Assembly: GCF_004361815.1 (NCBI RefSeq)
Contig: NZ_SNWA01000001.1
Coordinates: 1,302,001 to 1,366,000 of the forward strand
Source: Paraburkholderia sp. BL10I2N1
GTDB taxonomy: Bacteria > Pseudomonadota > Gammaproteobacteria > Burkholderiales > Burkholderiaceae
DNA: 64,000 nucleotides
Reading direction: 5' to 3'
The position numbers and the translations under genes were made by a program. This document shows positions 1 through 64,000 of the stretch, piece by piece. The notes beneath the pieces were generated by a model. It ran no database searches. It had not been told where the DNA came from and was given only the letters and a program-made list of their open reading frames with translations. Within the stretch, counting starts at the first letter, position 1; every line of letters starts with the position of its first letter.

Positions 1-355
1 CCGGATTCGCACTGCCCGCACCGTAACCTGAGTTGCTGCCGATGCCGAAGCTGCTGCTGAACCCGCCGCCTGTCGCGTTGGTACCGTGATTGCCGCCGTT
101 GTTGCCGCCGTTGTTGCTATCGCTCGCGCTGTTGCCGTTGCCGCCCGCCCCAGCGCCGAAGCCGCCGCCAAAGCCCGCGCCTTCTTCGCCCTTGGGCGAG
201 ATTGCAGCGAGATCGCTGTCGGCGAGCGCGACGATTTCAACGGTGCCGTCCTCAATCGCCCGGTTCGACAATACGACTGCATCGGAGCCCAGTGCCTCAC
301 GGACAAGACGCAGTGCGTCACGGCTCGTTGAACCGACGAATTTGCGAATGTTCAA
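1..355 (-). CDS. flhF: FlhF, flagellar SRP-type GTPase (5' part, runs off the window)
   Basis: FlhF is an SRP-family GTPase that helps set flagellar number and position at the cell pole. The visible 118 residues begin MNIRKFVGSTSRDALRLVRE, the usual FlhF N-terminus, followed by GSDAVVLSNR and a Gly/Asn/Ser-rich low-complexity stretch from about residue 58. The GTPase domain lies beyond the left edge. The only start in frame with this conserved N-terminus is a TTG at 355-353, so an ATG-only search misses the gene. In relatives it directly follows flhA; here an IS110-family element separates the two. A promoter-like element at 402-478 probably drives it independently. The N-terminal motif makes the family assignment fairly secure. 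Confidence 0.85.
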   Translation of the reverse strand, partial: MNIRKFVGSTSRDALRLVREALGSDAVVLSNRAIEDGTVEIVALADSDLAAISPKGEEGAGFGGGFGAGAGGNGNSASDSNNGGNNGGNHGTNATGGGFSSSFGIGSNSGYGAGSANP

Positions 356-401
356 GCTTGACTCCCGATGAGCTTAACGGACCGGCAACATACCGCTTCC
401 C

Positions 402-478
402 ATTGAGAGCAATTATTGCGAAAGACATCCAGCCGCCATCGGTGGATAAGGAAGGAGAAAGGGAGGCAATTCGGGCAT
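402..478 (-). promoter_or_regulatory. Promoter-like element of flhF, shared with flhB
   Basis: Read on the minus strand, this stretch aligns without gaps over about 75 bases to 5652-5728 upstream of flhB, at roughly 70% identity by eye. Shared blocks are TTATCC(A/G)CCGAT, an AATAAT hexamer (412-417) and GCTCTCA. AATAAT resembles a sigma70 -10 box with no clear -35, as in FlhDC-activated class 2 promoters. The GAATT/GAAATA and CTTATCC blocks about 10 bases apart could be FlhDC half-sites, which is inference. The element lies between the IS element and flhF. Confidence 0.5.
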
Positions 479-644
479 TCGGAGGCGCGGTACGAACCCG
501 GTAGGCGGTCCGTTAAACTGCGTCGCATGCTCTCCCGGTTCCCCGGGAGCCTCCAGTTTTTCCAAAAACCGCACACGGACCATGAACCGGGGATCGTCTA
601 TCGTCACATAACGCGTGGCGGTTTCTGGCAGCGTAGCTGAGGTC

Positions 645-817
645 CCTCTGGTGCATCGGACAACTGTCGGATTGCCCGTGCGGGAGAATAGCTCTGGTCG
701 CGGTCAGTCGCACATTCTGGTGAGCACTGCATCCCGCTGGAGAGATTTGTTTTTCATATGACGTGACCGGGCCAGGGCCACCGCGCGCATTGGGGTACCC
801 AAATGCGGAGGTTCATC
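645..817 (+). ncRNA. Candidate bridge (seek) RNA region of the IS110 element
   Basis: IS110-subgroup elements encode a structured guide RNA of about 150-200 nt in the non-coding left end, before the recombinase gene. This 173-base stretch lies between the left inverted repeat and the transposase start and has local inverted repeats such as CCCG-TG-CGGG (676-685) and TTGGG-GTA-CCCAA (about 790-802). Size and position fit. The loops that would match target and donor were not resolved, so this is a positional inference. Confidence 0.35.
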
Positions 818-2137
818 ATGTTACAGACACTCCCCATGCTCGATCCGTTAGCCGCGTTCGTGGACATCGGCAGTGAACACATGCATGTTTCGGTGGGCGG
901 CAACAGGCCGGAAGTGTTCGGTACCGTCACGTCGCAGCTGCACGCGTTGCGCGACTGGCTGCTCGCACAGGGCGTGCATTCGGTAGCCATGGAAGCGACC
1001 GGCGTCTACTGGTTACCGTTGTATGGTGTGCTGGAAAGCGCCGGTCTGGAAGTGCGCATGGTCAATGGCAGGCAGACGCGCAACCTGCCGGGCAGGAAGA
1101 CCGATATGGCCGACAGCCAGTGGGGGGCCACGCTGCACATGCATGGTCTGCTGCACGCCGGCTTCGTGCCACCGGCTGACATCCGCCGGCTGCAGGACTA
1201 CCTGCGCCTGCGTGCCGATCACGTGGCGGCGGCAGCGGGTTGTGTGCAACTGATGCAAAAGGCTTTCGAGCGCATGAACATCAAGCTGCATGATGTCATC
1301 TCGTCCCTGGCCGGCGTCAGCGGCATGGCGGTGACGCGCGCAGTCGTGGCCGGCGAGCGTTCCCCTGAGGCACTGGTGGCACTGTGCGACGTGCAGATCC
1401 GGCGCAAAAAGGAACAGGCCGTGATCGAGGCCCTGCGGGGCACCTGGGCCGACGAGCACATCTTCGCGCTGGGCCAGGCACTGCAATCGTGGGACCACTA
1501 CCAGAAACTCATCGCCGATTGCGACGAGCGCATCGCCACAGTGCTGCCGCCGCACGATGACACACAGCCGCCGCTGCCCAGGTCCACCCGGCAGACCGGC
1601 ATCAACGCACCGGAAATTTCCAGGCTGCGTGAGATCCTGGCCCAGATGTGCGGCGGACGGGATCTGACCAAGCTGCCCGCGCTGTCGTCCTATGGCGTGC
1701 TGCAACTGATCAGTGAGGTGGGTACCGACCTGAGCGTCTGGCCCACTGAAAAACACTTCACCGCCTGGACGGGACTGGCACCGGGCAGCAGCGATAGCGG
1801 CAAACGCAGGAAAGGCGTAAAGCGCGGCCGCAACCGGACCGGACGGCTGTTCTGCATGATGGCGCAAAGCCTGGTACGCAGCAGGGATATTGCGCTGGGC
1901 GGTTTCTACCGCCGTCTCGCGGCACGCCGCGGCGGGCTGGTGGCGACCAAGGCGCTGGCGCGCAAGCTGGCCGCCTGGTTCTGGCGCGTGATGGTCAAGG
2001 GTGACGACTACGTTGAAAAGGGACTCGCGCGCTATGAGGAACAGGTCCGTAAAACCAGGGAACAGGCCCTCAGGCGGTTAGCCAGGGAGCTGGGGCGCGA
2101 GCTTGTTCCGGTCCCTGTCGTCCCTGAAACACCCTGA
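818..2137 (+). CDS. IS110-family transposase (DEDD recombinase)
   Basis: This 439-residue recombinase has the N-terminal RuvC-like DEDD domain (AFVDIG D16, AMEATG E59, GRKTDMAD D96/D99) and a C-terminal transposase_20 domain (about 265-360) with the GLAPGSSDSGKR segment holding the candidate catalytic serine. Family members excise and integrate the element using an element-encoded guide RNA. The ATG at 818 is preferred over the one at 803 because a CGGAGG ribosome site (806-811) lies 6 bases before it. All four acidic residues are present and the frame is open throughout, so the protein is probably functional. Confidence 0.9.
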   Translation: MLQTLPMLDPLAAFVDIGSEHMHVSVGGNRPEVFGTVTSQLHALRDWLLAQGVHSVAMEATGVYWLPLYGVLESAGLEVRMVNGRQTRNLPGRKTDMADSQWGATLHMHGLLHAGFVPPADIRRLQDYLRLRADHVAAAAGCVQLMQKAFERMNIKLHDVISSLAGVSGMAVTRAVVAGERSPEALVALCDVQIRRKKEQAVIEALRGTWADEHIFALGQALQSWDHYQKLIADCDERIATVLPPHDDTQPPLPRSTRQTGINAPEISRLREILAQMCGGRDLTKLPALSSYGVLQLISEVGTDLSVWPTEKHFTAWTGLAPGSSDSGKRRKGVKRGRNRTGRLFCMMAQSLVRSRDIALGGFYRRLAARRGGLVATKALARKLAAWFWRVMVKGDDYVEKGLARYEEQVRKTREQALRRLARELGRELVPVPVVPETP

Positions 2138-2310
2138 AAAACCGCCCAACGCGACAGGTTCATGGAGAGAGAGGGAGTCCAGAATCGCGCCGACGGCGCA
2201 CGGCGCCTGAAAAGCAGACCGGCGCCCCGGACGGGCCGGTTGCAACCGGCGGCGCGACGCCGCGGGCTACCGGTTGCAGACGGGGAAGAAACGGAAAGGG
2301 AACGGCGGCG

Positions 2311-4407
2311 TCAGGCGCCGATCACGTTGACAACGCGAACATGCCGCGTGTCGGGTACTTCCGCGTACGAGAGCACTTTCAACTGCGGCAGGCTGCGGCG
2401 CAGGAAGCGCGCGAGCATAGGACGCAGCGCGTGCTGGACGAGCATCACCGGCGCGAGGCCAAGGTTCTGCTGACGCGTCATCGCTTTCTGCGTTTCCGTG
2501 AGCAGCGTGTTCGCGAGGCCCGGTTCGAGGCCGGGATTGGCGCCCGTGGAGAGCGCCTGCGACAGCACGCGCTCGAGATTCGCGTCGAGTCCCATCACCT
2601 GCATGTCGCCGGTGCCCGGGAACCACTGCTGCGTGATCGCGCGGCCGAGTGCGAGACGCACCAACGCCGTGAGATCGTGCGCATCGGGGACCTTCGGGGC
2701 GGATTCGGAGAGCGCTTCGAGAATCGTGCGCATGTCGCGGATCGGCACGCCTTCTTCAAGCAGGTTCTGCAGCACCTTTTGCAGCGTCGTGAGCGACACC
2801 GTCTTCGGCACCAGGTCGTCAACGAGCGACGGCGTGGATTTCTGCATCCGCTCGACAAGCGACTGCACCTCCTGGCGGCCAAGCAGTTCCGACGCGTGCG
2901 TCACGACCAGGTGATTCAGGTGCGTCGCCACCACCGTGCTCGAATCGACCACCGTGTAGCCGTACACCTGCGCCTGTTCCCGCAGGTTCGTATCGATCCA
3001 GACCGCCGGCAGGCCGAACGCCGGATCCTGGGTCGGCGTGCCCGGCAGCGCGGCCGTCACCTGGCCCGGATTGATGGCGAGCCACTGCCCCGGATACGCT
3101 TCGCCGACTCCCACTTCGACGCCCTTCAGCGCGATCCGGTAACCATTAGGCCGCAGCTCCAGGTTGTCGCGAATATGGATGACCGGCGGCAAAAAGCCGA
3201 TTTCCTGCGCGAACTTCTTGCGGATGCTCTTGATACGCTTGAGCAGTTCACCGTCGGAGTTCTTGTCGACGAGCGGAATCAGGCGGTAGCCCACTTCGAG
3301 ACCGAGCGTGTCGATCATCGTCACGTCGTCCCAGCTGGCCTCTGTGGTTTCGGCCGGCGTAAGCGCCGCCGGTGCGACGTCGACGAGTGCCGCGGCCGTC
3401 CTGCTTTGCGCCGCACGCTTTTTCATCACGCGGCCCCACTGGATCGCGCCGCCGCCCAGCACCAGGAACGCAAAGTGCGGCATGCCCGGGATCAGACCCA
3501 TCAGGACCAGAATGCTGCCGGTGATCAGCAGCACGCGCGGATTGGCGAAAAGCTGGCCAGTCAGTTGCGTGCCGATGTCTTCGTTGGTCGCCACGCGCGA
3601 CACAATCACACCCGCCGCCGTCGAAATCACGAGCGACGGGATCTGCGCGACGAGACCGTCACCGATGGTCAGCAGCGTGTAGTTCTTGCCGGCGGCCGCG
3701 AAATCCATGTTGTGCTGCACCATCCCGACGATCAGGCCACCGATGATGTTGATCACCATGATGAGCAGGCCCGCTATCGCATCGCCGCGCACGAACTTGC
3801 TCGCACCGTCCATCGACCCGTAGAACTCGGCTTCCTGCGCGATTTCGAAGCGGCGCTTGCGCGCCTGTTCCTCGTTGATGAGACCGGCATTCAGGTCTGC
3901 GTCGATCGCCATCTGCTTGCCGGGCATCGCGTCGAGCGTGAAGCGCGCGGACACTTCGGCGATCCGGCCCGCACCCTTCGTGATCACCATGAAGTTGATC
4001 ACCATCAGGATGATGAAGACGACGATACCGACCGCGAAGTTGCCGCCCACGAGGAAATGACCGAACGACTCGATCACCTGGCCCGCAGCGTCCGGGCCGG
4101 TATGGCCTTCGAGCAGCACGATACGGGTCGAGGCGACGTTCAGCGACAGGCGCAGCAAGGTGGAAAACAGCAGCACGCTCGGGAAGGCCGCGAAGTCGAG
4201 CGGCTTCATCGTGTACATGCTGACGAGCAGCACCATCACCGACAGCGCGATGTTGAACGTGAACAGCAGATCCAGCAGGAACGGCGGCAACGGCAGGATC
4301 ATCATGCCGAGGATCATGCAGATCAGCACCGGACCGGCGAGCGCGCGCAGGTTGGTGCCGCTCAGAGCCTCAGGTCGTCGGGAGAGAAACCCCACGCGTG
4401 CGTTCAT
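2311..4407 (-). CDS. flhA: FlhA, flagellar export gate protein
   Basis: FlhA is the large inner-membrane component of the flagellar type III export gate and docks chaperone-substrate complexes through its cytoplasmic domain. The 698-residue protein is full length. It has hydrophobic segments from about residue 25 to 330, the conserved FHIPEP-type loop (GRIAEVSARFTLDAMPGKQM), and a soluble C-terminal half from about 360. Its start overlaps the flhB stop by 4 bases (ATGA), so translation is probably coupled. Past its stop come a CCGGTTGCAACCGG palindrome (2236-2249) and then the IS110 right end. Transcripts continuing toward flhF must cross the IS element. Confidence 0.97.
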   Translation of the reverse strand: MNARVGFLSRRPEALSGTNLRALAGPVLICMILGMMILPLPPFLLDLLFTFNIALSVMVLLVSMYTMKPLDFAAFPSVLLFSTLLRLSLNVASTRIVLLEGHTGPDAAGQVIESFGHFLVGGNFAVGIVVFIILMVINFMVITKGAGRIAEVSARFTLDAMPGKQMAIDADLNAGLINEEQARKRRFEIAQEAEFYGSMDGASKFVRGDAIAGLLIMVINIIGGLIVGMVQHNMDFAAAGKNYTLLTIGDGLVAQIPSLVISTAAGVIVSRVATNEDIGTQLTGQLFANPRVLLITGSILVLMGLIPGMPHFAFLVLGGGAIQWGRVMKKRAAQSRTAAALVDVAPAALTPAETTEASWDDVTMIDTLGLEVGYRLIPLVDKNSDGELLKRIKSIRKKFAQEIGFLPPVIHIRDNLELRPNGYRIALKGVEVGVGEAYPGQWLAINPGQVTAALPGTPTQDPAFGLPAVWIDTNLREQAQVYGYTVVDSSTVVATHLNHLVVTHASELLGRQEVQSLVERMQKSTPSLVDDLVPKTVSLTTLQKVLQNLLEEGVPIRDMRTILEALSESAPKVPDAHDLTALVRLALGRAITQQWFPGTGDMQVMGLDANLERVLSQALSTGANPGLEPGLANTLLTETQKAMTRQQNLGLAPVMLVQHALRPMLARFLRRSLPQLKVLSYAEVPDTRHVRVVNVIGA

Positions 4408-5612
4408 GCTGAGGCTCCCTTGCCTTCGTCGTCATCGCCGAGCGCGTCGGCGGCTTCCTCATCTGCTTCTTCGTCCGGCACGCCGCCCTTGTCGAGGTCG
4501 GCGGGGACATCGAGTTCTGTCGGTGCAACAGGTTTTTCGCCGCCGTCTTCCCTGAAGCGGCGCAACTGATAAACCCAGGCGAGCACCTCGGCGACTGCGC
4601 CGTACAGCGGCCCCGGGATCTCCTTGTCGAGTTCCACGTTGTGATAGAGCGCGCGGGCGAGCGGCGGCGCTTCGAGCAGCGGCACGTTGTGTTCGGCGGC
4701 GAGTTCGCGAATGCGTGCCGCGACGAGGTTGACGCCCTTCGCGATGACCTTCGGCGCTCGCATCTCGCCGTCCGTGTACTGCAGCGCGACAGCAAAGTGA
4801 GTCGGATTGGTCACCACGACGTCCGCCTTCGGCACCTCACGCATCATCCGGCGCCGCGCCATCGCACGCTGCTGCTGGCGGATACGGCCTTTGACCTGCG
4901 GATCGCCTTCGTTTTCGCGATGTTCGCGTTTCACATCTTCCTTGGTCATGCGCAACTTCTTGTGGAACGTCCAGATCTGGTACGGCACATCGAGCGCTGC
5001 GACGAGGAACATGCCTGCCACCGTCATGCCGCAGCAGACCGCGATCAGATGGAACGCGTTGGACAGTGCCGCCAGCAGGGGCTGGGTGGCAAGCGCAAGG
5101 ATCTCGTCGCGACGCTGCCAGATCGCCGTCGCGCCAATGACGCCGACAACCAGCGTCTTCGCCACCGACAGGCCGAGCTGGATCGGGCCGTTGATCGAAA
5201 ACATACGGCCGAGTCCGGCAACCGGGTCCAGCCGGCTGAAGTTCGGCCCCAGCGACTTCGTGGAGATCAGCCAGCCGCCCAGCGCCAGCGGCGCGAGCAA
5301 CGCCGCGGCGCCGGTCAGGGCGAGGATCGGCCACAGGGCAGACAGCCCTTCGCGGCCCGCCACGCCGGCGCCGATCAGCATCCGGCGCGTCTCGAACACG
5401 GTCGTATGGTCGAACGTGAACGCAGTGCGCAGCATCGTCTGCATGTGATAGCCGATCGTGCCGGACAGACCCCAGACGCCGTAAAAACCCGCGGCGAGGA
5501 GCGCGAAGGTCGATAGCTCCCTCGAACGCGCAACCTGCCCCTCTTCCCGCGCCTTGTCGAGGCGCCTGGGAGTGGCTGATTCGGTTTTTTCGAGGTCGCT
5601 ATCCTCTGTCAA
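4404..5612 (-). CDS. flhB: FlhB, flagellar export switch protein
   Basis: FlhB switches the flagellar export apparatus from rod/hook to filament substrates. The 402-residue protein starts with the typical SATPRRLDKAREEGQVARSR segment, has four hydrophobic helices between about 30 and 215, and carries the self-cleavage motif NPTH (VVTNPTHFAVAL, about residue 270). The C-terminal 50 residues form an acidic Asp/Glu/Ala tail, longer than in enterobacteria. It is followed by flhA with a 4-base overlap and preceded by a promoter-like element at 5652-5728. Confidence 0.97.
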   Translation of the reverse strand: MTEDSDLEKTESATPRRLDKAREEGQVARSRELSTFALLAAGFYGVWGLSGTIGYHMQTMLRTAFTFDHTTVFETRRMLIGAGVAGREGLSALWPILALTGAAALLAPLALGGWLISTKSLGPNFSRLDPVAGLGRMFSINGPIQLGLSVAKTLVVGVIGATAIWQRRDEILALATQPLLAALSNAFHLIAVCCGMTVAGMFLVAALDVPYQIWTFHKKLRMTKEDVKREHRENEGDPQVKGRIRQQQRAMARRRMMREVPKADVVVTNPTHFAVALQYTDGEMRAPKVIAKGVNLVAARIRELAAEHNVPLLEAPPLARALYHNVELDKEIPGPLYGAVAEVLAWVYQLRRFREDGGEKPVAPTELDVPADLDKGGVPDEEADEEAADALGDDDEGKGASA

Positions 5613-5651
5613 GACGCTCTCCGGGTGATCGGGGCAACATGCCCTTTTTCA

Positions 5652-5728
5652 GTGAGAGCGATTATTCCCGCAGAAGTCGAGCGACGATCGGCGGATAAAG
5701 CCAGGGAAAGGGGGGTATTTCGGCGGAT
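5652..5728 (-). promoter_or_regulatory. Promoter-like element of flhB-flhA
   Basis: This is the counterpart of the element before flhF. On the minus strand it reads CGAAATACCC, about ten bases, CTTTATCCGCCGATCG, then GGAATAATCGCTCTCA, with AATAAT (5661-5666) as a plausible -10 box. Two copies before two late-export genes of the same regulon suggest a common activator, most simply FlhDC encoded at 19-20 kb. Assignment to FlhDC is inference from position and partial motif match. Confidence 0.5.
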
Positions 5729-5773
5729 GGAGCGGGAGGCGGGGACGCCCACTGGACAGCCGCCTGGCGTGCG

Positions 5774-5783
5774 CCCCCCCCCC
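5774..5783. repeat. Run of ten C residues
   Basis: An uninterrupted C10 homopolymer lies 8 bases past the end of the DUF3443 gene and about 45 bases upstream of the flhB promoter-like element. It is not inside a reading frame, so slippage would alter only spacing. It may also be a sequencing-sensitive spot. Confidence 0.8.
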
Positions 5784-5790
5784 GGCGATC

Positions 5791-7044
5791 TCAGAACGCG
5801 ATGAACGGCGCCGGGCCGCTGCTCGCCCGCTGGTCGATCCCGTAGTACACGTAGCGGCCGAAGAAGAACGGCAGGCCGAAGTCGACCGAAGTCCCGTTGA
5901 CGCCGGGACCCGCCAGGGTGTTGAAGGCGTAGTTGCTGCCGTTCGACACCAGCGTCGCCGCACTCACGATGCTCATCGTGATGGTTGCCGTCGAGCTGTT
6001 GCTGCCGCGCACGGTTGCGGGACGGGTCTGCGCGGTCGCCGGGCAGTAGAAGCCGGGCTCGTTGCTGCCGCAGACCGGGAGCGACGTGTCGTTGAAGAAA
6101 TAGCCGTTCGAGCCGGTGTCGAAGAACGCCGACACGGTCACGTTGTTGAACGTGCTATTGACGAGATCGCCGGCCGCGTTCGAGGTGAACGTCTGCGCCG
6201 CCGCCAACGGGTTGTTGCTCTGGGTACCGATGCCGAACACCAGCGTCCCTGTCGCCGAAGGTGCGCCGGTGTTCGGTACCGGTGGCAGCTGGACGATCAG
6301 GCCATTGTTGTCGCCGGTGAATCTCGGCACCGGGTTTGCGACCTGCTGCGCGGTCGAAACCCCCACGGCCGTGCAGTTCCCGTTTACGCAGCCGAAATAG
6401 TTGCTGGAGGCCGCATTCTGGCAGCCGGCGCCGCAATCGTACGGCGCAACCCCCACGCCGAGTATCCCGTTCACGTGCAACTGGGCGACCGTGTTTTCGG
6501 CCACGCCCGTGCAGCCGGCGGGCACTGTCGTCAGATCGCCGACCACCTGGATCGGAATGGCACTCGCGAGCTTCTGGCCCACGATCACGTCGGCGCTGCG
6601 GACCGTGCCCCAGGTGAAGCCGTCAGCGAACTGCGTACACTCGGCGAGCTGCTGGGAGCCATTGACGGTGAGCGGGGTGAGTCCGGACGCGAGCGTTGCA
6701 TTGAGCGCCGTGTTGAGCACGCGCAGTCCGTACGAACCGGTGTCCAGCTGGACGTGATCGATCGTCTGGCAGGTGCTCGTACCCGGCACGCACACGGTCA
6801 CGCTGACAGTCGGAATGTTGATGAGGTTGCCAAGGCCCTTGTCGACGGTGATCGCAACGGTATTCGCGGCACCCACGGGGATCGGCTGCTGGGTCGGCCC
6901 GGCGGGCAATGAACTGATGCCGTCGCCGCTCGAGCTGGAATTGCCGCTGTCGCCCCCGCCGCCGCCGCACGCGGCGAGGATCAAGACCAGCGCGGCCACG
7001 CCCGCGAACTGCACCCATCCAATGAGCTTCGTTGCGAATCGCAC
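5791..7044 (-). CDS. DUF3443 lipoprotein with pepsin-like DTGS motifs
   Basis: This 417-residue exported protein has a signal peptide ending in the lipobox LAAC (Cys26), then a Gly/Ser linker. I recognise it as a DUF3443 protein, a family common in Burkholderia and without an assigned function. Two aspartic-protease-like motifs are visible: LDTGS at 101-104 and FDTGS at 309-312, about 208 residues apart. NGILGVGV at 192-199 resembles the GILGLG segment of pepsins, and TGTLVFGIG at about 266 resembles the start of the pepsin second lobe. This suggests a bilobal aspartyl-protease fold; activity is inference. Many cysteines suggest disulphides. It lies 25 bases after the DUF2844 gene, probably in one operon. 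Confidence 0.8.
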   Translation of the reverse strand: MRFATKLIGWVQFAGVAALVLILAACGGGGGDSGNSSSSGDGISSLPAGPTQQPIPVGAANTVAITVDKGLGNLINIPTVSVTVCVPGTSTCQTIDHVQLDTGSYGLRVLNTALNATLASGLTPLTVNGSQQLAECTQFADGFTWGTVRSADVIVGQKLASAIPIQVVGDLTTVPAGCTGVAENTVAQLHVNGILGVGVAPYDCGAGCQNAASSNYFGCVNGNCTAVGVSTAQQVANPVPRFTGDNNGLIVQLPPVPNTGAPSATGTLVFGIGTQSNNPLAAAQTFTSNAAGDLVNSTFNNVTVSAFFDTGSNGYFFNDTSLPVCGSNEPGFYCPATAQTRPATVRGSNSSTATITMSIVSAATLVSNGSNYAFNTLAGPGVNGTSVDFGLPFFFGRYVYYGIDQRASSGPAPFIAF

Positions 7045-7069
7045 GGTTCATCTCCCGGTTGTCGAGGGA

Positions 7070-7624
7070 TCACTGAATGTCCTGACCGCTGACACCGGCC
7101 GGCAAGGCCTGCGGCAGCCACGCCTGACCTGCGAACGCCCCCATGTGGCCGCCGGAGCGCACGACGAGCGTGTCCTGATCGACGGCGACTGCGCCGCGCC
7201 GTCCATACGCCGCACGCGCGGCTTTCACGCCATCGACGTACTGCTGAAAATAACGGCCGAGCAGCGCCGACAGGTCTGGCATTTGCGGTCCCTGCCAGGC
7301 GATGCCGAAGACCGTCCCCGTCGAAGTGACGTACTCGCGCACGACGGTTCCGTTGCCGAGGGTCGTCTCGCGGATGGTAAAGCTGGCGGAGGTAGGGGGT
7401 GCCGCGCTCGAAGCGGAGGTAGCGGCTGGGAAAGCTGAAGAAGCGGAACGGCTGACAGCAGCAGAGGCCGCCTGCGCCGAACGCAAGGACAGGGTGGCGC
7501 TTGCGGGCGCTGTCATCGGACTGCCGCCCAGCTCCGCATGCGCGGACTGGATGGCCAATACAGATCCGCACAATGCAAGCACCGTCGACGTGACGGCGCG
7601 CGTGAGGCGACTCGAGCTCGACAT
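7070..7624 (-). CDS. DUF2844 family exported protein
   Basis: This is a 184-residue exported protein of unknown function, recognised as DUF2844. It has an N-terminal signal peptide (about 1-29, ending AIQSAHA), an Ala/Ser-rich segment to about residue 65, then the conserved part with REYVTSTGTVFGIAWQGPQ and YFQQYVDG. The ATG at 7624 is chosen because a GGGGGAG ribosome site precedes it; the reading frame also extends further upstream without support. It is paired with the DUF3443 lipoprotein downstream. The two may act together in the envelope, but nothing in the sequence gives a reaction. Confidence 0.75.
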   Translation of the reverse strand: MSSSSRLTRAVTSTVLALCGSVLAIQSAHAELGGSPMTAPASATLSLRSAQAASAAVSRSASSAFPAATSASSAAPPTSASFTIRETTLGNGTVVREYVTSTGTVFGIAWQGPQMPDLSALLGRYFQQYVDGVKAARAAYGRRGAVAVDQDTLVVRSGGHMGAFAGQAWLPQALPAGVSGQDIQ

Positions 7625-7781
7625 TTCAGACTCCCCCTTTCGGCGGCCGCCACGGCACGCGATACGCGTGCCGTGGCGGCATTGGAATCCAGCCAGTGAT
7701 CGCGCAGTGACTCGCGCGATCACGTCATGTCGTCGTAGTATGCCTGTGGTTTATTTCAAAGCACCTTGGGAACGTCCCGGA

Positions 7782-8492
7782 TCAGAACCCGAGGCTTGCC
7801 AGCAGATCGTCGACCTGCCCCTGGTCCTGCATCACGTCGGCCTTGCCTTCCGGGTTGATCTGCGGACCGTTGAGGAGGCTGGCCGGACTGCCGGTCGACG
7901 AAGGCTCGGCAGCCAGCGCCGCGGCGTTCGCCGCAAACTGTTCGCGGCGTTCCAACGCGATGTTCTCGACCAGCACGCCAAGCAGTTGCTGCTCGATCAG
8001 GTAGACGACATCCGTGATCTTCTTGATGACCTGTCCGGTCAGATCCTGGAAGTCCTGCGCCAGCATGATTTCCAGCAGCTGCGCACTGGTTGCCGTGGTC
8101 GCCTCGGGCAGCCCGCGCAGGAACGTGCGCGTGTCGTTCATCAACGCGCGGACTTCGTCGCGCTCGATCGGCGCGGCATACCATTGCTCCCAGCGCGCGT
8201 CGAGCTCGCCCGCATCGCGCTGCAGTTGCTCCTGGATCGGCTTGGCGACTTCGATCGCACTCAACACCTTCTCGGCCGCCTGCTCGGTCATCGTCGCGAT
8301 GTACTTGAGCCGGTCGCGAGCATCGGGCACGGCTTCGGCCGCACGCTCCACATGTTTGTCGAGGCCGAGTTCGCGCATCGAGTCGCGCAGCGTGCGCGTC
8401 AGTTGCCCGATACGGGCAAGAATGCGGTCGGTCGTGAGGTCGCCGCCGTCGTCTCTCGACTCGGCGACAGGCGCGTTAGTCGGCTCGTCCAC
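7782..8492 (-). CDS. cheZ: CheZ, CheY-P phosphatase
   Basis: CheZ dephosphorylates CheY-P and so ends the motor-reversal signal. The 236-residue protein has the long helical body and the catalytic segment AQDFQDLTGQVIKKI with the Asp/Gln pair that attacks the CheY active site. The C-terminal QVDDLLASLGF is the CheY-binding helix. A GTG start at 8492, one base after the cheY stop (TGATGTG), is preferred. The longer ATG frame would run through cheY and encode an unrelated Arg-rich leader. It is the last che gene of the run. Confidence 0.93.
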   Translation of the reverse strand: MDEPTNAPVAESRDDGGDLTTDRILARIGQLTRTLRDSMRELGLDKHVERAAEAVPDARDRLKYIATMTEQAAEKVLSAIEVAKPIQEQLQRDAGELDARWEQWYAAPIERDEVRALMNDTRTFLRGLPEATTATSAQLLEIMLAQDFQDLTGQVIKKITDVVYLIEQQLLGVLVENIALERREQFAANAAALAAEPSSTGSPASLLNGPQINPEGKADVMQDQGQVDDLLASLGF

Positions 8493-8493
8493 A

Positions 8494-8889
8494 TCAGCTC
8501 CCGGTCTTCGCCATCTTCTCGAGAATCTTGTTGAGCTTCTCGTCGAGGGTCGCCGCCGTGAACGGCTTGACCACGTAGCCGCTTGCACCAGCCTGCGCCG
8601 CCGCGATGATGTTCTCCTTCTTCGACTCGGCCGTGACCATCAGCACCGGCAGGTGCGTGAGGCTTGCGTCGGCGCGGATTTCCTTCAGCATCGCGAGGCC
8701 GTCGAGGTTCGGCATGTTCCAGTCGGAGATCACGAACTCGTAGGTGCCGCTGCGCAGACGAGCGAGACCCGCCAGGCCGTCTTCCGCCTCGTCGACGTTC
8801 GAGTACCCGAGTTCCTTCAAGAGATTGCGAACGATCCGACGCATCGTCGGGAAGTCGTCCACAACCAGAATCTTCATTCCCTTATCCAT
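8494..8889 (-). CDS. cheY: CheY, chemotaxis response regulator
   Basis: CheY is a single-domain receiver of 131 residues that carries the signal from CheA to the flagellar switch. The acidic pocket (VVDDF, Asp11/Asp12), phosphoacceptor Asp56 ([12 protein letters not shown]), the VTAES Thr and the VKPF lysine are all present. It is adjacent to cheZ with a one-base gap and closely matches enterobacterial CheY. It is therefore more likely the motor-binding CheY than the second regulator near cheA (16668-17045). Confidence 0.96.
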
Positions 8890-8961
8890 TTCAACTCCCT
8901 TTCGCTTATCCAGATGATGCGGCGCGTGTCCGCACGTTTTTCTTTCAATTTCAGCCGCGCA

Positions 8962-10050
8962 TCATACCCGTTGCACGCGATCGCCCATCGATGCAAGACG
9001 CGCCATGACGCGCCGGCTCATCTCAGGCAGCGACACAATCTCGTCGGCAGCGCCGAGCGCAATGGCTTCGCGAGGCATGCCGAACACGATGCAGCTCGCT
9101 TCGTCCTGGGCAAGCGTATAGGCGCCCGCATTTTTCATGTCCAGCAGCCCCGCCGCGCCGTCGCGCCCCATCCCCGTGAGGATGACGCCAACCGCGTTCT
9201 TGCCCGCATGCTGTGCGGCCGAACGGAACAGCACGTCGACGGACGGACGGTGCCGGTTGACCGGCGGGTCGTCGGACAGGTGTGCAATATAGTTCGCGCC
9301 GCTGCGTGCAAGCAACAGGTGAGCATGGCCAGGTGCGATATAGGCATGCCCCGGCAGCACGCGTTCGCCGTGCTCTGCCTCTTTAACGGTAATCCTGCAC
9401 AAACCATTAAGGCGTTGCGCGAAAGATTTCGTAAACCCGGGCGGCATATGCTGCGCGATCAGCACGGCGGGTGCATCGGGCGGCAGCGGCACGAGCACTT
9501 CGCGGATCGCTTCGGTGCCCCCCGTTGACGCGCCGACGATGATCAGCTTCTCCGTACTGACGAGCGGATTGTTGAAAAGCGGCGCGGGTGCGGGCGCTGC
9601 GTGCCCCGCCGGCGCGCCGGCATGGTGCACGGGCGCGGCCTGGCGCACGCGGGCGCGGGCCGCTGCGCGAATCTTGTCGGCCAGCTTTTCGGAGTAGTCG
9701 AGCATGCCGTCGCGAATACCGACCTTGGGCTTCGTCACGAAATCGACTGCGCCGAGTTCAAGCGCGCGCAGCGTGATTTCCGAGCCGCGCTCGGTCAGCG
9801 ACGACACCATCACGACCGGCATCGGTCGCAGGCGCATCAGCTTCTCGAGGAAGTCGAGGCCGTCCATGCGCGGCATTTCGACGTCGAGCGTGAGCACGTC
9901 CGGGTTGTGCTGTTTGATGAGATCACGTGCGACGAGCGGATCCGGCGCGGTTGCGACGACCGTCATGTCCGGCTGGCCATTGATGATTTCCGTCATCAGG
10001 CTGCGAATGAGCGCTGAATCGTCGACACACAATACCTTGATTTTTTGCAC
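8962..10050 (-). CDS. cheB: CheB, chemoreceptor methylesterase
   Basis: CheB removes methyl groups from receptor glutamates, or deamidates glutamines, during adaptation. About 362 residues: receiver domain 1-120 with Asp56 ([10 protein letters not shown]), an Ala/Pro linker, and a C-terminal esterase domain with GASTGGTEA (Ser), AQHMPPGFT (His) and GMGRDGAAG (Asp). No ATG fits. GTG at 10050 with AGGAGG ten bases before it is preferred; GTG at 10059, overlapping the cheD stop as GTGA, is the alternative. The frame extending to 10701 is only cheD read in another phase. Confidence 0.95.
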
Positions 10051-10055
10051 AGCTG

Positions 10056-10832
10056 TCACGCCTCCTCTGTAGTCCTGGCGTTGTTCTGGTTGGCGGGGCG
10101 GGCGCTCGAACCGAACAGTTCGACGCGCGGCTTCGTGCCTGGCGTCGCCGGCGCGGTGGCTGCCGCCCCGAACAGTTCGATGCGCGGCCTGGCTCCTGAG
10201 GCCGCCGGTGCGGCGAACAGTTCCACGCGTTCGCGCGCCCGCGCAAGCCGCTGGGCGCGCTCTTCGGCAGTCTGCCGGGCGAGCGCCTGTTCCCGTTCGG
10301 CCACCCCTTGATCCTGCTGCAGTCGCAGCTTCTTCACCATCACCTGGCCGGTGCGCGGCATGAACGCGACCTTGCGCGGATGCCCGCCCTGCAGGTCTTC
10401 GGCCGTGACGCGGATTTTTTCGAGCGCCAGATAACGGCGCACGAACTCCGAATTGCGGTCGCCGATGTTCATCGTCGTCATGCCCGCGAGCACCGCTGCG
10501 CCGCCGAACACCTTGGCTTCGAAGCGTTCGCGCCGGCCACCGGCCTTGATCAGTTCGTTGATCAGCACTTCCATCGCGTACGCGCCATAGCGCATCGAGT
10601 CCGATGCAGCCTGCACGACATCGGCGCCGTCGTCGGGCAGCATGAAGTGATTCATGCCGCCGATGCCCGCCGTCCGGTCCTGGATGCACGCCGCCACGCA
10701 CGAGCCGAGCACGGTGACGAGCACCATGTCTTCGCCGGTCGTGTAGAACTCGTTCGGCAGCAGCTTCACGCCGGGGCGCTTGAAGTGGTTGTCGAAATAC
10801 AGATTGCTTGCGATCGGCAAGGTGCTGCTCAT
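10056..10832 (-). CDS. cheD: CheD, receptor glutamine deamidase with extended repeat tail
   Basis: CheD deamidates receptor glutamines and modulates adaptation. The core (about 20-185) has the catalytic Cys in LGSCVAACI, the His in [10 protein letters not shown], and the conserved GGAAVLAGM and NIGDRNSEF segments. At 258 residues it is longer than most CheD proteins. After a charged, helix-prone segment (about 178-205), the C-terminal tail has three spaced repeats of R(V/I)ELF(G/A) separated by Ala/Pro/Gly linkers. The cheD start overlaps the cheR stop by 4 bases. Confidence 0.94.
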
Positions 10833-11782
10833 ACGCTCACCTCACCCATCGATTTCGTCGCTGCGCCCGCTGCCGTGAGGGACGAGGCATGCACGCCGCC
10901 AGCGTCGCGCGTCAGTTCGTAGACCGTCTGACCACGCAGGCGGAACGCCTGCGTGACATAGGTGAAGTTTTCCGAGTGGCCTGCGAACAGCAGACCGCCG
11001 GGCTTCACCAGCGGCTCGAAGCGCGCCAGCACCTGCGCCTGGGTCGGCTTGTCGAAATAGATCATCACGTTGCGGCAAAAAATCGCGTCAAACTGCGTGC
11101 GCAACGCATAGTCGCGGTCAGTCAGATTCAGCTGCTCGAAGCGGATCATCGCGCGCACTTCGGGACGCACCTTCACCATCCCAGCATGCGCGCCGGTTCC
11201 CTTGAGGAAGAAGCGCTTCAGCCGTTCCGGCGACAGGTGCTTCACCTGATCGAACTGGTACATGCCCGCTTCGCCCTTCGCGAGCACCTGGGTGTCGATG
11301 TCAGTGGCGTGCACGGTCGCCTGGCGCGCCGCGCTGTCGCCGAGCGCTTCGATCAGCGTCATCGCGATCGAATACGGCTCCTCGCCCGTCGACGCTGCGG
11401 AGCACCACACCGATACCGGCCCCTGCCGCTTCTTCACGAACCCGGCGAGGATCGGGAAATGATGCGCCTCGCGGAAAAACGCCGTGAGGTTAGTCGTGAG
11501 CGCGTTCGTGAACGCTTCCCACTCGGCCGGGTCCCGATCCGCTTCGAGCCGGTCGAGATATTCCTTGAAGCTGTCGATATTGCGGGCGCGAAGACGCCGT
11601 GCGAGACGGCTGTACGCCATATCGCGCTTATGATCCGACAGCGAAATTCCCGCACTGCGGTGGATCAGTTCGCGAATGCGCGCGAAATCCGCCGACGTGA
11701 ACTCGAAGTCACGTCCCGGGTCGCCGGAGCGGCCGGCGTCGGCCCGCTCGGGCCGCTGCTGCTGTGCGCGCGTTGACATCAT
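10829..11782 (-). CDS. cheR: CheR, chemoreceptor methyltransferase
   Basis: CheR methylates receptor glutamates using S-adenosylmethionine. The 317-residue protein has the helical CheR N-domain (about 25-85; [18 protein letters not shown]), the SAM-binding region with [17 protein letters not shown], and CRNVMIYF in the catalytic domain. It lies between the chemoreceptor gene and cheD. The adjacent receptor ends in DWETF, a variant of the NWETF tether that recruits CheR. Confidence 0.96.
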
Positions 11783-11799
11783 GACTGCCTGCCATTTTC

Positions 11800-13716
11800 C
11801 TAGAACGTTTCCCAGTCGGCGTCCGAGCCGGCTGAGGTGGTCACGGGCGAGGCCGGGCGCGTCGCCGGTTCGCCTGGGCCTGCGGATACCTTTTTCGACC
11901 TGAGGACCGGTTCCGCGCGCGTCGCGGCTTCCGGTCTCGCGGCGGGCGCGCCTGCCTGCGTGGCCTGCGTGGCCTGTGTATGGGTCACGCCCGCCTGCTG
12001 CGTTGCTTGCGGCTGGCTGTGGGCCTGGGCATGCGTCGGTGCCGCGTGCGCTGCCGGCGCGGCGGCTGCGCAGAACGACCTCACTCCGCCGCTGCGTGCA
12101 CGCACACCGGATGAAGCCCCCTGCGGCTGCGCCACCGGGCCGCCACGCGCTTCATGCAGACCGCCCGTCACCCGCCACGCGCCAACCACGGTCTGCAGGT
12201 GACGCGTCTGTTCTTCGAGCGACGCCGCAGCCGCCGCGGCCTGCTCGACGAGGGCCGCATTCTGCTGCGTGACCTCGTCCATCTGCACGACAGCGCGATT
12301 GACCTGCTCGATGCCGGTCGACTGCTCTTCCGACGCCGCGCTGATCTCGCCCATGATGTCGGTCACGCGGCGCACGGCCTGCACGATCTCATCCATGGTC
12401 GTGCCGGCACGGCCCACCAGCAGCGAACCGCTCTGCACCTTGTCGGCCGAATCGCCGATCAGCTCCTTGATTTCTTTCGCGGCGCTTGCGCTGCGCTGCG
12501 CCAGACTGCGTACTTCGCCCGCCACCACAGCGAAGCCTCGGCCTTGTTCGCCCGCGCGCGCCGCTTCGACGGCGGCGTTCAGCGCGAGGATGTTGGTCTG
12601 GAACGCGATGCCTTCGATCACGCCGATGATGTCAACGACCTTGTTCGAGCTCTTCGCGATGTCCTGCATCGTGCTGACGACCTCGCCCACCACCTCGCCG
12701 CCGCGCGTCGCGATGTCCGACGCGTTGACGGCCAACTGGCTCGCCTGGCGCGCGTTCTCGGCGTTCTGGCGCACCGTGCCGGTGAGCTGCTCCATGCTCG
12801 ATGCGGTCTGCTGCAGCGAGGCTGCCTGCTGCTCGGTGCGCTGCGAGAGATCGGTGTTGCCCATCGCGATTTCGCGCGCGCCGGTATCGATCGAGCCGGT
12901 GCTGCCGTGCACGGCCTTGACCATCGTCGCGAGGCTCTCCTGCATCCGCTTGATCGCGCTGAAGAGACGGCCGATTTCGTTGCTGCTGGAGACTTCGACG
13001 TGCTGCGTCAGGTCGCCCGACGCGATGCGTTCGAAGGCATCGACCGCATCGTCGAGCGGCTGCACGATCAGGCCGCGCAACGCGAAGCGGATCAGCACAA
13101 CCAGCACCAGCGCCAACACCGTGACGCCGATGATCAGCGCCGTCATCGTCGAGATGTTCGACTGCGACGCGGCCTGCTCGTCGATCGCGCGCTGCTGCAG
13201 CGCCTTGACGACCGGCGTCGCGGCCTCATCGTAGGCAACGAACATCGGACTGATTTTCGTGTCCGCGATCGCGTGATAAGCCACCAGGTCGTTCGCGCGC
13301 AGCGCCGCGAACTCCGGATCGACGCCGTCGCGCATCACCGCCGCGCGGCGCGCCACCAGCTCGTCGAGCGGCGCCTGATCGACGCCCGTCTTCGGCGCGT
13401 TCAGATAGGCCTGCCACGCTTCGTTCGACTTGTTGAGCAGAAACTGCGCCCGCTCGAACACCTTCTTCGCGTCGTCCGTGTTGCCTGCAGCGGTCATCGC
13501 ATCGAAGCGATTGAGCGTAATGCGTGAGCGCAACATATACGACGCGGCGTCGTCGAGCGAGTGGATGGCGACCAGATCGCCGCGGGCGATCGAGTCGAGT
13601 GACTGGCTCGCGCGATTGAGCGCAGTCAGTCCGAGCGCGCCGACCACCACGGTCAGCGCGACCAGAACGACGCCCACCGCCGTCAGCGAGGTGCGGATCG
13701 ACAACTTGCCGAGCAT
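11800..13716 (-). CDS. Methyl-accepting chemotaxis protein
   Basis: This is a membrane chemoreceptor of 638 residues: TM1 about 12-32, a periplasmic four-helix-bundle ligand domain about 35-190, TM2 about 192-214, HAMP about 215-268, and a signalling domain about 290-520 with the conserved tip (FQTNILALNAAVEAARAGEQ). The tail is an Ala/Gln/Thr/His-rich linker with a TQATQAT repeat, ending in DWETF, a CheR/CheB tether. The position between cheW and cheR is that of the tar/tsr gene in the enteric-type operon. The ligand cannot be read from sequence, so no symbol is given. Confidence 0.95.
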   Translation of the reverse strand: MLGKLSIRTSLTAVGVVLVALTVVVGALGLTALNRASQSLDSIARGDLVAIHSLDDAASYMLRSRITLNRFDAMTAAGNTDDAKKVFERAQFLLNKSNEAWQAYLNAPKTGVDQAPLDELVARRAAVMRDGVDPEFAALRANDLVAYHAIADTKISPMFVAYDEAATPVVKALQQRAIDEQAASQSNISTMTALIIGVTVLALVLVVLIRFALRGLIVQPLDDAVDAFERIASGDLTQHVEVSSSNEIGRLFSAIKRMQESLATMVKAVHGSTGSIDTGAREIAMGNTDLSQRTEQQAASLQQTASSMEQLTGTVRQNAENARQASQLAVNASDIATRGGEVVGEVVSTMQDIAKSSNKVVDIIGVIEGIAFQTNILALNAAVEAARAGEQGRGFAVVAGEVRSLAQRSASAAKEIKELIGDSADKVQSGSLLVGRAGTTMDEIVQAVRRVTDIMGEISAASEEQSTGIEQVNRAVVQMDEVTQQNAALVEQAAAAAASLEEQTRHLQTVVGAWRVTGGLHEARGGPVAQPQGASSGVRARSGGVRSFCAAAAPAAHAAPTHAQAHSQPQATQQAGVTHTQATQATQAGAPAARPEAATRAEPVLRSKKVSAGPGEPATRPASPVTTSAGSDADWETF

Positions 13717-13749
13717 CGCTATTTCTCCTTGATACCTGTGAACCGGCGC

Positions 13750-14289
13750 TTAGGCGCCGAGGTTTTCGATCAGCGCCATTTCCCGGCTGGTCATCAGCTT
13801 TTCGATGTCCATCAGGATCAGCATGCGGCCGTCGACCGTGCCGAGGCCGGTCAGGTACTCGGTCGTCAGCGTCGCGCCGAATTCCGGGGCGGGCATGATC
13901 TGGTCGGTCGCGAGCGTCAGCACGTCGGACACGCCGTCCACCACCATCCCGACTACGCGATGCGCGACGTTCAGGATGATCACGACGGTCTGATGGTCGT
14001 ACTCGACACGGCCGAGATGAAACTTGATCCGCATGTCGACGATCGGCACGATGATGCCGCGCAGGTTGATCACGCCCTTGATGAAATCAGGCGCGTTCGC
14101 GATGCGCGTCACGCTGTCGTAGCCGCGGATTTCCTGCACTTTCAGGATGTCGATGCCGTACTCTTCCGCGCCGAGCGTGAAGACCAGAAACTCCTGGCCG
14201 CCGGCGTCGGCCTGCCCCGCATCGCGGCGGCCATTCGCGCCGCTCACGGTCGAATTGATGGATTGGACTTCTGCCACGTTAGCCCCCAA
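13750..14289 (-). CDS. cheW: CheW, receptor-kinase coupling protein
   Basis: CheW links CheA to chemoreceptor signalling domains. The 179-residue protein is one CheW domain (about 30-175), with [37 protein letters not shown] and [10 protein letters not shown] all typical. About 25 residues precede the domain. It sits 23 bases after cheA and 33 before the chemoreceptor gene, so the three core signalling components form a compact block. Confidence 0.96.
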
Positions 14290-14312
14290 ACGGTTGGGTT
14301 GAATAAAGGTTG

Positions 14313-16604
14313 TTAAGAGAGGTTGTTCAGGGCACCGTGCGCTGCACGGGTTTCGCGGTTAAGAGCTGCCACGTCCACGATCAGCGCGACACTGCCGTCG
14401 CCGAGAATGGTCGCGGCAGAAATGCCGTGCACCTTGCGGTAGTTCGTTTCCAGATTCTTCACCACCACCTGCTGCTGGCCGACGAGCTCGTCGATCAGCA
14501 TTGCAAAGCGGCGTCCTTCGGTCTGCATGATCGTGACGATGCCTTGAGTCGGTTCGGCCTTGGCGTCGTCGACGGAGAACACTTCGTGCAGCGCGACGAG
14601 CGGCAGATATTCACCGCGTACGCGCACCACGCGCTCGCCGTTGGCGACCGTATAGATGTCTTCGGCCCGCGGTTGTAGCGACTCCATCACGAAGTTGAGC
14701 GGCAAGATGAAAATCTCGCTGCCGACCTTCACCGACATGCCGTCGAGAATCGCCAGCGTGAGCGGCAACACGATGCGCGTGGTGCTGCCCTTGCCCGCGT
14801 GCGAGGTGATTTCGACGTGACCGCCCATCGACTGGATGTTGCGCTTCACCACGTCCATGCCGACACCGCGGCCCGACACGTCCGTGACCTGTTCGGCGGT
14901 CGAGAAGCCCGGCAGGAAGATCAGGTTCCAGACTTCTTCATCGGTCATGGTTTCGCTGACCTGCATGCCCTGCTTCGCCGCCTTGGCGAGAATCTTGTCG
15001 CGGCGCAGGCCGGCGCCGTCGTCGCTGACTTCGATCACGATGTTGCCGCCATGATGCGCGGCCGACAGCACGAGCTGTCCGGTCGAATCCTTGCCTGCCG
15101 CACGCCGCGCTTCCACAGTCTCGATGCCGTGATCGAGACTGTTGCGCACGAGGTGGGTCAGCGGATCGATGATGCGTTCGATGAGGCTCTTATCGAGTTC
15201 GGTCGCCTGACCGAAGGTGACGAGTTCGACCTCCTTGCCGAGCTTCGCCGCGAGATCGCGCACGAGGCGCGGGAAGCGGCTGAAGACGTAATCCATCGGC
15301 ATCATGCGGATCGACATCACCGCTTCCTGCAGATCGCGCGCGTTGCGCTCGAGCTGCGCCATGCCGTTGAAGAGGCGGTCGTGCAACGCCGGGTCGAAGG
15401 TGCTGGTGGTCTCCGCCAGCATCGCCTGCGTGATCACCAGTTCTCCGACCAGGTTGATCAGCTGGTCTACCTTTTCGACGCCGACGCGGATCGAACTGCC
15501 TTCCGCGCTGGCAGCCGCTGCCGGACGGGCCGCGGCCTTGCGTTCCGTTTCAGCGGGTGCGGCCGGTGCCACGGGCGCCGCTGCTGCGGTTGCCACCGGT
15601 GCGCTGGCGGCCGGCGCTGCGGCGGGCGCCGATGGTGCTGAGCTGGCTGCGGGTGGCGCGGCCGGAGCCGGCACTGCATTGCCTGACACTGCCGCGGACG
15701 GCGCCCCCGCGCCGCCGCCTGCCGTGCTTCCTGCGAACGCCGGTGCAGAAGGCGCAGTCTCGGGCGCTCCAGGTTCGCCCTCCTGCGTCTCATCCACTGG
15801 CGCTGCGCCGCGGCCGATCACGATCTGACTTTCGTCGATCACGAAACAGCACACGGCGACGATGTCGTCGGACGATACATCGGAGTCGAGCCACAGCGTG
15901 AGATCGCCGCCTGTCTTCACCTGTCCGACGATACGCCCCAGGTTGCCGAGTTCTTCCGTCAGCAGTTCCTGGTCCTTCTCACCTACTCCCCGTAGCGTAA
16001 TCTTCAGATGCGGGCCGCCCGGTGCACCCGTGACGGCCGGCTCGGCTTCGTTCCATTCGCCCGCTGCCTGCACGGCCTGCTCGACCACGTGCTCGGGCGG
16101 CCGCGCGCCTTGCGGCGCTTCGGGCGCCGCGGCGGCAACGGCAACGGCGGGAGCGGCGGCTGCTGCGGGCGCCGCATTAGCCGGCGGCGTCGCGCCGGCG
16201 GGCAGCACTCCGCGGCTTTCGTTATAGAGATATTCGAGGCGTGCGCAGATCGCCTTCGCCACCGCCGCGTCCGGTTCGGCGCTCGCGCGGTAGTCCGCCA
16301 ACTGGCCGGAAAGCACGTCCTTGGTTTCGAGGAACGTGTCGATCATGTCCTTGCGCAGCACGAGTTCATTGTTGCGCGCGCGGTCGAGCAGCGATTCGAG
16401 GATGTGCGTCGTTTCCGTCAAGGCGGTGAAGCCAAAGGTCGCCGCGCCGCCCTTGATCGAGTGCGCCGCGCGGAAAATCGCCGCGAGGTCTTCGGGATCG
16501 GGGCGGCCGATGTCGAGATTGAGCAGCAGCTGCTCCATCTGCGCGAGCAGTTCGTCCGCTTCGTCGAAGAACGTCTGATAGAACTGAGTGATGTCGAGTG
16601 TCAT
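14313..16604 (-). CDS. cheA: CheA, chemotaxis histidine kinase
   Basis: CheA is the receptor-coupled kinase that phosphorylates CheY and CheB. Domains in order over 763 residues: HPt (phospho-His48 in [11 protein letters not shown]), a P2-like region about 200-270, a long Ala/Pro linker about 275-365, dimerisation domain from about 370 ([15 protein letters not shown]), HATPase with [12 protein letters not shown] (N box), SDDGAGL (G1) and GRGVGMDVV (G2), then a C-terminal CheW-like domain from about 630. The Ala/Pro linker is unusually long and its DNA is strongly GC-biased. Confidence 0.96.
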
Positions 16605-16667
16605 GCCTGGTTCACCGCGAGAGATCTGTCTGGGCTGGGGCCGGTTTGCACGTTAGCTTGTTGCCGC

Positions 16668-17045
16668 TCAGACGTCGCTGGGTACGGCAAGCGCCGCAAC
16701 CAGTTCGGTCAGCATGTCGGGGTCGAGTGGCTTTTCGATCCAGCCGGTCGCACCTGCGTCGCGCGCCGCCGCCTTGAACGTGTCGCCGGATTCGGTCGTC
16801 AGCACAAGGATGGGCGTCGCCCGGTATGCAGGGTTGTCGCGCAGCGCGGCGATCAGATCGAGGCCGCATCGGCGCGGCATATGCTGGTCCGTCAGCACGA
16901 GGTCGAAGGGAATCGCGAGCGCGTTCTCCAATCCCTCTTCGCCGTCGGCCGCGAGCGTCACCTGATAGCCGGCCGCCGTCAGCGTCGCGGAGAGAATCTC
17001 GCGCATCGCTGCCGAATCGTCGATTGCCAGAATGTGCCTGATCAT
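16668..17045 (-). CDS. CheY-like response regulator next to cheA
   Basis: This is a stand-alone receiver domain of 125 residues with the acidic pair Asp9/Asp10 (AIDDS), phosphoacceptor Asp53 (VLTDQHMPRRCG), LTTES and an EKPLD lysine. It lies 63 bases before cheA and after motB, separate from the cheY-cheZ pair. The Asp53 neighbourhood differs from canonical CheY. It may act as a phosphate sink or modulate CheA rather than bind the motor; that role is inference from having two receivers in one cluster. Confidence 0.92.
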   Translation of the reverse strand: MIRHILAIDDSAAMREILSATLTAAGYQVTLAADGEEGLENALAIPFDLVLTDQHMPRRCGLDLIAALRDNPAYRATPILVLTTESGDTFKAAARDAGATGWIEKPLDPDMLTELVAALAVPSDV

Positions 17046-17129
17046 GAAAGCCTCGTTGCGCTCACTTTAAGTTGCCTCGCCTGCTGCGCCGCGCCGGCGG
17101 CGCGAACGTGGCCGGACAACTGCGTTCCT

Positions 17130-18128
17130 TTACTGCGTCGCCGTCGCCGGCTTCGGGGCAACCGCCGCCGGTTGCGCGATGCTGTCCAGAAGCTGCTTCG
17201 AGCCTGCAGCGTCGTCGGACAACGTGGTCGTCGTCGAATCGTCGCGCGTCAATGCCTCTTCCGACCGCTTGTTCAGCACGATGATGCTGATCCGGCGGTT
17301 CTCCGGATCCATCGGGTCGGCCTTGTTCAGGTTCTGCGTCGATGCGAGACCCAGCACGCGCAACACTTTCGCTTCATCCATGCCGCCCGCGATCAGCTCG
17401 CGGCGCGAGGCATTCGCCCGATCCGCCGACAACTCCCAGTTGCTGTAGCCCTTCTCGCCACCCGCGTACTGAACCGCGTCGGTGTGCCCCTGCACGACGA
17501 TGCGGTTAGGCACGTCGTTCAGCGTGCTGCCGATCGCACGCAGAATGTCGCGCATGTACGGCTCGACGACGTCCTCCGCGGTCGCGAACATCGGCCGCTT
17601 CTGCGAGTCGACGATCTCGATGCGCAGGCCCGTCAGCGTCGAATCGATCCGGATTTGCTGCTTGAACTGGCGCAGCACCGGATTCGCTTCGATCGCGGCC
17701 ATCAGCTTCACCTGAAGGTCATGCAGACGAACCTGCTCGCGGCGCTCGAGCGTGCCCTGCATCTGTTTGAGCGCTTCGTCGTCGTTGTGCGCTTCGCTGT
17801 GCTCGGCGCGCATGATCGAACCGTCGGTCTGACGGGTAATGCCTTCCTTGTCGGTCGAGATGTCGCGGCCGCCGCCCTTCATGACGCTCGAATCCACCGC
17901 GCTTCGGTCGCCGCCCCACAGCGTGACTTTCAGCGGCTGGTTGAAGTAATCCGCAATGCCCTTCAGCTGCACCGTCGATGCCGAGCTCAGCAGCCACATC
18001 AGCAGGAAGAACGCCATCATCGCGGTCATGAAGTCCGCATAGGCAAGCTTCCACGCGCCCCCGTGATGGCCTTTCTTCGGCGGCGCCGAGCGCTTGACGA
18101 CGATTGCGCGGTCCTTGTCCTTACTCAT
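17130..18128 (-). CDS. motB: MotB, flagellar stator protein
   Basis: MotB anchors the proton-driven stator to peptidoglycan. The 332-residue protein has a short basic N-terminus, one transmembrane helix at about 28-50 with the proton-binding Asp in LAYADFMTAMMAFFLLMWL, a plug region, and an OmpA-like peptidoglycan-binding domain about 150-300 (NRIVVQGHTDAVQYA; NWELSADRANASRRELI). MotA is encoded 22 bases upstream. Confidence 0.96.
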   Translation of the reverse strand: MSKDKDRAIVVKRSAPPKKGHHGGAWKLAYADFMTAMMAFFLLMWLLSSASTVQLKGIADYFNQPLKVTLWGGDRSAVDSSVMKGGGRDISTDKEGITRQTDGSIMRAEHSEAHNDDEALKQMQGTLERREQVRLHDLQVKLMAAIEANPVLRQFKQQIRIDSTLTGLRIEIVDSQKRPMFATAEDVVEPYMRDILRAIGSTLNDVPNRIVVQGHTDAVQYAGGEKGYSNWELSADRANASRRELIAGGMDEAKVLRVLGLASTQNLNKADPMDPENRRISIIVLNKRSEEALTRDDSTTTTLSDDAAGSKQLLDSIAQPAAVAPKPATATQ

Positions 18129-18150
18129 CGACTGATCCCTGGCCCGTGCC

Positions 18151-19011
18151 TTACTTCGCCTTCACGCGGCGCACGTGCTCTTCCAGCTCGGTGAACGACG
18201 GGCGTTCGGTCGAGAAGAGCACCTTGCGGCCGAACTCGACGGCGATCGCCGGCGCATAGCCGTTCAGGCTGGCGAGAATCGTCACCTTGATGCACTGGAA
18301 CATCTTGGTCGACTCGGTCACGCGCTGTTCAGCGACGCTCGCGAGCGGTCCGATCAGCCCGTAGGCAAGCAGAATCCCAAGGAAGGTGCCGACGAGCGCC
18401 TGGGCGATCATCTCGCCGAGCACGGCAGGCGGCTTGTCGGCGGACGCCATCGTGTGGACCACGCCCATCACGGCGGCGACGATCCCGAAGGCCGGCATCG
18501 CATCGCCGACCTTGGTGAGCGCGTGTGCCGGAGCCTCGCCTTCGTGATGGTGCGTTTCGATTTCCTCGTCCATGAGGCTTTCGATTTCGAACGCGTTCAT
18601 GTTGCCGCCGACCATCAGCCGCAGGTAGTCGGTCAGGAACTCGACGATATGCTGGTCCGCGAGGATCTTCGGATATTGGGTGAAGATCGGGCTCTTCGAC
18701 GGATCGTCGATGTCGGCCTCGAGCGTCAGGGTGCCTTCCTTGCGCGCTTTCGCGAGCAGCACGTACAGAAGCGCCATCAGCTCCATGTAGACGTCCTTGT
18801 TGTACTTGGCGCCCTTGAAGAGCGACGGGATCACGCGAAGCGTGGCCTTGATCGTCTTCATGCCGTTGCCGAGAATGAATGAGCCAACGCCCGCACCCAC
18901 GATCATCAGCACTTCGACGGGCTGCAACAGCGCGGCAAGGTGGCCGCCTTCCAGCACATAGCCGCCGAAGACGGACAACAGCGTTACGAGTGTTCCCACG
19001 AAAATCAACAC
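18151..19011 (-). CDS. motA: MotA, flagellar stator proton channel
   Basis: MotA forms the stator channel with MotB and contacts the rotor. About 286 residues: TM helices near 4-22 and 30-50, a cytoplasmic domain (about 60-165), and two further helices near 168-215 (PAFGIVAAVMGVVHTM). The GTG at 19011 gives MLIFVGTLVTLLSVFGGY, the standard MotA start. The longer ATG frame from 19164 would prepend a Pro-rich segment crossing the promoter, so it is rejected. A sigma28-type promoter lies 47 bases upstream. Confidence 0.95.
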   Translation of the reverse strand: MLIFVGTLVTLLSVFGGYVLEGGHLAALLQPVEVLMIVGAGVGSFILGNGMKTIKATLRVIPSLFKGAKYNKDVYMELMALLYVLLAKARKEGTLTLEADIDDPSKSPIFTQYPKILADQHIVEFLTDYLRLMVGGNMNAFEIESLMDEEIETHHHEGEAPAHALTKVGDAMPAFGIVAAVMGVVHTMASADKPPAVLGEMIAQALVGTFLGILLAYGLIGPLASVAEQRVTESTKMFQCIKVTILASLNGYAPAIAVEFGRKVLFSTERPSFTELEEHVRRVKAK

Positions 19012-19057
19012 TGCCGAGCCCTCACAAAGAAGCGACGGGAGACCGTCGTTAAACTGG

Positions 19058-19084
19058 TTTACGGCAGGCGGGCAGAAAACTTTG
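19058..19084 (-). promoter_or_regulatory. Sigma28 (FliA) promoter of motA-motB-che
   Basis: On the minus strand the sequence reads CAAAGTTT, eleven bases, GCCGTAAA, against the enteric FliA consensus TAAAGTTT-N11-GCCGATAA. Spacing is exact and 14 of 16 positions match. It is in the flhC-motA gap, where late-gene promoters of the motor/chemotaxis operon lie in other bacteria. Confidence 0.75.
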
Positions 19085-19173
19085 GGGGGAAAAGGGGCTG
19101 GCGCCCCCGGTGTATACCAGCGGAGCGCAGCAAGGCGCGGTGCGGCCTGCCGGGCAATCGGCAAGCCGCCGGT

Positions 19174-19737
19174 TCAGGCGACCAGCACCACATCGTCGGC
19201 GGCACGGGCTTTCGCGTCGGCGGCCTTTTTGGTCTTGCCCGCCCGCGAAGGCGGTTGACACAATCCGCAGACGAAACCGTGCCGCGGATCATGCGCATGC
19301 GCGACAAAATGCCCACGGCAGCGCGAGCAAGGCGTCATCTGCAGCATGCCGGAGTCGAAGAAGCGCACCAACGTCCATGCGCGCGTCAGGCTCAGCACAG
19401 GCTCGTCGCCCTGCAACTCGACGTGCTCCATATACAGCCGGTAGCTCTTCACAATCGACTGGATCGTCTCGCAGCCGCCCTGCACGCTCATGAACCGGTA
19501 GACGTTATAGAACAGCGACGAGTGGATGTTCGGCTGCCATGTCATGAACCAGTCGGTCGAGAAGGGCAACATGCCTTTGGGCGGCGACGCGCCCTTCAGC
19601 TCCTTGTAGAGCTTGATCAGCCGGTCACGCGACAGGCTCGTTTCCGCCTCGAGCAGTTGCAAACGCGCGCCGAGTTCGATCAGCTCGATTGCCAGGGTGA
19701 TTTCCCTGACTTCCATCACCACGCTTTTATGTGCCAT
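19174..19737 (-). CDS. flhC: FlhC, flagellar master regulator subunit
   Basis: FlhC binds DNA as part of the FlhD4C2 activator of flagellar operons. The 187-residue protein has the typical N-terminus (REITLAIELIELGARLQLLEAETSLSRDRL), the central LPFSTDWFMTW segment, and the zinc-binding cysteines TPCSRC and GFVCGLC (about 137-163). It follows flhD by 51 bases. Its targets probably include the elements upstream of flhB and flhF. Confidence 0.96.
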   Translation of the reverse strand: MAHKSVVMEVREITLAIELIELGARLQLLEAETSLSRDRLIKLYKELKGASPPKGMLPFSTDWFMTWQPNIHSSLFYNVYRFMSVQGGCETIQSIVKSYRLYMEHVELQGDEPVLSLTRAWTLVRFFDSGMLQMTPCSRCRGHFVAHAHDPRHGFVCGLCQPPSRAGKTKKAADAKARAADDVVLVA

Positions 19738-19788
19738 CCGCCTCTTGTCCCGCGATCCTGCTGGATTGAGTGAGGTGCGACGCGGGCG

Positions 19789-20109
19789 TCAACCGATCTG
19801 CTCGGTCGGCTGGCTCGCCATCAGGATCGCGGAATGGGCCTGGGCAATGACGCTCTGCTTGCCCTTGTCGGCAAGCGACGAAAGAATCGCGTGGTCATCG
19901 AACCTGAAGCGGCATAGCACCTGGTTCGATGCGGCCAGCTTGACAGTCTGCGCGAGCGACAGATTCGTCAGCACGTCGGCCAGCTGGTCTGAAATGCCCA
20001 TGCGGAACATCCCCATGGGCTTGTCCTCGCGAAGAAGGTGCTGGGCCAGCAACAGATAAGACAGGTTAACTTCTCTGATCTCACTGAGCATTTCGCTTGT
20101 TGCGCTCAT
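19789..20109 (-). CDS. flhD: FlhD, flagellar master regulator subunit
   Basis: FlhD is the allosteric partner of FlhC in the flagellar master activator. The 106-residue protein starts MSATSEMLSEIREVNLSYLL and contains LLAQHLLREDKPMGMFRMGI, the FlhD signature. Two consecutive ATG codons (20112 and 20109) follow a GGGGGA ribosome site; 20109 has the better spacing. The frame continuing to 20277 lies in the leader and lacks FlhD-like sequence. Confidence 0.94.
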   Translation of the reverse strand: MSATSEMLSEIREVNLSYLLLAQHLLREDKPMGMFRMGISDQLADVLTNLSLAQTVKLAASNQVLCRFRFDDHAILSSLADKGKQSVIAQAHSAILMASQPTEQIG

Positions 20110-20372
20110 CATTCCCCCGAGTCGATCTGGCTTGGTCTGGTCTTGCGGAAACGTTTGCTCGCTCGCATGCATAAAAAACGCACGAACGGCCCGTTTATGG
20201 TCTTGCCAGCATTGTGTCCAAAGGGAATACGAACGGAAATCGGAAAGACGCCCCGTCGTTCTGACGGAAAACTCCATTAATACTGTAAGAATTATTCCTA
20301 CAAACCGGACAACGTGGGGATTTTGCGGGGATTTTTGCCGCGCCGGGGCGGCGGAGAGAAGAATTCGCCGGG

Positions 20373-20400
20373 ATTATAGAGCGTTTTCATCACGCTGCAA
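20373..20400 (-). promoter_or_regulatory. Sigma70-like promoter of flhDC with a long leader
   Basis: The 620-base gap between flhD and the divergent glycosyltransferase holds no credible gene. On the minus strand TTGCAG (20395-20400), 16 bases, TATAAT (20373-20378) is a good sigma70 promoter match. It implies a leader of about 260 bases before flhD, a common place for post-transcriptional control of flhDC. A G/C-rich stretch (about 20325-20355) and an AT-rich stretch (20280-20300) lie inside the leader. Confidence 0.55.
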
Positions 20401-20729
20401 GATATGCGTGATAGATAGACCCGGGTTCTCGCCTGCTGCTCCGCACGATACCCTCCGAAGTGGCTGAACGCCTTTACTGGCAAGGGTTTTCCACCTCCGG
20501 TACAGCCCCGCTACAGGGTGTGTATCGCGCTGTAACAACATTAAGCGTTTGAAAAATACCTCGAAATGCTGCGGCCGATCCTGATAATGGACTGTCAGGG
20601 ATAACCCGATCCGGTTCGGGCATGTTCCTCGTGTGGCGACCAAAAGAAGCTCACCCGCCCGACCAGGCTTTTGCGTGTCGCTCGACCTGAACGCCGCGAC
20701 GCGAAGCCTTTCTGAACTAGGAGAACCGC

Positions 20730-21794
20730 ATGCGAATTGCACAGATTGCGCCGCTTTATGAAGCTGTCCCGCCGAAATTTTACGGCGGCACGGAGCGCGT
20801 TGTGTCCTACCTCACCGAAGCGCTTGTCGATCTCGGCCACGATGTGACGCTCTTCGCAAGCGGCGATTCGGTCACTTCGGCGGATCTCGAAGCCTGCTGG
20901 CCGCGCGCGCTGCGTCTCGATCCGACGGTGCGCGACGCGATGGCACCGCACGTGTTGATGATGGAGCAAGTACGCCAGGTCGCCCACAAGTTCGATGTGC
21001 TGCACTTCCATCTCGACTACCTGCCCTTTCCGCTGTTCTCTACACTCGACACGCCGTTTGTCACCACGCTGCACGGGCGTCTCGATCTGCCAGAACTGCA
21101 GCCGGTGTTCGACGCGTTCTCCAACGCCCCGGTGGTGTCGATTTCCGATTCGCAACGGCAGCCGCTGCCGCAGGCGAACTGGCTCAACACGATCTATCAC
21201 GGGCTGCCGGAGCAGTTGCTGACGCCGCAAGCCCACAAAGTGCCGGAGTATCTGGCGTTCCTCGGCCGTATCTGTCCTGAGAAACGCGTCGATACAGCCA
21301 TCAGGATCGCTGCCCAGAGCGGCCTGCCGCTGAAGATCGCCGCCAAGGTGGACAAGGCCGACGAGGAATACTTCAAGACGGAAATCGAACCACTGCTGTC
21401 GCAGGCGCACGTCGAGTTCGTCGGCGAGATCACCGAAGCGCAGAAGCCCGAGTTTCTGTCGGGCGCGAAGGCACTGCTGTTTCCTATCGACTGGTCGGAG
21501 CCGTTCGGGCTTGTGATGATCGAGTCGATGGCATGCGGTGCGCCGGTAATTGCGTTCAACCGCGGCTCGGTGCCCGAGGTGATCGACCACGGCGTAACCG
21601 GCTTCATCTGCGAAGACGTGCAAGGCGCGGTCGCGGCGCTGCAGCGGATCGACGAACTATCGCGCAGCGAAATTCGCGCGCAGTTCGAACGCCGCTTCAG
21701 CTCGAAAACGATGGCGCAGAATTACGTGGACGGCTATACGGCACTCGTGGAAGAATGCCGCCGCCCGATACTGCGTCGCGTAGCGGTCGGCTAG
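20730..21794 (+). CDS. GT4-family glycosyltransferase
   Basis: This is a cytosolic GT-B fold glycosyltransferase of 354 residues. It begins MRIAQIAPLYEAVPPKFYGG with the glycine loop for nucleotide-sugar binding, and has the E-x7-E motif in the C-terminal domain (EPFGLVMIESMACGAPVIA, about 252-270). A good AGGAG site precedes the ATG. It stands alone, divergent from flhDC and ended by a strong hairpin at 21876-21906, so the acceptor cannot be inferred from neighbours. Family confidence is high, substrate unknown. Confidence 0.88.
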   Translation: MRIAQIAPLYEAVPPKFYGGTERVVSYLTEALVDLGHDVTLFASGDSVTSADLEACWPRALRLDPTVRDAMAPHVLMMEQVRQVAHKFDVLHFHLDYLPFPLFSTLDTPFVTTLHGRLDLPELQPVFDAFSNAPVVSISDSQRQPLPQANWLNTIYHGLPEQLLTPQAHKVPEYLAFLGRICPEKRVDTAIRIAAQSGLPLKIAAKVDKADEEYFKTEIEPLLSQAHVEFVGEITEAQKPEFLSGAKALLFPIDWSEPFGLVMIESMACGAPVIAFNRGSVPEVIDHGVTGFICEDVQGAVAALQRIDELSRSEIRAQFERRFSSKTMAQNYVDGYTALVEECRRPILRRVAVG

Positions 21795-21875
21795 GCGCTG
21801 AGCGCTAATTGCGCGTAACTTTGTCAGGTGAATCGTTTGCGCGATTCGAAAATTGCTAAAACCACCTGCCATCGA

Positions 21876-21906
21876 CAAAAAGGCTGCCTTTAAAGGCAGC
21901 TTTTTT
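21876..21906. terminator. Bidirectional intrinsic terminator
   Basis: The perfect palindrome GCTGCCTTTAAAGGCAGC (21883-21900) is flanked by AAAAA on the left and TTTTTT on the right. It can end transcription of the plus-strand glycosyltransferase and of the converging H-NS gene. Confidence 0.9.
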
Positions 21907-21980
21907 ATTGACGCAAAAGAGGCACAAAAAAGATTGATTTGCCCCACATGCCTTCAGAGAGCTTTCACACCGTCGGTTGA

Positions 21981-22280
21981 TTACGGCTCGATCAGGAACC
22001 GCTCGCGATTCTTGCCCGCGATCCATTTGGGCGGCTTGCCCCGGCCGCTCCACGTACTGCCCGTCTTCGGATCCTGATAGCGCGGCGGCAGCGGCGCCTT
22101 CTTTGGAGGCCGCCCACGCCGCGCTGCCACGGCAAATCCGAGGTCCTGGGCGGACAGACCGTACTCGACGATCTTGCTCCGGATCTCGGCGATGACGTTC
22201 ACGAGTTCAGTGCGCCGCGCTTCCTCGGCCTGCGCCTGGAGCTTCGCAATCTGAGCCTTCAGATCTGCGTATTGTGACAT
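21981..22280 (-). CDS. H-NS-family nucleoid-associated protein
   Basis: This is a 99-residue H-NS/MvaT-type DNA-binding protein. An N-terminal coiled coil (about 1-45; LKAQIAKLQAQAEEARR) mediates oligomerisation. A basic linker carries RRGRPPKK, an AT-hook-like motif. The C-terminal core has the H-NS DNA-binding signature TWSGRGKPPKW (about 75-85). Such proteins silence AT-rich DNA. The divergent intergenic region upstream is AT-rich and could be a site of autoregulation. Several paralogues per genome are usual, so no symbol is assigned. Confidence 0.92.
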   Translation of the reverse strand: MSQYADLKAQIAKLQAQAEEARRTELVNVIAEIRSKIVEYGLSAQDLGFAVAARRGRPPKKAPLPPRYQDPKTGSTWSGRGKPPKWIAGKNRERFLIEP

Positions 22281-22337
22281 TTTGGTCTCTGCCCTTTTCT
22301 AGGTGTCATTCGATCGGAGATTAGCTGCAAATAAAGA

Positions 22338-22354
22338 AATTCGCAATGCGAATT
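22338..22354. promoter_or_regulatory. 17-base inverted repeat in the hns/aqpZ divergent region
   Basis: AATTCGCA-A-TGCGAATT is a perfect 8+1+8 inverted repeat in the 313-base gap between the H-NS gene and aqpZ. No T-run follows, so an operator is more likely than a terminator. The rest of the gap is AT-rich and holds no gene. The binding protein is unknown. Confidence 0.5.
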
Positions 22355-22593
22355 ACACCCGCATATCAAGAAATCCTCTGATAATAATTAAGCGATGGGT
22401 GACTTATAAATCGTGTGACTCTTTCTCCGAAATAATCGAAGTGACCTGCTCGGATTTGACAATTCTTGACCACGTTGCGTTGATCGTTTGTCTAGAATCG
22501 GGCAGGGCGGTGCGCATCGGTAGGTTGCCGCGCCGCTTCCCGTCTCGAACTTTTTCGGGCGAATTTTTCAGGCGAATTTTCAGGAATACGTAT

Positions 22594-23325
22594 ATGCAGT
22601 TGTCAAAACGTGTCGCAGCCGAGCTCTTCGGCACTTTCTGGCTGGTGCTCGGCGGCTGCGGCAGCGCCGTGCTTGCCGCCAGCTTCACCGGGCCGGCCCA
22701 TGGGCTAGGCATCGGCTTCGTGGGCGTTTCGCTCGCATTCGGCCTTACCGTCCTGACGATGGCCTACGCCATCGGTCACATTTCCGGATGTCATCTGAAT
22801 CCGGCGGTGAGTGTCGGCCTGACGGTTGCCGGCCGCTTTCCGGCACGGGATCTCGTGCCGTACATCGTGGCGCAGGTCGTCGGCGCAGTGCTCGGCGCCT
22901 TCGTGCTCTCGTTGATCGCGTCGGGCAAGCCCGGTTTTGATCTCGTAGCCAGCGGGTTCGCCAGCAATGGTTACGGCGATCGTTCCCCGGGCCACTACTC
23001 AATGATTTCCGCGTTCATCTGCGAGGTCGTGATGACGGGTTTCTTCCTGTTCGTGATCCTCGGTGCAACGGATCGCCGCGCACCCGCCGGTTTTGCGCCT
23101 ATCGCCATCGGCTTCTGCCTCACGCTCATCCATCTGATATCAATTCCGGTCACCAATACGTCCGTCAATCCAGCGCGTTCCACTGGGCCAGCGCTCTTCG
23201 TAGGTGGCGCCGCGGTCGACCAGTTGTGGCTGTTCTGGATCGCGCCGCTTCTCGGCGCTGTGATCGCTGGCGTGGTGTATCCGCTCGTTGCGGATCAACG
23301 CCAGACCGCCCCGGTTTTGAACTAA
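22594..23325 (+). CDS. aqpZ: Aquaporin Z, water channel
   Basis: This is an inner-membrane water channel of the MIP family, 243 residues, six TM helices and two half-helices with the NPA motifs HLNPAVSVG (about 63-71) and [13 protein letters not shown] (about 185-197). The selectivity-filter region is aquaporin-like (AqpZ) rather than glycerol-facilitator-like. The ATG at 22594 ([18 protein letters not shown]) matches the family start; the reading frame extends further upstream into AT-rich non-coding DNA. Confidence 0.95.
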
Positions 23326-23379
23326 GACCACATTTCTCTGATGTCTGCTTGTCGGGCGGACATCACGATCTGAATCCGT

Positions 23380-23403
23380 GAACGGGCGCATCGGCGCCCG
23401 TTC
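23380..23403 (+). terminator. Hairpin after aqpZ
   Basis: GAACGGGCGC-ATCG-GCGCCCGTTC is a perfect 10-base stem with a four-base loop, 55 bases past the aqpZ stop. The following bases (TGCTTGC) are only weakly T-rich, so this may be a weak terminator or an RNA-stability hairpin. Confidence 0.5.
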
Positions 23404-23478
23404 TGCTTGCTACGCTGTCTGCGCAACGGTTCGCGAGAATGGGAAAGGCAATCGCAAAAATTAATGAATGGCACAAAT

Positions 23479-23493
23479 GTAAGCGTCGCTTAC
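23479..23493. promoter_or_regulatory. Inverted repeat upstream of the small secreted protein gene
   Basis: GTAAGC-GTC-GCTTAC is a perfect 6+3+6 palindrome; a related half-site GCAAGCGTCG follows about seven bases later. It lies about 240 bases before the gene at 23734 in an otherwise gene-free stretch (23404-23733). It looks like a regulator operator. Confidence 0.45.
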
Positions 23494-23733
23494 CTTGATG
23501 CAAGCGTCGCGGCCCGACGACCTCGCACCCGCTCTGTGCGTACTGGTTGAACCCGTTGAAGGACGAGCGATGCACCGCTTGTCGATGTATCTCGCAACGG
23601 CTCCTGCGGACCGCACCATTTGCGCAGCTTGCATCGACGCTTGCACTCCGTAACATCTCGTCGCAGTCGAACCCTTCCCGGATGCGTAGATTGAACCTGT
23701 GCGACAACTATGTCGCGAGACAGGGGAAGAACC

Positions 23734-24051
23734 ATGAAACGCATCGTTACTCATCTGCTTGTTGCTGCAGGTCTTGCCGCCGGCGCGTGCGGTGTCGCCG
23801 AGGCACATACGGATCTGAACATCGGTCTCTCGCTAGGCGCTCCTGCGCCGGTCTATGTACAGCCGACACCGGTCTATGCAGCGCCCCAACCGGTATACGA
23901 TCATCCCGGCTGGAATCGCGGTGGCTGGGACCACCGTGGCTGGGAGCAGCAGCACTGGGACCGTGGTGACCATCGCCGCTACGACAATGAACGCAACGAT
24001 CGTGGCGGCTGGGACGCTCGCGGGGACCGTGGCTACGGCTGGCACGGATAA
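23734..24051 (+). CDS. Small secreted Pro/Trp/Arg/Gly-rich protein
   Basis: This is a 105-residue protein with a clear signal peptide (MKRIVTHLLVAAGLAAGACG, cleavage near AEA-HT). The mature part starts with PVYVQPTPVYAAPQPVYD, a PXPV-type repeat seen in short exported betaproteobacterial proteins, then a tail of Gly-Trp-Asp-Arg/His repeats ending GYGWHG. The ATG at 23734 follows AGGGGAAG. Function unknown; an envelope or stress role is typical of such repeats but not shown here. Confidence 0.7.
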   Translation: MKRIVTHLLVAAGLAAGACGVAEAHTDLNIGLSLGAPAPVYVQPTPVYAAPQPVYDHPGWNRGGWDHRGWEQQHWDRGDHRRYDNERNDRGGWDARGDRGYGWHG

Positions 24052-24165
24052 GCGGCTCGATCGCGCACACGGCGGCGGTTGGTTCCACGGCTGATCGCCG
24101 CCGCAAGCCGGCTTGCGTGGCGCGGTGAGTGTCGCTGCGTCACACCAGTTCAGGTATCGGGAGAC

Positions 24166-24987
24166 CTATGAGGTCACCGCGCCGTCCATCGCAAACAGCT
24201 TGCGCAGATGATGAGCAACGCCCGCCTCGAAGTTGTTGCCGATACGCGGCACGTTCGGCAGACGCGTGATGAGATCAGGATTGGCGTTGTTCATCATGAA
24301 CGGATGCCCAGCCGTTTCGAGCAGATCGATATCATTCATATTGTCGCCGAACGCGACGCAGCGGGCCGCCTCGATGCCGAGACGGTCCAGCACGACCTGC
24401 AGTGCGCGCCCTTTCGATACATTCGCTGTCATCACCTCAAGACAGTCGGGTAGCGAATAGGTCACATAGAGCTTGTCGCCAAACTCGCGCTCGAGATTCG
24501 CTGCGACCTGCGCCAGATCACCAGGCTCACCGATATAAAGCACCTTCGCGATATCGCTGCCATCGTGCTGACGAAGGTTCGTCACTTCATACGTGAAGCC
24601 CGAATCCTGATGGAAGCGCAGGAGTTCTGGCGCATGGCGATCGATGAGCCATGCCTCGTCGGCGAAGAGATTCACGATCACCCGCCCGTGTTCGCCGGCG
24701 ACGTGCGGATGCACGAGGCGCCGCACGATGTCCGGCGGCAGATCGCTTGCGTGGATCAATGCGTTGTCCGGCCCATGCACCCGTGCACCGTTCGACGTAA
24801 CCAGATAGGGGCGGATGCCGAGCACATCGCGGATTCCGGCGACGTCGCAGAAATGGCGTCCCGTCGCGATCACGAAATGCATACCCTGCGCCTCCAGCGC
24901 GCGCACTGTGGATACGGTGAACGGATCGACCTGGTGGTCGCTGTTGAGGAGAGTTCCGTCAAGATCGGTGGCGATGACTTTATACAT
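24166..24987 (-). CDS. Cof-type HAD-IIB phosphatase
   Basis: This is a 273-residue haloacid-dehalogenase phosphatase of the Cof/YidA type, which hydrolyse sugar phosphates and similar metabolites. Motif I is ATDLDGTLLNS (nucleophile Asp8), motif II VIATGRH, motif III lysine in NVSKGRAL, and motif IV GDNMNDIDLL. The C2B cap lies between about 85 and 195. A sugar kinase gene lies immediately upstream (25023-25949, gap 35 bases), so the pair may handle sugar phosphates; the substrate is unknown. Confidence 0.9.
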   Translation of the reverse strand: MYKVIATDLDGTLLNSDHQVDPFTVSTVRALEAQGMHFVIATGRHFCDVAGIRDVLGIRPYLVTSNGARVHGPDNALIHASDLPPDIVRRLVHPHVAGEHGRVIVNLFADEAWLIDRHAPELLRFHQDSGFTYEVTNLRQHDGSDIAKVLYIGEPGDLAQVAANLEREFGDKLYVTYSLPDCLEVMTANVSKGRALQVVLDRLGIEAARCVAFGDNMNDIDLLETAGHPFMMNNANPDLITRLPNVPRIGNNFEAGVAHHLRKLFAMDGAVTS

Positions 24988-25022
24988 TTCGCAGGCAGCC
25001 GGGCAGCATCAGAGGAGCTATT

Positions 25023-25949
25023 TTAGCGTTCAATCGCGTCACCCCTAACGCCCGTTGCGCCGCTGGATGTCGACAAGAGGTGCGCCGCTTCACGCTGTGC
25101 GAGCTGAAGGGCGCCGTGGGCCGAATCGGCGAGCGGCGCGCGCAGCCGGGGACGATACGATTGCGGCACATACGACCGCAGCGGCTCGCCCAGGCCGCCG
25201 CACAGCGCGACAGGAAGTGTTCCGGACGGGTCGAGTGCGTCGATCATTTTCGCGATCTCGACGCCCGCCTCGCCTAGCAAACGGGCTGCGAACGGATGCC
25301 CGCTGTGCGCGAGCACAATGGGCGCAAGGCCCGCATAGGCAGTCTGGTTAGCCTCGCACAGCCATACGATCAGGTTGTCCCTGTCGCTGGCGCCGACGTG
25401 TTCGAGGAGAGCCTGCGAAAACGCGTCGTGCGCCACCCGGCTATCAAGTGCGTGCTGCGCGTGAACGATGGCGCGCAATCCCAACCAGGCACCGCTTGCC
25501 TCGTCGCCGGACGGAAACCCGTAGCCGCTCGCGATGCGCCACGGTCCTTCGCCATCGGCCGACGCCGCCACGCTTCCCGTTCCGAGCGCCACGACCACGC
25601 CATGCGCTTCGCCGTGCGCGCCGAGGAGCGTGGTGTACGCGTCGCTTTCGACGACAAGGCCCGCGAGTGCGGGCGCGTGCGCGCGGAAGGCGGCGAGCCA
25701 GTCACGGTTGTTCACGCCCGCCAGTCCACAACCGAGCACACAACGCGACCAGTCGAATTCGCATCCGGCGCGCATGAACGCGTCGCGACACGCGGACTCG
25801 ATGGACTGCCACGCGCGTTGGACACCGAGTCCGAGCCCAGATGGACCACCCGTAGCCTGTGCGAGTTCTGCGCCACGCAGATCGCCGAGCACTAGCCTCG
25901 TGCCCGACCCACCGCCGTCGACACCGATGAGGAAATAGTCTTGAGTCAT
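25023..25949 (-). CDS. BadF/BcrA-type ATPase, N-acetylglucosamine kinase-like
   Basis: This is a 308-residue protein of the ASKHA fold. The phosphate-1 loop is GVDGGGSGTRLVLGD near the N-terminus; GCGLAGVN, ALGTGSVA (phosphate-2) and ALCGGLGEPL (adenosine motif) follow. This architecture is shared by GlcNAc and glucosamine kinases. The ATG at 25949 starts MTQDYFLIGVDGGG; upstream frame extension to 26279 crosses the tag promoter region and is rejected. It is probably co-transcribed with the HAD phosphatase. The sugar is not determined. Confidence 0.85.
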   Translation of the reverse strand: MTQDYFLIGVDGGGSGTRLVLGDLRGAELAQATGGPSGLGLGVQRAWQSIESACRDAFMRAGCEFDWSRCVLGCGLAGVNNRDWLAAFRAHAPALAGLVVESDAYTTLLGAHGEAHGVVVALGTGSVAASADGEGPWRIASGYGFPSGDEASGAWLGLRAIVHAQHALDSRVAHDAFSQALLEHVGASDRDNLIVWLCEANQTAYAGLAPIVLAHSGHPFAARLLGEAGVEIAKMIDALDPSGTLPVALCGGLGEPLRSYVPQSYRPRLRAPLADSAHGALQLAQREAAHLLSTSSGATGVRGDAIER

Positions 25950-26124
25950 CGAAATGCATTCGTTTGAGTAAGTGCTGCAAAGCGTATCGGGTTCGCCTCG
26001 ATCCGGCAATCGGCCGTCTGGCCAGGTGGCGGCGCGCATCTGTTCGGCTATTCTTGCGTAGCCGTGTCGGCGGCGACACACACGCACAAAATCTCCTTCA
26101 CATCCCACCCGCAGGAGCCGGAAA

Positions 26125-26721
26125 GTGACACAGCGATGCAACTGGGCAACGAGCGAAGCACTCGCGCAGTACCACGATAGCGAATGGGGCGTTCCCTCAC
26201 GAAACGACCAGCACCTGTTCGAAATGCTCGTGCTGGAAGGCGCACAGGCCGGATTGTCCTGGTCGACTATCCTGAACAAGCGTGAAGGTTACCGTCGCGC
26301 GTTCGCAGACTTCGATATCGACAAGGTCGCACGCTTCACGCCCAAACAGATCGACGCACTGGTGCTGGACGCCGCCATCGTGCGCCATCGCGGGAAACTC
26401 GAGTCGGCTGTCACCAATGCGCGCGCCGTGCAGCAGATCCAGGAGGAGCACGGCTCGCTTGCCAATTTTGTGTGGTCCTTCGTCGACCAGACCCCACTCC
26501 AGAACAACTGGGCGTCGTACAAGGAGGCGCCGGCGTCGACAGAGATTTCAGACGCTCTCAGCAAGGCGCTGAAACGATACGGCTGCAAGTTCGTCGGGAC
26601 GACGATTTGCTACTCGCTCATGCAAGCCATCGGCATGGTCAACGATCATGAACAGACCTGCGAGTGCCGCGCTCGGTGTGCCTCGCTCGGCAAAAAAGGG
26701 CGCAAACGCACGGTAGCTTGA
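26125..26721 (+). CDS. tag: DNA-3-methyladenine glycosylase I
   Basis: Tag removes 3-methyladenine from alkylated DNA. The 198-residue protein starts at a GTG (26125) after CAGGAG and reads RCNWATSEALAQYHDSEWG, the Tag signature with the zinc Cys and His; the partner ligands are in NDHEQTCECR near residue 175. The helix-hairpin core (LEGAQAGLSWSTILNKREGY) is intact. The length matches E. coli Tag plus a short basic tail. It is a stand-alone repair gene. Confidence 0.94.
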   Translation: MTQRCNWATSEALAQYHDSEWGVPSRNDQHLFEMLVLEGAQAGLSWSTILNKREGYRRAFADFDIDKVARFTPKQIDALVLDAAIVRHRGKLESAVTNARAVQQIQEEHGSLANFVWSFVDQTPLQNNWASYKEAPASTEISDALSKALKRYGCKFVGTTICYSLMQAIGMVNDHEQTCECRARCASLGKKGRKRTVA

Positions 26722-27140
26722 AAAATGACGATCCGTGTCACCGTCCCATTTTATGCAGTTGCTTACGGGTTATTCCCGATGCTCGGGAAATCCCGTCTCC
26801 CCAAGGCCACCTCCCGAAGCCCCTATGCAGAAGGCTCTGCAATGTACAGCTTCGCTGCAAGCGACTTCGCTTCATGTCAAAATTGCGCGCCCGCAAAACC
26901 GGCCGCTACGTTTTTCCCGCTCTGGGTCGTTATTGGGGTACTAAAGAATGTCGGGGCGACGTCTCCCCGAGCAGTTCCCAATCGTTGCCAGTTGCCACAG
27001 CGGCGGGCAGCGAGCCGCGTTCTCTAAAGGGGGCGGCAGTTTTGGGCGTTTCCGGCCTTGTTTGTTGCGCCACACCAGACCCGGCTGACATTACACTCGA
27101 ATAGAACAACCGCTGCGCTTCGCGCAGGGGCATCCGTCAC
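26722..27140. other. Intergenic stretch with no convincing gene
   Basis: Between tag and the frameshifted gene, short frames of up to 146 codons exist, but none has family features, a good ribosome site or sensible composition. Two inverted repeats are visible: TTCCCGA-TGC-TCGGGAA (about 26772-26788) and CGGGG/CCCCG around 26960. The first could serve as the tag terminator although no T-run follows. Confidence 0.5.
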
Positions 27141-27565
27141 ATGAAAAGCCCGAACTTTCTCACTCACCAGGAAATATTCAACCGGGCTGTGAGCCACCTT
27201 TACGGGCAAGGACGTACTGCGTTGCTGCCGCGGGGTGGCGGTGCCTACCGGGGTATCTGCGGTGGCTGTCCAGTCGGCAGCTTTATCAAGCCGCGCGACT
27301 ACATGACGGTCATGGAGGGCATTCCTGTGCGCTACGTCACAAAGGACCCGCTGAATGTGCCGGCCTACATGGACGTCGGTATGCGGCATTGAAGGAAGCA
27401 CTCTTGCGGGCGCGTATCGACACTTACGACGCTACCGCCGTTGAATTGCTTAGCTGCCTGCAAAACGTTCACGACGCGTTCGGCATATGGGAATGGCCGG
27501 AACGGCTTAGTTCGATCGCCCGCCAGTTCTCGCTGTCCGCTGAGCGCGTAAAGAGCACGGCTTGA
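27141..27565 (+). pseudogene. Frameshifted gene for an unknown protein
   Basis: The ATG frame encodes 83 residues (MKSPNFLTHQEIFNRAVSHL..., GGAYRGICGGCPVGSFIKPRD, YMTVMEGIPVRYV) and stops right after AYMDVG. From 27383 another frame continues for 60 residues (LKEALLRARIDTYDATAVEL..., VHDAFGIWEWPERLSSIARQ) to a TGA at 27563-27565. Both halves have protein-like composition, and one missing base near 27381-27383 would join them into a protein of about 143 residues. Whether this is a true mutation, an assembly error or a shorter functional product cannot be settled here. Function not recognised; GGCPVG is a striking conserved-looking motif. Confidence 0.6.
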
Positions 27566-27701
27566 GTCCGGCTCGTCCGATATCGAGGCGCATCTGAACG
27601 GATGCTGCGCCTCGCGACAGCCGGTCCATCGCAGAACGCGAAATTGCAAAACTCTGCGCGCGGACGCCTGCCGGTGCCCGCTTTCGCACTGCCGAAACAA
27701 A

Positions 27702-27737
27702 ACGGCGGTGACGCTTCTTTCGAAGCGTCACCGCCGT
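27702..27737 (-). terminator. rpsU terminator
   Basis: A perfect 16-base stem closes a four-base loop (GAAA on the minus strand, a GNRA tetraloop), followed on that strand by TTTTGTTT. It lies 22 bases past the rpsU stop. Confidence 0.92.
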
Positions 27738-27759
27738 CGAGCCATACCGGAAAGCTTGC

Positions 27760-27972
27760 TTAGTGCAGCTTTTTCGGCAGTTGCTGGCTGCGCAGGCGCT
27801 TGTGCAGGCGCTTCACAGCTGCTGCCTTCTTGCGCTTACGCGCCGTCGTCGGCTTCTCATACGATTGGCGCTCACGCAGCTCGGCGATCAGGCCATTCTT
27901 TTCGATAGCGCGACGAAAGCGGCGAATCGCCACTTCGAACGGCTCGTTTTCTTTCAGAAGAATCGTCGTCAT
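27760..27972 (-). CDS. rpsU: 30S ribosomal protein S21
   Basis: S21 is the small basic protein of the 30S platform that assists initiation on mRNAs. The 70-residue sequence [20 protein letters not shown] ... [16 protein letters not shown] is unmistakable. The ATG at 27972 matches the family length; the frame open to 28242 is upstream extension only. In this genus it is not always coupled to dnaG, and here it is a single-gene unit with its own terminator. Confidence 0.97.
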
Positions 27973-28299
27973 GTAATTCCTAACTAAATCGCTTGATACG
28001 GTTAATTGCGTGGCGGCAACCCGCTCACGCGCCGGCACTCCGGTCGTTTCGATACATGGCCAATAACAGGCAAACGAAACCATGGACGAAAACGAGAGGC
28101 AAAGCGGCCACGGAGGCCGGAAAAGAGAGGTGGGGAGTTCACCGCGAAACGCGGGCAGACGCACAATGCAGCGCCGCGTCTGATGCCCACTTCGCCACCG
28201 ACTTTGACTACAAATCGACCACGAAACAGGCAAAGATCTCAATTCACTCCCGATGATATCAGGAAAATATCGTGCCGACCACCGTTTTAGCGATTTGGC
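27973..28299. other. Intergenic region between rpsU and the aldo/keto reductase
   Basis: This 327-base gap must carry the rpsU promoter on the minus strand. A 94-codon plus-strand frame exists but is Arg/Pro-rich and lacks any recognisable feature. I see no strong hairpin or palindrome here. Confidence 0.4.
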
Positions 28300-29241
28300 T
28301 CAGGCACTTGCGTCGTTCAACTGGCGGATATCGGCGTCGCTGAGCGTCAGATGGACCGCTGCGGTGAGACTCTTCAGCTGTTCAACCGACGTCGCGCTCG
28401 CGATCGGTGCCGTCACGCTCGGCCGCGCGATCAGCCATGCGAGCGATACCGTCGCGGGTGCGCTGTCATGTCGGCCGGCGACTTCGTCGAGCGCTTTGAG
28501 GATGCGAATGCCGCGCTCGTTGAGGTATTTTTCGACGCGGCTGCCCCGCGCGCTTTTGCCCAGATCCGCGCCAGACCGGTATTTCCCGGAAAGGAAACCG
28601 CTTGCGAGGCTGTAATAGGTCACGACGCCCAGCCGGTGCGCCTGAGCAACCGGTTCGAGGTCGCTTTCGAAGGCTGCGCGATCGTACAGGTTGTATTCGG
28701 GCTGGATCAACTGATATTTGGGCAACCCGTACTGCTGCGCGACCAAAAGCGCCTCCTCAACACGCGCACCGCTGTAGTTCGACGCTCCGATCACACGCAC
28801 CTTGCCCACCTCGATCAGGCGCTGATAAGCACCGAGGGTCTCCGCGAGCGGCGTATCCGCATCGTCGAGGTGAGAAAAATAGACATCGACACAGTCGGTT
28901 TGCAGGCGGCGCAGCGAATCTTCGACCGCCGTCTGGATATTGCCGCCCGACAGGCCCTTGCGCGCTGCGAGCATCCCTACTTTCGTCGCGAGCACAACCT
29001 TGTCGCGCTTGCCGCTTTTCTTCAGCCACTTGCCGATGATGGTTTCCGACTCGCCGCCCTGGTGGCCCGGCACCCAGGCGGAGTAAACGTCCGCGGTATC
29101 AATGAACTCGAGCCCGGCATCGACAAAGGCGTCGAGAATCGAGAATGAAGTGGCTTCATCGGCGGTCCAGCCGAACACGTTTCCGCCGAATACCAGCGGC
29201 GCGACCTGTAGCGAAGAGCTTGCGATAGTGCGTTTCTGCAT
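28300..29241 (-). CDS. Aldo/keto reductase
   Basis: This is an NADPH-dependent oxidoreductase of the AKR (beta/alpha)8 fold, 313 residues. The catalytic tetrad is visible as Asp/Tyr in DTADVYSAW, Lys in VVLATKVG and His in VYFSHLDDAD. The C-terminal SLAWLIARPSVTAPIASATS binds the cofactor phosphate. The ATG at 29241 (MQKRTIASSSLQVAPLVFGG) has GGAGG 4 bases upstream and is preferred to 29277. Subfamily resembles YajO/Tas-like reductases. The substrate is unknown. It is divergent from fliC and shares its upstream region. Confidence 0.9.
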   Translation of the reverse strand: MQKRTIASSSLQVAPLVFGGNVFGWTADEATSFSILDAFVDAGLEFIDTADVYSAWVPGHQGGESETIIGKWLKKSGKRDKVVLATKVGMLAARKGLSGGNIQTAVEDSLRRLQTDCVDVYFSHLDDADTPLAETLGAYQRLIEVGKVRVIGASNYSGARVEEALLVAQQYGLPKYQLIQPEYNLYDRAAFESDLEPVAQAHRLGVVTYYSLASGFLSGKYRSGADLGKSARGSRVEKYLNERGIRILKALDEVAGRHDSAPATVSLAWLIARPSVTAPIASATSVEQLKSLTAAVHLTLSDADIRQLNDASA

Positions 29242-29423
29242 GACGCCTCCACAAGCGTTATGCCTCAAGATCGTCAAGAATACGCCGCATTGCCGACGCT
29301 CACAGCGGACAACATCGACGTCCTCCCTCGGCCCCTGCGCGATTCGATCGCCGCCAGGATCTCGACTTCATGCGCCGAGCGGCTTCCGCCTATGAGTTCG
29401 AACCCCCATTTTCAAATCTTCCC

Positions 29424-29451
29424 TAAAGTTTTCGTCTGATCCCGCCGACAA
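29424..29451 (+). promoter_or_regulatory. Sigma28 (FliA) promoter of fliC
   Basis: TAAAGTTT (29424-29431), 12 bases, GCCGACAA (29444-29451). This is one base longer than the enteric consensus spacing and has one mismatch in each half at most. It lies about 88 bases before the fliC start. Confidence 0.8.
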
Positions 29452-29538
29452 CCAGGAAAGGCGGCGCCACTCATCAAACAGCGCGACGCCTGGAACCAAA
29501 CAGCCTATCTCCGAGGCGTTTTCCAAAAGAGGAAGCAA

Positions 29539-30357
29539 ATGCTGAGCATAAACACCAATATTCTGTCGCTGACGGCACAGACCAATATCTCGGGTTCGCA
29601 AAGCGCGCTGTCGCAGGCGATTAACCGCCTTTCGTCGGGCAAGCGTATCAACACGGCGGCTGACGACGCAGCAGGCAACGCAATCGCGACGTCGCAAACG
29701 GCGATGATCAACGCGCTGAACCAGGGCGTCTCCAACGCGAACAACGCGGTTTCGATGGTGCAAACGGCCAACGGCGCGCTTTCTTCGACCGTCGCCGACC
29801 TGCAACGTATCCGCCAGCTGGCAGTTCAAGCCGGTGACGGTTCGCTGAACTCCGCTGCGCTGTCGAACCTGGACGCCGAAGTTCAAACGCGTCTTGCCGA
29901 CATCACCCGCATCGCGTCTCAAACCACGTTCAACGGCACGGCAGTCCTGTCGTCCGCGGGCACGGTGAACTTCCAGATTGGTGCATTTGCGGGCCAACAA
30001 ACCGCGCTGAGCTTCGGCGCCACCACGTGGAATTCGACCGGCCTCGGCGTCAACGCGCTCTCCGTGTCGACAGCTGCAGGTGCACAAACGGCGATGGGCT
30101 TGATCGATACCGCGCTCGCCAGCGTGAATACCTTCCAGGCAACGCTGGGTGCACAGCAGAACACGATCACCCAGGCGATTTCGACGACGGAAACGGAATC
30201 GACAAACATGAGCGCGGCACAATCGCAGATTACCGACGCCAACTTCGCACAGGAAACGGCGAACCTGAGCAAGGCACAGGTGCTGCAACAGGCTGGCATC
30301 TCGGTGCTGGCTCAGGCAAACTCGCTGCCGCAGCAGGTTCTGAAGCTGCTCCAGTAA
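29539..30357 (+). CDS. fliC: Flagellin FliC
   Basis: This is the filament subunit, 272 residues, exported through the FlhA/FlhB gate. The N-terminal D0/D1 domain reads INTNILSLTAQTNIS and AINRLSSGKRINTAADDAAG; the C-terminal D1/D0 domain ends AGISVLAQANSLPQQVLKLL. The variable centre (about 140-195) is short and Thr/Ser/Ala-rich (TTWNSTGLGVNALSVSTAAG), offering candidate O-glycosylation sites. A GAGGAAG site precedes the ATG. It is the first gene of the fliC-fliD-fliT block, facing the glycan island. Confidence 0.97.
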   Translation: MLSINTNILSLTAQTNISGSQSALSQAINRLSSGKRINTAADDAAGNAIATSQTAMINALNQGVSNANNAVSMVQTANGALSSTVADLQRIRQLAVQAGDGSLNSAALSNLDAEVQTRLADITRIASQTTFNGTAVLSSAGTVNFQIGAFAGQQTALSFGATTWNSTGLGVNALSVSTAAGAQTAMGLIDTALASVNTFQATLGAQQNTITQAISTTETESTNMSAAQSQITDANFAQETANLSKAQVLQQAGISVLAQANSLPQQVLKLLQ

Positions 30358-30370
30358 GCATGACTGGCAA

Positions 30371-30427
30371 GCGGCGCGCATCATCGCGCCGCTGTCTGGC
30401 CGGAGCTGCAGCAGCAAGCAGCTCCGG
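30371..30427 (+). terminator. Double hairpin after fliC
   Basis: Two perfect stems in tandem: GCGGCGCG/CGCGCCGC (30371-30392) and CCGGAGCTGC/GCAGCTCCGG (30400-30427). A third (CGGGAGGC/GCCTCCCG) follows near 30452. There is no strong T-run, so they may attenuate or protect the abundant fliC message rather than stop transcription fully. Confidence 0.5.
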
Positions 30428-30527
30428 CACTCAGGCGCATCGCCGTCTAACCGGGAGGCACGCCTCCCGTCATGCATTTATAACGAGCACAAATCTGCTA
30501 CTTCGAATCGACGACCGGAGTTTCTGA

Positions 30528-31955
30528 ATGACCGCCACTACGACATCGACGACCGCCTCCAGTCTGAGCAGCCAGCTCGCACAGGCGGCTCAGTCCATCA
30601 TCTCCGGTTCGACCAAATCATCGCTCGATGTCAGTTCTCTCGTATCGGCTTTGGTCACGTCGAAGACTGTCGGCCAGGCGACCACCATCAGCAACGCACA
30701 GACAAGCGACAATACTGAACTGACCGCAATCGGGCAGATCAAGTCTGCGCTGGCTGCGCTTCAAACTTCATTGAGCGGTCTCTCGGACGGCTCCACCTTG
30801 GGGCAACTAAGCGCCACCGCGAGCGGCTCAGGGCTGACCGCGACCACGACGACCGGCGCGGCGGCGGGCACCCACACCATTCTGGTGTCCAGCATTGCGA
30901 CGGCCAACTCGATTTCGTCGCAGGCTTTCACCTCCACCCAAAACTTCGGCAGCGGCACGCTGACCGTCGGGTTGGGCACTAGCTCGATGCAGGTCAGCGT
31001 GTCAGCGACGGACACACTTTCCACCATCGCCGCGAACATCAACGCGTCGAGCAGCAATCCCGGGGTAACGGCAACGATCGTCAATGCGGCGGACGGTCAA
31101 CATCTGGTGGTGTCGTCGAATTCGACCGGCGCCGCCAACACGGTTTCGCTCTCTGCGACGAGCGGTCTCAACCAGTCGCTGGCGACGGGCTACTCGACGG
31201 TAGTGGCGGCCGCGGACGCCTCGCTCAAGATTGACGGCAATACTGTCACCAGCGCAACGAACTCAATCTCCAGTGCACTGACCGGCGTGACGCTGAACCT
31301 GACGTCGGCTGCTATCAATCAAACGCAGACGCTGACGCTTGCGCAGGATACGACGGGCATTACCACGGCGATCAATAGTTTCGTGACGGCGTACAACAAC
31401 GTGATCACCACTGCGTCGGGACTGAGTTCGTATACGGCGGCGAGCAGCGGGAACGCTGCGACAGCGGGCCCACTGCTCGGCGATGCAATGCTGAATTCGA
31501 TCACGAACGGTATCGCCAGCATCATCAGCGCTGGCGTGACATCGGGCAGCAAGACGTACAGCCTGTCCTCGCTGGGTCTGAATCTGCAGCCGGACGGCAC
31601 GATCAAAGTCGACAGCACGGCGTTACAAACGGCATTGACGTCGAACAGTGCGGCGGTATCTGCTGTGTTCAACCAGGCTAACGGCATCGGTGTGTCGTTG
31701 AAGGACTTCCTCACGCCGTACACGGAGACGACCGGCGTCATCGACCAGCGCACGCAGTTCCTGAATAGCGACCTGTCGAAACTGGCGGATCAGAGTACCC
31801 AACTAACAAGCTACCAGAACTCATTGACCGCGCAATACAACGCCCAATTTACGGCGCTCAATACCCTGATGGCGCAGATGCAGAGCAATTCCACTTATCT
31901 GACCCAGCTGTTTGGCGGTACGAGCAGCGCTGGCACGCTCGCCACCAACAAGTAA
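30528..31955 (+). CDS. fliD: Flagellar cap protein FliD
   Basis: FliD forms the filament cap under which flagellin assembles. The 475-residue protein is Ser/Thr/Ala-rich, with the FliD N-domain (SSLDVSSLVSALVTSKTVGQ; about 30-130), an immunoglobulin-like middle, and a C-domain ending in a coiled coil (FLNSDLSKLADQSTQLTSYQ; MAQMQSNSTYLTQLF). It follows fliC by 170 bases. The high Ser/Thr content makes it another possible glycosylation target, but that is speculation. Confidence 0.95.
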   Translation: MTATTTSTTASSLSSQLAQAAQSIISGSTKSSLDVSSLVSALVTSKTVGQATTISNAQTSDNTELTAIGQIKSALAALQTSLSGLSDGSTLGQLSATASGSGLTATTTTGAAAGTHTILVSSIATANSISSQAFTSTQNFGSGTLTVGLGTSSMQVSVSATDTLSTIAANINASSSNPGVTATIVNAADGQHLVVSSNSTGAANTVSLSATSGLNQSLATGYSTVVAAADASLKIDGNTVTSATNSISSALTGVTLNLTSAAINQTQTLTLAQDTTGITTAINSFVTAYNNVITTASGLSSYTAASSGNAATAGPLLGDAMLNSITNGIASIISAGVTSGSKTYSLSSLGLNLQPDGTIKVDSTALQTALTSNSAAVSAVFNQANGIGVSLKDFLTPYTETTGVIDQRTQFLNSDLSKLADQSTQLTSYQNSLTAQYNAQFTALNTLMAQMQSNSTYLTQLFGGTSSAGTLATNK

Positions 31956-31997
31956 CGAAACGGCACCTGTCATTATCGACTTTCAGGAGTGGGAAGC

Positions 31998-32294
31998 ATG
32001 GAAAGCAATTCGCTTCGCCGCGCCCTCACGTTGACGCACGCACTCAAAACCGCCGTCGCGCAGGGCGACTGGGTGCAGGCAGCGGCACTGGGTGACGAGC
32101 GCTCGGCCCTGTTAATGTCCCTGCAGCCCGGGCAGCCGGAGGAAGCGCTCGCCATGATCCGCGAAATCCAGCAAATCGACCGTGCAGTCACGGAGCAGAT
32201 CAAGGCCGGCAAGGAGAAGCTCGAGGAGCATCACAATTGCGCGATACGGCGTATCGATTCAGTGAGCAAGTATCACTCGACGGCGATGCTTTGA
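31998..32294 (+). CDS. fliT: FliT-like flagellar chaperone
   Basis: This is a small helical protein of 98 residues, 42 bases after fliD. FliT chaperones FliD and can antagonise FlhDC in enterics. The sequence (LTHALKTAVAQGDWVQAAAL, MIREIQQIDRAVTEQIKAGK) has the helical, charged pattern and length of FliT proteins. The ATG at 31998 with AGGAG upstream is preferred over the GTG at 31989. Assignment rests largely on position and size. Confidence 0.75.
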   Translation: MESNSLRRALTLTHALKTAVAQGDWVQAAALGDERSALLMSLQPGQPEEALAMIREIQQIDRAVTEQIKAGKEKLEEHHNCAIRRIDSVSKYHSTAML

Positions 32295-32382
32295 AGTACC
32301 GACGGCGCGCGCCGCAACGGAATCTGGCATAACGCAGTGAATACCCCATCCATCGAATGGGGAATGGTAGAGGTGCCCGGGA

Positions 32383-32408
32383 AAGCCGCAGTCATGCGGC
32401 TTTTTTTT
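32383..32408 (+). terminator. Terminator of the fliD-fliT unit
   Basis: AGCCGC-AGTCAT-GCGGCT followed by eight T residues. It separates the plus-strand fliC block from the converging minus-strand glycan genes. Confidence 0.92.
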
Positions 32409-32475
32409 CGTGCGGCAGCGGGACGCACATGCGCAGCGACCCGCCGCCCAGGGTCTGCCGACGCTCAGCACGCCG

Positions 32476-34950
32476 TCAGGTTCCGCTCGGAGCCCCGGCA
32501 ATGTACCTCTCCCACATTCCTTCGAACGCCTCTTCCAGGTTGCGCGCGAAGCGCGCGGCGTCGCATAGCGGCGATGCCAGAAGCTGCTCGCGCAAGCCCG
32601 CCCGCAGCACGCGCAGACGCTCACGGTCCGCAGAGAATGCCACGGCTTTGGCGATGTAATCATCATCGTCTGCGGCAATCCAGTCTGCCATACCCGCGGT
32701 CTGGGCAATCGTTTCGCCCACGTGCGACAGAAACCGGTCGCCGCGGCGCGTGAGCACCGGAACGCCCATCCACAGGCTTTCCACGCTCGTCGTTCCCCCC
32801 GGATACGGAAAGGGATCGAGCGCGAGATCGACGCGGTTGTATGTCTCGAGATGTGCAGTCCGCGTCGTGAAACCCTCCAGCAAGAGGCGCTCTGTGGCAA
32901 TGCCATGCGCCTCAAACCGTTCGGTCATTGCGTTGCACCCCGTCGGCCTCATGAACTGCTTGGCCTTCAAAAGCAGACGTGAGCCGGGCACCGCATGCAG
33001 TACACGCGACCAGAGCGCAACCGCTGCGTCGCCGATCTTGTCGGCGTTATTCAGACAGCCGAACGTCACGAATCCATTTTTCGACGCGGGCAGCGAGTCG
33101 ATCGCGATTTCCGGCTCGGGCGGTGCAAAGCACAGATAGCTGTCCGGCAGGCGCCAGGGCTTCTCCACGAAGTGCGACGCTTCGGACTCCGGCAACACAT
33201 GACGGTCCGCCAGAATATAGTCAATGGCCTCGAGCCCGGTGGTCGCGAAAAAGCCAAGCCAGGTCACCTGCACCGGCGCCGGCTTCCAGGCAAACACCGA
33301 CAGCCGGCTGTATGCGGTATGCCCTGACAGATCGACCAGGATGTCGATGCGATCGGAACGAATGAGATTCGCGCAAGCGTCGTCAGGCATACCACTCACG
33401 TCGTGCCACCGCTCGAAACGGGGCTTCAGGCGCACGGTCATTTGATCCACGAAGGCATGCGTCGAGTACGCGACCAGTTGCACGCGCTTCCGGTTCAGGT
33501 GTGCGATGACATTTTCGAGGAAAAAGGCAACAGGGTGGCACTTCAGATCGCCGGAGACAAACCCCACGCGCAGCGGCCGCGTGCCCTCCGTGCTCGCCGG
33601 CACGTGATGCCAGGGTCGCGCGTCTTCGGCCGCCCGCTCGCCAAACCGGGACGCATAACCACGCACCGTCTCGGGCGAAAAGCGCGCAACGGATGTCATG
33701 CTGAACATCAGCGAGTAATACATATTGACTGCCCGGAAACCCCGTTCGAGTGCTTCGAGATAGGCGTCAACTGCAGCCTCATGCTGCCCGAGTGCGTGAA
33801 GAATGTCTCCATGCGTGGCATGTATAGCCGCCGCCCCGTCCAGTAAAAGCGCCTTGCGACAACTCGCCAGCGCCTCTTCAAGCTTGCGCTGTTCGACGAG
33901 CAGAACCACCAGATTGTGGTGCATGACGGCATCGTCAGGGTTGAGCTCGAGCGCATGGCGGTAACTCAGCTCGGCCGCCTCATGCTTTTCGAGTTCGCGG
34001 TACGCATTGCCCAGATTGCTGTACGCCTCGCCCAGCCGGGGGTCGAGTTCGAGCGCGCGCTGGCACGACACGATTGCCGCGTCGTGTTTCTTCTGGCGCC
34101 TCAACGCGCCCCCCAGGTTACAGTGCGCGATCGCCAGCTTCGGATCCAGCGCAACGGCCGCCTCGAACTGCGTCACCGCCTCTTCCAGTTCGCCCGCATC
34201 GCGCAGCGCGCAACCCAGACTGTTGTGCGCGTTCGCGTCATCTCCACCCAGCCCGCGGCGCAGGCTCTCGATCGCCTCCGCCAGCGCGCCGCGCTCGCGC
34301 AGCGCCAGCCCCAGGCCGTGATGCGCCATGCGCAGCTGCGGCATCAGCGACACCGCCCGCCGGTAGCTTGCGATCGCCTCATCGAGCCGCCCCTGCGCCC
34401 GCTGCACATTGCCCAGGTTGTTGTGCGCCTGCGCATACTCCGGCCGCAGCGCCACCGCCTTGCCATAGCTGGCCGCCGCGGCCTCCAGCTCACCCAGGTC
34501 CTGCAGCGCATTGCCCAGGTTGTTGTAGGCCTCGGCGTACCCCGGGCGCAGCTCGATCGCCTGCGCGCAGCTGAGCATCGATGCCTGTGGCTGCCGCGCC
34601 TCGCGCAGCGCGTTACCCAGGTTGTTGTGCGCCTCCGGGTAATCCGGTTTTAACGACACCGCCCGCCGGTAATGCTCGATCGCCTGTGCCAGCTGCCCAC
34701 GCTCCAGCAGCATGTTGCCCAGATTGTTGTAATACGCCGGCTGCGGCTGCACCGCGATCGAGCGCTCCATCAGCCTGATGCCCACCTCGTGCTGCTGCAC
34801 CTGACAGGCCAGCAGCCCCAGGTAATGCAGCGCATCCGCCTGCTCCGGCTGCGCCTGCAGGATCTGCTCGTACAGCCTCTTCGCCTCGGCCAGTTCGCCG
34901 GACCGGTGATGCGCCAGCGCTGCTTTCAGGGAGTGAGAAATATCTTGCAT
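32476..34950 (-). CDS. TPR-GT41 (OGT/SPINDLY-like) glycosyltransferase 1
   Basis: This is a predicted cytosolic protein O-glycosyltransferase of 824 residues. The first 400 or so form about ten TPR repeats (YNNLGNMLLERGQLAQAIEH type); the GT41 catalytic half starts at about 455 (RPLRVGFVSGDLKCHPVAFF) and has DILVDLSGHT, KPAPVQVTWLGFFATTG, FGCLNNADK (Lys equivalent to the UDP-binding lysine of OGT) and [17 protein letters not shown] (about 718). Human OGT has GHTT where this has GGTT, so donor use may differ. The TPR half (to about residue 342) is almost identical in DNA to the next gene. It is the last gene of the minus-strand run, facing fliT; FliC is the likeliest substrate, by position. 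Confidence 0.88.
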   Translation of the reverse strand: MQDISHSLKAALAHHRSGELAEAKRLYEQILQAQPEQADALHYLGLLACQVQQHEVGIRLMERSIAVQPQPAYYNNLGNMLLERGQLAQAIEHYRRAVSLKPDYPEAHNNLGNALREARQPQASMLSCAQAIELRPGYAEAYNNLGNALQDLGELEAAAASYGKAVALRPEYAQAHNNLGNVQRAQGRLDEAIASYRRAVSLMPQLRMAHHGLGLALRERGALAEAIESLRRGLGGDDANAHNSLGCALRDAGELEEAVTQFEAAVALDPKLAIAHCNLGGALRRQKKHDAAIVSCQRALELDPRLGEAYSNLGNAYRELEKHEAAELSYRHALELNPDDAVMHHNLVVLLVEQRKLEEALASCRKALLLDGAAAIHATHGDILHALGQHEAAVDAYLEALERGFRAVNMYYSLMFSMTSVARFSPETVRGYASRFGERAAEDARPWHHVPASTEGTRPLRVGFVSGDLKCHPVAFFLENVIAHLNRKRVQLVAYSTHAFVDQMTVRLKPRFERWHDVSGMPDDACANLIRSDRIDILVDLSGHTAYSRLSVFAWKPAPVQVTWLGFFATTGLEAIDYILADRHVLPESEASHFVEKPWRLPDSYLCFAPPEPEIAIDSLPASKNGFVTFGCLNNADKIGDAAVALWSRVLHAVPGSRLLLKAKQFMRPTGCNAMTERFEAHGIATERLLLEGFTTRTAHLETYNRVDLALDPFPYPGGTTSVESLWMGVPVLTRRGDRFLSHVGETIAQTAGMADWIAADDDDYIAKAVAFSADRERLRVLRAGLREQLLASPLCDAARFARNLEEAFEGMWERYIAGAPSGT
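33925..34950. repeat. 1-kb direct repeat, copy A (TPR-coding)
   Basis: This stretch matches 36472-37497 at a constant offset of 2547 bases with about ten mismatches by eye (near 99% identity). The match ends sharply at the start codon and near codon 342. Internally it also has the 102-base TPR periodicity. Confidence 0.93.
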
Positions 34951-35010
34951 CGCTCTTTAGCGCGGCGTTCACGGACAATCACACGCCCGCTCGCCAACTG
35001 CTCCATTCAT

Positions 35011-37497
35011 TCACGCCGCGGTGGCTGCTTCGGCGACACCGGCGCAGTACCGGGCCCACATGCCCTGGAAGGCGTCGTCGAGATTGCGGGCGAAACGCTG
35101 TGCATCGCATAGCGGCGAGGCCAGCACCTGCGCGCGCAGGCCCGCCCGCAGCACGCGCAGACGCTCGCGGTCCGCAGAGAACGCCACGGCCCTGGCGATG
35201 TAGTCCTCCTCGTTTTCGGCGATCCAGTCTTCGAGACCCGCCGTGTGCAGCAGGCTCTCGCAGATGTGGGTGACGAACCGGTCGCCTTTCATGCACAGTA
35301 CCGGCGAGCCCATCCAGAGGGCTTCGGCAGTCGTGGTACCCCCCGGATAGGGAAACGGGCTCAGCGTGATGTCCACGCGATTGTAGGCATTGAGATACTC
35401 CGCACGCGGCGAGCCGGCTTCAAGGATCAGCCGCCCCGCGTCGATGCCATGTGACGCAAAGCGTGCCACCGTCGAGCGCCAGATGTCTTTCACATTGCTC
35501 CCCGGCGACTTCAGGAACAGCCGCGAGCCTGGCACCGCATGCAGCAGGCGGGACCAAACGGCAATGACGTTATCGTTCAGCTTGATATGCTTGCCAAAGC
35601 AGCCAAAGGTCACACCGTCATTCGTAAGCATCGGCAGCGGACCGATCTTCACCTCGGGCTCGGGCGGCGTGAAACACAGATAGCTGTCCGGCAGGCGCCA
35701 GGGCTTCTCCACGAAGTGCGATGCCTCCGACTCCGGCAACACGTGACGGTCCCCCAGAACATAGTCGATGGCCTTGCAGCCCGTGGTCGCAAAAAAACCG
35801 ATCCACGTCACCTGTACCGGCGCCGGCTTCCACGCGAACACGGGAATTCCGGTGAAGGCCGTATGTCCGGACAGATCGACCAGAATATCGATTCGATCGT
35901 CGTAGACCTTTTGCGCGGCCGCTTCAGTGCTCAGGTGATGCAGCGCGTGCCACCCGGAAAAATACGGCTTGAGGCGTGCAGTGATGTCGTCTTCGATCTC
36001 GCAGGTCGAGTAGGCGACCAGTTGTACGCGCGCGGAGTCGAGGTGCGCGCAGACAGATTCAAGAAAGATGCCGATCGGGTGCAATCTCAGGTCGCCGGAC
36101 ATGAAGCCCACCCGCAGCGGGCGCGCCTCCCCGCTCACGGGCGGCGAATGACGCCAGGGCCTCGCGTGTTCGGCCATCAGGTCGCCGAAACGGACCGCTT
36201 CTTCATGGAACGCTTCCACCGAGGTATTCGGTGAACCCGCGAGATTGAACAGCAGGCGGTTATAGGCCTCTACTCGATCTGGCGCAAGCTGGATCGCCTG
36301 GCGGTAAACAGCGGCCGATCTGACGAGGTCGCCTTGCGCGCGCAGAATGTCACCGAGATTGATGTACATCCGCGCAGTCGGCATGACGAGCGACATGGCC
36401 TTGTTGCTGCTTACCATCGCTTCTTCGAGCTTCTCCAGCTTGAGCAGCACCGTCGTCAGTTCGTCTTGCACGACGGCATCGTCAGGGTTGAGCTCGAGCG
36501 CATAGCGGTAACTCAGCTCGGCCGCCTCATGCTTTTCGAGTTCGTGGTACGCATTGCCCAGATTGCTGTACGCCTCGCCCAGCCGGGGGTCGAGTTCGAG
36601 CGCGCGCTGGCACGACACGATTGCCGCGTCGTGTTTTTTCTGGCGCCTCAACGCGCCCCCCAGGTTGCAGTGCGCGATCGCCAGCTTCGGATCCAGCGCA
36701 ACGGCCGCCTCGAACTGCGTCACCGCCTCTTCGAGTTCGCCCGCATCGCGCAGCGCGCAACCCAGACTGTTGTGCGCGTTCGCGTCATCTCCACCCAGCC
36801 CGCGGCGCAGGCTCTCGATCGCCTCCGCCAGCGCGCCGCGCTCGCGCAGCGCCAGCCCCAGGCCGTGATGCGCCATGCGCAGCTGCGGCATCAGCGACAC
36901 CGCCCGCCGGTAGCTTGCGATCGCCTCATCGAGCCGCCCCTGCGCCCGCTGCACATTGCCCAGGTTGTTGTGCGCCTGCGCATACTCCGGCCGCAACACC
37001 ACCGCCTTGCCATAGCTGGCCGCCGCGGCCTCCAGCTCACCCAGGTCCTGCAGCGCATTGCCCAGGTTGTTGTAGGCCTCGGCGTACCCCGGGCGCAGCT
37101 CGATCGCCTGCGCGCAGCTGAGCATCGATGCCTGTGGCTGCCGCGCCTCGCGCAGCGCGTTACCCAGGTTGTTGTGCGCCTCCGGGTAATCCGGTTTTAA
37201 CGACACCGCCCGCCGGTAATGCTCGATCGCCTGTGCCAGCTGCCCACGCTCCAGCAGCATGTTGCCCAGATTGTTGTAATACGCCGGCTGCGGCTGCACC
37301 GCGATCGAGCGCTCCATCAGCCTGATGCCCACCTCGTGCTGCTGCACCTGACAGGCCAGCAGCCCCAGGTAATGCAGCGCATCCGCCTGCTCCGGCTGCA
37401 CCTGCAGGATCTGCTCGTACAGCCTCTTCGCCTCGGCCAGTTCGCCGGACCGGTGATGCGCCAGCGCTGCTTTCAGGGAGTGGGAAATATCTTGCAT
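35011..37497 (-). CDS. TPR-GT41 (OGT/SPINDLY-like) glycosyltransferase 2
   Basis: This 828-residue paralogue of the preceding gene has TPRs 1-400, then a GT41 domain from about 455 (RPLRVGFMSGDLRLHPIGIF) with DILVDLSGHTAFTG, FGCFGKHIK and GGTTTAEALWMGSPVLC (about 719). Its N-terminal 342 codons are nearly identical to gene 1 but the segment after them and most of the catalytic half are diverged, with only short conserved patches (DSYLCF; AFSADRERLRVLRAGLR). This implies the same TPR docking surface on two different catalytic heads. Gap to gene 1 is 60 bases; the C-methyltransferase gene lies 52 bases upstream. Confidence 0.88.
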   Translation of the reverse strand: MQDISHSLKAALAHHRSGELAEAKRLYEQILQVQPEQADALHYLGLLACQVQQHEVGIRLMERSIAVQPQPAYYNNLGNMLLERGQLAQAIEHYRRAVSLKPDYPEAHNNLGNALREARQPQASMLSCAQAIELRPGYAEAYNNLGNALQDLGELEAAAASYGKAVVLRPEYAQAHNNLGNVQRAQGRLDEAIASYRRAVSLMPQLRMAHHGLGLALRERGALAEAIESLRRGLGGDDANAHNSLGCALRDAGELEEAVTQFEAAVALDPKLAIAHCNLGGALRRQKKHDAAIVSCQRALELDPRLGEAYSNLGNAYHELEKHEAAELSYRYALELNPDDAVVQDELTTVLLKLEKLEEAMVSSNKAMSLVMPTARMYINLGDILRAQGDLVRSAAVYRQAIQLAPDRVEAYNRLLFNLAGSPNTSVEAFHEEAVRFGDLMAEHARPWRHSPPVSGEARPLRVGFMSGDLRLHPIGIFLESVCAHLDSARVQLVAYSTCEIEDDITARLKPYFSGWHALHHLSTEAAAQKVYDDRIDILVDLSGHTAFTGIPVFAWKPAPVQVTWIGFFATTGCKAIDYVLGDRHVLPESEASHFVEKPWRLPDSYLCFTPPEPEVKIGPLPMLTNDGVTFGCFGKHIKLNDNVIAVWSRLLHAVPGSRLFLKSPGSNVKDIWRSTVARFASHGIDAGRLILEAGSPRAEYLNAYNRVDITLSPFPYPGGTTTAEALWMGSPVLCMKGDRFVTHICESLLHTAGLEDWIAENEEDYIARAVAFSADRERLRVLRAGLRAQVLASPLCDAQRFARNLDDAFQGMWARYCAGVAEAATAA
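36472..37497. repeat. 1-kb direct repeat, copy B (TPR-coding)
   Basis: Partner of 33925-34950 in the same orientation. Recombination between the copies would delete 2547 bases and fuse the TPR half of gene 2 to the catalytic half of gene 1, leaving one intact gene. Confidence 0.93.
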
Positions 37498-37549
37498 GGC
37501 TCTGTCGGGGCGGCGCGCGGAAACGCCTCCCGCGGCACCGTCCGGTTGG

Positions 37550-38755
37550 TCAATAGGGGTGGGAGGCGGTGCCGAAGCTTACGAGTTCACCGTCGTGCTC
37601 GATCATCACGTCCAGCACCGTGATTCCTTCACGTGACATCTCGGCAATAATGTCACGCGCCCGCCACTGCGTGGGTATCACAATGACATCGACCGCAGAG
37701 TCCTTCAGCACGTCGCGGTACTGGATCTGCTGCCCGGTTCCCGGCACGTAGGTGCCAGCCTTGTGTGGATCAGAGTCGACAACCAGCGGAAAGCGCAGGG
37801 CGTCGGCGCCGAATTGATGGATGAAGGCTGCGGCCTTCCCCGTCCCTCCCCAGATTGCGACGCGTTTGCCCGATGCCGAAATCGCCGACAGTTGCTGCGC
37901 GATGGTCTTGCGGCTTGTCACCGTGCGCGCTGCGAAACGGGCCGCGGCTTCGGCACGTACGCGCGACTGCGTAGAGACGCCGAGCCTGACAAGCGCGTAG
38001 ACAACTTCGCCGTCGTAGCCGTGTTCGAGCGTGACGACCTCGCCCGCACGCGACATCAACGCACGGAACGACTCGGTGGTGAAATGCGACACATGCTCGT
38101 AGAAAAAATCAGCGAGCCGGCTGGTTTCGAAGACACGGTCAATACACGGCACTTCAGCGAACAGCCAGCATTCCTTGCCCTGCATGGCCGCGCCCCACGC
38201 AAGCGCTTCCAGCAGCTTCGCCGGTTCGGTGAGGTGTTCAAGCACGTGACGAATCACGACGGCGTCGGGCGTGAAAGTAGCCATGTCGACGAGCGGCTCG
38301 AACAGCCGCGCATGAAACTCGACACCGTTGCCCGTTTCGGGGCTCGCGTTCGGATCGAAGCCGACAAAACGGCCCGCCTCGCGCGCCTGCGCGAGCCCGC
38401 GCACGAAATGCCCTTCTCCGCAACCGATCTCGACGACTAGCGGTGCATCAGCCAGCCGGTTCAACAGCAGATCGCGCGTCTCCGCAAGATGGCCCTTCCA
38501 GATCGAGCCGTTGTTGAACATCCGGTTCGGATTGCTTTCGTAGGGAATCGCTTCGTAACGGAATTTGTGATTCCAGACATGCGAACAGGCCGGACATTGG
38601 ACGAAGTCCTGCGCATGGCGCGGCAACGCGCGTGCGCCTTCGGCCGACGTCGGCCAGGCGAGCGTCGCCAGGGTTTGCTCGCCGGCCGGAAAAAAGCGGG
38701 CTGCGACAAAGTGAGCGCAAACCGGGCAGCTCGCTGCCACCATATCGAGACTCAT
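37550..38755 (-). CDS. Sugar C-methyltransferase-like protein
   Basis: This is a 401-residue protein with the three-part layout of nucleotide-sugar C-methyltransferases (NovU/TylC3 type). The N-terminal zinc-binding region has CPVC (about 10) and CPAC (about 53). The SAM-binding Rossmann domain has [15 protein letters not shown] (about 105-120) and HVLEHL. The C-terminal Methyltransf_14-type domain has [18 protein letters not shown] and [17 protein letters not shown]. Family members transfer a methyl group from SAM to a carbon of an NDP-4-keto sugar. Its start overlaps the stop of the UDP-xylose-synthase-like gene by 4 bases, so the two are probably made together. Confidence 0.82.
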
Positions 38756-39693
38756 GATGTCACCACCTTCCTGAAATATGCGATGGTCTCCTTCAGACCG
38801 TCTTCGAGTTCAATGCCGGGCTGCCAGTCGAGATGCCGGCGCGCCTTCGAGATGTCGGGCCGACGTTGAACAGGATCGTCCGGGGGAAGCGGACGGTACA
38901 CGAGACGGCTCTTCGAGCCGGTCAGACGCAGCACCGTTTCCGCCAGTTCCCGGATCGTGATTTCCGACGGATTGCCGACATTCACCGGGCCGACTTCGTC
39001 GTCCTGGTCCATCATCCGCAGCAGCCCTTCGACCAGATCATCGACGTAGCAGAACGAGCGGGTCTGGCTGCCATCGCCGTATAGCGTGATCGGTTCGCCC
39101 TTCAATGCCTGCATGATGAAGTTCGACACGACGCGGCCATCGTCAGGGCGCATGCGCGGTCCATAGGTGTTGAAGATCCGTACGATCCGGATGTCGACGC
39201 CGTGCTGCCGGTGATAGTCGAAAAATAGCGTTTCGGCGCAACGCTTCCCTTCGTCATAGCAGGCGCGCGGTCCGTTCGGATTCACATTGCCCCAGTAACT
39301 TTCCTGCTGCGGATGCTGCTGCGCATCGCCATAGACTTCGCTTGTCGATGCCTGCAGGATCCTGGCATTGCAGCGTTTGGCTAGCCCCAGCATGTTGATC
39401 GCGCCGAGGACCGCCGTCTTCACGGTGGAAACAGGATCGCTCTGATAGTGCACGGGACTCGCCGGACAGGCCATGTTGAACACGCGGTCCGCCTCGACGT
39501 AGAGGGGCAGCCACACGTCATGGCGAATCAGCTCGAAGTTCACCTCGCCGATCAGATGCTGGATGTTCTGCTTGCTGCCGGTATGAAAATTGTCGACGCA
39601 CATCACGTCGTGGCCGGCGCGCACCAGCCGCTCGCACAGGTGCGAGCCAAGAAAGCCGGCGCCGCCGGTAATCAGGATCGAGTCCGCGTTCAT
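38752..39693 (-). CDS. UDP-glucuronate decarboxylase (UDP-xylose synthase)-like
   Basis: This is a short-chain dehydrogenase-fold enzyme of 313 residues: NAD-binding [40 protein letters not shown], and catalytic YDEGKR (Tyr/Lys near 144-148) within [20 protein letters not shown]. This pattern is specific for UDP-xylose synthases, which oxidise and decarboxylate UDP-GlcA via UDP-4-keto-xylose. The ATG at 39693 overlaps the stop of GT41 gene 3 (ATGA) and its own stop overlaps the C-methyltransferase start. The triple coupling GT41-UXS-methyltransferase suggests one pathway. The frame to 39780 is not used. Confidence 0.88.
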
Positions 39694-41570
39694 TGCGTCG
39701 ATTCCACACTGGCGACGTGTTGGGCCCACATCCCGTGAAGCGCGCTCTCGAGATTCCTCGCAAACCGCGGTGCATCGCACAGCGGCGACGCGAGAACCTG
39801 CTCGCGCAGACCCGCGCGCAGGGTTTTCAGGCGTTCGCGATCACCGGCAAAGGCTACTGCCCGGGCGATATAGTCTTCGTCGTCGTTGGCAATCCAGCCG
39901 CCGAGACCAGCCGAGTGCAACAGGCTTTCGCAGATGTGCGACAGGAAGCGGTCGCCGCGGCGACATAGCACCGGCACGCCCATCCACAAGCCTTCGGCCG
40001 TCGTGGTACCGCCCGCATACGGAAACGGGCTTAGCGTGATGTCGACGCGATTGAACGCCGCCAGATATTCGGCGCGGGGCGAATGGCCTTCCAGGATCAA
40101 TCGCGAAGCGGCGATTCCATGGGCGGCGAAACGACGGACGACTGCCTCGCGGACGTGCGCGACGTCGAGGTGTTCAGCCTTGAGGAACAGGCGCGATCCC
40201 GATACCGCCAGCAGCAGGCGGGACCATACGGCGATGACGGGGTCGGTCACCTTCGTCAGCTTGCCGAAGCTTCCGAACGTCACGTGGCCGTTGGCGAGCA
40301 TCGGCAGCGGCCCGACCTTGACGTCATCGCGCGGCGGCGTGAAGCACAGGTAGCTGTCAGGCAGGCGCCACGGCTTCTCGACGAAGTGCGCTTCTTCCGC
40401 AGCAGGCAACACGTGACGGTCGCCGAGCACATAGTCGATTGTGCGCAAACCCGTACTGGCAAAATAGCCAGGCCAGCTCACCTGTACCGGCGCGGGCTTG
40501 CGCGCGAAAAGTGGCAAACGGTTGTACGTGGTGTGGCCCGACGCATCGATGAGCACGTCGACGCGGTCGTCGCGAATCTTCCGCGCGGCCGCTTCGTCGC
40601 TCATGCCGGCAATGCTCGTCCATGCGGCAAAGCGCGGCATGATGCGGTACGTCAGTTCGTCTTCGAGCACGCGCGTCGGGTAGGCGAAGAGTTCGACGCG
40701 CGCCGGATCAAGATTCGCTACGACGCTTTCCAGAAAGTACCCGACCGGGTGCTTCTTGAGATCGCCCGAGACGACGCCGACGCGCAACGGCCGTGCCGTT
40801 CGCGGTCCGATATCCACCAGCCAGTCCGACGAGGGTTTCACCTGCGCGCCAGCGCTTTGCGCAAAGCGCTGCGCCTCGTCCAGGTACTCTGCTACCGACA
40901 GGTCGTGTCTATAGTTCAGAGCGAACAGCAGATTGCTGCGCGGCGCGGCGAAATCCGGTCGCAGCGAAATGGCTTGACGGTATGCCTCGATAGCGGCATC
41001 GAGTTCGTCGAGTTCCATCAGCGTGTTCGCGAGGTTGTTGTATGCCTGCCCGTGCTCCGGCTGCAGGCTGAGGACGTCGCAAAACGCCTGCGCCGCCGCT
41101 TCATACTCCTTGAGGGCACGCAGCGCATTGCCAAGATTGTTATGCGCGTCGACATAGTCCGGCTGCAGCGCTAACGCCTGGCGGAAACACTCGGCGGCGG
41201 CTGCAGGCCGATTGTGTGTCTGCATGACGTTGCCAAGGTTGTAGTAGTAGATCGCCTGCGGGTTGCTGGAGATCGCCGCCATGATCAGCTCAGAGGCGGT
41301 GTCGTATTGCCCGAATTGATGCGCGATAAGTCCCAGCAGGTGCTGTGCGTCCGCATGGTCCGGGTGGGTCGAGAGAATTTGCCGATAGAGCGTCTCGGCC
41401 TCGTCGAGGCGATCGGCCTGATGATGCTCGAGCGCGGTCTGGAGTGCGGCTTCCAGCGGCACCGTCAGCGGTGCGGGCGTTATGGCGGAGATCGCCGGCG
41501 ACGGCATACGCAGCCAGGAGGCACCGCCGCCTTCGAGCGGTGACGGGTCGTGATGACCGAGGTCGTTCAT
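39690..41570 (-). CDS. TPR-GT41 glycosyltransferase 3 (short)
   Basis: This 626-residue member is shorter than the others because it has only about six TPRs (about 30-240). The GT41 domain starts at about 262 ([20 protein letters not shown]) with [35 protein letters not shown] and [17 protein letters not shown] (about 520). The N-terminal 30 residues are unrelated to the paralogues. Start and stop overlap neighbouring genes by 4 bases on both sides (GT41 gene 4 and the UXS-like gene). The catalytic half is closest by eye to gene 2. Confidence 0.87.
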
Positions 41571-43729
41571 GGTGAAATGTGCCCCGTGTGATTCGGGGCG
41601 TTCTCTGGTGGGCGTCGCTCTGTGTTAACGACTTTTTGGGCACCCGCTTGAGGGCGCGGACGGGCCTGGGCACCAGCAACGTACTGGCGCCACATGCCCC
41701 TGAATGCCGCTTCGAGGTTTCGCGCAAAGCGCGACGCATCGCAAAGCGGCGACGCAAGAAGTTGCTGGCGCAGACCCGCTCGCAGACGCTTCAGGCGGTC
41801 ATGCGCGGCGGCGAAGGTCACAGCTTTGACGACGTAGTCGTCGTCGTTGTGGGCGATCCACTGCGGCATGCCTGCGTTGTGCAGAATGCTTTCGCCGACA
41901 TGCGACAGAAACCGGTTGCCCCGGCGAGTCAGCACGGGCACACCCATCCACAACGCTTCGACGGTCGTCGTGCCGCCCGGGTACGGGAACGGGTCAAGCG
42001 CAATGTCCACCCGGTTGTAGGCGGCGAGCAGCGCGGCGCGCGGCGACTCCCCTTCGAGGATCAGACGCGCGTCATCGATGCCAAGCGCTGCGAATCGCGC
42101 GGCCGTGGCGCACTGCACGGACGGATCGTTGAGCTGCTTCGTCTTGAGGTAGAGCCGCGAACCCGGCACCGCGTGCAGCACACGTGCCCACAGGGCCACG
42201 ACGGCGTCGTTCAGTTTGACGAGATGGTTGAAGGAGCCGAACGTCACCGTACCGCTTGTCAGCATCGGCAACGGATCAGTGGCGATTTCCGGCTCTGGCG
42301 GCGTAAAGCAGAGATAGCTGTCCGGCAAACACCAAGGCAGTTCGACGAAGTGCGCCGTTTCGGTATCCGGCAGGACGTAACGGTCACCGAGCACGTAGTC
42401 GATCGACCGTAGACCCGTGGTCGCGAAGTAGCCCAGCCAGCTCACCTGAACCGGCGCGGGCTTCCAGGCGAACATCGATAGCCGGTTGTGATTCGTATGT
42501 CCGGACAGGTCGACCAGAATGTCGATGCGGTCCGCGCAGATCTGTTTGGCGCAGGCTTCGTCATCGCGTCCCGCCAGCAGATGCCATGCGGAGAAATGCT
42601 GCTTGAGCCGGGCCGTCAGGGCGTCTTCGTGAATTCGCGTCGGGTACGCGACGAGTTCGATCTGCGCCGTCTCCAGCCGGGCGACCACGTTTTCGAGGAA
42701 GAAGCCGACCGGATGCGTGTTCAGGTCGCCGGACACCAGACCGATGCGCAGACGGCGCTCTGCATCGCCCACCTCCGGTTCGTGCACAAACGGACGCGTC
42801 CGCACGATCTGCAGTTCGCCGAAGCGGCGCGCTTCGGCGAACTGATCGCCCGGCGGCACGTGCGGCAAAAAGTTGAGTTGCAGCAGCAGGTTGCTGTGCG
42901 CCTGAAACAGATCGGCATCAAGCGCGATCGCCTGACGAAAGCTGGCAACGGCGTCGTCGAGATAGCCCCGGTCACGCAGCACGTTGCCGAGGTTGTTGTG
43001 TATGGCTGCGACGCCGGGCTTCAATGCTATGGCACGGCGATAGCACGCCGTCGCCTCATCGAGCCGGCCCAGCTTTTCGAACAGGTTGCCGAGATTGTTG
43101 TGCGCCTCGGCGTAGTCCGGGCGCAACCCGAGCGCTTTCGCGTAGCTCTTCAACGCGGCGTCGTAGCTGCCATGATCCTTGAGCGCATTGCCGAGGTTGT
43201 TCCAGGCTTCCACGTAGTCCGGCCGGAGGGCAAGTGCGTTCGCACAGCTTTCCATCGAAGCGACAGGGTCGCCCGTTTCGCGCAGCGCGCTGCCAAGGTT
43301 GTTGTGCGCCTCGGCATAGTCGGGCCGGCGTGCGAGCGCCTCCCGATACGCGGCGATCGCGGCGCCCGGTTTGCCCTGTCTTGCCAGCACATTGCCCAGA
43401 TTGCTGTAGTACGTCGCATCCGGCAGCAAACGGATCGACCCTTCGATCCATTTCACGCCGGTTGCATGCTCGCCTGTATCGCAAAGGAGCAGACCGAGAA
43501 AATGCATCGCGTCGGCGTGTTCCGGATCGGCGGCGAGGATCTGGCGGTAGAGCAACGCGGCGTTATCGGTACGGCCCGCCCGATGGTGCGCAAGCGCGGT
43601 TTGCAGCAATGCAGCGTCGGCAACGGGCGAAGGCGCCGCGGCGGCGGCGAAAGCCGGCAGCAGCGCGCCATCCTGCGCGCCCTGTCCGCCGCTACCGTTC
43701 GCACAACCTTTGTCGCCCACTATGTCCAC
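41567..43729 (-). CDS. TPR-GT41 glycosyltransferase 4
   Basis: This 720-residue protein has about eight TPRs (about 35-300; YNNLG/HNNLG cores), then a GT41 domain from about 325 (RRLRIGLVSGDLNTHPVGFF) with [40 protein letters not shown] and [17 protein letters not shown] (about 586). Its catalytic half resembles gene 1 (DPFPYPGGTT) more than genes 2 and 3 (LSPFPY). It heads the coupled block of GT41 gene 4, GT41 gene 3, UXS-like and C-methyltransferase. A hairpin (43756-43781) lies just upstream. Confidence 0.87.
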   Translation of the reverse strand: MDIVGDKGCANGSGGQGAQDGALLPAFAAAAAPSPVADAALLQTALAHHRAGRTDNAALLYRQILAADPEHADAMHFLGLLLCDTGEHATGVKWIEGSIRLLPDATYYSNLGNVLARQGKPGAAIAAYREALARRPDYAEAHNNLGSALRETGDPVASMESCANALALRPDYVEAWNNLGNALKDHGSYDAALKSYAKALGLRPDYAEAHNNLGNLFEKLGRLDEATACYRRAIALKPGVAAIHNNLGNVLRDRGYLDDAVASFRQAIALDADLFQAHSNLLLQLNFLPHVPPGDQFAEARRFGELQIVRTRPFVHEPEVGDAERRLRIGLVSGDLNTHPVGFFLENVVARLETAQIELVAYPTRIHEDALTARLKQHFSAWHLLAGRDDEACAKQICADRIDILVDLSGHTNHNRLSMFAWKPAPVQVSWLGYFATTGLRSIDYVLGDRYVLPDTETAHFVELPWCLPDSYLCFTPPEPEIATDPLPMLTSGTVTFGSFNHLVKLNDAVVALWARVLHAVPGSRLYLKTKQLNDPSVQCATAARFAALGIDDARLILEGESPRAALLAAYNRVDIALDPFPYPGGTTTVEALWMGVPVLTRRGNRFLSHVGESILHNAGMPQWIAHNDDDYVVKAVTFAAAHDRLKRLRAGLRQQLLASPLCDASRFARNLEAAFRGMWRQYVAGAQARPRPQAGAQKVVNTERRPPENAPNHTGHISP

Positions 43730-43755
43730 TGCTCCTGTCCATCGCCATCGCTATC

Positions 43756-43781
43756 GCTAAAGCGCGTTGCCGCGCTTTAGC
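43756..43781. repeat. Inverted repeat upstream of GT41 gene 4
   Basis: GCTAAAGCGCG-TTGC-CGCGCTTTAGC is an 11-base perfect stem, 27 bases before the GT41 gene 4 start and 55 bases past the end of the upstream glycosyltransferase gene. No T-run follows on either strand, so it may be a leader hairpin or operator. Confidence 0.6.
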
Positions 43782-43835
43782 TGCCGAACACCGGGTCATA
43801 TCGATCAGACGGCTCGCCCCCCGGCGTGTGCATGC

Positions 43836-44522
43836 CTAGTCTGTGTACTTGTGCAGATAGCGCTGATACGCGTCGCGCCATGCGGGTGTACCGAATGCCC
43901 CGCCGCTTTCGTGAATAACGCTGATGGGCCACGTCCCCATCCGTAAGCCTTTCAGTTCGGCCTGCCGGCAGAAATCCATGTCGTAAAAGTGAAACGCGAA
44001 CTGCTCGTCGAAACCCAGACCGACTTCGTTCAGACGCTCGCTATCGGCCGCCAGCAGCAGCCCATCGAGAAGCTTGCACTCCAGCCCTGCGGGCCCGTAC
44101 ATGGACACGTCGCTACACGGGAAGCCCTTACCGTGGCCGACCACGCCGCTGAAGAAGCGCGGATCGTCGCGCGTGAAGCCCGGATCGACAAAGATCCAGG
44201 CCGGTTGACGCGGTACCCGGCGCGTGTTGCCCGCCAGACCGACCACGTCGAACTTGTCGACCGCCTCACGGATCCTGTCCATCCAGAAGAAGTCGGACAG
44301 GTAAATATCGTCATGGATGAAGACCAGGATCGCTGGATTGTCTTTCGCCTGCTGGATCGCCTTGTTGTAGATCGTCGAGAGGCCTGCCTTGTTGTTGTCG
44401 AAGAGGAGAAGCTGCGGCGGATTCCGGTAGCGACTGACCGTCAGCGAACGTCCCAATGCTGTCTTCTGCACGAAGTCGTCGTACGAGACACGGGTGCCGC
44501 AAACCAGTCGAATAGGCTTCAT
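43836..44522 (-). CDS. Small GT2-like glycosyltransferase (StrF type)
   Basis: This 228-residue protein resembles the Glyco_tranf_2_5/StrF-like glycosyltransferase family. It starts MKPIRLVCGTRVSYDDFVQK, has VFIHDDIYL (candidate DxD-type metal site, about 68-76), the acceptor-region segment FHFYDMDFCRQAELKGLRMG, and a C-terminal HESGGAFGTPAWRDAYQRYL. The ATG at 44522 has no clear ribosome site, but upstream frame residues look non-coding. It is separated by 290 gene-free bases from the WbqC-like gene upstream. The sugar and acceptor are unknown. Confidence 0.75.
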   Translation of the reverse strand: MKPIRLVCGTRVSYDDFVQKTALGRSLTVSRYRNPPQLLLFDNNKAGLSTIYNKAIQQAKDNPAILVFIHDDIYLSDFFWMDRIREAVDKFDVVGLAGNTRRVPRQPAWIFVDPGFTRDDPRFFSGVVGHGKGFPCSDVSMYGPAGLECKLLDGLLLAADSERLNEVGLGFDEQFAFHFYDMDFCRQAELKGLRMGTWPISVIHESGGAFGTPAWRDAYQRYLHKYTD

Positions 44523-44812
44523 AAAAGGAAAATCCAGGAAAAAACGAACGATCCAGTCTCGTCGGGTCGAGTACGTAGAGGCGGAGCGGGAGGCACTGCA
44601 CGACCACAAGGCCGCCGCCCACTGTCAACATCTCCACTCGCCGATAACGACGCCTGATGCTGGCGTTGTGACCGCGATGATTGAATCTTGCGGGTTATTG
44701 TGGCCGCGACCGCAGGATCCTGATCAATGGATCAAGCCGCGTAAATGGTCGCTATTCCGCGTACTGTCGTTGCGCCCAGCCGGCGGCGACAGCACGCTCG
44801 CGGAAAGTTGAT

Positions 44813-45532
44813 CTATGGCGCCTGCAACGTCACGTGACTGCGGAGCGCGTGGGCGACCTTGTCGGGTGCATTCCACAACAGCACGTCAATGATCGACAGA
44901 TGGGGCTCGTACCGGAACGGCGCGGGGTCGTAGGTGAATTCGTCGAACCCGGCAAAGCGGAGCGATACGCCGATGCGCGCGAATTTGACAGGGTCGAAAA
45001 GATCGCGACCGCCGAGCGGATTCACGTATTCCGTCGCGCCCAGCGCGCGACAGATGAACGGCGCCCAGTCGCCCGGCCCCATCTCCTCGGGAAACGCCAG
45101 GTTCAGTTCAGAGCCGATACGCCACGAAAAGGGCAGGCCGAGATATTCGCACACCGCCTGCAGCGCGTTGACGTTCAGCGCACACAGCGAATCGCCTGTG
45201 GTGCGCTCGAACGCGTCACGCACCAGCTGACTCACCTCCGCATAGAACGGTGCATGCTTTCGAAATGTGGAGAGCTTGCCAAGCAGGCTCGTTTTCGTAT
45301 CGATGAGGTTGAGTACGCGCGCTTCATGCGTTTTGATCGATGTCGAGGAGTTCGCCAGCGGCACTGTCGCGTACTGCCAGCCTTCCTTCGGATGAAGAAT
45401 GCGATTCCGGTTCATCCACGTCTTCGGCGTGTACTGCGTCACGTCGAAGACGATCCATTCATCGACGGCAGCAATCAGCGCGAAATGCCCGAGATACGGG
45501 AAAAAATACGGCTGCATGATGCCGAGTTTCAC
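44813..45532 (-). CDS. WbqC-like family protein
   Basis: This 239-residue protein starts at a GTG (45532) that overlaps the preceding stop as GTGA: MKLGIMQPYFFPYLGHFALI, the typical WbqC-family opening. Other conserved parts are VIVFDVTQYTPKTWMNRNRI-like and the central Cys/Ala-rich FICRALGATEYVNPLGGRDL. WbqC-family genes occur in O-antigen and flagellar glycan loci beside aminotransferases; their reaction is not established to my knowledge, though modification of an amino sugar is plausible. It is the last gene of the coupled aminotransferase block. Confidence 0.82.
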   Translation of the reverse strand: MKLGIMQPYFFPYLGHFALIAAVDEWIVFDVTQYTPKTWMNRNRILHPKEGWQYATVPLANSSTSIKTHEARVLNLIDTKTSLLGKLSTFRKHAPFYAEVSQLVRDAFERTTGDSLCALNVNALQAVCEYLGLPFSWRIGSELNLAFPEEMGPGDWAPFICRALGATEYVNPLGGRDLFDPVKFARIGVSLRFAGFDEFTYDPAPFRYEPHLSIIDVLLWNAPDKVAHALRSHVTLQAP

Positions 45533-46689
45533 GAACGCTCTCCACCCGCATGGGTTGCTCGCGAGGAGGCCTCGCCGATGATCTCGCACACCGTGTCGAC
45601 CATCGGCACGCTCACGTGCGCACCCACGGGTAGCATCAGCCACGACGCGCCGATGTGCGCGGCGGCCGTCAGGCCGCTTATGTCAGCGGACGCTCCTTGC
45701 GCCGCAATCACCGGACGCGCCTCGACATTGTCGGCTGCCAGCCGTTCGATCAGCGCATCGCGCGTCAATCCGAAAACCTGCTCGTCGATCTCGCACATCA
45801 ACGCCTGGTGATTCGATACATCGACGCTCGCGGGCTCGACCACACGTAGTCCACGCACCGCGTCCAGACGCGTGCGATAGGCGTCGAAAAGGGTCCGGTT
45901 GTGCGCCCGGTTAGCGGCGTAGTCGTCAAGGCTCAACAGCCCGATCGCGGCCTGCGCCTCGGACATTCGCCCGTTCGATGTCTTCACGACGGCCACCGGG
46001 CGGCCCGCACCGTAGCTACTGCGAATGTTGCGCAGGCGGGCGGCAAGCTCGTCATCGTCCGTCGTTACGCAGGCACCGCCACCCGCATTCAGCACGTCCC
46101 TTTCGCTGAAGGCCAGCACTTCGACCTGGCCAAACGTACCGACTCGCCGGCCCCCGATTTCGCAGCCGAACGCATGCGCGGAATCAAAGAGCACGGGCAG
46201 GCCGCGCGAGTGCGCGAAGTCCTCCAGCGCGCCGGCCGCGCACGCGCCACCCCAGAGATTCGCGGCAAACACAGCACCGACAGGCGTCGTGAGCCGCTCT
46301 GCGAGACTCGCGACCGACATCTGGCCGGTCATGGAGTCGACGTCGCAGACAACGGCTTCGACCCCGCACCACGCCATCGCGTGCAATGCCGCCGCGTTGC
46401 TCACAGCGGGCACCAGCGCGCTGCCGCGCACGCCTAGCGCCTCGCTTGCCATCATCAGGCCAATGGCTTCATTGGTCACGCAGACCGCGTGCCGGACGCC
46501 GACAAAATCCTGCAGACGCTCTTCGAAAGCACGCGCGAGCGGCCCCTGGTTAGTGTAGTAGCGGCGCTCGAAAATATCCCGCATGGCGGCCTCGTAGCGG
46601 TCCCACGAAGGCATGTTGTACTGGCCAATCGCCACGACCTGCGCGAACGCTGGCGCGCGCAGATTCATTGCGGCATGCCGCCCCGTCAT
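45529..46689 (-). CDS. DegT/DnrJ-fold protein lacking the PLP lysine
   Basis: This 386-residue protein has the overall DegT/DnrJ/EryC1 aminotransferase fold: YYTNQGPLARAFEERLQDFV, AANLWGGACAAG, LFDSAHAFGCEIGG. But the segment that should read SFHxxK is AFSERDVLNAGGGA, with Asp198 where the Schiff-base lysine belongs (Lys203 and Lys188 in the two neighbours). The phosphate-binding SGT is replaced by TNEA. It therefore cannot be a normal PLP transaminase. It may partner the adjacent homologue, be a dehydratase-like derivative, or be regulatory. It overlaps both neighbours by 4 bases, so it is made in step with them. It has a GAGGTGA ribosome site. Confidence 0.85.
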   Translation of the reverse strand: MTGRHAAMNLRAPAFAQVVAIGQYNMPSWDRYEAAMRDIFERRYYTNQGPLARAFEERLQDFVGVRHAVCVTNEAIGLMMASEALGVRGSALVPAVSNAAALHAMAWCGVEAVVCDVDSMTGQMSVASLAERLTTPVGAVFAANLWGGACAAGALEDFAHSRGLPVLFDSAHAFGCEIGGRRVGTFGQVEVLAFSERDVLNAGGGACVTTDDDELAARLRNIRSSYGAGRPVAVVKTSNGRMSEAQAAIGLLSLDDYAANRAHNRTLFDAYRTRLDAVRGLRVVEPASVDVSNHQALMCEIDEQVFGLTRDALIERLAADNVEARPVIAAQGASADISGLTAAAHIGASWLMLPVGAHVSVPMVDTVCEIIGEASSRATHAGGERS

Positions 46690-47879
46690 ACATTCACCTC
46701 TGCGGTTTCGACGCGTGCGCGGATTTCGTCTGCGTGCGCGCGTATGAACGACAGCAACGCGACGACGGTATCGATATCGTCAATCGTAACGAAGTCGCCG
46801 CATGGCATCAGCGCGAAACGGCCAGCGAGGCGGTCCGTTTGTGGCAGATCGGCGGGGATATACGGATACGCCATCGGTTTGCTGTGCAACGGCGGCGCGT
46901 AGTATGCCCGCGCCAGCACACGCTCGGCGTTCAGGATGTCGATCGTCAGCGACCGGGAAAGCGGCCAGTTGTCCAGTTGTTCGACCACGATGTTCTTGTA
47001 ACTGGTGCGATGTGTCTCGTCGAAGTCGATCAGACGGATACCGGGCACAGCGGGTAACAGCTTGCGGTAGTGGTAATAACGCTCGCGGTTGCGCAACACC
47101 TGGGCGTCGAGTTCGTCGAGATTGGCAAGCGCCATGGCCGCATGCGTGTCGCCGAGCCGGGCATCGAGTGCGCCCCGCTGCAGCGTGCCGCCATCGCGCA
47201 GACTAGCCAGCGTGCTGGCGAGCGCCCGATCGTTGGTGGTTACGTAGCCGCCCTCGAAGCCGTTGAGCAGCTTGCTTGCGTGCAGTGAGAAGCACTCCGC
47301 GTAGCCGAAACCACCCACCCTGCCCGAATCGCACGCCTCATAGACGGATTCGACAGAATCGAACAGGAGCGGAATCCCTTGCTGCGTCGCGAGGTCGACG
47401 AGACCCTCCACGTCGCAGCAGTTGACTATGGGGTGCACACCGAGCAGCAGCGCAGTGTCGTCGCCGAGGCAGGCACTCGCAGTCGCGGCGCTGATCGCAA
47501 GCGTCGAGGAATCAACTTCGCAAAAGCGCGGCAGCATGCCGGTCCACGCAACGACGTCGGCCATGCGCCGATAGGTTAGCGACGGCATCACCACTTCACG
47601 CCGGCCGGGACGGGCAAGCGCGATCATCGTCACCGCAAGCGCCCAGAAGCCGCTGCAAAAGCTCACGCAGTGAGCAACCTCGTGAAACTGCGCGAGGCGC
47701 TCTTCCAGCAACTTCGTGACCGCGCCCGGCGGCGTGCCTGGCGTGACGAACGCCGCCTGCGCGTAGTCGAGAAAACGTCCGAACTCCGGCTGAACGAGAT
47801 TCGATGTCGATTTTGGCGCCGTAAAGAGCGGTGGCGCGCCGAACAGCGCGAGATCCGCCGCGCCTTGCCGGCCGTTCAT
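46686..47879 (-). CDS. DegT/DnrJ-family aminotransferase (lysine present)
   Basis: This is a 397-residue PLP-dependent sugar aminotransferase homologue. FCSGFWALAVTM takes the place of the SGTxAL phosphate loop (Thr to Phe), LLFDSVES holds the PLP-nitrogen Asp, and SLHASKLLNGFEGG contains Lys203, the expected Schiff-base residue. The ATG at 47879 overlaps the methyltransferase stop (ATGA) and its stop overlaps the lysine-less homologue. Family members transfer an amino group to an NDP-keto-sugar; the position and sugar are unknown. Divergent loops suggest a substrate unlike that of the VioA-like enzyme. Confidence 0.85.
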   Translation of the reverse strand: MNGRQGAADLALFGAPPLFTAPKSTSNLVQPEFGRFLDYAQAAFVTPGTPPGAVTKLLEERLAQFHEVAHCVSFCSGFWALAVTMIALARPGRREVVMPSLTYRRMADVVAWTGMLPRFCEVDSSTLAISAATASACLGDDTALLLGVHPIVNCCDVEGLVDLATQQGIPLLFDSVESVYEACDSGRVGGFGYAECFSLHASKLLNGFEGGYVTTNDRALASTLASLRDGGTLQRGALDARLGDTHAAMALANLDELDAQVLRNRERYYHYRKLLPAVPGIRLIDFDETHRTSYKNIVVEQLDNWPLSRSLTIDILNAERVLARAYYAPPLHSKPMAYPYIPADLPQTDRLAGRFALMPCGDFVTIDDIDTVVALLSFIRAHADEIRARVETAEVNV

Positions 47880-48625
47880 TGGGCGGGCCCTCCGGCACCG
47901 CCTGTCGCGCGGCGCCGCAAGACGACGTCGTAGCGATAGTGCACTGAGAAGAACGACGCCGGCATCGACGAGAATTCGGTGTCCCAGCCCGCGTCGGCGG
48001 CCATCGCGGCAAATTCGTCCTGGGTGCGCCAAATGCCGATCTGCGCGCGCGGGTCGGTGAGTTCACCGGGCAACGGCGTGCGCGGCGCGTAAAACGCCGC
48101 CGCACGGTCGCGATCCGGCAGGTTGCCGATGAAGATCGAATTGACTTTGGCAAAGCGCCGATGCAGCAGGTGCAGCGCAGATTCGGCGTCCTGCTGGGAA
48201 AAATACGCGAAGCTGCCGTAGCACAGCACCTTCGTGAACCGTTCTGGCGCCGGCTCGTTGAGCAGATATTCGGCTGCGCCGTTGGCGATAAAGGTGAACT
48301 TCGGCGCGTCGGCAAAATGCGCGTTAGCGACCTCGATCAGGTATTCGGACAGGTCGACGCCGACCAGTGCTGCGCACGCATCGAACAGCCGCTGGGACAG
48401 CGCGCCGTTGCCGCACGCGAGATCGAGCACGACGTCATCCGGCTGCAACGCGAGATGCCGCCGGATCGCGTGAACGATCATGTCGATATGCTCGTCCGGC
48501 ACGGCTTTGCCGCGCACCGTGCGCTTGACCTGAGCCCAGAAGTCGTCGGGAGGACAGGTCCGTGCGTGTTCGTCGTAGTCGACGGTGGGGTAGTCGCGCA
48601 ATGGGGTTTGCGTAGCGTTTGACAT
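47876..48625 (-). CDS. Class I SAM-dependent methyltransferase
   Basis: This 249-residue methyltransferase has motif I in VVLDLACGNGALSQRLF (about 66-82), an acidic motif II in LVGVDLSEYLIEVA, and KVLCYGSFAYF as motif IV/post-I region. No membrane segments. In flagellin-glycan loci such genes add O- or N-methyl groups to sugars. Here it lies 39 bases after the VioA-like gene and overlaps the next aminotransferase by 4 bases, which suggests methylation of the amino sugar or its acyl group. The acceptor is inferred only from context. Confidence 0.85.
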   Translation of the reverse strand: MSNATQTPLRDYPTVDYDEHARTCPPDDFWAQVKRTVRGKAVPDEHIDMIVHAIRRHLALQPDDVVLDLACGNGALSQRLFDACAALVGVDLSEYLIEVANAHFADAPKFTFIANGAAEYLLNEPAPERFTKVLCYGSFAYFSQQDAESALHLLHRRFAKVNSIFIGNLPDRDRAAAFYAPRTPLPGELTDPRAQIGIWRTQDEFAAMAADAGWDTEFSSMPASFFSVHYRYDVVLRRRATGGAGGPAQ

Positions 48626-48664
48626 GAGGGTCCCAGGTAGCCGGTCTGGCGATTGGCGTGCGGC

Positions 48665-49807
48665 TTAGCTTGCGCGGCGCTTGCGCCATGCGCACGAAAG
48701 AATCGTCTCGATGACGCGCTCCTGGTCTGCGTCATCCAGCGCCGGGAAAATCGGAAGGCAGAGCACCTGACGCGAGATCGCCGTCGCAACCGGCAGGTTG
48801 TGCGGACCTGCAGACGGCAGGCCGCGGTACATTGGAAACTCGCTGATCAGCGGGTAAAAATAACGGCGCGCGGCGATATGTTTTTCACGCAGCTCGTTAT
48901 ACAGATCGTCCCGGCTGACAGGGAACTCCGGCGTGACGAGAATCGGAAAGTACGCAAAGTTCCTTGTGCAATGCACCGGCACGTCGTGCATCGCGATCCC
49001 GTGCAGATTGCGAAGCGCATCCCGATAACGCGCATCGATGCGGGCGCGCTGCGCGTTGACCTCATCCATGTGCTTGAGCTGCAGCAGTCCGAAGGCGGCC
49101 TGAACTTCGTTCATCTTGCCGTTGATACCGGGCGCCACGACCGTCGTCTCATCGACAAAGCCGAAGTTCTTCAGATTGTCGATACGGCGCTTGGTCTTCG
49201 CGTCGCGACAGACGATCGCGCCGCCTTCAAAGGTGTTGAACACCTTGGTGCCGTGAAAGCTCAGCACCGACATGTCGCCGTAGTGAAGCACCGAGCGATC
49301 GTTGATACGCACGCCAAAGGCATGGGCCGCGTCGTAGATCACACGCAGCCCGTAGGTATCGGCGATCGACTCGATCCGCTCGACGTCGCACGGATTGGCA
49401 TACACATGGACCGGCAGGAGCGCGGTGGTTTGCGGCGTGATTGCCGCTTCGATTTTCTCGGGGTCCAGATTCAGACTGACTGGGTCAATGTCGGCAAATA
49501 CAGGCTTGATACCGTTCCAGTGCAGGGCATGGGTCGTGGCGACAAAGCTGAACGGCGTCGTGATGACTTCGCCGGTGATCTTCAATGCCTGCAACGCGGT
49601 GATCAGCGCCAGCGTCCCGTTCGAGAACAGCGAGAGATGCTCGACACCGAGGTAGTCGCACAACTGCTCTTCGAGTTGCTGATGGAACACGCCGTTATTG
49701 GTTACCCACTTGCGATCCCAGATTTCTTCGAGGTACGGCCGGAACTCGTCCAGCGGAGGTAGGAACGGTTGCGTGACGGGAACGAAAGTCGGTTTCGGAT
49801 CGCTCAT
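48665..49807 (-). CDS. VioA-like sugar aminotransferase
   Basis: This 380-residue DegT-family aminotransferase resembles VioA/QdtB-type enzymes. It opens FVPVTQPFLPPLDEFRPYLE, has FSNGTLALITALQAL (phosphate loop), TTPFSFVATTHAL, VIYDAAHAFGV and SFHGTKVFNTFEGG with catalytic Lys188. VioA converts dTDP-4-keto-6-deoxyglucose to dTDP-4-amino-4,6-dideoxyglucose (viosamine), a sugar known on Pseudomonas syringae flagellin. The needed RmlA/RmlB enzymes are not in this window and would have to lie elsewhere. It is the first gene of the five-gene block ending with the WbqC-like gene. Confidence 0.85.
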   Translation of the reverse strand: MSDPKPTFVPVTQPFLPPLDEFRPYLEEIWDRKWVTNNGVFHQQLEEQLCDYLGVEHLSLFSNGTLALITALQALKITGEVITTPFSFVATTHALHWNGIKPVFADIDPVSLNLDPEKIEAAITPQTTALLPVHVYANPCDVERIESIADTYGLRVIYDAAHAFGVRINDRSVLHYGDMSVLSFHGTKVFNTFEGGAIVCRDAKTKRRIDNLKNFGFVDETTVVAPGINGKMNEVQAAFGLLQLKHMDEVNAQRARIDARYRDALRNLHGIAMHDVPVHCTRNFAYFPILVTPEFPVSRDDLYNELREKHIAARRYFYPLISEFPMYRGLPSAGPHNLPVATAISRQVLCLPIFPALDDADQERVIETILSCAWRKRRAS

Positions 49808-50016
49808 GGAGTGCGCCTGGAATCGGTCGGGTCGAATGAACGTCCCTGTTTTGCGCCCCTGTATGCGCCACGGGGTCTAAGAGCGGGCTCTTGAATGACG
49901 ATGACGGCGCAGGTTGGCTTGATCGAAGTGTGTCACCAGTCCCCGCGCCCCGATCGGTCAAACAGGCGGGCGAATGCCCGCCAATTCCGCGAAACGCCTG
50001 TCATCGGGCACGACGC

Positions 50017-51729
50017 TCAGGCCGAGAAGGCAGGCATGTGTCCTTTCGAGAAAAGGAAGAACGGTTCGCGCACATTGCAGCCGACGACGTCCGGATCGAT
50101 CTCGCCCAGCACCGTCTTGTGCGGATACAGATCGCCGCTCAGGCCGGCGCCACGGAAGTAGTCGACGATGTCGGCACCGAAAAGCCGCACGTGATCGTCC
50201 TGACCAAAATAGCGCGTGGCGAACGCGCCAGAAACGGGCCGGTTCAACTCGAACGTATGCTTGAGCACGGGCGAATACGGCGTCTGCGCGACCAGATGCC
50301 CGGTCGGCGTGAGGCAACGGCTGAATTCGGCAATCGCCTGCGCCGGGTTGTCGACGTGCTCCAGCACATGATTGCAGATGATCAGATCGAAGTAGCCGCC
50401 AGGGAAATCGAGCGACTCGACGTTAATCTTGCGATGCGCCGGCGAACGGGGAAACAGGTCGCCTGCGATGTACTCCATCGGCTCCAGGGCACGGATGCGC
50501 GGCTCCAGCCGTGCTTCCGGCGCGATGTGCAGGATACGTTTGCTCGACGCGTTCTCGAGCAGACCCGAGTATGCGAAATACAGCCAGAGATGGCGGTCGC
50601 GATCGTTGCAATAGCAGTTCGGGCAATGATGCTTTTCAAGCGTCGAGCCGACGGATTCGACCTGCTGCATGAAGTCCCGATCGCTCCCGGCAGCCGGGTG
50701 CGGCAGCCATTCCGTGACGGGCTTGTCGCACACCACGCAGAACTTCTGTGCGACGGGTGCCGCCTGCGCCACGGGCTTTCGACGTGCCGCCACGCGCGCC
50801 GCCACGGCCGAGCGCGCACGCTCCAGGTCGGCCTGGAAGCGCTGGGAGGCGAACAGTTCGTGCGTCGGACGGGCAATCAGTTCCTGCAGATTGCCGAGCA
50901 GGTGCGCGAGTTCCGGCAGCTTGCCGGCCCAGTTCGAATAGAGTTGCGTCAAAAGCTGCTGCGCCGAGGCGAGCGCTTCGCCTTCGAGATACCCGGCCCC
51001 CGCCTCGCCGCGCACCATCAGTTCCCATTCATACAGGCCCGCGCTGAAGTTGGGGCTGAGCGCGTTCGAGCTTTGGCCATCGTGCCGCCGGAACGCGCTC
51101 AGGTACCCGCCTACTGCGACGAGCGGTCCGTGCGCGGACAGGTTCAGATAGATCGCCACGTCGCCGAGAAAGTCCAGCTTCCATGAGCGATAGTCGAACA
51201 CGCCCGCCGCATCGATCAGCCTTTCACGGTTGAACATGATGTTGCTCGGCTCGCCGATGAAATTGTTCAGCTTGCCGACCATTTCCCGTACGAGAAGCGC
51301 ACGGTCGATCAACGCGCGCTCGCCGTCCTTGAGCAAGGGCGGGGGCACCTGGCTCACGGCGTCGTTTTCGTCGATGATCACGCGCCCGTGGAACGCCATC
51401 GCCGACTCGGGATGCGCGCGCAACGCCTCGACGAGCGCTTCGACCGAAGTGGGCATCAGGACGTCATCGTCGTACAGCCACTTGATGTACTTGCCGCTTG
51501 CCCGCTGCAGCAGCGCCTGCGAATTACGCGTGCCTTTCTGGAAGCCATGATGGAAGTACTGGATACGCGGATCGGCGAAGCTTCTGACGGTCTGTTCAAG
51601 CGCCGCATCCGGCGTGTCGTCGCCGACCAGAATCTCGATATCGTCAAACGTCTGGCCTTGCGCACTGGTCAGTGCCCTTCCCAGAAACCGGGCCTTGTAC
51701 GCCGGAATCAGAATGCTGACGGTAGCCAT
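50017..51729 (-). CDS. GT2 glycosyltransferase fused to zinc-finger and methyltransferase domains
   Basis: This 570-residue fusion has an N-terminal GT-A/GT2 domain (1-230; VSILIPAYKARFLGRALTSA, GDDTPD, and KWLYDDDVLMP as the metal-binding DxD), a helical and Ala/Arg-rich linker (about 240-330), a four-cysteine zinc-ribbon-like segment (CVVCDKP and CPNCYCNDRDR, about 335-380), and a C-terminal SAM methyltransferase-type domain (ILHIAPEARLEPRI, FDLIICNHVLEHV, CLTPTGHLVAQTPYS). It may add a sugar and then methylate it, capping the glycan. AGGAAAGG precedes the ATG. It lies 209 bases upstream of the VioA-like gene and may be the first gene of the island. Confidence 0.82.
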   Translation of the reverse strand: MATVSILIPAYKARFLGRALTSAQGQTFDDIEILVGDDTPDAALEQTVRSFADPRIQYFHHGFQKGTRNSQALLQRASGKYIKWLYDDDVLMPTSVEALVEALRAHPESAMAFHGRVIIDENDAVSQVPPPLLKDGERALIDRALLVREMVGKLNNFIGEPSNIMFNRERLIDAAGVFDYRSWKLDFLGDVAIYLNLSAHGPLVAVGGYLSAFRRHDGQSSNALSPNFSAGLYEWELMVRGEAGAGYLEGEALASAQQLLTQLYSNWAGKLPELAHLLGNLQELIARPTHELFASQRFQADLERARSAVAARVAARRKPVAQAAPVAQKFCVVCDKPVTEWLPHPAAGSDRDFMQQVESVGSTLEKHHCPNCYCNDRDRHLWLYFAYSGLLENASSKRILHIAPEARLEPRIRALEPMEYIAGDLFPRSPAHRKINVESLDFPGGYFDLIICNHVLEHVDNPAQAIAEFSRCLTPTGHLVAQTPYSPVLKHTFELNRPVSGAFATRYFGQDDHVRLFGADIVDYFRGAGLSGDLYPHKTVLGEIDPDVVGCNVREPFFLFSKGHMPAFSA

Positions 51730-52066
51730 TGAAGCGAACCCTTTCCTGTAATCGATCTGCCAGCGGCGCTCAGGCGGTCAGCCAGCGTCCCCATGATTGC
51801 TCGGCGCCGCGCCGTCAGCAGGGCCAACGGATAACACCGGGTGATGGCGAGAGCTTAGCGTCAGCAGCGACAGTTCAATCAGGCAAACAGACCGGGATTT
51901 CGGCGCTATTCCGTTCGCTGGCTGGCCGGGTAGGCGATTTGTGGCCGCGCGGCGGTTGCTTCGACCGGGGGCTGGCGGGACTCGATGGGGGCGGGGGCGG
52001 TGGGATGGAGTGCGGGGGGCGATAGTTCCGGGGCTTTCGAATCGAATCTGCCGCCCGGAAACAAAA
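51730..52066. other. Gene-free region between the glycan island and the tRNA terminator
   Basis: About 340 bases upstream of the GT2-methyltransferase fusion, G/C-rich on the right (GGGGGCGGGGGCGG near 51986). It should contain the island's right-hand promoter on the minus strand, but no clear -35/-10 pair could be picked. No integrase, direct repeat or tRNA fragment was seen. Confidence 0.4.
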
Positions 52067-52091
52067 AAGCCCGCTTGCAACAAGCGGGCCC
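52064..52091 (-). terminator. Terminator of tRNA-Arg
   Basis: On the minus strand GCCCGCTTG and CAAGCGGGC form a 9-base stem with a three- to four-base loop, followed by TTTTTTG. It lies about 25 bases past the encoded CCA. Confidence 0.9.
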
Positions 52092-52114
52092 ATCTCGTGC
52101 AAAATCGTTATCTT

Positions 52115-52190
52115 TGGCGCGCCCGGCTGGGATCGAACCAGCAACCCCTGCCTTCGGAGGGCAGTACTCTATCCATTGAGCTACGGGCGC
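52115..52190 (-). tRNA. tRNA-Arg (anticodon CCG)
   Basis: Reading the minus strand gives a full cloverleaf: acceptor stem GCGCCCG/CGGGCGC, D-arm TAGCTCAATGGATAGAG, anticodon stem CTGCC/GGCAG around the loop CTCCGAA (anticodon CCG, codon CGG), T-arm GCTGGTTCGATCCCAGC, discriminator G and encoded CCA. It is a 76-base single gene with its own terminator. It separates the glycan island from core genes. Confidence 0.96.
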
Positions 52191-52405
52191 ATTCGGCAAA
52201 AAGCGCTGCAAAATCAACAAAGCAGCGCCTCAAGCGAGACCGAGAGGATACCCGGTTTCCCGTGACACGTCCACCGAGGGCTCGCTTGCGTCCGCCCGGC
52301 GCCGGTGAAAGTGCCCGCGGCCGCCCTGCGGCAGCGGCCCCGCGATGCGGGTAAACGCCTGCTGAAGAGCTTCCCCGCCGCTCGCCGCCGCCGAAACGTT
52401 GCGTC

Positions 52406-52411
52406 TATAAT
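52406..52411 (+). promoter_or_regulatory. Candidate -10 box of the cytochrome c gene
   Basis: A perfect TATAAT hexamer lies about 75 bases before the cytochrome start, but no good -35 was found at 16-18 bases. The rest of the 295-base gap from the tRNA has only a GCGCTGC/GCAGCGC stem at about 52203-52228, just upstream of the tRNA. Confidence 0.35.
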
Positions 52412-52485
52412 CGTTCTCGCATTAATAGAAAAGGTCGTTGCCGTCACGCTGTACCGCTCACAATATCCCCGGAGACGAGACAAGC

Positions 52486-53391
52486 ATGAGCGAAGCACCC
52501 CACGGAAATCCGATCAAAACGCCCGCACAGCTCATCGCTGCCGTCATTGCCGGGTTCGCTGTACCGATCACCATCATCATCCTGCTCGCCTACTACGTCG
52601 ACTATTCGACCCGCACTGGCGCCGGCACTGACAGCCTCTCCGATGCCGTCGTCGCCCAGCGTATCGCGCCGCTCGCCCAGGTCGAGATCCGCGACACCAA
52701 CGCGCCCCGCGTCTACAGGACCGGCGAGGAAGTCTACAAGGCAGTCTGCTCCGCGTGCCACGCCGCCGGCACCGCCGGTGCACCGAAATTCACCAATACC
52801 GCCGACTGGGCGCCACGCATCGCCCAGGGTTTCGACACGCTCTGGCACACCGCGCTCACCGGCAAGGGCGCGATGCCCGCTCGCGGCGGCACGAGCCCCG
52901 ACGACTTTAGCGATTACGAAATCGGCCGCGCCGTCGCCTATATGGCGAACAACGCGGGCGCGAACTTCGCCGATCCGCCTGTGCCAGCCGCCGGGGCTTC
53001 GGGAACAGCGGCGGCTTCCAGTGCGGCGCCCGCCACCGCAGCCGGGGCATCCGACGCGGGCGCAGCGCAGGCGGCCGCCGCGATGGCCGCCATGGCCAGC
53101 ATTCCGCAGGCTGCGGCTCCCGCCGCGGGCGCGACGCAAAGCGCGGACGCGTCCCAGGCGGGCAAGGCGCTGTATACGCAGGTTTGCCAGGCATGCCACG
53201 CCGCTGGCGTGCTCAACGCACCGAAGTTCGGCGACAAGGAAGCGTGGGCGCCGCGTCTGAAGGATTCGATGGACACCGTCTACAACTACGCGTTGCACGG
53301 CAAGGGCGCCATGCCGCCGAAGGGTGGCTCGACCGCGTCCGACGCCGACGTGAAGGCCGCTGTCGATTACATGGTCAGCTCGGTGAAATAG
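52486..53391 (+). CDS. Membrane-anchored di-haem c-type cytochrome
   Basis: This 301-residue protein carries electrons in the periplasm. One N-terminal TM helix (about 17-39, AVIAGFAVPITIIILLAYYV) anchors it. Two class I cytochrome c domains follow, each with CxxCH: VCSACHAAG (about 87) and VCQACHAAG (about 232), and each with an axial Met in KGAMPARGG and KGAMPPKGG. An Ala-rich linker of about 60 residues joins the domains. The ATG at 52486 after GGAGACGAG is preferred. It resembles cytochrome c5-type proteins; the redox partner is unknown. Confidence 0.92.
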   Translation: MSEAPHGNPIKTPAQLIAAVIAGFAVPITIIILLAYYVDYSTRTGAGTDSLSDAVVAQRIAPLAQVEIRDTNAPRVYRTGEEVYKAVCSACHAAGTAGAPKFTNTADWAPRIAQGFDTLWHTALTGKGAMPARGGTSPDDFSDYEIGRAVAYMANNAGANFADPPVPAAGASGTAAASSAAPATAAGASDAGAAQAAAAMAAMASIPQAAAPAAGATQSADASQAGKALYTQVCQACHAAGVLNAPKFGDKEAWAPRLKDSMDTVYNYALHGKGAMPPKGGSTASDADVKAAVDYMVSSVK

Positions 53392-53440
53392 CTGGCCAGG
53401 CTTCGGTCAGGCAGGGAACCTGCCGAGCCGAAGTGAACAT

Positions 53441-53482
53441 GAAAAAATCCCTGCGCGCGCCCAGGCGCCGCAGGGATTTTTT
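53441..53482. terminator. Bidirectional terminator between cytochrome c and the NTF2-like gene
   Basis: AAAAAATCCCTGCG and CGCAGGGATTTTTT form a long stem with GC-rich interior, A-rich on one side and T-rich on the other. It can end both converging transcripts. Confidence 0.9.
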
Positions 53483-54078
53483 TACGCCTGCACGGACAAC
53501 GGCGTGACGGGCGCGGCGAACGCGTCGATGAACGCCAGCGCCGGTGTTTTGCGCGCAAGCGCCTGAAAGTGTTCAAACAGCGCGTCCGGCGAAAGCCATG
53601 GATACGTAAGACCGTTCTGTAGCGACGCGAGCAGCGTCGCATCGTGATCCGGCACGACGTCCATTCGTGCGATGTGGATATGAAAATCGGTGACGCGGAC
53701 TGCGTGCGCCTCTTCCCCCGCCGCGAACGTCCAGCGGTACAGACCGTGGCCGACGCGCAGCGCGCCCTTCGGCGGCTCACGCATCAGCACGAGCCACGGT
53801 AGCGCGTCGATCTGCCCGTCCTGCGGCTCCAGCGCGTCGCACACGTAATAGGTTCGGCACTGCGCATACTGCAAGGCGAAATCGGTGACGAGCGTCTTCG
53901 CGATGGCGTCCGCGCCGACCGTACGCGCAGGGAATGCGATGTTTGCGGTGGCAAGCGAAAAGGTGAGCACGGCGTCGGGCGCGAAAACGTCGGCGATGCG
54001 TTGCGGTCGCGTGTTGTCCTTCGCGTCGATATAGCCTTCGAGCGCCTCTTTGTAGCGTTCCAGCAATGGTGTGGTCAT
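53482..54078 (-). CDS. SnoaL/NTF2-like fold protein
   Basis: This 198-residue soluble protein resembles the NTF2/SnoaL-like cone fold: an N-terminal helix LLERYKEALEGYIDAKDNTR, then FAPDAVLTFSLA, a central hydrophobic Tyr/Cys strand region (QYAQCRTYYVCDAL), and VTDFHIHIARMDVVP near the C-terminal half. The fold serves both enzymes and binding proteins, so no reaction is given. It stands alone, converging on the cytochrome gene. Confidence 0.6.
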   Translation of the reverse strand: MTTPLLERYKEALEGYIDAKDNTRPQRIADVFAPDAVLTFSLATANIAFPARTVGADAIAKTLVTDFALQYAQCRTYYVCDALEPQDGQIDALPWLVLMREPPKGALRVGHGLYRWTFAAGEEAHAVRVTDFHIHIARMDVVPDHDATLLASLQNGLTYPWLSPDALFEHFQALARKTPALAFIDAFAAPVTPLSVQA

Positions 54079-54230
54079 GCCGGCGAGTCTCCGTTAAGCA
54101 GGCCGCGCCACTCTAGCGCAAGCACGCGGGCAAACCGACGATGCACCTGACGCACGCGGGGTTTTACGCCCGCCTCGCCGAGCGCGCGGCGCCATCGCGA
54201 TCAGCAAGGACGCGAAGGCACGGATGACGC

Positions 54231-56315
54231 TCACGGCTTCTGCAGCAGCGCCTTCAGGCTCGCCAGCCGGTCCTTCGGCGACATCGGCGCTTCCTCTGGC
54301 GTCGGCGGCGGCGCGTCATCGAGGCCCATTTCGGGAATGAAGCGCGACGGCTCGCACACCACGGTCTCCCTTGCGCGCTTTCGCTTCTTGCACCAGTTCA
54401 GATGCAGGCTGCGCTGCGCCCGCGTGATTGCGACGTACATCAGCCGGCGCTCTTCCTCGATGCGGCCGTCGTCGATCGGCGCGTCGTCCGAGCCGCCGCG
54501 ATGCGGCATGATCCCTTCCTCGACGCCCACTAGAAACACATGCGGATATTCAAGGCCTTTCGACGCATGCACGGTCGACAGACGCACTGCATCCGGGTCC
54601 TCGTCCTTGCCTTCGAGCATCGACATCAGCGCGACCGTCTGGATCAGACCCAACAGGTTCTTGCCGGTGTCGGCGAGGCCGTCGGCGTTGTCGTAACCGG
54701 TGGCTTCGCTGCCGGTCTCAGGTTCGGGTTTCGTGCCCTTGCGCTTCAGCCATTCGAGAAACTCCAGCACGTTCTGCCACTTCGACTGCGCCTGGCGCTC
54801 GTCGAAAGCGTCGTATAAGTACGCCTCGTAGTGGATCGCGTCCATCAGGTCGTCGAGCACGGTAGTCGCGGCGTCCTTTTCGGCGCGATCGGTGAGACGC
54901 TGCATGAAATCGCAGAAGGTCCGCAGCGGTTCGACCTGACGCGCCGACAGCCGCGCCTCGATGCCACCCATGTACACCGCTTCAAAGAGCGACACCTTCG
55001 CCTGCCCGGCAAACGAACCCAGCGCCTCGAGCGTCGTGTTGCCCACCCCTCGACGCGGTGTCGTGATCGCGCGGATGAACGCGGGATCGTCATCGGCATT
55101 GGCGATCAGGCGCAGGTAGGCGCAGATGTCCTTGATCTCAGCCTTGTCGAAAAACGACTGGCCACCCGACAGCACATACGGAATCCGCTCGCGCCGCAGC
55201 ACCTGTTCGAAGATGCGCGCCTGAAAATTCCCGCGATACAGGATGGCGTAGTCGCGGAACTGCGCGCGCCGCTCGAACTTGTGCGCCGACAGCCTGAACA
55301 CCACCGATTCGGCTTCATGCTCCTCGTCGTTGCAGGGCGTAACGGTGATCGTGTCGCCCATGCCGTGCTCGGACCACAGCTTCTTCTCGAAGAGCTTCGG
55401 ATTGTTCGCGATCACATTGTTCGCAGCGGTCAGGATACGCACCGTCGAACGATAGTTCTGTTCGAGCTTGATCACGTGCAGCTTCGGAAAATCCTTGCCG
55501 AGCTGAGCGAGGTTTTCGAGCGTCGCGCCGCGCCAGCCGTAGATGGCCTGATCGTCGTCGCCCACCGCGGTAAACGCGGCGCGCGGACCGGCGAGCTGCT
55601 TGAGCAACTCGTACTGGCAGGCGTTCGTGTCCTGATACTCGTCGATCAGCAGATAGCGCAGCTTGTTCTGCCAGCGGTCGCGCACCTGCTCGTTGTTCGC
55701 GAAGAGTTCGGCAGGCAGCCGGATCAGGTCGTCGAAATCGACGGCCTGGTATGCGTGCAGCGTCGCGACGTAGTTGCGGTAGACGATCGCGGCCTGATGC
55801 TCGTCCTCGTTCGCCGCGATCGCGATCGCCTCTTCCGGCATGATCAGGCCGTTCTTCCAGAGCGAAATGATCGACTGGATCTTGCGGATGAAACCCTTGT
55901 CCGTCGAGCCGACCTGCTCCTGAATCATGCCGAAGCAGTCGTCGGAATCCATGATCGAGAACTGCGGCTTTAGGCCGACGTGCTCCGCCTCCTGGCGCAG
56001 GATCTGCACGCCGAGCGAGTGAAACGTGCACACGGTCAGCTGGTTGACTGGCACCTTGCGGCCTTCCTTGCCGGGCGTCGTCAGCACCTTGCCGTCGAGC
56101 AGCTTGCCGACGCGCTCGCGCATTTCCGCGGCAGCCTTGTTCGTGAATGTGACGGCGGCGATATGGCGCGGCTCGAAACCCTTGGCTTCGATGAGGTGCG
56201 CGATCTTCTGCGTAATGACGCGCGTCTTGCCGCTACCCGCGCCGGCGAGCACGAGACACGGACCATCAAGATAGCGCACCGCTTCGCTTTGAGCGGAGTT
56301 CAGGCCTGCGGACAT
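54231..56315 (-). CDS. rep: ATP-dependent DNA helicase Rep (UvrD family)
   Basis: This is a superfamily 1A 3'-to-5' helicase of 694 residues that helps replication forks pass blocks. Motif I is GAGSGKTRVI, Ia TFTNKAAAEMRERV, II LIDEYQDTNACQYE, III GDDDQAIYGWRGA, IV EQNYRST, V STVHASKGLEYPHV, VI YVAITRAQRSL. The ATG at 56315 (MSAGLNSAQSEAVRYLDGPC) gives the standard N-terminus; longer frames to 56423 add unrelated Arg/Cys-rich sequence. Order and length match Rep better than UvrD. Confidence 0.93.
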   Translation of the reverse strand: MSAGLNSAQSEAVRYLDGPCLVLAGAGSGKTRVITQKIAHLIEAKGFEPRHIAAVTFTNKAAAEMRERVGKLLDGKVLTTPGKEGRKVPVNQLTVCTFHSLGVQILRQEAEHVGLKPQFSIMDSDDCFGMIQEQVGSTDKGFIRKIQSIISLWKNGLIMPEEAIAIAANEDEHQAAIVYRNYVATLHAYQAVDFDDLIRLPAELFANNEQVRDRWQNKLRYLLIDEYQDTNACQYELLKQLAGPRAAFTAVGDDDQAIYGWRGATLENLAQLGKDFPKLHVIKLEQNYRSTVRILTAANNVIANNPKLFEKKLWSEHGMGDTITVTPCNDEEHEAESVVFRLSAHKFERRAQFRDYAILYRGNFQARIFEQVLRRERIPYVLSGGQSFFDKAEIKDICAYLRLIANADDDPAFIRAITTPRRGVGNTTLEALGSFAGQAKVSLFEAVYMGGIEARLSARQVEPLRTFCDFMQRLTDRAEKDAATTVLDDLMDAIHYEAYLYDAFDERQAQSKWQNVLEFLEWLKRKGTKPEPETGSEATGYDNADGLADTGKNLLGLIQTVALMSMLEGKDEDPDAVRLSTVHASKGLEYPHVFLVGVEEGIMPHRGGSDDAPIDDGRIEEERRLMYVAITRAQRSLHLNWCKKRKRARETVVCEPSRFIPEMGLDDAPPPTPEEAPMSPKDRLASLKALLQKP

Positions 56316-56697
56316 CGTCAGTGGATGGTATTGCGGTTGAGGGGCGCATCGGCAACAGACGGCCCAGGGACAGTCAGCGCGGCGGCGTGGCCGGTGCGCG
56401 ACCACATGAAATGCGGCGCGCATTCGGGATCGACCACCAGCGCGAGACCCGCGATGTTAACACGGATGACCCGGAGTCAAAGGCGTGCTCGATAGCGATG
56501 TCGCGCCGCATCGCGATGCCCGTTAGCGGCCTGTGTTCCGCCGCGCCGGCGAAGTCTCGCTGTAGCCAAGCCACCCAGGAAACACCGGCCAGGCGCGCCT
56601 TCATCGAGAGTGCCCCCGGACCGGCGCCTGCCCGTGCCACAATTAGGGCGTTGCGCGCCGCCCCCGCCGCGCGCCGTTTTTTGCAGGAAGAGCTTGC
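56316..56697. other. Divergent intergenic region, rep and oxidoreductase
   Basis: This 382-base gap must hold divergent promoters. I see no credible gene; short frames on both strands are Arg/Ala/Pro-rich. No strong hairpin stands out. Confidence 0.4.
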
Positions 56698-57747
56698 ATG
56701 ACTTCATCGCTGAAAACCGGTCTGATGGGCTACGGATTCGCCGGCGCGACGTTCCACGCGCCCGTCATCGACAATTGCGGCCGCGCGAGCGTCGCGGCGA
56801 TCGCAACGGGCCAGCCGGACAAGGCCCGTGCCGATTATCCCCAGGCGGCGATCGTGCCGGACCTCGACGCACTGCTCGCGCTCACCGACATCGAATGCGT
56901 CGTCATTGCGACGCCCAATGACACGCATTTCGACATGGCGAAGCGGGTGCTCGAAGCGGGCAAACATGTGGTGGTCGACAAGCCCGTCACGTTGACTGCA
57001 GCCGAAGCCCGCACCCTCGCCGACCTCGCACGTCAGAAAAATCTCGTGTTCGCCCCCTTCCACAACCGGCGCTGGGATGGCGACTTCCTGACCGTGCGCG
57101 ATCTCGTCGCAGGCGGCGAGCTTGGCCGGATCACGCATTACGAGTCGCATTTCGACCGCTTCCGCCCGTACGTCCGGCAGCGCTGGCGCGAGGACGCGAC
57201 GCGCGGTGGCGGTTTGCTGTTCGATCTCGGCCCGCATCTGATCGACCAGGCGCTGACGCTCTTCGGCGTGCCGCAGACGGTGAACGCGACCGTGAAAATC
57301 CATCGCGACGAAGGCAGCGCGCCGGACTACGTTCATCTGCAACTCGGCTATGCGGAGCACGAAGTGGTGCTGCATGCGAGCGCCCTGGCGGCCATCGCGC
57401 CGCCACGTTTCGCGATCCACGGCACGCGCGGCAGCTATGTGAAGCACGGCCTCGACACCCAGGAAGACCAGCTGAAGGCGGGGCTGCGGCCGGGCCATGT
57501 CGAGTTTGGCGCCGGCAACGAGCCGGGCGTGCTGCGCCTGCTCGACGGCGATCAGGAAGTCGAACGCCCGCTGCCGACGCGCGACGGCGCGTACGCCGAT
57601 TTCTACCGCTCGCTCGCGGCGACGATCCACGACGGCGTGCCGTTCCCGGTCAGCGCCGGGGATGCGGTCGACGTCATGACGATCATTGAGCTGGCCAACC
57701 AGAGCGCCGAAGAAGGTCGTCGGCTGCCGTTCAGCCGCGCAGGGTGA
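56698..57747 (+). CDS. Gfo/Idh/MocA-family oxidoreductase
   Basis: This is a 349-residue NAD(P)-dependent oxidoreductase with an N-terminal Rossmann domain (LMGYGFAGATFHAPVI, 1-120) containing VVIATPNDTHFDMAK and the EKP-equivalent VVVDKPVT (about 92-99), and a C-terminal substrate domain with HYESHFDRFRPYVRQRW and GGGLLFDLGPHLIDQAL. It is closest in layout to YdgJ/YhhX and scyllo-inositol dehydrogenases (IolW). GGAAGAG precedes the ATG. The substrate cannot be fixed from sequence. Confidence 0.9.
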   Translation: MTSSLKTGLMGYGFAGATFHAPVIDNCGRASVAAIATGQPDKARADYPQAAIVPDLDALLALTDIECVVIATPNDTHFDMAKRVLEAGKHVVVDKPVTLTAAEARTLADLARQKNLVFAPFHNRRWDGDFLTVRDLVAGGELGRITHYESHFDRFRPYVRQRWREDATRGGGLLFDLGPHLIDQALTLFGVPQTVNATVKIHRDEGSAPDYVHLQLGYAEHEVVLHASALAAIAPPRFAIHGTRGSYVKHGLDTQEDQLKAGLRPGHVEFGAGNEPGVLRLLDGDQEVERPLPTRDGAYADFYRSLAATIHDGVPFPVSAGDAVDVMTIIELANQSAEEGRRLPFSRAG

Positions 57748-57896
57748 TGCGTCCGGCGGGGGTGTCGCATGAGCATCGCCTGAGCACCACCCGACGATCC
57801 CGCAAGGAATCAATCGCTACAAACGAGCCGGGCAGTCATCGAACGAGGCGGGCCCGGCGTTCTAGACCGTATCAACTCAATTAAAGGGAGAATGGA

Positions 57897-58244
57897 ATGC
57901 CTCGTTTGCTTCGCGCACTCGCCTGCTGCGCGCTGGTTTGCTCACTGGCTGCGTGCGTTGTCACTCCGCAGCAGACCGCCCAGCCGCGCCCTAATGGACA
58001 CGAAATGGCGGTGCAGCGCTTCGATCAGGTCAATGAACGCATCGATAACCTGAGCCACCGCGTCGACGTGCGGGTGAATCAGGGCTACTATCCGCCGCCC
58101 CAAGGTGGCGCATTCCATCACCGCCTCGACGTGATCCGCCAGGAAGCACACGACATGGCGACGCAACACGGCGGCGGCCTGTCCGGCGACGAACAGCGCG
58201 TCCTGAATCAGGAACTCGATTCCGCGGCACACGCAATCGGCTAA
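57897..58244 (+). CDS. Small putative lipoprotein
   Basis: This 115-residue exported protein has a short signal peptide ending in the lipobox SLAAC (Cys20), then PQQTAQPRPNG, a helical region with QVNERIDNLSHRVDVRVNQG, a PPPQGG break, and a helical C-terminal half (HHRLDVIRQEAHDMATQHGG). AAAGGGAG precedes the ATG. Function unknown; probably a small envelope lipoprotein. Confidence 0.72.
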   Translation: MPRLLRALACCALVCSLAACVVTPQQTAQPRPNGHEMAVQRFDQVNERIDNLSHRVDVRVNQGYYPPPQGGAFHHRLDVIRQEAHDMATQHGGGLSGDEQRVLNQELDSAAHAIG

Positions 58245-58275
58245 AAATGCCTGATTGCTGCACGGCAGCTTAAGG

Positions 58276-58306
58276 AAGGGCGCGAGGCACTCCTCGCGCC
58301 CTTTTT
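58276..58306 (+). terminator. Terminator of the small lipoprotein gene
   Basis: GGGCGCGAGG-CACT-CCTCGCGCCC followed by TTTTT, with two flanking A-T pairs extending the stem. It ends the upstream unit just before the riboswitch. Confidence 0.93.
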
Positions 58307-58420
58307 CGTTCCCGCTACAGGCGCGATTTTTGACGCAGTCGCCGGCTCACGCACCGCCCACGCGCCCCACGTGTCGCAATTTGACAAGCCCCGGGGCCTC
58401 GCGTACATTCGCCGCACGCG

Positions 58421-58686
58421 TCGGGAGAGCGCGCCGTCTGTTGTTCACACGCAGCCAGCGCCGCCGAAGGGGCACACCCGCAAACTCTCAGGCAAAAGGA
58501 CCGACCGCGTCGAAGAACCCGTCTGCAACGCAATGGCAGGCACCGGTTTTTCGCACTCTGGAGAGCGGCAGTAGCCCGTCGTGATAAGACCGGCAGGCTG
58601 CCCACCGAAGGGGCGCGCGTTCGTCGTCGCCGGTCAACGACCGGCTCACGGCAGCGCAATCTCTCAGGTATCGAGGACAGAGGGGT
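58421..58686 (+). ncRNA. Tandem glycine riboswitch
   Basis: Two glycine aptamers in tandem. Aptamer 1 is about 58421-58505 (CGGGAGAGCG, CGCCGAAGGGGCA, AACTCTCAGGCAAAAGGACC). Aptamer 2 is about 58553-58686 (TGGAGAGCGG, CCACCGAAGGGGC, AATCTCTCAGGTATCGAGGA). Both have the conserved CCGAAGGGGCA-type and CTCTCAGG core elements. Such cooperative switches turn on gcvTHP when glycine is high. The downstream hairpin (58713-58746) is the likely expression platform. Confidence 0.95.
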
Positions 58687-58712
58687 CATGCATCGAATCG
58701 CTCGCAGGCACG

Positions 58713-58746
58713 AGGCCGCGAGGATTTTCGCCGCATGGCCTTTTTT
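58713..58746 (+). terminator. Expression-platform terminator of the glycine riboswitch
   Basis: AGGCC-GCG ... CGC-AT-GGCCT with a T6 run lies between aptamer 2 and gcvT. Glycine binding would prevent this terminator. The stem has a two-base bulge, so the pairing is a reading rather than a computed fold. The ATG at 58735 lies inside this hairpin and is not the gcvT start. Confidence 0.6.
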
Positions 58747-58770
58747 GTTTCGCGAGACGCCCGAGGCCCC

Positions 58771-59889
58771 ATGACCGAACTCAAACACACCCCGCTCCAC
58801 GCCACCCACCGCGCGCTGAACGCGCGCATGGTCGATTTCGGCGGCTGGGACATGCCCGTCAACTACGGCTCGCAGATCGACGAACACCGCGCGGTGCGTA
58901 CCGATGCGGGCATGTTCGACGTGTCGCACATGTGCGTCGTCGACTTCACGGGCGAGCGGGTGCGTGCCTTCTTCGAATTCGCGCTCGCGAACAACGTCGC
59001 CAAACTGCAGACGCCGGGCCGCGCGCTCTATTCGTGTCTGTTGAACCCGAACGGTGGCGTGATCGACGATCTGATCGTGTACTACTTCGGCGAAGACCAC
59101 TTCCGCGTGGTCGTCAACGCCGGCACGGCGGACAAGGACATCGCCTGGTTCAACCAGCTCAATGCCGAAGGCGGCTACGGTCTGACGATTGCGCCGCGCC
59201 GCGACTTCGCGATCGTCGCCGTACAAGGTCCGAACGCCCGCGAAAAAGTCTGGCAAACCGTACCGGACGCGCGCGCCGCCACCGAATCGCTGAAACCCTT
59301 CAATGCAGCACGCGTCGCCGATACGGCTTTTGGCGAGCTGACCGTCGCCCGCACCGGTTACACCGGCGAAGACGGCTTCGAAGTCATCGTCCCGGCCACC
59401 CACGTCGAAGCGCTGTGGAACGCGCTTGCCGGCAACGGCGTGCGCCCGGCGGGCCTCGGCGCGCGCGACACGCTGCGCCTCGAAGCAGGCATGAATCTGT
59501 ACGGCCAGGACATGGACGACGACGTCTCGCCGCTCGACGCCGGCCTCGCGTGGACGGTCGATCTGGTGAACCCGCGCAATTTCGTCGGCCGCTCGAAACT
59601 GGAGGCTGAAGGCTCGCAAGCGGCGTTCGTCGGCCTGATCCTGCAGAAGGAAAACGGCAAGGCAGGCGGCGTGTTGCGCGCCCATCAGAAGGTCGTCACG
59701 CCCTACGGCGACGGTGAAATCACGAGCGGCACGTTCTCGCCGACCATGCAGGAATCGATCGCCTTCGCGCGCGTGCCGAAGGGTGTGCAGCCGGGCGACG
59801 TCGTCCACGTGCAGATCCGCGACAAAGCCCTGCCCGCAAGCGTGGTAAAACTGCCATTCGTGCGCAATGGCAAAGTGCTCGTCGCCTGA
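58771..59889 (+). CDS. gcvT: Glycine cleavage T protein, aminomethyltransferase
   Basis: GcvT transfers the aminomethyl carbon from the H protein to tetrahydrofolate, releasing ammonia. The 372-residue protein has the N-terminal motifs [20 protein letters not shown] and [12 protein letters not shown], the folate-binding core [12 protein letters not shown], and the C-terminal barrel ([20 protein letters not shown]). The ATG at 58771 follows GAGG after the riboswitch terminator; the ATG at 58735 is inside that hairpin and is rejected. gcvH follows 63 bases later. Confidence 0.95.
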
Positions 59890-59952
59890 GCCGGACCGGC
59901 GCGCGCGTCCCCCTTTTCCAGCAATACAAACAATACGCAACAGGAGCATCCG

Positions 59953-60333
59953 ATGAGCATCCCGGCCGATCTGAAATACACCGAATCGCACGAATGGGTC
60001 CGCACTGAAGCGGACGGCACACTGACGGTCGGCATCACCGACCACGCGCAGGAAGCGCTCGGCGACATCGTTTTCCTCGAACTGCCGGAAGCCGGCAAGA
60101 CCGTCGCCGCCGGCGACGCCGTCGCGGTGATCGAGTCGGTGAAAGCCGCCTCGGACATCTACGCACCGGTCGCAGGCGAGATCGTCGAAGCGAATACTTC
60201 GCTCGCCGACACGCCGGACTCCGTCAACGGCGCACCGTACGAAAGCTGGCTCTTCAAGATCAAGCCGGCCGCTGGCGCTGCCACCGACCGTCTGATCGAC
60301 GCCGACGCCTACTCGAAGTCCATCGGCGCGTAA
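59953..60333 (+). CDS. gcvH: Glycine cleavage H protein
   Basis: The lipoylated carrier of the glycine cleavage complex, 126 residues. The lipoyl lysine is in [20 protein letters not shown] (about residue 65), preceded by the [20 protein letters not shown] opening, with [20 protein letters not shown] after it. GCAGGAG is an excellent ribosome site. It lies between gcvT and gcvP in the usual order. Confidence 0.96.
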
Positions 60334-60410
60334 TTCTTTAACCGTCAGGTGCGGCCTCCACCCGGCTGGCCGGTCCAGCACACGGGACGGCCGCACCACC
60401 AGGAACACCC

Positions 60411-63347
60411 ATGAAGCTCGAACACCCGGATCGTCTGATGAACCGCACCCCTCTCTCGCTCGCCGCGCTCGAAGTGCACGACGCCTTCGCCGAACGGCAC
60501 ATCGGCCCGGATTCCGCCGATCAGCAGGCGATGCTCGAAGCGCTCGGCTTCGCATCGCGCGCCGCGCTGATCGACGCGGTCATTCCGAAGACGATCCGCC
60601 GCAGCGAACCGCTGCCGCTCGGCCCCTTCGCCCAGCCGAAGAGCGAAGCCGAAGCGCTGGCCGCGCTGCGCGATCTGGCGGACAAGAACCAGGTGTTCCG
60701 CTCCTACATCGGCCAGGGTTACTACAACGCGCACACGCCGACGGTAATTCTGCGCAACGTGCTCGAAAATCCGGCGTGGTACACCGCGTACACGCCGTAC
60801 CAGCCGGAAATCTCACAAGGCCGTCTGGAAGCGCTGCTGAACTTCCAGCAGATGATCATCGACCTGACCGGCCTGTCGATTTCCAACGCCTCGCTGCTCG
60901 ACGAGGCCACCGCCGCCGCCGAAGCGATGACGCTGCTGCAACGCGTCGGCAAGCCGAAGTCGAACGTGTTCTACGTCGCCGACGACGTGCTGCCGCAAAC
61001 CATCGAAGTCGTGCAGACACGCGCGAAGCCGGTCGGTATCGAGGTGAAGGTTGGCCCGGCCGCCGACGCCGCGGGCGCGAATGCGTTCGGCGTGCTGCTG
61101 CAATATCCGGGCGTGAACGGCGATGTGCGCGACTACCGCGCGCTGGCTGACGCGATCCACGCGGCGGGTGGCCACGTGGTCGCCGCCGCCGACCTGCTCG
61201 CGCTCACCGTGCTCACGCCGCCGGGCGAATGGGGCGCGGATGTTGCCGTCGGCAATTCGCAGCGCTTCGGCGTGCCGGTCGGTTTCGGCGGTCCGCACGC
61301 GGCCTATCTCGCCGTGCGCGACGAATTCAAGCGTCAGATGCCGGGCCGTCTCGTCGGCGTGACCGTCGATGCGCAAGGCAATCCGGCGCTGCGTCTTGCG
61401 CTCCAGACGCGCGAACAGCACATCCGCCGTGAAAAGGCGACCTCGAATGTGTGTACGGCACAGGCGCTGCTCGCGATCATGGCGAGCATGTACGCGGTCT
61501 ACCACGGCCCGCGCGGACTCAAGACGATCGCGCTGCGCGTGAACCGCATCGCCGCCCTGCTCGCCGAAGGTGCGAAGCAGCTCGGCTACAAGCTCGTCAA
61601 CGACACCTTCTTCGATACGCTCACGTTCGAAACCGGCGCACGCACCCAGGCGTTGCTCGACGCCGCAGCGGCCAAGCGCATCAACCTGCGCCATGTGAGC
61701 GACACGCGCGTCGGCATCTCGATCGATGAAACCACGAAACGCAGCGATCTTGCCGATCTGCTGGCCGCGTTCGCGCAGGCGGCATTTGCCAGCGACGTCC
61801 CGCAAGTCGACGCACTCGACGCCGCACTGAGCGCGTCGAACGCTTCGTCGGTGCCGGCTTCGCTCGAACGCACGAGCGCGTACCTGACACACCACGTATT
61901 CAACCGTCACCATTCCGAAACGGAAATGCTGCGCTATCTGCGCAGCCTGTCGGACAAGGACCTCGCGCTCGACCGCTCGATGATCCCGCTCGGCTCGTGC
62001 ACGATGAAGCTGAACGCGACGTCGGAAATGCTGCCGGTCACGTGGCCGGAATTTGGTCAGATTCACCCGTTTGCGCCGGCAGAACAAACCGTCGGCTACC
62101 GCGAAATGATCGATCAGCTCGAACAGATGCTGGTCGCCGCCACCGGTTACGCCGCTGTCTCGCTGCAACCGAACGCCGGCTCGCAAGGCGAATACGCCGG
62201 CCTGCTGATCATCCACGCGTATCACGCTTCGCGCGGCGAAGGTCATCGCAACGTCTGTCTGATTCCGGCTTCGGCGCACGGCACCAACCCGGCTTCGGCG
62301 CAGATGGCCGGCATGCAGGTCGTCGTGGTTGCCTGCGACGCGCAAGGCAACGTCGACATCGAAGACCTGAAGGCGAAGGCCGCGCAGCACGCTGACAAGC
62401 TCGCGGCGATCATGATCACGTATCCGTCGACCCACGGCGTGTTCGAGCAGAACGTCCGCGAAATCTGTCAGATCGTGCATGCGCACGGCGGTCAGGTTTA
62501 TGTCGACGGCGCGAACATGAACGCGATGGTCGGTCTCACGGCGCCTGGCCAGTTTGGTGGCGACGTGTCGCACCTGAACCTGCACAAGACTTTCTGCATT
62601 CCCCACGGCGGCGGCGGACCGGGCGTCGGTCCGGTCGCGGTCGGCGCGCATCTTGCGAAGTTCCTGCCGAACCAGACGTCGTCGGGCTATGAGCGCGATG
62701 CGAACGGCATCGGCGCCGTTTCGGCCGCGCCTTACGGCTCGGCTTCGATCCTGCCAATCTCGTGGATGTACATCGCGATGATGGGCGCGAAGAACCTCAC
62801 CGCCGCCACCGAAGCCGCGATCCTCAACGCGAACTACGTCGCGAAGAAACTCGCGCCGCACTACCCGGTGCTGTATTCGGGCCCGGGCGGACTCGTCGCA
62901 CACGAATGCATCCTCGATCTGCGTCCGATCAAGGAAACGAGCGGCATCAGCGTCGACGACGTCGCCAAGCGGTTGATGGATTACGGCTTTCACGCGCCGA
63001 CCATGAGCTTCCCGGTGCCGGGCACGCTGATGGTCGAGCCGACCGAATCGGAATCGAAGGAAGAACTCGACCGCTTCATCGAAGCGATGATCGCGATCCG
63101 CGAGGAAATCCGCGCGGTCGAGGAAAGTCGCGGCGATCGTGAGGACAATCCGCTCAAGCACGCCCCGCACACCGCGGCAGTCGTCGTAGCCGACGACTGG
63201 AAGCATGCTTATTCGCGTGAAACCGCCGCGTATCCGTTGCCGTCGCTGGTCGCGAAGAAGTACTGGCCGCCGGTTGGCCGTGCCGACAACGTCTACGGCG
63301 ACCGCAACCTGTTCTGCTCGTGCGTGCCGGTGGCGGATTACGCGTAA
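60411..63347 (+). CDS. gcvP: Glycine dehydrogenase (decarboxylating), P protein
   Basis: GcvP decarboxylates glycine using PLP and loads the aminomethyl group on GcvH. The 978-residue protein is the fused two-half form: N-terminal half with [20 protein letters not shown] and [20 protein letters not shown], then the C-terminal half with [20 protein letters not shown] and the PLP lysine in [20 protein letters not shown] (about residue 726). It is full length. The ATG at 60411 is used; an internal ATG ten codons later is an alternative start. The long antisense frame across it is an artefact of codon bias. Confidence 0.96.
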
Positions 63348-63368
63348 GGTCGACGTCGCTGTCTTAAG

Positions 63369-63396
63369 CCACGTGCTGTCTGATGACAGCACGTGG
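63369..63396 (+). terminator. Hairpin after gcvP
   Basis: CCACGTGCTGTC-TGAT-GACAGCACGTGG is a perfect 12-base stem 22 bases past the gcvP stop. No T-run follows, so it may protect the 3' end or work with Rho rather than act as a classic terminator. Confidence 0.55.
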
Positions 63397-63484
63397 GAAG
63401 CACGTGGCCAGCGTGCAATTCTGTCGTTCGCGCCCCGGAACGGCTAACATCACACACCAAATGAGCCTAACGAAGGAGTTTCGC

Positions 63485-64000
63485 ATGGCGCGAAAGGTGC
63501 GATTGATGCAACGCCGGATAAACGCAACGGGGGTGCGCTCGCGACGGTCAGCCAGCGCATCACTGACCACCCTGCTCGTGGCCTGCGGCTCGCTCATGCT
63601 GCCGCTGCAGCAAGCGCGCGCAGCGATGAATTTCTGTGCAGCGCCCGCACTGCAAACCAGCGAACGTACGAATGCCGATCCTGGCGTGAAGGCGCTGGTC
63701 GCCAATGTGCTGGCGCATCTGAACGATCCGGCGCAAGCGCTTCCGAAGCTGCATACCGAAGGAACGTTACCGCACGAAGGGATTTACGACCAGAGCGTCG
63801 AAGCGGAAAAGGATCTCGATCTGCTTCGCGATGCCGCGCTCGCGTGGCGTGCAACCAGCGACGACCGATTCCTGAGACTGGTCGACCGCCTGCTGTACGC
63901 GTGGGTGACGACCTATCAGCCGAACTTCAACCCGATCGACGAAACACGTTTCGAAGGCCTCATCCTCGCCTACGACATGACCGCCAGCGCGCTGCCCGTG
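63485..64000 (+). CDS. Alginate-lyase-family protein (5' part, runs off the window)
   Basis: The visible 172 residues have a long basic N-terminus (1-25), a hydrophobic signal segment (LTTLLVACGSLMLPLQQARA, about 27-46), and a mature start at about AMNFCAAP. Then come LPHEGIYDQSVEAEKDLDLL, ALAWRATSDDRFLRLVDRLL, and YQPNFNPIDETRFEGLILAY, which match the alpha-helical alginate lyase fold (Algin_lyase type). AAGGAG precedes the ATG. The catalytic Asn/His/Arg/Tyr set lies mostly beyond the edge, so enzymatic status is untested. Confidence 0.8.
   Translation, partial: MARKVRLMQRRINATGVRSRRSASASLTTLLVACGSLMLPLQQARAAMNFCAAPALQTSERTNADPGVKALVANVLAHLNDPAQALPKLHTEGTLPHEGIYDQSVEAEKDLDLLRDAALAWRATSDDRFLRLVDRLLYAWVTTYQPNFNPIDETRFEGLILAYDMTASALPV

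Follow-up and report, generated by a model that had tools for sequence, protein, structure and literature searches.

TPR-GT41 enzymes form a protein-modifying family. Two of its members, OGT and SPINDLY, use UDP-GlcNAc or GDP-fucose to modify many nucleocytoplasmic proteins. The Burkholderia flagellin systems (B. pseudomallei, B. thailandensis and B. cenocepacia) have a single TPR transferase next to a long flagellin, and the B. cenocepacia flagellin reportedly carries a Qui4N-type sugar, a Qui4N(3-hydroxybutanoyl) glycan with its own gene set. The flagellins of Caulobacter crescentus are short, similar in length to the one described here.

SPINDLY is an O-fucosyltransferase (excerpts of PMC9715652). 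FlmG of Caulobacter crescentus combines N-terminal TPRs with a C-terminal GT-B domain and modifies flagellin in the cytoplasm (excerpts of PMC7591256). In B. pseudomallei and B. thailandensis, a single flagellin site carries glycans with masses of 291 Da (given as 582 Da in Table 1 of the paper) and of 300 or 342 Da (excerpts of PMC3958885). Enterobacterial fliC-linked islands combine GT41 transferases with methyltransferases, with one to three transferases per island (excerpts of PMC4875605).

Gene content of the locus

The window is a stretch of 64,000 nucleotides from Paraburkholderia sp. BL10I2N1. Positions 32476-51729 of its minus strand hold 13 glycan genes that converge on fliC-fliD-fliT on the plus strand, a block that is best read, with considerable confidence, as a cytoplasmic flagellin O-glycosylation system. 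The features are as follows.

29424..29451, plus strand: sigma-28-like promoter upstream of fliC, the top score in the window and suggestive only
29539..30357, plus: fliC, 272-aa flagellin; Flagellin_N at 4-140 and Flagellin_C at 186-271, about 45 residues between, without D2/D3 insert
30528..31955, plus: fliD, filament cap (PF07195, 2e-49; PF02465)
31989..32294, plus: fliT-like chaperone (PF05400, 28.7 bits, just below the cut-off of 29.5; syntenic relatives)
32476..34950, minus: GT41a, TPR + GT41, 824 aa (Pfam)
35011..37497, minus: GT41b, TPR + GT41, 828 aa (Pfam)
37550..38755, minus: C-methyltransferase of TcaB9/TylC3 type (Methyltransf_14)
38752..39693, minus: UXS, UDP-glucuronate decarboxylase (UDP-xylose synthase; human UXS1 2b69, E 2e-122; chosen start)
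39690..41570, minus: GT41c, TPR + GT41, 626 aa (Pfam)
41567..43729, minus: GT41d, TPR + GT41, 720 aa (Pfam)
43836..44609, minus: GT2-like, StrF-type glycosyltransferase, weak (PF13712, 25.3 bits, below the cut-off of 27); start uncertain
44813..45532, minus: WbqC-like protein (domain match)
45529..46689, minus: DegT1, DegT fold without the PLP-binding lysine (D at that position)
46686..47879, minus: DegT2, DegT family, lysine kept
47876..48625, minus: SAM methyltransferase (PF13649)
48665..49807, minus: DegT3, sugar 4-aminotransferase of DesI type, lysine kept (2po3, E 1e-71)
50017..51729, minus: GT2 + methyltransferase fusion (PF00535, PF08241)

An earlier, sequence-only reading had listed these 13 genes and many four-base overlaps between them. 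All 13 are recovered on the minus strand at the same positions, and six of the 12 junctions overlap by four bases, given the starts selected here for UXS (39693), WbqC (45532) and DegT2 (47879). Its four TPR-GT41 transferases are upheld by a TPR superhelix at each N-terminus and by Pfam GT41 domains at 132-152 bits against a cut-off of 25, and its UXS-like enzyme by a match to human UDP-glucuronate decarboxylase (E 2e-122) far ahead of the best non-UXS chain (5e-41). Three DegT homologues and a GT2 gene are likewise present, but DegT1 lacks the PLP lysine and is thus no ordinary aminotransferase, and the StrF-type assignment is weak, with PF13712 under its cut-off and no PDB match at E <= 0.1. 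The start of this GT2-like gene is doubtful because most relatives align only from residue ~28-30.

Sigma-28-like sites number two across the window, not above the one to five found in 10 shuffles, and no convincing site was found upstream of the glycan genes. A tRNA-Arg gene adjoins the glycan block. An integration island at this gene is unsupported: even with 6 mismatches allowed, its final 26 bases are not repeated anywhere else in the window, and the GC3 of the 13 genes (0.73-0.80) resembles that of fliC (0.75). A phrog match at 52438-53391 turned out to be an ordinary cytochrome c.

Coupling to a flagellin without outer-domain insert

The genus sample comprised 58 genomes and 82 fliD-centred stretches (the window plus 81 fetched), 61 of which have a complete measured fliC; the flagellin table omits the other 21, of which 20 have no complete fliC and one no recovered fliD. 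We define a type A locus as a short flagellin with two to four GT41 genes on the opposite strand, in convergent layout. Fourteen of the 58 genomes have such a locus, this one included. The 61 loci divide into 14 with a short flagellin and opposite-strand GT41, 35 with a long flagellin and same-strand GT41, 11 with a long flagellin and no GT41 within 4 kb, and one with a short flagellin and none; no other combination was found among them. All 14 type A flagellins have 272-276 residues and lack the outer-domain insert, and all 46 long-flagellin loci have either same-strand GT41 or none within 4 kb. Farther away, opposite-strand GT41 genes do occur at two long-flagellin loci, at 12 kb (G190) and 7 kb (G158), and a second locus in G170 has a short flagellin without adjacent GT41.

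Few independent switches underlie this coupling in the genus, no more than two to three: two pairs are on well-supported branches and three appear in the best rpoB tree, with a sign-test p of 0.5. In that tree the type A genome G180 sits on a long branch and is unusual in composition, and G179, for which rpoB gave no match, is not included.

The same association extends to the family sample. In 21 of the 23 family genomes searched for flagellin, no more than 14 kb separate a GT41c relative from a flagellin gene of opposite orientation. The flagellins measured in 20 of these 23 (G136, G085 and G038 left out) are all 272-276 aa long, and 19 have this opposite-strand layout; for G075 only the GT41-adjacent flagellin was measured, and others exist. 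G081 is an exception in that ~2.7 Mb separate its short flagellin from its GT41c relative. The contrast set consisted of 32 hand-picked genomes among the 125 of the family without such a GT41, and its best-scoring flagellin frame spans at least 376 codons in 30 of 32, these frames being stop-to-stop and so upper bounds. Short frames without an adjacent GT41 occur in G024 (290 codons) and G034 (296 and 334 codons).

Four GT41 genes in one flagellar locus had been called unusual. Four does exceed the one to three per enterobacterial island given in the excerpts of PMC4875605, but eight of the 14 type A loci have four copies (the distant-class third GT41 of G187 excluded, the split copy of G150 counted as one), and the family sample has three further genera (g12, g14 and g25) with multi-GT41 loci next to flagellin. 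A private expansion in this genome is ruled out by the four-copy loci of its relatives. The notable point is the coupling of a GT41 set to an insert-less flagellin, not the rarity of four copies. No description of the four-GT41, short-flagellin arrangement was seen among the papers listed in searches of the open-licence literature.

The GT41 transferases

The four genes are the only GT41 genes of the genome: a whole-genome search (E <= 0.001) gave eight half-domain matches, all within them. In GT41 enzymes, the conserved His is catalytic and the conserved Lys serves the donor phosphate. Across the 14 type A loci, each of these two columns is kept in 47 of 48 aligned rows, which include the distant-class third copy of G187 and two halves of the split copy of G150; the failing row is one of those halves. 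Three further columns are kept in 46 of 48 rows each, and all five are intact in all four window copies.

That a to d are all positional orthologues had to be dropped. The tree, in which 13 rows from nine of 36 same-strand loci represent the same-strand class, supports group c (10 rows) and group d (nine rows, from nine of the 14 type A loci), and the a- and b-position copies form no clean orthologue groups. GT41c has a best-match counterpart in 13 of the 14 loci, inside supported group c in 10, and plain best match would add two G170 copies to d at 47-49%. Among the matches listed, all relatives of GT41d with at least 47% identity lie beside fliD, apart from an extra GT41 in G186 (52%) on another contig (C121). 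In G189, two GT41 domains of this kind lie within one 1384-codon open frame. The closest solved chain to GT41d is Arabidopsis SPINDLY (E 3e-127). A contig search for relatives returned 27 loci, mostly distant, the best two from Gallionella at 47-48%; fliC, fliD and other locus genes were not found in the five of these distant loci that were scanned.

A probable donor branch towards a C-methylated pentose

UXS-type SDR enzymes use T-S-E and YxxxK active-site residues, both visible in the alignment of the UXS product. Its alternative assignment as a 4,6-dehydratase or epimerase is ruled out, the UXS match being better by ~80 orders of magnitude in E. The neighbouring C-methyltransferase contains both a methyltransferase domain and Methyltransf_14, with a PDB match at only E 3e-15. 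Its orthologues (at least 78% identity) occur in nine of the 58 genus genomes, always in this fliD-side locus. The nine type A loci, of 14, that have GT41 group d are also those that have UXS and the C-methyltransferase, which makes a C-methylated pentose the probable sugar for GT41d to attach; the GT41d/UXS match spans 14 related loci and only two supported independent pairs. The presence of both UXS and the C-methyltransferase predicts a branched pentose of an unusual kind, and a C-methylated pentose on flagellin was not seen among the papers listed in searches of the open-licence literature.

The four transferases might instead be site specialists that place the same or a similar single sugar on different Ser/Thr of FliC, with no stepwise compound glycan, an alternative that is plausible but somewhat doubtful. 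Intact catalytic columns in all four copies, groups c and d recurring across relatives, and the sufficiency of two to four copies in different relatives agree with it, and a paper cited in excerpts of PMC12645811 (Unay 2024) deals, by its title, with site-specific paralogous systems of flagellin transferases. The exact tracking of group d with UXS and the C-methyltransferase points the other way, as it suggests that GT41d is specific for a donor and not for a site.

Amino-sugar and accessory genes

At the PLP-lysine position, DegT1 has D in the window, Q in the G193 orthologue and N in the G175 orthologue, so that all three lack the lysine. DegT3 scores 300 bits with the DesI NCBIfam model, below the equivalog cut-off of 650, and RmlB is encoded elsewhere in this genome. 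The SDR and the DegT proteins match Leg/Pse models only far below cut-off. For WbqC, the PDB gave no relative but weak matches, repeat proteins among them. Fourteen genomes have a WbqC homologue (24-63% outside the window), and in 12 of them it is no farther than ~20 kb from fliD.

The amino-sugar genes form an accessory part. Beyond the window, the full set WbqC-DegT1-DegT2-MT-DegT3 recurs, within the fetched stretches, in just one type A locus out of 13 (G193), as expected if only the core (four GT41, UXS and C-methyltransferase) acted on flagellin and the outer genes from WbqC to the GT2-methyltransferase fusion were a separate cassette with another target. Such a division is unlikely: in G175, a genome with long flagellin, these five genes come after fliC-fliD-fliT-GT41 in the same orientation, so that flagellin is accompanied by the set in two different layouts.

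Proposed mechanism

The sequence-only reading had proposed that flagellin is O-glycosylated with a glycan of a pentose-derived and an amino-sugar part. Its genomic context supports this well, through the fliD-side GT41d relatives, the locus-confined C-methyltransferase and the WbqC homologues near fliD, and the interpretation as a whole stands in part. It did not include the coupling to an insert-less flagellin, the co-occurrence of GT41d with UXS and the C-methyltransferase, or the missing lysine of DegT1. DegT, WbqC, GT2 and methyltransferase genes are frequent in O-antigen loci, yet surface polysaccharide genes (LPS O-antigen or capsule) that lie beside fliC by chance and leave flagellin untouched are highly improbable, given the same C-methyltransferase and WbqC linkages, a protein-modifying transferase family, and the absence of Wzx, Wzy, Wzz and a lipid-initiating transferase among the 13 genes. 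In favour of that view, the O-antigen cluster of B. pseudomallei also influences flagellar glycosylation (excerpts of PMC3958885).

For flagellin glycosylation, the analysis shows which genes are present, that the catalytic columns are intact, that the genes are linked to fliC and co-occur with the short flagellin, and that GT41 groups c and d recur; we infer acceptor, donors, order of transfer and role. Four soluble TPR-GT41 transferases would bind FliC prior to export, their N-terminal TPR parts recognising the flagellin and their C-terminal GT41 domains moving sugar from a nucleotide donor to Ser/Thr on the exposed D1 surface or onto a sugar already present. UXS and the C-methyltransferase would convert UDP-glucuronate into a C-methylated pentose donor, most likely used by GT41d. 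DegT3, supplied by the genome's own RmlB, may form a 4-amino-4,6-dideoxyhexose that DegT1/DegT2, the methyltransferases, WbqC and the GT2 enzymes could decorate or extend. Since the flagellin has no outer-domain insert, the glycan would constitute the outer surface of the filament.

A broader proposal is speculative and rather unlikely. Insert-less fliC, fliD, fliT and two to four specialised TPR-GT41 genes could be a swappable module, inherited as a unit, in which sugar replaces outer domains and which alternates with a module of long flagellin and same-strand GT41; the paralogues would have their own donors, one being a C-methylated pentose from the UXS 4-keto intermediate. If the link to insert-less flagellin is causal, sugars can replace protein domains on the filament surface. 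The locus offers four paralogous, probably protein-O-glycosylating enzymes for one small exportable acceptor, and relatives that hold two or three. Subtraction of single paralogues could thereby test how GT41 enzymes select donor and site, an open matter for human OGT too.

Comparison with known systems

Flagellin glycosylation by TPR transferases is already known, and the four-GT41, short-flagellin form is a probable variant of it. Like FlmG, the enzymes described here join TPRs to a glycosyltransferase domain, with flagellin as a predicted substrate, and Caulobacter vibrioides gave a GT41 match in a control search. Flagellin linkage, a FlmG-like trait that we do not claim as defining for FlmG, recurs in relatives, among the matches listed and in the same 21 of 23 family genomes. 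In contrast to FlmG, a single transferase with a pseudaminic acid donor, this locus joins four paralogues to sugar genes of the UXS, C-methyl and DegT kinds, and has no nonulosonic-acid synthase among the 13 genes.

Burkholderia flagellin glycosylation belongs to the same bacterial family as this host, and its form of one transferase beside a long flagellin resembles the long-flagellin loci found here; type A loci differ in having a short flagellin and two to four opposite-strand transferases. The enterobacterial islands share fliC-linked GT41 and methyltransferase genes with this locus, but their GT41 proteins nearly all have methyltransferase domains, and the UXS/C-methyltransferase pair is not mentioned in the excerpts of PMC4875605. 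OGT and SPINDLY have the same combination of TPR and GT41; unlike these enzymes, which act on many nucleocytoplasmic proteins, the four transferases have one predicted acceptor, FliC.

Layout of the flagellin locus

A block of 13 minus-strand genes converges on fliC, fliD and a fliT-like gene in the window, and four of its products are TPR + GT41 proteins (GT41a to GT41d):

29539-30357, + strand: fliC
30528-31955, + strand: fliD
31989-32294, + strand: fliT-like gene
32476-51729, - strand: 13-gene block converging on fliC, fliD and the fliT-like gene

Six of the 12 block junctions are 4-base overlaps, a count that depends on the chosen gene starts. A search of the whole 9.2-Mb genome at E <= 0.001 turned up no further GT41 gene. 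The same window carries, at 2-19 kb, genes for flagellar export and chemotaxis (FHIPEP/flhA, flhB, cheB, MCP, cheA, motB and motA), and an IS110-family transposase gene (803-2137, +) adjoins flhA. Immediately upstream of the block is a tRNA-Arg (CCG) gene (52115-52190, -), with no second copy of its end within the window.

Short flagellins accompany opposite-strand GT41 genes

All 58 genus-sample genomes, among them that of the window, have FliD, and GT41d relatives are located in the same 58 among the matches listed. Inspection covered the window and 81 fetched stretches around fliD genes, 82 in all; in 61 the adjacent fliC was measurable in full length. Fourteen of these pair a short fliC (272-276 aa) with a closest GT41 on the opposite strand, a layout termed type A; 35 combine a long fliC (381-504 aa) with a same-strand GT41, 11 have a long fliC (381-556 aa) with GT41 absent within 4 kb, and one a short fliC with GT41 absent within 4 kb. 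No other combination of flagellin length and GT41 strand occurs among the 61 measured stretches. In alignments, the insert that separates the N-terminal from the C-terminal helical region is missing in type A flagellins. Long flagellins with a more distant opposite-strand GT41 are found in genomes G190 (12 kb) and G158 (7 kb). G170 has a second fliD (stretch L128) and next to it, on the opposite strand, a second short fliC (272 aa). The stretch contains no GT41, which leaves this short flagellin separate from the glycosylation module. The sole close GT41d relative not adjoining fliD, among the matches listed, is a GT41 of G186 with 52% identity (contig C121, 103378-104793); fliD of G186 is on another contig.

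Across the family sample, GT41c relatives of at least 58% occur in 24 of 150 genomes (counting the window's own), and a 55% relative is found in G038. A flagellin search was run on 23 of these 25 genomes; the other two, the window's own and G040, had been measured before. In 21 of the 23, the GT41c relative and a flagellin gene lie on opposite strands within 14 kb of each other; the distance is about 2.7 Mb in G081, and in G038 the two are on different contigs. All 20 flagellins measured in the 23 genomes (19 with the type A layout, plus G081) are 272-276 aa long. For contrast, 32 genomes were chosen from the 125 that lack a GT41 of this kind; their best-scoring flagellin frames have 376 codons or more in 30 cases and fewer in G024 (290 codons) and G034 (296, plus 334- and 726-codon frames); these lengths are upper bounds because the frames run from stop to stop. 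G038, fragmented and 70% complete, holds seven strong GT41c matches over several contigs, possibly a larger GT41 set. Gallionella genomes (L042, L044) encode TPR-GT41 proteins with 47-48% identity to GT41d, with no flagellin gene found near them within these stretches.

Type A layout is accompanied by short flagellin in 33 of 33 measured cases (14 genus, 19 family). On a quick rpoB tree of 57 genomes it needs three changes, at least two of them forced by well-supported branches; the tool warned of one long branch of odd composition, the type A genome G180. An independent-pair test yields two pairs on supported branches and three on the best tree (p 0.5), so few that significance is out of reach despite all pointing in the same direction. 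Family-sample genera g12 and g14 each seem to hold both classes, which would add switches outside the rpoB-tree count. The coupling from type A to short flagellin is exceptionless one way, yet based on few events; short flagellin is also present without a GT41 system.

A recurrent GT41 module

Four GT41 paralogues in one flagellar locus had been considered unusual in the sequence-only reading. That view gives way to a recurrent module, with four copies in 8 of the 14 type A loci, three in two (G180, G170) and two in four (G167, G187, G189, G153). One of the four copies in G150, adjacent to fliT (L023, 5285-7710), is split over two reading frames by assembly error or decay. In a quick GT41 tree, built without bootstrap, 47 type A rows (46 genes, one split) form a single group (support 89), 12 rows from long-flagellin loci fall outside it, and G187_3 and G158_2 make a distant pair. 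Inside the type A group, two subgroups recur among relatives: c, of 10 rows (support 99), and d, of nine (support 97). The a- and b-position copies give no clean grouping, which means that these places were filled more than once or sequence was exchanged. Across the 14 loci, the GT41 His and Lys columns are each present in 47 of 48 aligned rows and three additional columns each in 46 of 48; all five are intact in the four window copies.

Two type A catalytic domains share a 1384-codon open frame in G189 (L034, 5206-9360), a possible two-headed transferase whose double domain would fit two activities on one substrate. A 1674-codon open frame of G065 (L131, 1254-6278), about 17 kb upstream of fliD, carries two other-class GT41 domains.

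Group d is found in 9 of the 14 type A loci, and UXS in the same nine within the stretches fetched. The C-methyltransferase occurs in these nine only, each time at this locus, in a search of 58 whole genomes; its orthologues outside the window have 78-86% identity, and other long matches in the 58 genomes at most 31%. Two G170 copies would also be assigned to d by plain best match, at 47-49%.

Sugar enzymes and accessory cassette

The block SDR matches human UXS1 at E 2e-122, versus E 5e-41 for the best non-UXS chain, and by sequence is a UXS. Its neighbour, with methyltransferase and C-terminal domains as in sugar C-methyltransferases, is a putative C-methyltransferase; its nearest solved relative is a distant one (E 3e-15). 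DegT3 retains the PLP lysine and is near DesI (2po3, E 1e-71), scoring 300 bits against the NCBIfam DesI model, below the cut-off of 650. RmlB, encoded elsewhere in the same genome (C1:487811; 505 bits, cut-off 365), can supply its likely substrate. The PLP lysine is present in DegT2 and missing from DegT1, where the window copy carries D and the two clear orthologues identified carry Q (G193) and N (G175). Sitting beside DegT2, DegT1 may act as a non-catalytic partner, or it may be a DegT-fold protein with a new activity. Searches of solved structures gave no convincing relative for WbqC and none for the GT2-like gene.

The window has a full WbqC-DegT1-DegT2-MT-DegT3 cassette (MT, a SAM methyltransferase), and so do two of the 19 relatives compared: the type A genome G193, and G175, whose flagellin is long and whose cassette lies downstream of the same-strand GT41. 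WbqC homologues occur in 14 of 58 genomes, at most about 20 kb from fliD in 12 and away from it in G155 and G166. The cassette therefore goes with both flagellin types, usually near flagellin.

Proposed function and known systems

Flagellin O-glycosylation, as first proposed, remains the likeliest function on the observed genes, residues, linkage and co-occurrence, from which we infer substrate, donors and order. In the best reading, FliC would be glycosylated in the cytoplasm, before export, by the four TPR-GT41 enzymes, at least some of which would differ in donor. UXS and the C-methyltransferase would provide one donor, a C-methylated pentose, and DegT3 would lead to another, an aminodideoxyhexose. 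FliC is the probable target. Use of the UXS/C-methyltransferase product by GT41d is a tentative assignment, somewhat short of even, and it is rather unlikely that the putative glycan substitutes for the missing flagellin outer domains. One report (PMC4875605) describes fliC-linked GT41 islands in enterobacteria with one to three transferases apiece, and another (PMC3958885) reports single-site glycosylation of Burkholderia flagellin. The four-GT41 system is genuine; its kind is already known, and the variant is new.

Follow-up and report, generated by a model that had tools for sequence, protein, structure and literature searches.

A cluster of 13 minus-strand genes at 32476-51729 of the window (the whole stretch of DNA analysed, 64,000 nucleotides on contig 1 of a 9.2-Mb genome, referred to as G000) points towards the flagellar genes fliC, fliD and fliT. 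Its gene content and its position in related genomes make it likely that the locus encodes a cytoplasmic flagellin O-glycosylation system built on four transferases, each joining a TPR region to a GT41 catalytic domain. The locus is real and conserved, and its role is probably flagellin glycosylation. Within it, catalytic domains have long been separated and mostly group by type across species, and TPR blocks have been copied between neighbouring genes.

Gene content and predicted enzymes

The fliC-fliD-fliT block (29539-32294) lies on the plus strand, and the glycan cluster on the minus strand is therefore convergent with fliT. The features of the locus are as follows.

29539..30357, plus strand: fliC, compact 272-aa flagellin without an outer-domain insert, presumed acceptor (full-length match in 21 of 97 genus genomes)
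30528..31955, plus strand: fliD, filament cap (Pfam FliD_N, FliD_C)
31989..32294, plus strand: fliT-like putative export chaperone (location and conservation beside fliD)
32476..34950, minus strand: GT41a, TPR and GT41 catalytic domain (PF13844; catalytic His and Lys present)
33920..34950, minus strand: TPR block of GT41a, its first 1031 nt (99.0% identity to the GT41b block)
35011..37497, minus strand: GT41b, TPR and GT41 catalytic domain (PF13844; catalytic His and Lys present)
36467..37497, minus strand: TPR block of GT41b, counterpart of the GT41a block
37550..38755, minus strand: CMT, sugar C-methyltransferase-like (PF13489 and PF08484)
38752..39693, minus strand: UXS, predicted UDP-glucuronate decarboxylase (UDP-xylose synthase; 412 bits to the solved UDP-glucuronic acid decarboxylase 1)
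39690..41570, minus strand: GT41c, TPR and GT41 catalytic domain (PF13844; catalytic His and Lys present)
41567..43729, minus strand: GT41d, TPR and GT41 catalytic domain, GTG start (PF13844; catalytic His and Lys present)
43836..44522, minus strand: GT2s, small GT2-like protein of 228 aa (PF13712 slightly below cut-off; 15 of 15 aligned homologues match)
44813..45532, minus strand: WbqC-family protein, accessory module (PF08889, 184 bits)
45529..46689, minus strand: DegT1, DegT-family protein without the PLP lysine, accessory module (family and residue alignment)
46686..47879, minus strand: DegT2, aminotransferase-like, PLP lysine present, accessory module (family and residue alignment)
47876..48625, minus strand: MT, SAM-dependent methyltransferase, accessory module (family match)
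48665..49807, minus strand: DegT3, aminotransferase-like, PLP lysine present, accessory module (family and residue alignment)
50017..51729, minus strand: GT2MT, fusion of a GT2 glycosyltransferase and a SAM methyltransferase, accessory module (family match)

The earlier note had described four TPR-GT41 transferases, a UXS-like enzyme, a C-methyltransferase, a StrF-type GT2, a WbqC-like protein, three DegT homologues, a SAM methyltransferase and a GT2-methyltransferase fusion, all on the minus strand, with many 4-base overlaps and converging on the flagellin block. This layout was recovered in full, with Pfam or structure matches for all of the named genes, GT2s falling just under its Pfam cut-off. 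Overlaps of exactly 4 bases occur at six of the 12 junctions, and the remaining six are gaps of 39 to about 290 bases when GT2s is taken to start at 44522, most likely its true start rather than 44609. The starts of UXS, WbqC and DegT2 are most likely internal to their longest open reading frames, at 39693, 45532 and 47879, respectively. In a simple pattern scan, a sigma-28-like site upstream of fliC was equalled in 5 of 200 shuffles, none of the glycan genes was preceded by a sigma-28-like promoter scoring above shuffles, and the strict sigma-28 pattern had no match within the window.

The four GT41 proteins match PF13844 with E values of 2e-44 to 3e-38, and a PF13844 search of the 9.2-Mb genome gave eight matches, all in these four proteins, and no further GT41 gene. 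Among solved structures, SPINDLY is nearest to GT41d (429 bits), followed by OGT (390 bits). The catalytic His and Lys, which we take to correspond to H498 and K842 of OGT, in keeping with the alignment of GT41d to the structures, are conserved in all 69 GT41 domains compared, and a second His (GHT) is conserved in 67 of them; both sets include GT41a-d. Family and residues thus predict that GT41a-d are protein O-glycosyltransferases of OGT/SPINDLY type, transferring sugar to Ser/Thr. The nearest relatives of the window's proteins are those of Paraburkholderia; the catalytic region of GT41a, for example, has 95% identity to a protein named from Paraburkholderia sp. GAS448.

Compared with solved chains, UXS scores 412 bits to UDP-glucuronic acid decarboxylase 1 and 145 bits to the next kind, the epimerases, and is clearly assigned as a UDP-glucuronate decarboxylase. 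CMT matches sugar 3-C-methyltransferases weakly (E 3e-15), is assigned as a distant relative of these enzymes, and is 78-85% identical to proteins of P. gardini, P. azotifigens, P. sabiae, P. phymatum and others. GT2s scores 25.3-25.9 bits against PF13712 (cut-off 27), and its 15 aligned homologues all match at E <= 0.001. Elsewhere in the genome, RmlB (at C1:487811) and two NDP-sugar dehydrogenases, all above cut-off, are the presumed sugar suppliers from outside the locus. Among the 13 cluster proteins, Pfam searches found no flippase, polymerase or initiating/membrane transferase family and no NeuB (nonulosonic-acid synthase) domain, and a simple hydropathy scan found no strong hydrophobic segment, the highest 19-residue Kyte-Doolittle mean being 1.93, within DegT2.

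Conservation and mosaic structure of the array

The synteny search beside fliC suggested by the earlier note recovered the array in other genomes. In a sample of 97 genomes of the genus, GT41 genes face fliT in 21, which were compared in detail: 11 have four genes (one copy in G001 being split over two frames), six have three domains and four have two. Four GT41 paralogues in a flagellar locus, previously judged unusual, are instead the most frequent arrangement in a locus type that is conserved. In 13 of the 21 array genomes, GT41 genes are followed by CMT, UXS and further GT41 genes, mostly with GT2s next; the other eight lack CMT and UXS. CMT occurs in 13 of the 97 genomes (E <= 1e-40), as a single copy and always inside the fliCDT locus. 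A Pfam scan of some of the genes neighbouring this core identified another GT2 followed by urea-type transport and amidase genes in G003, restriction genes in G001 and a different sugar gene set in G020.

Among 299 genomes of the family, CMT was found in 12 (E <= 1e-60), four of the same genus and eight of a second genus, g6. A CMT homologue named from B. ambifaria is 76% identical, so that g6 is probably Burkholderia, to which the conserved locus type would then also extend. Four GT41 domains are present in seven of the eight g6 loci, the eighth (G641) lying at a contig end and left uncounted, and fliD-fliT adjoins the array in six, the other two ending (stretch or contig) before fliT. Both g6 genomes examined for FliC have the compact type. 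Since adjacency to fliCDT is kept in other genomes, the position of the cluster is not a matter of chance. A contig-level scan with GT41d gave 27 loci, none from its own genus, and none of these had a match to fliC, fliD or fliT of the window (tblastn, E <= 1e-6).

The mosaic structure of the array shows in GT41a and GT41b, which are 99.0% identical over the 1031-nt TPR block and then 42-92% identical per 60-nt step. Trees of the TPR halves conflict with those of the GT halves: the two TPR blocks group together (support 100/99), and each of the two catalytic domains clusters with the equivalent domains of other species (98/90 and 98/96). AU tests rejected a single clade of GT41a-type TPRs (p 0.0003) and a single clade of the two G000 catalytic domains (p 6e-5), these p values being descriptive because the groups were picked after the identities were seen. 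The raw catalytic identity between GT41a and GT41b is 66%, compared with 67-70% when they are set against the corresponding domains of G003, G035 and G076. G034 is an independent case of module exchange, in which the TPR is common to proteins 1 and 2 (99.5% over 768 nt) and the catalytic domain to proteins 2 and 3 (97.3% over 846 nt), so that one protein carries the TPR sequence of one neighbour and much of the catalytic domain of the other. In the other genomes compared, there were no near-identical neighbour blocks apart from 100% identical pieces that represent overlapping ORF ends. In both G049 and G080, a single open frame (1361 and 1375 aa, respectively) holds two GT41 domains, and these domains pair in the tree, probably reflecting one fusion event.

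The copying of TPR blocks onto different catalytic domains is consistent with paralogues that would act as interchangeable readers of one acceptor, each with a different writer. However, gene conversion between tandem repeats could copy TPR blocks without any selection, and it is conceivable, if rather unlikely, that the four GT41s duplicate one another's function or generate variation, with tandem copies recombining and changing the decoration under no fixed division of labour. Such recombination would account for the near-identical TPR blocks of GT41a and GT41b, the sharing of TPR and GT sequence among neighbours in G034 and the split copy in G001, but it sits poorly with catalytic types a, b and c forming supported clades across species and with the rejection of a tree joining the two G000 catalytic domains, little as the raw identities differ. 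Under a division of labour between readers and writers, GT41a and GT41b represent a natural matched pair, with a near-identical TPR reader on two different catalytic domains. Such matched TPR/GT pairs in nature make the roles of the two halves directly testable.

Compact flagellin, accessory module and the likely target

The 21 array genomes are also those with a full-length match to the G000 FliC (E <= 1e-104), and their compact FliC measures 272-276 aa (272 aa in G000). Outside these 21, the next FliC match is partial (E 5e-47), and three genomes have no match at E <= 1e-28. Of the 76 non-compact genomes, 44 were examined at the flagellin locus, some stretches being ended by contig ends, and no GT41 array was found in them. 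FliC measures 381-556 aa in 43 of these; in the remaining one, G008, the frame of a long-type FliC breaks at 249 aa. The 44 stretches contain no GT41 domain in 11 genomes, one in 31 and two in two, and in the other 32 non-array genomes no two GT41 matches, among the matches listed, lie less than 10 kb apart. Where one GT41 is present, it is encoded on the plus strand in 30 of 31 cases; in the exception, G050, it lies about 13 kb into the stretch on the minus strand. Against the array profile, the single GT41s of long-FliC genomes score 318-364 bits and array domains 579-657 bits, except for the third domain of G044 (401) and the split pieces of G001 (166 and 443).

Further compact fliC copies are located elsewhere in several array genomes, those of G024 and G082 next to another fliD, and among the matches listed no GT41 lies near these extra copies. 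Ser/Thr enrichment of compact FliC was considered and rejected, since gains at 10 of the 272 shared columns were balanced by losses at 10, with means of 60.9 Ser/Thr in compact and 59.7 in long FliC (20 compact and 43 long sequences, the broken frame of G008 being excluded).

A quick rpoB tree of 93 genomes, with G068 and G091 left out, requires at least four changes of FliC type, implying that the flagellin type has switched several times. However, given the linkage of fliC, fliD and the array, their association may in part come from transmission as a single block. The pairing of compact FliC with the array suggests that sugars may take the place of the outer part that the compact-FliC filament lacks, glycans and outer domains being alternative ways to build the filament surface. 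More tentatively, there may be two exchangeable flagellum types, one with a long FliC bearing outer domains and mostly one dedicated GT41 or none, and one with a compact FliC lacking them, to which a tandem GT41 array gives a rebuilt surface, with TPR readers and GT writers swapped by recombination and sugars taking over from protein outer domains as the filament's variable face.

The DegT, WbqC and methyltransferase genes form a separate accessory module that occurs near fliD also without the array. The complete module (WbqC, DegT1, DegT2, MT, DegT3 and GT2MT) is present in G000, G076, G053 and G095, and parts of it in G035 and G080. DegT2 was detected in six of the 97 genus genomes (E <= 1e-50) and never lies more than 19 kb from fliD; G029 and G070, which are among the six, have a long FliC and no CMT, and in G029 one divergent GT41 is followed by DegT3-MT-DegT2-DegT1-WbqC. 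All three DegT proteins score highest against the DesI aminotransferase model, under its cut-off. The PLP lysine is present in all aligned homologues of DegT2 (5/5) and DegT3 (7/7) and absent from those of DegT1 (5/5), where the position holds D, D, N, Q and Q. Over the 35-36 kb compared in G001, G042, G043 and G083, no close accessory-gene homologues follow GT2s, so that the core stands alone there; three of these genomes have DegT3-like matches (29-30%) farther from the locus. As the UXS/CMT core and the DegT/WbqC module are each found alone beside flagellin, the window combines two modules. The earlier proposal of one compound glycan with a pentose-derived and an amino-sugar part is weakened by this separate occurrence beside fliCDT and by the missing PLP lysine of DegT1.

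Alternatively, FliC may not be the main target, and the array could act on other proteins, or on several, of the cytoplasm or the flagellum (FliD, hook proteins, chemoreceptors). GT41 enzymes can have many targets, and GT41d relatives are frequent elsewhere, with 34-37 matching places on some Azospirillum megaplasmids, for example. CMT occurs in three of 300 genomes of the order, namely G000 and two 3-Mb genomes of another family (G202 and G309), where a GT41-UXS-CMT-GT41 cassette lies on a contig different from that of the best fliC match; the cassette is thus not always beside flagellin, which argues against a purely flagellar role. However, within the genus CMT (13/13) and DegT2 (6/6) sit in the flagellin locus, and the array accompanies a single FliC type, rendering other main targets improbable. 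A role of the cluster in making a sugar for lipopolysaccharide or capsule, with its place next to fliC due to chance, is very improbable and already disfavoured. The DegT, WbqC, GT2 and UXS families are indeed common in surface-polysaccharide loci, but the 13 proteins lack the initiating transferase, flippase and polymerase families and strong hydrophobic segments, the place beside fliCDT is conserved in two genera, and the core of G001, G042, G043 and G083 lacks close accessory homologues over the 35-36 kb compared. The flagellin glycosylation role put forward in the earlier note gains indirect support from the positions of CMT and DegT2, the lack of flippase, polymerase or membrane transferase families and of strong hydrophobic segments, and the TPR-type precedents.

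Proposed decoration of FliC and comparison with known systems

The TPR half of FlmG from Caulobacter crescentus binds flagellin, as described in PMC7591256. Together with the location of BCAL0111 near a flagellin gene, this makes decoration of FliC by the array the simplest reading. By analogy with FlmG, the TPR superhelix of the GT41 proteins would bind newly made FliC before export, and the SPINDLY/OGT-like domain, given its family and intact catalytic residues, would transfer one sugar to Ser/Thr of FliC. The core donor may be UDP-xylose from UXS, perhaps C-methylated by CMT at the keto stage, and the glycan may be extended or finished by GT2s and, where present, GT2MT. In G000, the accessory module might add an amino-deoxy sugar from dTDP-4-keto-6-deoxyglucose, and FliC would be exported after decoration. 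Little is understood of how flagellin transferases select their acceptor and their sugar, and a recent review regards the enzymology of flagellin glycosylation as still poorly defined (PMC12645811). A literature search of titles and abstract openings, with key 2011 and 2014 papers outside it, found no report of GT41 arrays at flagellin loci and, by title, none linking UDP-xylose to flagellin GT41 arrays.

Several known systems resemble parts of this locus. SPINDLY and O-GlcNAc transferase are eukaryotic, have many targets and use GDP-fucose or UDP-GlcNAc as donors. These GT41 enzymes (7y4i, 8dtf, 3pe3) share the TPR and GT41 domains and the catalytic His and Lys with the proteins described here. 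Like the array loci, the long-FliC loci of G094, G046, G029 and G014, all of the same genus, carry a TPR-GT41 gene after fliT; however, it is single, divergent (33-36% identical) and co-directional, and FliC measures 389-471 aa. BCAL0111 is reportedly needed for flagellin glycosylation in Burkholderia cenocepacia (work attributed to Hanuszkiewicz in 2014), a system said to comprise one transferase and a single acylated amino sugar, with a FliC said to be longer than the compact one. BCAL0111 is listed as an O-linked N-acetylglucosamine transferase and putative TPR domain protein, three gene numbers from the flagellin gene BCAL0114, and the B. cenocepacia FliC as type II (PMC3502180, PMC2753556). 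By description, both loci thus place a TPR/O-GlcNAc-transferase-like gene near fliC, but the present one has four transferases, a compact FliC and a UXS/CMT core. FlmG is likewise similar by description, being a flagellin transferase with a soluble N-terminal TPR and a C-terminal GT-B-like part, whereas its system uses one transferase and a pseudaminic acid donor, in contrast to the four paralogues and the lack of a NeuB-type gene in the cluster (PMC7591256). TPR-type flagellin transferases have precedents in FlmG and BCAL0111, and the present locus is set apart by the GT41 array, the exchange of modules and the pairing with a compact flagellin.

DegT1 and the PLP lysine

Among the DegT-family proteins of the accessory module, DegT1 (window 45529-46689) departs from the aminotransferase pattern at the position of the PLP lysine, which is occupied by D, D, N, Q and Q in the five homologues aligned. 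Judged by this substitution, DegT1 would either catalyse something other than aminotransfer or serve as a partner subunit for DegT2 or DegT3.

Variation among array genomes of the genus

Further copies of the compact fliC, encoding 271-272 aa, are present in G001, G020, G024, G042, G053, G082, G083 and G095, and in all eight genomes they lie on other contigs or at a distance from the array. One of these copies adjoins a second fliD in G024, and likewise in G082. G044 (locus L053) contains a 1411-aa open frame in which approximately 1040 residues precede the GT41 domain, and its third GT41-like gene is highly divergent. Past the glycan core of G001 (L059), restriction genes of the GmrSD type occur together with a C-5 cytosine methylase, because of which this flank may represent an integration site.

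Related genes outside the genus

Some Azospirillum megaplasmids (including NZ_CP032346.1 and NZ_CP032322.1) contain 34-37 places per record matching GT41d, one of the four window GT41 genes, a count that may include TPR-only matches. GT41, UXS (UDP-glucuronate decarboxylase), CMT (sugar C-methyltransferase-like) and a further GT41 are grouped in G309 (L075, 367-9929) and G202 (L076, 10563-19996), 3-Mb genomes from a family other than that of the window, and in both the cassette lies apart from the best fliC match. The G309 cassette has a SPASM-domain protein in between, with a NeuB gene close by.
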